The notes below the pieces were generated by a model. The model did not search any database. It was given only the letters and a program-made list of their open reading frames with translations, and was not told the origin of the DNA. Shown one piece after another: positions 1 to 23,884 of a stretch of DNA of 23,884 nt (the first letter of the stretch is position 1; each line of letters opens with the position of its first letter). The translations under genes and the position numbers were made by a program. Origin of the DNA: Parvularia atlantis (lineage: Eukaryota; Opisthokonta; Rotosphaerida); assembly GCA_943704415.1 (NCBI GenBank), contig CALSCO010002071.1:1-23884 (forward strand), given 5' to 3'.

Positions 1-17
1 GGGCGGGCGGGCGGGCG
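1..17. repeat. GGGC tetranucleotide run
   Basis: Four copies of GGGC open the window. The run is cut by the window edge, so its full length is unknown. It lies upstream of the FHA gene and could be part of its 5' flank. Confidence 0.6.
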
Positions 18-129
18 TTGGCGCAGCGGCGGCAGCATTCACGCGCTGGCCGCCGTTGGGGCGCGGCTGAAACGCCTCGTCTCATCCGTGTCGCGCCCGC
101 GTCTCATGCCGCGCCTGCGCCGCGCAGAG

Positions 130-2243
130 ATGGCCGGCTTCGACATCCACGTCCCGCCAGAGTTCCAGGACATCAACACGGTGGTGATCCCGCAGGTGTG
201 TTCACCCGCGCGCGCTCGCGCATGCTGGCTGAGAGCGCACCGCCCGCCAGGCCAAGCCGTACGTGCTGCCGCCGGGGATATACCTCGAGCCGCTGAACGG
301 CACATTCACGATGCTCGAGGTGCGCAAGCGGAGCGTGCCTTGCCCGCCCAGTTCGCTGACCTGTGACCCGCGCGCGCGCGGCCGCGGCGCCAGGTCGACC
401 TCACTCACCCCGTCAAGCTCGGCCGGGCTAGCGACGGCACTTACAACCCGCAGTTTGTCGGCTTCTCGAGCAAGGTCGTGTCGCGCCAGCACGCGGAGCT
501 GTCGAAGCAGGGCAACAAGGCGCGCCGCGCTCTCGCCGCCACCGCGCACGGCACCGCGCGCTGACGGTCGGACGCGCGGCGCAGGTGTTCATCCGCGACC
601 TTGGCAGCAGCAGTGGGACGTTCATCGACAGCCAACGGCTCTCGCCCGCGGGCAAGGAGAGCACGTCGGTCGAGGTGCGTGACGGCCAGGTGGTGCAGCT
701 CGGCGCGGACTTTGCGCCCAACACGGACGACCGTGCGTGCATGGCCTGCCGCGGCACGGTGTGCGCGCTTGATGCCCGCGCCCGCAGCGACCCTGCGCTG
801 CATCATGTTCAAGCTCACCGTGCAGGCGCCCGACACGGCCATGACGCCGCAGATGCTCAACGCGCTCAGCAACCTGACGATGGTGCAGCCCAACGCGGAC
901 GTGTGCGTGCGCATGCGCCAGCGCGGCCCCGTTTCTGCGATCGCTCAATGCCCGCGCACCAGGCCGCACACGCGCACGCCGCCCGTGCCCATCAAGCTCA
1001 ACGGCCCGCGCGCTCTCGGCACACCGCCGCCGATGGGGTGCGCCGCTGCGTGCCGGACGCGTGTGGTCTCACACGCCGCACAGAAGCCCGCTGCTCACGC
1101 CCGGTGGCAACAGCCGCCCGGAGCTGGCCAACCTGACGTCGGCGATCATGCAGAAGCGGCCCTCGGTCGATGAGGCGATGCAGCGGAGCAGCCCGATCAG
1201 CGCTGTGCCGCCCATGCTCGGGCGCAAAGGAAGGCACGCGTCGCGGCCGCGTGCTGCTTCCGCGCGCCCTGACACGGGGCACAGCGTGCCGATCAACGTC
1301 GCGGGCTCGTTCGGCTCACTGCACCCGTCGTCGAGCTCAGACTCGATCTCGAGCGTGTCGTCGTTCAACCGGCAGGACGCCGACTCGGTCACAGTCACCG
1401 TGCAGAGGCACGTCGCCCCGGCGAGCGGCCCGCGGCTGCGGCTGACACGGGGCGGGCCGCCCCAGGGAACGCAACCTGCTCACAAAGGTGCAGGTGATCG
1501 CATCCAACGGCAAGGACGTGTTCTCGGTCAACGTGAAGGCGTGGGCGACGGGCAGGTGCGCGCGCGCAAGGCTGGGGCCCGCTCGCTCCGCACGGGCTTG
1601 GCTCACGCGGGCGGCATGCGCCCGCGCGCCAGGAAACTGCTCATCCAGGACCACCGGTGCACGTTTACGAAGGTGCCGTACATGGAGGTCATCCAGGACG
1701 CGTCGCGCAAGGACGGCACCAAGTTTCAGGTGCGCCGCTTACGTGAGCACGTGCGCACACTCACGCGGGCGCGCGCGGGGCAGGTTGTCAACCAGAGCGG
1801 CGGGGCGCACATCGCCTACATCGACAAAAAGGGCCCGAAGAGCTGCCTGGTCGAGGTGCGCCGCGTGAACGGCGCATGCGCGCGCGTTACGATGCTGAGC
1901 GCGGCCGCAGAGCGCGTGGGGCAACTTTGCGGCGAGTGGCGACTTTGACACCCATTACTTTATCCGCAACTCGATGACGGGGGTGCGCGCCCCTCGCGAC
2001 GTGCAGAGAGAGAGACGCGCAGAGTTGACGATCTTGTGCGGCAGGTCGAAGTGGCCGAGGTTGTGTCGTCGCAGACAAGCAAGAACATGGGCAGCGTGCA
2101 GCGCGCGCTGACCGTGTATCTGCTGCGGGACGTGCAGTTGCAACTCCCGCTCTCGACCGTGGTGCGTGCGGCCCCTTGCTGCCGCGTGCGCGACGCGCGC
2201 CGACGGCTCAACACAGGTCATGCTCACGCTCCTGCTCGACTGA
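130..2243 (+). CDS. FHA-domain protein with a beta-rich C-terminal region
   Basis: Multi-exon gene of roughly 470 aa. Exons include 130-195, 251-319, 394-519, 585-732, 788-902, 963-1037, 1084-1407, 1466-1555, 1633-1729, 1784-1855 and 2217-2243; phases agree across all but one junction. The FHA domain (phosphothreonine binding) spans about residues 40-150 and shows the GRA, SRQHAEL and IRDLGSSSGTFID motifs, ending in RCIMFKLTVQ. FHA domains with the SSSGTF form occur in fungal Dma/SLMAP-type signalling proteins, but I see no RING finger or coiled coil here. A Ser-rich linker follows, then a region (KLLIQDHRCTFTKVPYMEV onward) that might be a tubby/LURP-like barrel; that is a guess. Introns at 520-584 and 1408-1465 use GC donors. 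The junction near 1983-2022 is uncertain, and an optional GC-AG intron may exist at 1234-1284. The ATG at 130 starts the conserved text; 106 is an in-frame alternative. Confidence 0.75.
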
Positions 2244-2342
2244 AGAACCCCGAGATGCATCCCTTTCCCCCTCTTGGACCGCGCACGGCTGTGTTTGATC
2301 AGAGGACGACTACTCCGCGGTACACTTGCTTTGGGGTCAGGA

Positions 2343-2904
2343 TCAGTGCTCGACCTCCCACTCGGCGGGCGGCGTCCTACCATCGGCGTCAGTACGAGCG
2401 GAAAGAAGCAGCGCGAGCGTGGCACACCAGTTGCTCAGCGCGCGCCGCGGGGCCTGTTGGTGCGGCTGTGGCGCCGGCTGCGCGCCGCGGCTCGGTCGGC
2501 GCACGCGCACGCGCACGCTGCCCGCGCCGCCGCCGCCGAGGGGCGTGAGCCGCGAGCCGCGACGTCCGGCGTTGGTCGGCGACGCGTCCGGCGGCGGCAG
2601 GCTCGGGAGCGGGCCGAGGTCGCTCTCGCGCACGGCGACGTGGCGCATCGTGTTGAGGTCGGCGCGCGAGCGCGTGCGCAGGACGAGGTGCAGCGGCGGC
2701 CGGTCGCCGAAGAAGCGATTGAGCTTGGACTCGCGGCGTGCGGTCTGCGTGCGCGCGTGGGTCTGAGCTGGCCGACGCACGCGCGCGCGCGCAGCACCTG
2801 CGCACCACGTCAACGTCGGCCGCGCTGTAGCCCGACATCACGAGCAGCTCCGACGTGCTGCGGCGGTTCGGCGAGGCGGCGGCGGCGGGGTTGGGGCGCT
2901 CCAT
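2343..2904 (-). CDS. Small protein with a KLNRFFGDRPP motif
   Basis: Two-exon gene: exon 1 2904-2806 (33 codons), intron 2805-2745 with a GTGCGC donor and CAG acceptor, exon 2 2744-2343, giving about 166 aa. The N-terminus is Ala/Pro/Ser-rich and contains SELLVMSGYSAADVDV. Immediately after the splice comes ESKLNRFFGDRPP, then LNTMRHVAVRESDLGPLPS and a low-complexity Gly/Arg/Pro tail. The K-L-x-x-F-F-G-x-R-P-P motif resembles a short conserved element I associate with fungal MAPKKKs of the BCK1/Mkh1 type, where it lies N-terminal to the kinase. No kinase domain is present here. The function is unknown. The gene lies 99 bp past the FHA stop (convergent) and 230 bp downstream of the P450 stop. 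Long plus-strand frames over this stretch have no recognisable content. Confidence 0.5.
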
Positions 2905-3134
2905 GCTGCGCGGCTGAAACGCGGCGTTTTGAGCAAGCCGCGCACGCACCACAACCACCCGCACAGCCCACAGCCTCCCGCAACCAGCGTGTGCAGACAC
3001 GCGCCCACGCGCGCCGAGACGAAGCCAGCGAGCGTGGCGGTGACGACGCAGCAAGGGGCCTGGGAAATACGGCCCGATCAGGCAGGTTCGCCATCGCCCG
3101 ATCAAACGCGACTCGGCCTCACTCACAACCCAGA

Positions 3135-5643
<2,509 letters not shown>

Positions 5644-5753
5644 GACAGGCTTGGCTTGCCGACGGAACTCAGCGCACCAATCGCTTCCCCCCCCTCGGAC
5701 CTGTGTGCAGGTACGGCCCTTTGCACAATGGATGCAAACACACGCGCGCCCGC

Positions 5754-7722
5754 TCAGGCCTCGGCGCCGCCCACGCAGAAGCGGTCCTTGTCGACGAGCA
5801 GCAGCGCTTGCCCCGTCGGCTGCCACTGCAGCGCGAGCACGGCAAAGTTGGCGATGGGCAGCTGGTGCGCGCGCGGGCGTGAGCAGCAGCGGTCTCCCGC
5901 GCGCAAGCCTAACCTGGAGGCACTCGATGGACCCGAGTTGCCACAGAAAGACCCAGCCCGTGCCCGTGCAGAAGGCCAGCTGCGCGTCGGTCTCGATGTC
6001 GCCGCGCTTGTCGGTGGCCGCGCTGGCGCAGGCGCGCGGGGTTCGGCACACGCAGGCCACAAGTGGGCGGGCCGCACCCGCGCGACGGGTTCCACTTGAC
6101 CGAGCGCACGGGCTCGCGCGTGACCAGCAGCGCCACCTGCTTCAGCTGCGCCAGGTCCCAGATCCACAGCGCCGTGGGCATGTTGTCTGCGCGGCGCGTT
6201 CAGGCGAGGCGCGGCGGGCGCGGCGCCCCGGCGCACCACTGCGGCTGACGAGGAAGCGTCCCTTCGGGCTGAACTCAACTAGACCGACGCCGGCGCGCGG
6301 TGCGGGCTTCTCGTAGTCGGGTGCGACGGTCGGCAGGGTGATCTGCGTGCTCACGGGCTCGACTGCGCCCTGGTCCGTCACGCCGCGCTTGTGCGCACAC
6401 CAATCAGCGCACGCACAGCGGATCTGCATCGCGTGCGGTCGCTGGCGCGCAAACTCGGATGCGTTCTCGCGCGCCGTGCCGTCCGGCAGGAACTCGGTCT
6501 CCTTGTACACCTGCGCGGGGAGGGGACGGGCGTCATGGGCTGGTGCGGCGCGCGTGCGGCACACACCACCTCCGGCAGGCTCACGGCCGCCGGGTGGTTG
6601 AACTCGGCGCACGAGTCAAAGTGGATGTAGTCGAGCAGGCGCACCTGTGGCGCGGTCAGCCGCGCTGGCGGCGGCCTGCAGGGCACGCGCCTTTTCGTCG
6701 TAGCTACCGACAGCGACCACGCCAAGCGACGAGATCCGCGCAGTCTTGACGCCCAGCTCGTTGTCGTAAGCCGAGTAGCTCTTCAGGCACCGCCCGTCAA
6801 CACCATAGACGCATACCTTATACTGCGGCGGCACACGCGGTCACGCGCCTCCGCCGCTGCCGCGCTCACGCACCTCCAGGTACGAGTCGGTCACGATCAG
6901 GAACGCGCCGTTGGGCGACCATTCGATGCTCTCGAGCTCGTTCGTCTGCACAGGGAAGCGCTGTCGCGGGCGCACCTCAGACCGTGGACCACGCGTGCGC
7001 AGGGTAGCCCGGGCGCGCGCACCCGCAGCAGCTGCCACGAGCGCGTGTCGTAGATGCCCACGAAGTCCTTCGTGTCGCGTCGCTCAGCCACGGCGGCGTA
7101 GTACCCGTGGAAGCTGATACCTGCGACGGCGCCGTCAGCACGCGCGCGCCACGTTGCACGCACACCCTTCTCGCGCCGCCGCCCTGCGCACTCGAGGATG
7201 CCCTGCGTGCTCGAGTCGAGGAACCAGACCGAGACGCGCAGCTGCGCGGTGCGTGAGCACGGCACCGCCGACGATGCGTGCGCACCTCGTAGTCGGAGAA
7301 GACGAGCAGCGACGCCGACGTGGGCGCCCACATCGCGCGCACGCAGCTGCGCCGCGGCGGTTGAGCGAGCGCGCGCACTGCCCATCGATGCGCACCCGAC
7401 CGCGCTCTCATCGATGTGCGCGATCAGCCCCTCGCCGTCGCGCTGGAACACCTTCACTTGCGACGTCTTGTACAGGCCGCACAGCACCATCTGCCCATTG
7501 GGCGACCACTCGAGTTGCTGGCGCACGCGCGCATCAACGTGTGTGATGCGCCATGCCTGAGCGCACCTGCACGTCGTCGCCGCACGCAAACGTCCGCAGC
7601 TTCTCACCGCCATCGCCGCGCCATAGCGTCACGGCCGGCCCCGCCACCACCGCCAGCGTCGTGCCCGCCGGGTCCCAGCGCGCCAGCAGGCCCGTGGCCG
7701 GCGCGGGCTGCGAGAAGTTCAT
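5754..7722 (-). CDS. WRAP73: WD-repeat protein WRAP73 (WDR8)
   Basis: Multi-exon gene whose translated exons follow human WRAP73 from end to end. The start MNFSQPAPATGLLARWDPAG matches the family MNFSE start. It continues with QQLEWSPNGQMVLCGLYK, HIDESAVG, VSVWFLDSSTQGILE, GYYAAVAERRDTKDFVGIY, SWQLLR, ELESIEWSPNGAFLIV, YKVCVYGVDGRCLKSYSAY, GVVAVGSYDEKAR, VYKETEFLP, VGLVEFSPKGRFLVSR, PTALWIWDLAQLKQVALL, LAFCTGTGWVFLWQ and ALQWQPTGQALLLVDKDRFC. It is a WD40 propeller; in animals WRAP73 works with SSX2IP at centrosomes and cilia, and in fission yeast the homologue acts at the spindle pole body. An equivalent microtubule-organising role is inferred here. The protein ends shortly after VDKDRFC, so the extreme C-terminal tail is shorter than in human. 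The stop lies 110 bp upstream of the P450 start, on the same strand. Confidence 0.93.
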
Positions 7723-7727
7723 GTCCG

Positions 7728-7762
7728 TAACGGTCTATAATAGTTAGAATTCATATAGTAGC
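7728..7762 (-). promoter_or_regulatory. AT-rich TATA-like promoter element of WRAP73
   Basis: A short AT-rich island (tactatatgaattctaact on the minus strand) sits about 10-40 nt upstream of the WRAP73 ATG in otherwise very GC-rich DNA. Position and composition suggest a core promoter. This is inferred, not shown. Confidence 0.4.
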
Positions 7763-7801
7763 GTGAGCCAGCAGGCGATGTACGGGTTTGCCCGGCGCGG
7801 A

Positions 7802-8100
7802 TCACGGTGCGACAGGGTTGTGTGCGGCGGGCGGCGCGCGGCGGCGCTCGAGCTTGCGGTAGAGTGCGTCGTGGAAGCGCTGCTTGAAGGCGGGCGAGAC
7901 GGCCATGAGCAGCGCCGGGAGCGACTCGTACACGCGCCCCTCGTGCAGCTCGGCCGCTACAACGTATAGCCCGCGTTCGTCACGTCGACGAGCAGCGCGG
8001 CGCCCTCGAGCATGTCGAGCTGCAGGGGCGCGCCCCGCCACCGCCCTCGGCCGTCGACAGGGGAGGGTCGCCCGGCTGCTGTCTGACGCCATTTATCCAT
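7802..8100 (-). CDS. GSKIP-domain (DUF727) small protein, with a frame break
   Basis: From the ATG at 8100 the frame reads MDKWRQTAAG ... LDMLEGAALLVDVTNAGYTL and hits a stop near 7975. The next frame continues at once with VVAAELHEGRVYESLPALL, then MAVSPAFKQRFHDALYRKL and a stop at 7802. Together they cover the GSKIP domain: human GSKIP has an ELTEAGLRVVG strand and a YSLLDTLSPAYREAFGNAL helix pair at the matching places. GSKIP-type proteins bind GSK3beta and, in animals, PKA; the same domain also occurs in CLU proteins. About 100 aa is the normal size for the stand-alone form. The one-base frame change at the conserved TNAG/VV position may be a sequencing error or a real mutation. I found no splice pair that repairs it. 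The stop is 79 bp upstream of the WRAP73 ATG. Confidence 0.55.
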
Positions 8101-8147
8101 CACACTTACGACGGTGAGTTACCGATTCGCTTCACCGTCCATTCATC

Positions 8148-9750
8148 ATGGCAGTCGCTGCCCGCAGCGTGGGCTTCGTGCGCTGGCTCGCCACGCGCGT
8201 CACAACGCCCGCCGCGCCCACTGCGCGTTCGCCATTCGTGTACGGTGCCTCCAGCTTTGCTGCCGTACGCATTGGCAGGGATGGCGCGTTCTTCGTCGAC
8301 AACACGCGCTTCATCCGCACCGGCGCCGGCAAGTACTTTGTGCTCAAGTGGGCGGCGTGGGCGGCGACAAGGACGCGATCGCGACGCGGCTGCACGACAA
8401 GATCAACACCAGCATTCGTACGTGCGTGAAGAAGTACAAGTTTGCAGACGTCGACGTCAACGACAAGGTCGACGAGCGACTCGAACGAGGCCAGGCCGTC
8501 CATGTCGCCCTCATGGGCCGTCCGCTGATGCTCCTCATCGACGAGTACGACCGCTTCGCCAACAAGCTGCTGCTGGAAAACCCGTCTGCGTACAGCTCCA
8601 TCGTTGCTGGTGTATCGGGCGAACGTGGATCATCGGCTGGGCCCAAACTTGCCGGCTGCCGACTTCCAAGACGACGGGCTGCCGTTCCGCATGCTCACGG
8701 TGGGTCTCAGCCCCATGGCCCTCGCCGATGCATCCGGTGCCAATTCCATCAGCAATTTGACCTTTGAGCCTGGCCTCGCGGACGCGTTCGGCTTCACGAA
8801 GGCCGACCTTGAGGCGGGCATGCAGCTCCTCGTACAGGGTGGGCGCGTCCAGCCCGACCAGGCGCCGTCGCTGCTGGCGCTGATGGAGCAGTACTACAAC
8901 GGCTACAGGTTCCACCCGGAGCAGGAGAAGCAGCTCTACAACCCGACGCTGTGCCTGTCCCTCTTTGACAAGCTCTGGAGGCAGCCTGGCTTGGCGACAA
9001 AGCTGCTGGCTGCTGGTGCCACGCCCAGTGGCTCCGGATCGTCAGCCATTGAGCCAGTGATGAACGACCCGAACGTGGCCGTCAGCGACAGCGTCCTCGA
9101 TCTGCTTGCGCGCAACAGGCACATGGATGGCCTGGTGAGGCGGCTTCAGGTCGGGCCCGTTGCCCTCGATCATCCGAACGTCATAGAGCCTGCCCTGAAG
9201 ATGCGCCATCTGACGGACTTTGAGACGCAGCCAAAGAACTTCCTCCTCTCGCTGATGTACTACCACGGCGTCGTGACCTACGGCGACGGCTCCATTCTGT
9301 CTCCTGACCTGCAGATTCCAAACGCCCTTGCGCGCACCAAGTTCGTTGCGCGCCTCGTCGACTGGTGACTGCCACACCGAATCGCTGTGGAAAAGAAGCC
9401 TGAAAGGTCACCGTTTCAAGTTCAATCCGCTGAGGAGAGGAGGCTTCACATCGATCTCTGACAAACGGAATGAGTTCAAAATGTTCGTCTGACTGCGGCA
9501 CTGCCAGTACGGTCGGCGAACATTTCAACATCGGCAAGGAGCAGGTGCAGGACTACGGTCGCCTGTTCATGGAGATGCCACAGAATGTCGGCACCGCCCC
9601 GCCCAAGTTGCTGCTCATTACGTCGTTCTGGGTGACGCACGTGCTGGTCGAGGAGGTTCCGTTTAAGTCTGGCTGGGACGACAAGGTCATGGCCCGAGAG
9701 GTCACGGACAAGGAGGCCACGGCCCAAGAGGTCAACGACAAGCAAGCCGC
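8148..9750 (+). pseudogene. Decayed AAA-ATPase-like / PD-(D/E)XK family gene (PF09820-type)
   Basis: Intronless coding remnant. The first part (8148 to about 8345) has VYGASSFAAVRI and FFVDNTRFIRTGAGKYFVL, the usual start of this family. The Walker A region that should follow (a PRRFGKS-type motif) is missing. A second frame (about 8345-8625) gives GDKDAIATRLHDKINTSI and the Walker B-like MLLIDEYDRFANKLL. A third (about 8604-9368) runs through DGLPFRMLTVGLSPMALAD, the family signature YYNGYRF and SLMYYHGVVTYGDG to a stop at 9366-9368. The nuclease-like C-terminus is only hinted at around 9520-9750 (NIGKEQVQDYGRLF). Two frame changes, an internal deletion and an early stop argue for a pseudogene. 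Family members are common in bacteria and expanded in some fungi. Lack of introns in an intron-dense region suggests a recent arrival. Confidence 0.75.
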
Positions 9751-10033
9751 GGGCATTGTGTGTGGCTGTGTGCCGCCGGTGGTGTCGAGAGGTTCAAGTT
9801 GTGGGCAGACAGAACAGCCAGATCGGTACACAACAACACGCTCAATGTTAGGGCTGCGGGTGTGTGTGGGCGCGGCGCGGACGTCGCTCAGCAGGGTGTG
9901 GGGGCACCACTACTACTGACAGTGAGGGGGGGGGGGGCGCCTGATCATACCGAGTGAGGTCACGCGCTGACCGCTCTCTGCCTGGTGTTCTGCTCTTCAA
10001 GTTTGCACACGCACATCATCACTCGCGCACGTC
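9751..10033. other. Intergenic stretch with a poly-G run
   Basis: Between the AAA-ATPase remnant and the stop of the ubiquitin-like gene. It contains a run of 12 G at about 9926-9937. I see no gene, RNA or repeat family. Base composition is less GC-rich than the neighbouring genes up to about 9900, like the remnant itself. Confidence 0.5.
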
Positions 10034-10788
10034 TCACGCCTCAGGCTGCCCCGCCTCTGAGCGAGCAGGAGCGTGAGCCACGGGCGCACGGGCACACGGG
10101 CACGTACCGCCGGCAGCCAGGCGGCGCAGGTCGCCGTCGGTGCACTCGGCGAGAAACGCGGCGTAGCCAACGCGCGCGTTGCTGAGCACCTGCGAGCGCG
10201 CAGCCCAGCAGTGAGCAGCAAGCGAGCGGGCGTGCAGCGCAGTGTGGGCGCACCTTGCCCGCTTCCGCCTGCGATGTGAGCGTCCCGCGCAGCAAGAGGG
10301 CGAGTGCAGTGAAAAAGTCGGCCGAGCTGTCGGCACGCGGCTTGCGGAAGAGGTACAGGGGCGCATCGGTGTCGACGCCGGCCTCGGCCAGCCGCTGCGA
10401 GTCGCGCAGGACGCGGCCGCGCAGGACGATGCGCTGCTCGGCGACGGCGATCCTGCTCGCGGCGTGCGCGCGTCGCGTCACCCCGGCGCGGTCGCGGCCA
10501 TCGGGCGGTAGCGCACCCGCTCAGCGGCTGCAGGCGCTGCTTGAGCGCGAGGACCGTGTCGCCCGCGCCGACGACGGCCTCGTGCGGCTGCGCCCGCCGC
10601 AGCACGCGCACGCGCAGCGTCATGGTCCGTGCCGGCTCGCGCGGCTCGGTGCGCGCGCGCTTGGCTGGGCCCGCCGCGGGCGCGCCGCTGCCGGCCACCT
10701 CGGGCGCGACCCAGTCGCTCGGGCGGACGAGCGGGAGCGGCAGGACGTCGCGGACGAACGCTTTGCAGAACGCGACCTCGTCCGCCAT
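10034..10788 (-). CDS. Ubiquitin-like domain protein
   Basis: Four-exon gene. The N-terminal segment MADEVAFCKAFVRDVLPLP is followed by a basic stretch (PAKRARTEP) and then a ubiquitin-like domain: TLRVRVLRRAQ, VGAGDTVLALKQRLQPLSG, an intron, EQRIVLRGRVLRDSQRL, AEAGVDTDAPLYLFRK. This matches the ubiquitin fold order (beta1-beta2, helix, QRLxxxGRxLxDxxxL, beta5). There is no C-terminal Gly-Gly right after the fold, so it is a type-II UBL domain rather than a conjugated modifier. The tail reads SADFFTALALLLRGTLTSQ, then VLSNARVGYAAFLAECTDG after an intron. An in-frame Met at 10623 would start exactly at the UBL domain and is an alternative start. The substrate or partner is unknown; a proteasome or autophagy adaptor role is only a possibility. 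Confidence 0.7.
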
Positions 10789-10809
10789 CGCGCACACGCT
10801 CTGGCAGTG
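10789..10809. promoter_or_regulatory. 21-bp divergent gap (bidirectional promoter region)
   Basis: The UBL gene (minus) and the 2PGK-like gene (plus) have predicted ATGs only 21 bp apart. If both starts are right, the 5' UTRs must overlap or promoter elements must lie inside the opposite gene. Using the inner UBL Met (10623) would widen the gap to 186 bp. Confidence 0.4.
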
Positions 10810-12515
10810 ATGCTCGATCACGTCGATGTCACCGAGGCCGATCCGGGGCCGGGGTGCCGCCGGTGGCGGTACAGCGCGCACCACGTGCAGCACATCCTCC
10901 AGTTCATGGGCTGCAAGCAGATCCGTGCGCTGCGCATCACCGGTGCGCGCCGCCTGTGTGCGCGCGTGGGGCTCGCTTGACGCGCGCCCGCGCGACAGAG
11001 ATGGTGTTTGACGAGCTTGCGCGACGCGGATGGGGCGCGCGGCAGGAGCCCGTGCCGCTCGCCACTTTCCTCGAGGTGTGCGCGCCGGCCGTGAGCGTGC
11101 GCTCGTGCCTGCGGCCGACCGTGTGTGCGCGCCGCAGATCGTCGGGCACGCGCTGATGGAGCTCGGCTATGCCTGGAGTGTGCTCGAGCGCGACTTCCGC
11201 ATCGCCCGGCGCGTCACCGGCCAGCGGCAGTCGCTCTGCATCCTGCTCGGCGGCACGTCCGGCTGCGGCAAGGCGCGCTGACCACCGCGGTGCCATGCTT
11301 GGCTGCTGACGCGTCTGCGCCGCAGTCGACGCTCGGGTCGCTGCTGGCGAGCCGTTTGGGCATCACGACCGTGCTGTCGACCGACAACCTGCGGCACCTG
11401 GCGCGCAGCTTTGTGTCGCGCGAGGACGACCCCGTGCTCTGGGCGTCGTCGTACGACGCGGGCGAGGCGCTGGCCAGCAGCACGGTGCCGGCGGGCGGCG
11501 ATCAGCGGGTGTGCACCGCCGCTTGTGCACCCATGTACGCCCACACGCGCCCGCACGCAGGTGATCGAGGGCTACGAGGCACAGAACCAGCGGCTGTACG
11601 CCAAGATCGAGGAGACGATCGCGCGCTTCGAGCGGCGGCACGAGTCGCTTGTGATGGAGGTGCGCACACGCCGCGGACGGCAGCTGTGCGACGTGTGACG
11701 CGCGGACGCAGGGCGTGCACCTATCGGTGGCCACGACGGTCGAGCTGATGCGTCGGCACCGCTCGTGCATCCCGTTTTTGATCTTCATCAGCAATGAGGC
11801 GCGCACACGCGCGTGTGCACGAGTGTGTGCTGACGACCGCGCCGCAGGCCAAGCACACCGAGCGCTTCGCCATCCGCGCCAAGTACATGACGCTCGAGCC
11901 GCGCCTGAACAAGTACGTCAAGTACTTCTCCAACATCCGCACGATCCAGGACCACCTCTGTCGCCAGGCCGACCAGGCGCAGGTGCTCGCAGCGGCGCAG
12001 GGTGCACACGGCGCGGCTGACGAGTGCGTAGATCCCGAAGGTCGACAACACCAACGTCGACCGCAGCCTCGCGATCATCCACCAGACGGTGCTGATGGCG
12101 CTGCGCTACCTCGACCAGAACACGGCGCTGATGGACGCCGGTTCGCGCGCGTGGCTCGTTTGGCGTGCGCGCTGATTGACCGCGCGCAGAGACCGGCCGG
12201 GCGCGCGCGCTGTGTGGTCTGTACCGCGAGATTGAGGACCGCACGCGCGGCTCCAAGGCGATGCTGCAGGTCATCCGCAACAAGGTGCGCGCTCGCTGGG
12301 CTAGCGGCGGCAAAAGGGCCTGACGCCGTGCGCCGCAGCGTCGCACGCTTTCGGATCCGAACTCAGGCGTGCCCGCGGTCGCGCTCGAGGAGCCGACGTC
12401 GCCCGGGCCGCCGCCAGCCGCGCCGCCGCCCGTGCCGATGCCGCACGCCGCCGCCGCCGCCGCGCAGTGGCTCACGCAGGGCTTTGAGTTCGATGCCTCG
12501 TCGCTGGGGTCGTAG
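10810..12515 (+). CDS. 2-phosphoglycerate kinase-like P-loop protein (plant LPA1 family)
   Basis: Exons from 10810 keep phase throughout (10810-10942, 10999-11075, 11138-11272, 11326-11508, 11561-11659, 11712-11798, 11848 onward, 12032 onward). The start [15 protein letters not shown] leads into [15 protein letters not shown]. The P-loop is [20 protein letters not shown], split by an intron between S and the preceding K. Then follow [72 protein letters not shown] and [15 protein letters not shown]. These match plant LPA1 (low phytic acid 1) and prokaryotic 2-phosphoglycerate kinase block for block. Plant LPA1 affects phytate levels; the reaction in eukaryotes is not settled, so kinase activity on a small phosphorylated acid is inference. 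The C-terminus is Pro/Ala-rich. Introns 11273-11325 and 11799-11847 have GC donors. RPS18 starts 62 bp downstream. Confidence 0.9.
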
Positions 12516-12577
12516 GGCGTACCGTTAATGATTGATGGATGGTGGGACGAGCGGCCTCTTTCGCGTACCCTGCAACC

Positions 12578-13329
12578 ATGGTGCGCCGTCACGCAACCCT
12601 GACCACACCCGTGCCCCCGCCACGCCGCACGCGCGCACGCCCACTCGCACGCCTGCACGCATCCATCAACCGATGGATGGATGGATGGATGGATGGATAG
12701 ATTGGATGGACTGGCTGACACGCCCGCTCGCGCGCCCGCGTCGCCCAGTCGGTCGTCGAGCCCGGAGGCAAGGGCTTCCAGTACATCATCCGCCTGCTCA
12801 ACACCAACATCGAGGGCCGCCGCAAGGTGCAGTTTGCGCTGACGGCCATCAAGGTGCGCTGCGCACCGTGCGCATCCCCGCCGCGCGGCTGACGCGCCCC
12901 GGGGGTTGCGGTGAAAGGGTGTGGGCCGGCGCTACTCGGGCCTCGCGTGCAAGAAGGCCGATGTGGACATGAACAAGCGCGCGGGCGAGCTGTCCAACGA
13001 GGAACTCGAGCGCATCGTGACCATCATCCAGAACCCGCGCACGTACAAGATCCCGGACTGGTTCCTGAACCGGCAAAAGGTGCGCGACGCGCCACGCTGC
13101 TCGCGATCGCTCAACACGCCGCACTTGTGTGCAGGACATTCGCGACGGCAAGTACACGCAGGTGCTCTCGAACGCGCTGGAGACGAAGCTGCGCGAGGAC
13201 CTCGAGCGCCTGAAGAAGATCCACGCGCACCGCGGCCTCCGTCACCACTGGGGCCTGCGCGTCCGCGGCCAGCACACCAAGACGACGGGCCGCCGCGGCC
13301 GCACGGTCGGTGTCTCAAAGAAGAAGTAA
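12578..13329 (+). CDS. RPS18: 40S ribosomal protein S18 (uS13)
   Basis: Four exons: 12578-12580, 12749-12853, 12918-13079 and 13135-13329, total 465 nt, 154 aa. The first exon is the ATG alone; the 168-nt first intron starts directly after it. The protein reads [82 protein letters not shown] and ends [20 protein letters not shown], which is the universal eukaryotic S18 sequence. It belongs to the head of the small ribosomal subunit, contacting 18S rRNA and the intersubunit bridge. The CKKADVD segment is as in yeast. Introns are 168, 64 and 55 nt, the last two with GTGCGC donors. A very early first intron is common in fungal ribosomal protein genes and often carries regulatory function. Confidence 0.98.
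12672..12698. repeat. GATG tetranucleotide microsatellite in RPS18 intron 1
   Basis: About six to seven copies of GATG in the first RPS18 intron, just ahead of a likely branch point (ggctgacacg) and the CAG acceptor at 12746-12748. Confidence 0.85.
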
Positions 13330-13620
13330 GGCCGCGGAGTGCCGTACGCGGGGCCCAGCAGGCGCGCGGGTGTATGGGGCTCTGTGGGTTTGTGCGAGCC
13401 TGTGCATTGAGACCGTGCCACCCTCGCCGCCACCGCTCGCTTCCCCTGCTGCCGTGCCGTGCCGTGCCCGACTGCCGCTGTGATGAGCGACTTACTTACC
13501 TACATTGGCTGACGAGCCATGATGAGCATGTTTTTCAGTTTGCCTGAGCGGCAGTCGCGGCATAACCTCGCTCTCCTTCTCCTTCTCGCTCGTTTTCCTT
13601 CCGCCGCCACAACAACGTCG
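13330..13620. other. Convergent intergenic region
   Basis: 291 bp between the stop codons of RPS18 (plus) and the LIM-RGS-PX gene (minus). It must hold both 3' UTRs and polyadenylation signals. A TC-rich tract lies at about 13570-13600. I see no gene or structured RNA. Confidence 0.5.
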
Positions 13621-16600
13621 TCAGTGATACTTGACGCGGAAGTTGGTCGACGCCTGCGACAGCCGCTTGTTGAACCAGTAGTTTGCGAGGTCCTCGTCGG
13701 TTGGCTGCGGCGGCCGCAACGTTAGCCGTCCGTGCGCGCACACACACACGTACCTGCAGGAACGAGCGGATCAGCTGGTGCCGGCCGAGCGACTCGGACA
13801 TCTGCAGCAGTCCCTGCGGCGGCACACCGCGATCAGCGCCCTCGGCGCACGCGTGCGCACGCGCGCACCTTCATGTAGTAGTCGAGGTTCTGCATGCGCA
13901 CGCGCGACACACCCTTTGTGTGGCTCCGCCCGATGTAGATCTTGGGCGGGAACGGCGGGAAGATGGCCTCGGGGAACTCGCGTGTGAGCTAGGCACGGCC
14001 CGTCAGCACGACGTCTGCAGTCGACATCGAGCAGCGCACGTTGTTGTGCAGCTCGAAAAACTCAGAGTAGCGTCGGTAGATGAACAGGTCCTCAGGGTAC
14101 TCGGCCGGCTCGGCGCGGGCCGGGCGCGTGACCTTGATCTCGTACACCTGCGCGCGCACGCCGTTCAGCGCTACCATTGCATGCGAGACGCGAGACGCAC
14201 GTAGAACTTTTCGCTGTCGAAGCGCTTCTCAAAGTTGGTCACCTCAATCGACAGGATGCGGTCGTCGCCCTCGGGGGCCTCGGCCGCGTCGCTCTTGGTG
14301 CGCGTGTGCGTGCTCGAGAATGACCCGCCGCTGCTCAGGTTGCTTGTTTGCTGCCGCAGCGGCGAGGGCGACGCGACCCGTGTGCCGCGCGCCGGGCCGA
14401 GCTCGCTCATGAGCGCCAGGTACTTCTTGCCCGAGTTGCTGTAAAAGAAGCGCGGGAAGACCTCACGCTCCATGTCGTCAAACACCCACGACTGCGCGCG
14501 GCCGTGGTCAGCACTCGCTTGCCCGCCCCCTTCAGCAGCAGCGAGCGTGCGCGTGCCTGCGCCTCGTTGAAGTAGTTGCGTGGCACGGTCGTCATCTGCG
14601 GCACCGTGTCGGCGCGCGCCCGGATCGCCGGCGGCAGGTTGACCTGCAGCGGGCTCAGCGGCGCCGCTGACCGAGGCGCGGCGCACCTCCATCTCGGCGC
14701 CCGGGCGGATGTACTTGTGGTGGATGTTGGTCGCGTACATGAACAGGTCCTCGTCCTTGCCATTGACTGCGCGCGTGCGCCAGTGCGTGAGGCAGAGCGC
14801 GCGGGCACAGCGTCGGCCGCGCGCACCGTCGATGATTTTGAACTGCTCCGCGTCCAGCCAGAACGAGATCTTCTCCACGCTAAAGTCCTCCATGCAAAAC
14901 TCGACCAGGTAGTCGATGCCGATGTCGCTGCTGAGCACACTGCACGCAGAGACCCGCTTCAGCACACGCACACCGTGCACCTCCAACAACGCACCCCTCG
15001 AGGCAGCGCGGGTTGTTGGCGTGGCGCGACTTGGGCCGCGCGGGCAGCGGCCTGTTCGCAAACGACTGCCTGTACCACGGTCAGACGGGGCCGCACCCGC
15101 TCGCCAGCGGGGCGGCGCACCTCCGCGGCAGGACGGGGCTGCGGCCCGTGAGCGCCGCGAGCCTGTCGGGCGGGATGGCCGAGAGCGGCTTGGACACGTA
15201 CGCCGGTGTCCCGTTTGTCGCCGGTGCCTGCGGCTGTGGCTGTGGCTGTGGCGGTTGCGGCGGCTGCGGCTGCGATGGCGGCGGTGCCTGCTGTGCGGGC
15301 GGTGCTGCGGGCGGCTGGTCGCCGAGCGACGACGCGGCCAGCTGCTCGGCAGTGTCGTCTTCGTCTTGCCTGCGACGGCGTGAGCTCGCGCGCGTGCGGA
15401 CGAGCGCACGAGCGCGCACGCACGTGGTCTCCTCGTCCGCCTCGGACGACATGTTGGGCGACCAGCGCTTGTTGAAGACCGACTCGCGCGCGATGCACAC
15501 GCCGCAGAACGGCTCTCCCTGCTTCGGGTAGAACTTGCCGGCGTCGCCGATGAGGCGCATGCAGTTGAAGCAGCGGAAGCATGCTGTTTCGCGCGCTCGT
15601 CAGTGCACACAGACAGCGCGACGCACACGCGCACAGAGGTGGTACGCCGAGCCCAGCGCAAAGATGCTCTCGCCCACGATCGACTGATTGCAGGCCTTGC
15701 ACTTTGGCGCACCTAGTGGGCAGTGCGGCCCGTCAGTGCATCGCACAGCACAGCGGCGCGGCGCACAGTTGTAGCAGATGGGGTCGTCGGTGTCGTTGAG
15801 CATGAACTGCTCCTTGGGCTGCATCCGGCGCGCGCACGTCGAGCACTTGAAGCAGGCGAGGTGCCAGTAGTGCGGGCCGAACGTGAGGCACTCCTCGCTG
15901 TCGCCGACCGCGCGCCCGCACAGCTTGCACGTCTGGCGCCTCGCCGTTTAGCGCCGGCCGCGCATCAGCCCCCCATCGACCGCGCCTTGCGGTCGCCCTC
16001 TTCCTCGTCCATCTCCCGCAGCTGCTGCGCGCGCGTCTGCGACGGTGGCGACGCCGCGATTGCCGGCGAGCTGCTGCCGCTGCCCGTGCGCGGGACGGGG
16101 ACGCCCGTGCCGCGTGCCACGTCCATCACGTCCTTTTGCGCCAAACGCACGTCAGACGGTGTGCCTCGTGCGCGCGCGAGAGCGGTTCGACCCCGGCCGC
16201 ACCTTGCAGACCTGCGCCAACGCCTTGAGCTGCACGAGCAGCTCGCCGCGCGGCCGGCGGCGCTCGGCCGGCACGGCGAGGTCTGTGCCGCGCGTTTGTT
16301 GTGGGTTTCAGGGCGCGGACAGACAGCGCGGACGCACCGGCCTTGATGTCGCCCACGATCTGCCGCAGCGCGCCGTGCAGCACCTCCTTCTTGGCCTGCA
16401 GCTCGCCCTCGGCCGCTGCGCGTGCGGCGCGTGGGCGACGTCGCGCGGAGAGGGCGGGCGGCACAACGCACCCGCGCCCGTGCCCTCGACCGCACGCGAC
16501 GCGGCCCCCGCGAGCTGCTTCACGGCCGCGACGAGCTCCGTCGTGCGCGCGACGGCCTCGGCCTCGTCGTGCAGCTTGGCGCGCACCTGCGCGCGGCGGG

Positions 16601-16686
16601 CAACGTCGGCACGCGGGCCGCGCGGCGCGCGTCGTGCGAACCAGGTTCGAGATCGCCGTCACAAGCGGTCGCTCGGCGGCATCCAT
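13621..16686 (-). CDS. LIM-LIM-RGS-PX multidomain signalling protein
   Basis: Large multi-exon gene. The N-terminus (MDAAERPLVTAISNLVRTT, ELVAAVKQLAGAASRAV, ELQAKKEVLHGALRQIVGDI, GELLVQLKALAQVCK) looks like a helical bundle of the GIT/vinculin-binding kind (low certainty). Two LIM zinc fingers follow: CKLCGRAVGDSEECLTFG, HYWHLACFKCSTC, ICYNC, then CKACNQSIVGESIFALG, YH-x-x-CFRCFNC, FCGVC. After a Pro/Gln-rich linker comes an RGS domain (VLSSDIGIDYLVEFCMEDF, KISFWLDAEQFK, FDDMEREVFPRFFYSN), then a PX domain (YEIKVTR, LFIYRRYSEFFELHNNV, FPPFPPKIYIGRS, RMQNLDYYMK, LGRHQLIRSFLQ) and a short tail ending RVKYH. RGS domains accelerate GTP hydrolysis by G-alpha; PX domains bind phosphoinositides; LIM domains bind proteins. 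A membrane-recruited G-protein regulator at polarity sites is inferred. The exon join before LIM1 uses a GC donor (intron 15985-15933). Confidence 0.82.
15229..15300. repeat. Imperfect GGCTGT/GGCTGC hexamer repeat coding a Pro/Gln tract
   Basis: On the minus strand these hexamers encode PPQPPQPQPQPQAP in the linker between LIM2 and RGS. Such tracts expand by slippage and usually form flexible linkers. Confidence 0.7.
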
Positions 16687-16751
16687 CGCTGAAACCGTGC
16701 GTCTCAACCCGCCCCACCTTGCCCTTCGCGTGACCGTGCTTGTTCTCACAT

Positions 16752-16825
16752 TGTGTGTGTGTGTGTGTGTGCGTGCGTGTGTGTGTGTGTGTGTGTGTGC
16801 GTGCGTGTGCGTGTGCGTGCGTGCG
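16752..16825. repeat. (TG)n / (CGTG)n microsatellite
   Basis: Alternating purine-pyrimidine run of about 74 nt with interspersed GTGC units. It lies between the MBL stop and the start of the LIM-RGS-PX gene, i.e. within the latter's 5' flank, 66-139 nt upstream of its ATG. Such runs can adopt Z-DNA. Confidence 0.95.
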
Positions 16826-16847
16826 GGGCGGGCCGGGAGCGGGCGCG

Positions 16848-17824
16848 TCACGCCGACGTCGCCAGCTGCGCCTGGCGGTCCATCGCCCAGTCGTCCGGCG
16901 TCGACAGCACCGTCGCGGCCAGGTGCCGCTTTGAAAAGTCGCCCTGGGTGAAGAAGTACATGCCGCCCTCGGAGCCAAACAGGCGCCGCGCGATCTCGCT
17001 CGTTGGCAGCCCGCGCGCGCGCAGGTCGGCCACGGCCGCGCGGGTCTCGCTCAGGAACGTGAGCCGCTCCTGCAGCGCCGCGCGCCCGTCCGGCACCATG
17101 CCGCGGTGCGAGCATAGGACCGTGTCAAAGTCCAGCCGCAGCACGTCCTCCAGGCTGCGCAGCTCGCGCCCCGCGTCCTCCTCGCGCCGGTAGTACACGC
17201 GCCGCCGCGCCACAAACAGGTCGCCGGTGAACAGCAGGCCGCGCTCCGGCACGAGCATGCAGTGGTGGTCGACGCAGTGCCCCGGCGTGAACACGGCGCG
17301 GATGCTCACGTCGCGCCCGATCGACAGCGCCGGGCCGTCCGCCGCGGCCGGCAGCGTCCCGCGCGGCCAATACGGCTCGGCGTCGCCCCAGATCACCCGC
17401 CGGTACCACTCTTGCGGGTACGGGTGCCGCAGCAGGTCGCGCGTGAGCGGCGGCGCATGCACGGGCACGCCGAGCTCGCGCTGGATGCGCGCCCCGTTGC
17501 CGGCGTGGTCCTGCACGTGCGCCCGCGTTCCGTCAGCGGATCGAGCCACGACGTGCATCGCACGCGCCTCGTGGTGGTGCGACACGACGACGAGGTCGGT
17601 CGGCTCTGCGCGAATGAACGCCTTGGCCTGGGCCCACTGTGCGGGTTCGCGCGACGTGTCACATTCTGTATCGCAGCCGGACAACGCGCGCGCACCTGGT
17701 TCGGGCTGCCCGTGTCGATCACGACGCGCCCGACACGCCACAGGAACACGGCCGTGTTGACCTGCGCGCGCACCCGGCCGACGTGCAGTCCGAGCACGGG
17801 CCCGCACGTGACCATCACGGCCAT
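16848..17824 (-). CDS. Metallo-beta-lactamase-fold hydrolase
   Basis: Three exons, 17824-17696, 17636-17568 and 17510-16848, total 861 nt, 286 aa, close to LACTB2/glyoxalase II-like sizes. The N-terminal strands (AVMVTCGPVLGLHVGRV, VNTAVFLWRVGRVVIDTGSP) lead to the metal motif SHHHEDHAGN, formed only after splicing: exon 2 ends HHHE and exon 3 begins DHAGN. Further ligands are in FTPGHCVDHHCML, LFTGDLF and VLCSHRGM. A C-terminal helical part (LPTSEIARRLFG, FTQGDFSKRHLAATVLS) resembles the winged-helix tail of LACTB2-type enzymes. It is a predicted zinc hydrolase of a thioester, phosphodiester or similar bond; the substrate is unknown. The second intron (17567-17511, 57 nt) has a GC donor, a length divisible by three and no stop. 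The start codon lies 29 bp from that of the divergent YTP1 gene. Confidence 0.88.
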
Positions 17825-17853
17825 GCCGGCAAATACTGCAATCAATCAGACCG
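17825..17853. promoter_or_regulatory. 29-bp divergent gap between MBL and YTP1 start codons
   Basis: A small AT-richer patch (aaatactgcaatcaatcaga) separates the two ATGs. It contains CAATCAATC, which could be a CCAAT-like element, but this is weak. Transcription starts probably lie inside the opposite coding region or the UTRs are nearly absent. Confidence 0.4.
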
Positions 17854-19608
17854 ATGGCGCGGAACCTCGCTGTTGCCGGTTCGGCGCTGCTGCTGCTCGC
17901 GGCCGCGCGGTCGGCCGCGGCGCACGGCGGCGACCACGACGACGACATGGACCCGGACAGGTTCAAGTCGTCGCTCATGACCGACGAGCCTATGGACGCG
18001 ACGCTGTGGGCGCACATCACGTGCATGGCCCTCGCGTTTGGCGTGCTCATGCCCCTGGGCGTCGTGCTCGGCCTGGCGCGGCGCTACCAGCTGCACGCGA
18101 TGGCGCAGGTGCTGGCGACGGTGTTGGCGCTGGTCGGCTACCTTCTCGGCCACGCGCACGGCGGCCGCCAGTACGAGCCCAACAGCGCGCACCGCGGCTT
18201 TGCGTCGTACGTGTTTGCGCTGCTGCTCATCCAGGCGGCGGTGGGCGTACTGCTGCGCGTGGCCGGGCGCGTGAGCCAGCTCAAGAGCATGATGCACATC
18301 ATCCGCGGGCCCGTGCGACTCCTGCACCGCTTCGGCGGCTACGTCGTCCTGCTCGCGGGCATGACGCAGATCGTGCTTGGCGTGGTCGTCTCCATGGGCT
18401 TCTGCTACGAATCTGATGGCTGTGCGCCCGCATGCGCGCGTGCCTGCCCGCTCCGCCTCGGCACTAACGGATGGATGGGCGGCTGTGCGCCAGACCACAC
18501 GAGCCAGTGCCTGTCGCACTTCATCACCGGCGGCGCGTTCCTCGGCTTCAGCCTGATGATGGTCGTCTTTGTGCGCATCCGCGGCGGCTGGCTGCAACGC
18601 GAGGGCCGCTCTGTCGAGTTCTACGACAGCATCATCGTCATGATCATCGGCTTTGTCGAGCTGGTGGCGCACCGCAAGTCCGTTGGGGGACAAACGCGCC
18701 GTGCATGCACTGACCCGCGTGTCCAGGTTTGGCCCGAACGTCGCGTGGAACCAGAGCGACGAGCACGCGTCGGTGCGGCTGGTTCATCTGCGCGCGCACG
18801 ACGCGCCGACTGACGCACCTCCGCGCAGATGGGCATTGCGGCGTTTTCCGCTGGCGTCGTCGGCTTTGTGCTGTCGTGGAACGGCCGCCGCAACGTCTTC
18901 CCGGGACTGGCCTTTGTCATAGTCGGCATGTCGTTCATGGGCCACGCGCAGCACACGCTCGGCGAGGCCGTCATGGAGCACGTGCGTGTCGTGCGTGCGC
19001 AAAGATGCCCGGTGGCTGACCCGTCCGGCCGCAGTCGATGGCGCAGCACGGCATGTTTGGCCTCGTTATGGTCGCGTGCGGTGCCAGCCGCATACTCGAG
19101 ATTCTGCTGGACCCGAAGCCGCGCTGGGGCAAGGACGCGAACGGCGCCTACTACCTCGCGCCGCTGGTACGTGCCGCACGCCCGCTCGCCGCCTCACTGA
19201 TCGCGCGTGCTTGCGTGCGAAGTGCATGGCCGCGGCGGGTGTGCTTTTCATGGCCGCCAACGAACAGCAGATGGACACGATTATTCGCCTGCGCGTGTCT
19301 TCGGTGGCGCTGATCAACGTGTGCTTCGCGTTCGCGCTCTACGCCGTCTTCTTCTTCTACATCCTGACGGACCTGTGGGCGCGGCTGACGTGGTTCGACG
19401 AGAAGAGCGCCAAGTGCGTCCGACTGCGCCGCGCCGCGCCGCCGCTGACTTTTGTGTTGTGGGCGCGGCAGGGCGACAGGTACGAGTGCGACCGCGCTGG
19501 AGGACGACGACACGAGCCAGCTGCTGCTGGACGAGGCCGACGGGAGCACGTCGCACACGTCCGACGACACGTTCGAGATGGAGCCCGTCAAGGCTGGCGC
19601 AGTCTGAG
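17854..19608 (+). CDS. YTP1: YTP1-family multispanning membrane protein, copy A
   Basis: A signal peptide (ALLLLAAARSAAAHGG) is followed by an acidic/His patch (GDHDDDMDPDRF) and a cytochrome b561/DUF2427-like half: LWAHITCMALAFGVLMPLG, MAQVLATVLALVGYLLGHAHG, FALLLIQAAVGVLLRVAG, LHRFGGYVVLLAGMTQIVLG. The YTP1 C-terminal half follows: ITGGAFLGFSLMMVVFVRI, YDSIIVMIIGFVEL, DEHAS/MGIAAFSAGVVGF, MSFMGHAQHTLGEAVMEH, MAQHGMFGLVMVACG, VLFMAANEQQMDTIIRLR, NVCFAFALYAVFFFYILTDLW, and an acidic tail (ALEDDDTSQLLLDEADGST). Introns include 18678-18726, one from about 18768, and one near 19412-19471. YTP1 proteins are fungal; their function is poorly known. Conserved His pairs (GHAQH, MAQH) could bind haem or metal, as in b561 proteins. 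The junction near 18421-18508 is uncertain because it can be read through in frame. Copy B starts 36 bp after the stop. Confidence 0.88.
17880..18356 (+). repeat. 5' homogenised block of YTP1 copy A (partner 19701-20177)
   Basis: Aligned by eye at a constant offset of 1,821, the 477 bp differ at only two positions. Similarity falls sharply at 18357 (GCGGGC versus GCCGGC). Synonymous sites are identical inside the block. Confidence 0.95.
19367..19593 (+). repeat. 3' homogenised block of YTP1 copy A (partner 21182-21408)
   Basis: Offset 1,815; 227 bp with two differences, spanning the last intron and the acidic tail. Identity in the intron cannot be explained by protein constraint. A shorter shared tract across another acceptor lies at 19016-19060 and 20834-20878. 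Confidence 0.95.
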
Positions 19609-19644
19609 CGCGCCAGCGCGCATATCTGTTCTGTCACGGAGGCC

Positions 19645-21422
19645 ATGATGGCAATTGCCTTCCGCCGAGCCGCTGTGTACATGCAGTCAACGGTTGCTGC
19701 TTCGGCGCTGCTGCTGCTCGCGGCCGCGCGGTCGGCCGCGGCGCACGTCGGCGACCACGACGACGACATGGACCCGGACAGGTTCAAGTCGTCGCTCATG
19801 ACCGACGAGCCTATGGACGCGACGCTGTGGGCGCACATCACGTGCATGGCCCTCGCGTTTGGCGTGCTCATGCCCCTGGGCGTCGTGCTCGGCCTGGCGC
19901 GGCGCTACCAGCTGCACGCGATGGCGCAGGTGCTGGCGACGGTGTTGGCGCTGGTCGGCTACCTTCTCGGCCACGCGCACGGCGGCCGCCAGTACGAGCC
20001 CAACAGCGCGCACCGCGGCTTTGCGTCGTACGTGTTGGCGCTGCTGCTCATCCAGGCGGCGGTGGGCGTACTGCTGCGCGTGGCCGGGCGCGTGAGCCAG
20101 CTCAAGAGCATGATGCACATCATCCGCGGGCCCGTGCGACTCCTGCACCGCTTCGGCGGCTACGTCGTCCTGCTCGCCGGCGCGGTGCAGATCGTTCTGG
20201 GTGTGATCGTCTCCATGGGCTTCTGCTACAACGACGGCGGTGCGTTGACCCGCCTGCGCGCGCTGTGGCCGGCCTGGCTGATGCGGCCACGCTGCAGCGC
20301 ACACGGGCCAGTGCTTCGCGCACTTTGTCACCGGCGGCGCGTTCCTCTTTTACGCGCTGATCATGATCATCTTTGTGCGCGTCGGCGGCAACTGGCTGCG
20401 CCGCAAGGGTCGCCCGATCGAGTTCTACGACAGCATCATGGTCACGCTGATCGGCCTTGCGCACCTCTTCGTCAACCGCACGTGCGTCGCCGCGGCGCTC
20501 CTGACGCTTTTCGTGCCTGAGCAGAGCGCGCATCGCAGTTGGGGCAAGAACACCGGCTGGCACGAGGGCGACGAGCACACGGCGGTGCGCTGCACGCTCG
20601 CACGCGCACAACAGGACCACTGACGGGCGCGCGCGCGCGCGGGCAGATGGGCCTGGCGGCGTTCTGCGCCGGCATCATTGGCTTTGTGATGGCAGTCAAC
20701 GGCCGCCGCAACGTCTTCCCCGCGCTTGCGATTATTATCATCGGCATGTCGTTCATGGGCCACTCGCAGCACAACCTGGGCGGGGACTACATGCAGCACG
20801 TGCGTCTCGCGCGTGCGTGTTTGCATCGCCAAACTGACCCGTCCGGCCGCAGTCGATGGCGCAGCACGGCATGTTTGGCATGGTCATGATCACGTGCGGC
20901 CTGTTCCGCATCCTCGAGATCGTGCTCGAGCCCAAGCCGAGCTGGGGCAAGGACGCGAACGGCGCCTACTACATAGCACCTGCGGTGTGTGCCGCACGCC
21001 CGCTTGCAGCTCGCTGATCGCGTGGTCCCACGCTCAGGGCATGTGCGCGGCGGGCGTGCTTTTCATGGCCGCCAACGAACAGCAGATGGACACGATTATT
21101 CGCCTGCGTGTGTCGTCCGTCGCGCTGACCAACGTGTGCTTCGCGTTCGCCTTCTTCGCATTCCTCTTCCTCTACCTGCTCACGGACCTGTGGGCGCGGC
21201 TGACGTGGTTCGACGAGAAGAGCGCCAAGTGCGTTCGACTGCGCCGCGCCGCGCCGCCGCTGACTTTTGTGTTGTGGGCGCGGCAGGGCGACAGGTACGA
21301 GTGCGACCGCGCTGGAGGACGACGACACGAGCCAGCTGCTGCTGGACGAGGCCGACGGGAGCACGTCGCACACGTCCGACGACACGCTCGAGATGGAGCC
21401 CGTCAAGACCGGCGCGGCATGA
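19645..21422 (+). CDS. YTP1: YTP1-family multispanning membrane protein, copy B
   Basis: Same architecture as copy A with a different N-terminal leader (MMAIAFRRAAVYMQSTVAAS) before the shared ALLLLAAARSAAAH signal peptide. The first b561-like half is almost the same DNA as copy A. The middle has drifted: FCYNDG, then HTGQCFAHFVTGGAFLFYA, IMIIFVRVGGNWLRRKGR, YDSIMVTLIGLAHLFVNRT, WGKNTGWHEGDEHTA, MGLAAFCAGIIGFVMAVNG, MSFMGHSQHNLGGDYMQH, GMFGMVMITCGLFRILEIV. The C-terminus (VLFMAANEQQMDTIIRLR, LTDLWARLTWFDEKSAK, acidic tail ending KTGAA) again nearly equals copy A. The intron starting at the GTGCGTTG after FCYNDG has an acceptor at GCTGCAG. All predicted membrane helices and His motifs are kept, so both copies look functional. 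Expression may depend on the 36-bp gap or on read-through from copy A. Confidence 0.87.
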
Positions 21423-21480
21423 CAGCAGAGCGAGGGTGTGTCCGTGCAGCGCAGTTGTCCATCACAAGCCCACGTGGTCC

Positions 21481-23022
21481 ATGAGCGCAGCGCCCGCCGT
21501 CGACACGGTCGCGTCGTTCGACGTGCCGTGCTCGCTCGACGCGCTCTTCCGCGCGGCCTTCGCGGATGCGGCGGGCGTGGTGGCCGCGGTGCACGGCACG
21601 AGCCTGCGCGCGACCGGTGCGTGCAGCGCGCTCGCAGACACTCTGCGGCGAGTCCGTGACACGCGCGCGCGCACGCAAAAGACTACCGCTGCACGCCGTG
21701 GGCCACGCCGCTCGGCGCCGACGAGTCGCTGCGCACGCGCTCGGCCACGTTCCGCATGCCCATTCCGGGCTTCGTGCCGTTTGGCGGCGGCGTACTCGTG
21801 GACGTACGCGAGGACGCCGAGTGCCCATTCGTCGCCAACCAGTTGCGTGCCGTGGATGTGGGATGCGCGTCGTCGCTCTGACCCGCCGACCGCGTGCGCC
21901 AGCTACTTCCTTGTCTCGACCGTGCACCGCGTCGTCGGATCGATGTTTTCCGACTGCTTCTTTGTGCGCACCAACGTGCTCGCCAAGTACGTCGACCGCA
22001 TGTGCACACACGTCTCTGTCACAAGCAGCGTGCACTTTAGCGCCTTTACGGTCCTGCGCGGTGCGCAGCACGTCGCTCCCGCTTCGTGCCAGCCGTCGAC
22101 CGCTCATTGTCTGCCGTGCGCACACAGGTCTCCTGCTCAGCCAGGCTAGGCACGACGTCGCCGCGTACTACGCCGCGTGGCGCGACGCCGTGCTCGCGGC
22201 CGTCCAGGCGCTGCCCGTGGACAAGCGTGCCGACCACCGTTTGGCCCCGCGGTCGCGCGTGACCTTCCTCGACCACGTCCGGTGCGTGCGCCTCGCGCGC
22301 GCATGGCGCCTGATCACGTGCGTCACGCACAGCGAGGCCGGCATCGTGCGCAGGCAGGGGCTCGCGGCGCTGCTCGGTGTGCTGCGTGCGTGTGGTGCAC
22401 CTCGCCGGGCTGACGCACGCCCGACCAGATCCGCGCCCGCCACTGCACCCGGGCATCGTCAACCGCGGCATGCTCGCGGCCCTGCCCGGCCGCGCCTCCT
22501 CGTCTGCGCCCGCGTCGGCCATGTCGAGCCCCTCGAAGCGGCCTGGCTCGCGCTCGCCCGCGACGATGCGCAGCCGGCGCAACAGCCACGACGGGGCGCT
22601 GTGGAGCCCGTCGGGGCGGCGCTTGCGCACGCGCAGCCCTAAGCTGAGCGCGTGGCTGTTTGGGCTCAACCTGTCGGGCGTGCTGGCCTCGCTCACCGGG
22701 CCGTGGCAGACGGGCAAGGCACGCGCAACGTGATCGCGCTGGCTCCTGGCGGGCTCACACGCGCGACGTCGGCGCAGATTCTGGACGACGAGCTCGCGGC
22801 GAGCGGGGGGCTGTTGGACGCGGCGCCAGTGTCGAGCAAGTGCGTTGCTCTGTGCCTGTGTGCGCTCGCACGGCTGACGCGCGCGCGCGCGCCCGTGCCA
22901 GGCTGCTACGACTCAGCGACCCGTGGTCACACTGGACGACGGCCGCTGCGCTTGTGCTCGCCGTGTCGACGACGGTGCTCCTGCTGCGCAACGAGTGGCC
23001 GCTCTCGATGCTCCTCGGGTGA
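21481..23022 (+). CDS. VASt-domain (StART-like) protein with C-terminal membrane anchor
   Basis: The gene starts MSAAPAVDTVASFDVPCSLD with a strand-helix pattern (LDALFRAAFADAAGV) typical of the VASt domain start. Then come DYRCTPWATPLG, SATFRMPIPGFVPFGGGVLV, YFLVSTVHRVVGSMFSDCFF, VRTNVLAKYVDR and VSVTSSVHFSAFTVLR, the order seen in VASt domains of GRAMD1/LAM sterol transporters. A helical part follows (HDVAAYYAAWRDAVLAAVQALP). A Ser/Arg-rich linker (SSPSKRPGSRSPATMRSRRN) precedes a single C-terminal membrane helix (WTTAAALVLAVSTTVLLL). VASt domains move sterols or other lipids at membrane contact sites; the tail anchor would place the protein in the ER. No GRAM domain precedes it, unlike the classic LAM proteins. 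Intron 22719-22777 uses a GC donor; the junction near 21860-21900 is uncertain. It starts 58 bp after YTP1 copy B. Confidence 0.75.
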
Positions 23023-23247
23023 GCGCGCACGCTGTAAACCTAGCTAGGGATGGCGAGCAAAACAATAGGCAAGACGGTTCGCTCGCCGCCCGCTGTGGCC
23101 GGCTGCAGAGGCACCTGGGCGCGCTGTGAGGCGCGCCCTCCTGCCGCCTGCCTTCTGAACAGCCACTTTGTGTGTTGTCTCGTGACCGCAAGTACAGGCG
23201 CTGTGCATCCTCGGAGGAGCGCTCCTGCGAGACGCGGAGGTGCAGTG

Positions 23248-23749
23248 CTATGCCGTTGGGACGGCCGCGTCGGGGTGCTTGACGAGGTAGTACTGGATGT
23301 AGCTGCGGGAAGGGGAAGGAGGCGTCAGACCCCAACGGCCGCGCTCGATCGGGCCACGCGCCCGCACCTGCACGTCGCGTCGCTCCGGATGCCGCGCTCC
23401 TTCATGAACGCGAAGACGTGCCGCGCGAGCGTCGCGGCGATGCCCTGGCCGCGGTGCTTGGGCGGCACCTCGGTGTGGTACAGCTGGTGCGGCGACGACT
23501 CAGAACGATGCACAGGGCCGCACAGGCGCGCGAGCGCACCTCCCACAGGTCCGGCGCGACTTCGTTGTACAGCAGCACGGCCTCCACGCCTGCGATCGCG
23601 TCAGCAGTGCCGCGCGATGGCGTGCTGCATCGGGCCGGCGCCCGCGCACCGCTGTCGGTGCGAAACACGAAGCGCCGCTTCTCGTGCTCGTGCGTGAACC
23701 GGCCGGGCAGCTCGGGGGCGGGCGCGTCGGGCACGTCGACGTGGGCCAT
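23248..23749 (-). CDS. NATD1/YjdJ-like GNAT N-acetyltransferase domain protein
   Basis: Four short exons. The protein reads MAHVDVPDAPAPELPGRFTH, then EKRRFVFRTDSG, VEAVLLYNEVAPDLWE, LYHTEVPPKHRGQGIAATLA, RHVFAFMKERGI and SYIQYYLVKHPD, about 110 aa. This is the compact GNAT_acetyltr_2-like family of YjdJ and human NATD1: the acetyl-CoA loop is HRGQGIA (R/Q-x-x-G-x-G/A), and the C-terminal SYIQYYLVKHP strand-helix is typical. Introns have GTGCGC or GTGCGG donors; the first follows DSG. It is predicted to acetylate a small molecule or protein; the substrate is unknown. A TATA-like TTTAAAAAGG lies about 30 nt upstream of the ATG. The gene is convergent with the VASt gene, with 225 bp between stops that hold no visible gene. 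Confidence 0.85.
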
Positions 23750-23773
23750 TGGCGGAGTGCGCCTCTTACAAAA

Positions 23774-23790
23774 GTGCCTTTTTAAACCTG
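23774..23790 (-). promoter_or_regulatory. TATA-like element of the NATD1-like gene
   Basis: GTTTAAAAAGG on the minus strand, about 30 nt upstream of the ATG at 23749, in otherwise GC-rich DNA. The promoter role is inferred. Confidence 0.4.
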
Positions 23791-23884
23791 AACTGAACTC
23801 CTTGTGTCACTGTGGAGCCGAGTCGTCCTTGGTGGCACCTTTCTCCGGGCCCGAGGCAGCCTCAGGGGTTTCCCCCCGCATCAC

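Follow-up and report, generated by a model that had tools for sequence, protein, structure and literature searches.

GC donors normally account for about 1% of introns in fungi. In a 23,884-nt stretch of DNA (the window), a preliminary description had placed seven introns that start with GC, and the locus raises the questions of whether these segments are introns, how common they are in the genome and what would permit them. We confirmed the overabundance of GC-AG introns, as predicted introns, genome-wide. Based on the sequence features described below, we think it probable that ordinary U2-type introns have changed from GT to GC under mutation pressure, and that the change is tolerated where the rest of the donor pairs well.

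GC-AG introns in the window

We predicted introns with our own gene-finder, trained on the same genome, in neutral runs in which the start dinucleotides were scored alike, first GT, GC, GA and GG and then all 16. All seven introns of the preliminary description were present in these predictions, with the exon ends (AAG or GAG) and starts (GCGCG or GCACG) that it had reported, and all seven also end in CAG. The run with all 16 dinucleotides added three that it had missed, at 1234..1284 on the plus strand and at 6645..6690 and 14492..14556 on the minus strand. Of the 111 introns predicted in the window, 10 are good GC introns; two further GC introns of the final model, at 7735-7867 and 7957-8033 (minus), were discounted as poor.

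On the plus strand, the intron at 520..584 (65 nt, AAG/GCGCGC...CAG, the slash marking the junction), predicted in both neutral runs, lies inside an FHA domain; FHA alignments have no gap at its junction, GNK/VFIRDL, and the closest gap (2 residues) is about 5-6 residues upstream. The intron at 1234..1284 (51 nt, AAG/GCACGC...CAG), also predicted in both runs, is without homology support, and at 51 nt it could be read through. Both runs likewise predicted the introns at 1408..1465 (58 nt, GAG/GCACGT...CAG) and 11799..11847 (49 nt, GAG/GCGCGC...CAG), and an in-frame GT was sought within 30 nt of each and not found. The junction of the intron at 11273..11325 (53 nt, AAG/GCGCGC...CAG) splits a Walker A motif and is covered by AAA_18 and AAA_33 matches, both below the Pfam cut-off; a PDB search with this P-loop protein returned nothing. 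The intron at 22719..22777 (59 nt, AAG/GCACGC...CAG), in a VASt-domain gene, has a weaker branch site, CTCAC, and was rejected by our strict branch-site filter, yet an in-frame TGA appears when it is retained.

On the minus strand, the intron at 6645..6690 (46 nt, AAG/GCGCGT...CAG) belongs to a WD40 gene, and its junction (residue 283) is covered by a THOC3-type propeller match below the Pfam cut-off. The intron at 14492..14556 (65 nt, CAG/GCACGC...CAG) lies inside an RGS domain, with gap-free alignments across NEAQ/SWVFDDMERE, and the one at 15933..15985 (53 nt, AAG/GCGCGG...CAG) stands directly ahead of TCKLC, the start of a LIM region, with no in-frame GT found within 30 nt. The intron at 17511..17567 (57 nt, GAG/GCGCGT...CAG) could be read through by frame; it splits the metal-binding motif HHHE/DH, within the conserved SHHHE/DHAG, and alignments to metallo-beta-lactamase-fold proteins are gap-free at the junction. 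Eight of the 10 have lengths (65, 58, 46, 53, 49, 65, 53 and 59 nt) that would put the reading frame out if the intron were retained. The tandem Ytp1 copies of the window were searched for a GT/GC intron pair and none was found, all 14 final-model introns there being GT, and an Rfam scan of the window gave no result.

From the 38 GC introns outside the window, we chose by eye 20 fragments as likely to bear a Pfam domain. Sixteen of the 20 junctions lie inside a Pfam match, and retention lowers the score in 15 of them and has a mixed effect in one; for two of these 16 fragments, the RFC-like and the LRR one, another match scores higher than the one that spans the junction. The other four (C5 14542, C5 46609, C21 52091 and C26 1406) have no Pfam match across the junction. 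The score drops even where retention keeps the frame: from 142.3 to 128.8 for GMC, 115 to 97.7 for AMP-binding, 208.9 to 191.7 for UDPGP and 98.5 to 85.7 for sulfatase.

That the GC segments are in-frame coding stretches or gene-finding artefacts is largely refuted by such results, and we consider it extremely improbable. Although 13 of 47 GC introns with an NAG exon end could be read through without damage to the frame or a stop, AAGGCGCG can be read as Lys-Ala-Arg, and the neutral run held many spurious dinucleotides before strict filtering, in the other 34 a read-through would break the frame or meet a stop (for GT introns, in 253 of 320), Pfam scores fall as described, and AG/GG and AG/GA patterns are rare compared to AG/GC in the genome-wide counts given below. 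We also find it very improbable that the true donors are neighbouring GT sites and that GC was misplaced by a few codons. Some in-frame GT occurs within 30 nt in 22 of the 47, but in consensus form in only 4; the other 43 lack a consensus in-frame GT donor over this distance, 25 have no in-frame GT at all, and the FHA, RGS and metallo-beta-lactamase alignments are gap-free at the junction. With a GC start, an AG end and otherwise the same form as this genome's GT-AG introns, the segments are predicted U2-type GC-AG introns. In sets selected beforehand by branch site, acceptor and length, the median length is 57 nt for GC and 56 nt for GT introns, a CTGAC branch site is found in 49/59 and 241/320, respectively, and the distance from branch site to AG is about 18 nt in both.

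Frequency of GC donors in the genome

Without filtering, the run with all 16 dinucleotides neutral gave 133 introns in the window (80 GT, 14 GC and 39 others), and since 39 start with neither GT nor GC, this run contains noise, which a strict filter on branch site, acceptor, length and G at +5 clears. In 274 kb, the filtered set has 247 GT introns, 53 GC introns and at most 8 of any other dinucleotide. The final run of the gene-finder, on which the local count depends, gave 108 GC introns among 1049 (10%), some of the GC ones being poor.

The preliminary description had proposed that GC-AG introns be tabulated across the genome, and the tabulation supports its observation. Genome-wide, AG/GxRCG followed by a branch site and an acceptor was found 2869 times with x = T, 1811 times with C, 110 times with A and 53 times with G, compared to 37, 100, 96 and 9 in reversed controls, some sites being counted twice and a few coding-looking repeats being included. 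After AG exons, GC donors make up about 38% of C+T. The pair CG/GCRCG (1390 vs 568 in the reversed control) and CG/GTRCG (3875 vs 146) is less clean, since GC-rich words that lie within true introns also fit the pattern, and several entries for CG/GCRCG end where a GT or AG/GC match ends. Some GC donors may follow an exon that does not end in AG, as do 14 of the 53 in the strict 274-kb set. From the pattern counts and the gene-finder runs, we estimate that 13-15% of all predicted introns are GC-AG; the earlier figure of about one in ten holds up, although one in seven to ten is nearer. Both the predicted introns and their frequency are established by the sequence.

Donor context and pairing with U1

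The exon ends in NAG in 39/53 GC introns, 51/247 GT introns and 3/35 introns with other dinucleotides. This fits the suggestion of the preliminary description that the exon end compensates for a weaker donor. It had described a strict RAG; the AG stands, but the purine does not, since 8 of the 33 NAG donors among 45 strict GC introns are CAG. It listed both GCGCG and GCACG starts without naming what appears to be a second compensation, A at +3, which is present in 16/53 GC vs 5/247 GT introns of the strict set and, in a hand count on the genome-wide lists, in 33 GC rows vs 1 GT row among about 100 matches listed for each. As G at +5 was required for entry into the strict set, the donor-strength finding rests on A at -2 and G at -1 (NAG) and on A at +3. 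This coupling is read directly from the predicted introns, and so is the 5' end of U1 snRNA from its gene, which is normal: AUACUUACCUG.

Intron composition (C 0.357, T 0.167) gives a neutral expectation at +2 of 68% C among C+T. The share after AG exons is the 38% given above and at non-NAG donors at most about 7% (14/210 gross), so +2 appears to be weakly constrained in strong donors and strongly constrained otherwise. For NAG GC donors, the duplex with U1 has a computed energy (-3.69) close to that of non-NAG GT donors (-3.63), while over all introns GC donors (-3.21) are weaker than GT donors (-4.19), and the compensation is therefore incomplete.

Because the genome is about 70% GC (0.698 in a 224-kb sample), mutation would continually supply T-to-C changes at +2, and because the U1 5' end is unchanged, each would cost one base pair. 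Such changes would be kept mainly in strong donors, those with an AG exon end and, more often, A rather than G at +3. There the constraint on +2 would be weak enough for C to reach about 38% of C+T, and in other donors C would be rare. The preliminary description proposed that a high-GC genome may be drifting from GT towards GC donors, which fits these observations, and we infer that mutation bias is the driver, that pairing strength is the filter and that the introns are spliced in the cell. More tentatively, and with rather less than even confidence, we suggest that +2 is nearly neutral and gated by context: GT and GC would be almost interchangeable after AG exons, A at +3 would be a second gate, and donor identity would reside on the exon side and in G at +5. 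If so, this genome would be an intermediate toward one with GC as the normal donor, as in Emiliania.

Alternatively, the splicing machinery of the lineage (U1 snRNP proteins, Prp8, LUC7-type factors or RNA modifications) may be altered so that C at +2 is well accepted and mutation bias fills the space. The GT donors are unusual too, with C at +4 in 80%, though METTL16-family and SNRNP27-family matches exist, and GC content by itself is no predictor of the GC-AG frequency of algae, for which PMC3033335 suggested base modifications or U1 snRNP proteins. However, the U1 5' end is standard, and dependence on NAG and on A at +3 is what would be expected of a pairing-limited, unrelaxed machinery, so we regard such a change as unlikely. 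An altered U1 5' end and a changed U6 ACAGA box are ruled out as causes, the first being standard and the second intact (ACAGAG). Loss of METTL16 or SNRNP27K was also rejected as the reason for C at +4, both Pfam families matching above cut-off, with the limit that the METTL16 family does so in 4/14 prokaryotic controls as well and its match is one of family level. A literature search on LUC7 gave no result. Editing of the +2 C to U in RNA ahead of splicing has, we believe, almost no chance of being correct; no point in its favour was found, and the coupling to NAG and to A at +3 would have no obvious reason.

Host affinity and comparison with known systems

The genome contains Ytp1 and DUF2427 domains, an HSF and receiver protein (Skn7-like), a fungalysin and a desaturase with a C-terminal cytochrome b5, all of which we take to be fungal markers, and by this gene content it is apparently fungal. 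With mutation bias as the driver, it would show how much such bias can alter a splice signal nearly invariant in most fungi. An estimated total of at least 2,000 GC-AG introns, together with a standard U1 5' end, would make the constraint on +2 measurable against the other donor positions. In such genomes, a gene finder that accepts only GT would probably get a large fraction of the gene models wrong. In fungi, the intron start varies little, GT-AG accounting for 98.7% on average (PMC7072748).

Human GC 5' splice sites (0.87%; PMC11732430) share a G in the consensus at both -1 and +5, which was interpreted as compensating for C at +2, but they are rare, whereas here GC donors are abundant and C is found at +4. 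GC-AG introns are also raised, to 3.46%, in Globodera rostochiensis (PMC4901422), but its genome is 38% GC, its donor is CAGG[T/C]AAGT and the frequency is lower. Emiliania huxleyi, a haptophyte, is alike in its high-GC genome (65%), its retained AG acceptor and the naming of GC content as the probable cause; unlike the present genome, it has GC as the majority donor (56-65% of donors in curated sets) and GA in 4% of the manual set (PMC4028052), while GA here is near background (110 vs 96 in the control). A close likeness is to Aureococcus anophagefferens (39.6% GC-AG) and Micromonas pusilla (22.2%), which, in the consulted part of PMC3033335, also combine 66-70% genome GC and an exceptional GC-AG share with an unchanged U1 5' end, AUACUUACCUG. 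The same part of that source names high GC content as a cause and holds that other factors must act as well; because Micromonas RCC299 has 64.1% GC and only 2.7% GC-AG, GC content alone is no predictor. It calls this abundance an enigma, for which the present genome would offer a non-algal counterpart, and its text, as far as consulted, contains no test, for its algae, of a link between C at +2 and the exon end or +3. Those species are algae, and the present genome, at about 13-15% GC-AG, is apparently fungal by gene content. High-GC algae with 22-65% GC-AG were already known, and the genome described here is an apparently fungal addition to them.

Introns starting with GC

Introns were predicted with our own two-strand Viterbi gene-finder, which has three-periodic coding tables and explicit introns; it was trained on GT donors only and then run with all 16 start dinucleotides equally scored, one matrix scoring GT and GC donors alike. 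This neutral run predicted all seven of the GC-AG introns proposed in the preliminary description (520-584, 1408-1465, 11273-11325, 11799-11847, 22719-22777 and, on the minus strand, 15933-15985 and 17511-17567), and three more in the window (1234-1284 and, on the minus strand, 6645-6690 and 14492-14556). Unfiltered, the neutral run was noisy (GT 593, GC 115, CC 57, CG 54, and others). After a strict filter for good length, branch site, acceptor, and R, C and G at intron positions +3, +4 and +5, it gave 247 GT, 53 GC and 8 CG introns in 274 kb, with at most 5 of any other pair; the first 224 kb held 198, 45 and 7. When hexamers lying ahead of CTRAC plus YAG were counted without bias, GGTGCG, GTGCGT and GTGCGC were in the top five enriched, and AGGCGC occurred 35 times versus 12.2 expected.

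Within the window the final model contains 111 introns. Twelve of them are GC, of which two, 7735-7867 and 7957-8033 (minus), were discounted as poor. Intron density is very high, with 1049 predicted in the 273,884 bases of the 274 kb sample and a median length of 57 nt.

Protein homology across the junctions

Three window junctions fall in alignable domains. In an FHA domain compared with SLMAP and VPS64, the GNK|VFIRDL junction (the bar marks the splice junction) is ungapped, the nearest gap being two residues long and about five to six upstream; in a metallo-beta-lactamase fold SHHHE|DHAG aligns with SHEHFDHAG; and in an RGS domain NEAQ|SWVFDDMERE aligns with DLAQKRIFGLMEKD. At a fourth junction, in a Walker A (P-loop) motif, the Pfam matches were under the curated cut-off and a PDB search with the protein gave no match.

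Of the 38 GC introns lying outside the window, 20 were picked by eye and Pfam-scanned in both spliced and retained form, the latter ending at the first stop. The junction lay inside a Pfam match in 16 of the 20, and the other four were uninformative. Retention cut the score in 15 of the 16, a drop that is partly trivial wherever retention breaks the frame; examples of the drop include Cullin (266.4 to 78.6), gamma-tubulin complex (173.8 to 49.1), FYVE (61.8 to 16.9), PH (66.7 to none) and P450 (46.3 to none). Four of the 15 remain open when retained and yet drop: GMC (142.3 to 128.8), AMP-binding (115 to 97.7), UDPGP (208.9 to 191.7) and sulfatase (98.5 to 85.7). An LRR case was mixed, LRR_9 falling from 66.1 to 57.8 and LRR_8 rising from 71.1 to 74.4, with both models spanning the junction. 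In the final model, retention breaks the frame or adds a stop for 34 of 47 GC introns that follow an NAG exon end and for 253 of 320 GT introns, and 43 of those 47 have no in-frame GT of consensus form within 30 nt. Introns after NAG exons are chiefly in phase 0 (GT 58/68, GC 42/47).

Donor context, frequency and spliceosomal RNAs

In the neutral run, an NAG exon end precedes 39/53 GC introns, 51/247 GT introns (Fisher P 4e-13) and 3/35 introns with other dinucleotides (P 8e-10 against GC), and +3A is found in 16/53 GC versus 5/247 GT introns (P 1e-9). By hand count among the matches listed from the genome, GCACG occurred in 33 of about 100 GC rows and GTACG in 1 of about 100 GT rows. GT donors remain GTGCGY-like, with 80% +4C, even with the donor matrix uniform at all other positions, so the +4C consensus is not a product of the starting matrix.

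Genome-wide, on both strands summed, AG|GxRCG N20-50 CTGAC N4-24 CAG matched 2869 times for T, 1811 for C, 110 for A and 53 for G at x, with reversed-pattern controls of 37, 100, 96 and 9; once these are subtracted, the C share of C plus T following AG exons is about 38%. Division by the NAG shares of local samples puts GC-AG at an estimated 13-15% of all introns, or about 2,060-2,330 of the CTGAC/CAG form; the local strict count gives 15-17% and the final model 108/1049 (10%). Counts for CG|GC (1390, control 568) and CG|GT (3875, control 146) were left out of the estimate because several listed CG|GC rows share an end base with a GT or AG|GC match. GC-AG abundance is real, genome-wide, as a feature of the sequence.

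The U1 gene has a standard 5' end (AUACUUACCUG) and U6 a standard ACAGAG. In a set from a run with a GC-specific matrix, and so partly circular, U1 matches besides +2 (mean of 8 positions) were 5.06 for NAG GC, 4.51 for NAG GT and 3.75 for all GT donors, and computed duplex energies were -3.69 for NAG GC, -6.26 for NAG GT and -3.63 for other GT (-3.21 and -4.19 over all GC and GT donors). NAG therefore appears to put GC donors on a par with non-NAG GT donors, without raising them beyond that.

Intron base composition (C 0.357, T 0.167) gives a neutral expectation of 68% C at +2. The observed share is 38% where the exon ends in AG and no more than about 7% for other exon ends (14/210 gross); the log-odds against C are about 1.0-1.3 in the first case and 3.4-3.6 in the second. 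In our reading of these frequencies, mutation bias would supply +2C and donor strength would act as a filter on which instances persist.

In the sole U6 match found (L011:1501-1662, contig position G000:C142:8820-8981), AAGAUUA is followed by about 49 extra bases, right past the ACAGAG box. Excising a GTTGCG...GTCGTT stretch, which lacks a terminal AG, would restore the usual AUUAGCAUGG. This stretch contains GTGCGAGCC, which we take to resemble a polymerase III B box.

Gene content and known GC-AG-rich genomes

The window is one of 616 contigs (C487) in a 16.25 Mb assembly, with 69.8% GC in a 224 kb sample. The gene content of the genome includes Ytp1 and DUF2427 domains (Pfam) in one gene, a protein with HSF and receiver domains, a fungalysin, and a desaturase carrying cytochrome b5 at its C-terminus. 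We take these to be fungal marks, so that the gene content tentatively points to a fungus. The Ytp1/DUF2427 gene is tandemly duplicated (17854-19607 and 19640-21421), with similarly placed introns that the final model all starts with GT. At 13621-16686 (minus), a predicted protein combines two LIM domains with an RGS and a PX domain, to our knowledge an unusual set, or else the gene-finder may have fused two adjacent genes. A long run of AG dinucleotides (4930-5035) sits in the predicted minus-strand intron 4888-5046 of a P450 gene. An AAA-ATPase-like gene at 8148-9970 (weak Pfam match) is 62% GC versus 69% across the window and has only doubtful introns among intron-dense neighbours; it looks mobile or broken.

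In Saccharomycotina, +4 is described as alternating between A and U (PMC10581693); here GT donors favour +4C, outside that alternative, despite METTL16-family and SNRNP27-family matches (G000:C232:9464-10318 and G000:C442:5342-5548). Human GC sites have G at -1 and +5, with joint U5 and U6 contacts suggested as compensation (PMC11732430); -1G agrees here, while +5G was a filter condition and is uninformative. Fungal averages are 98.7% GT-AG and 47.1% GC, with Meyerozyma guilliermondii as one outlier at about 6.67% major non-canonical sites (PMC7072748); no other fungus with a comparable frequency appeared in search listings of open-licence papers, though others may be in print, and three passages of PMC10639083 gave no GC-AG figures by species. 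Globodera has 3.46% GC-AG (PMC4901422). Among algae, PMC3033335 gives GC-AG values of 39.6% in Aureococcus (69.5% GC), 22.2% in Micromonas pusilla (65.9%), 7.7% in Chlorella and 2.7% in Micromonas RCC299 (64.1%), with U1 5' ends unchanged and the cause termed an enigma. For Emiliania, PMC4028052 reports 56-65% GC donors in curated and RNA-seq sets and blames a GC content of 65%. Genomes rich in GC-AG introns are an already known kind, to which this sequence adds a case that is apparently fungal by gene content.
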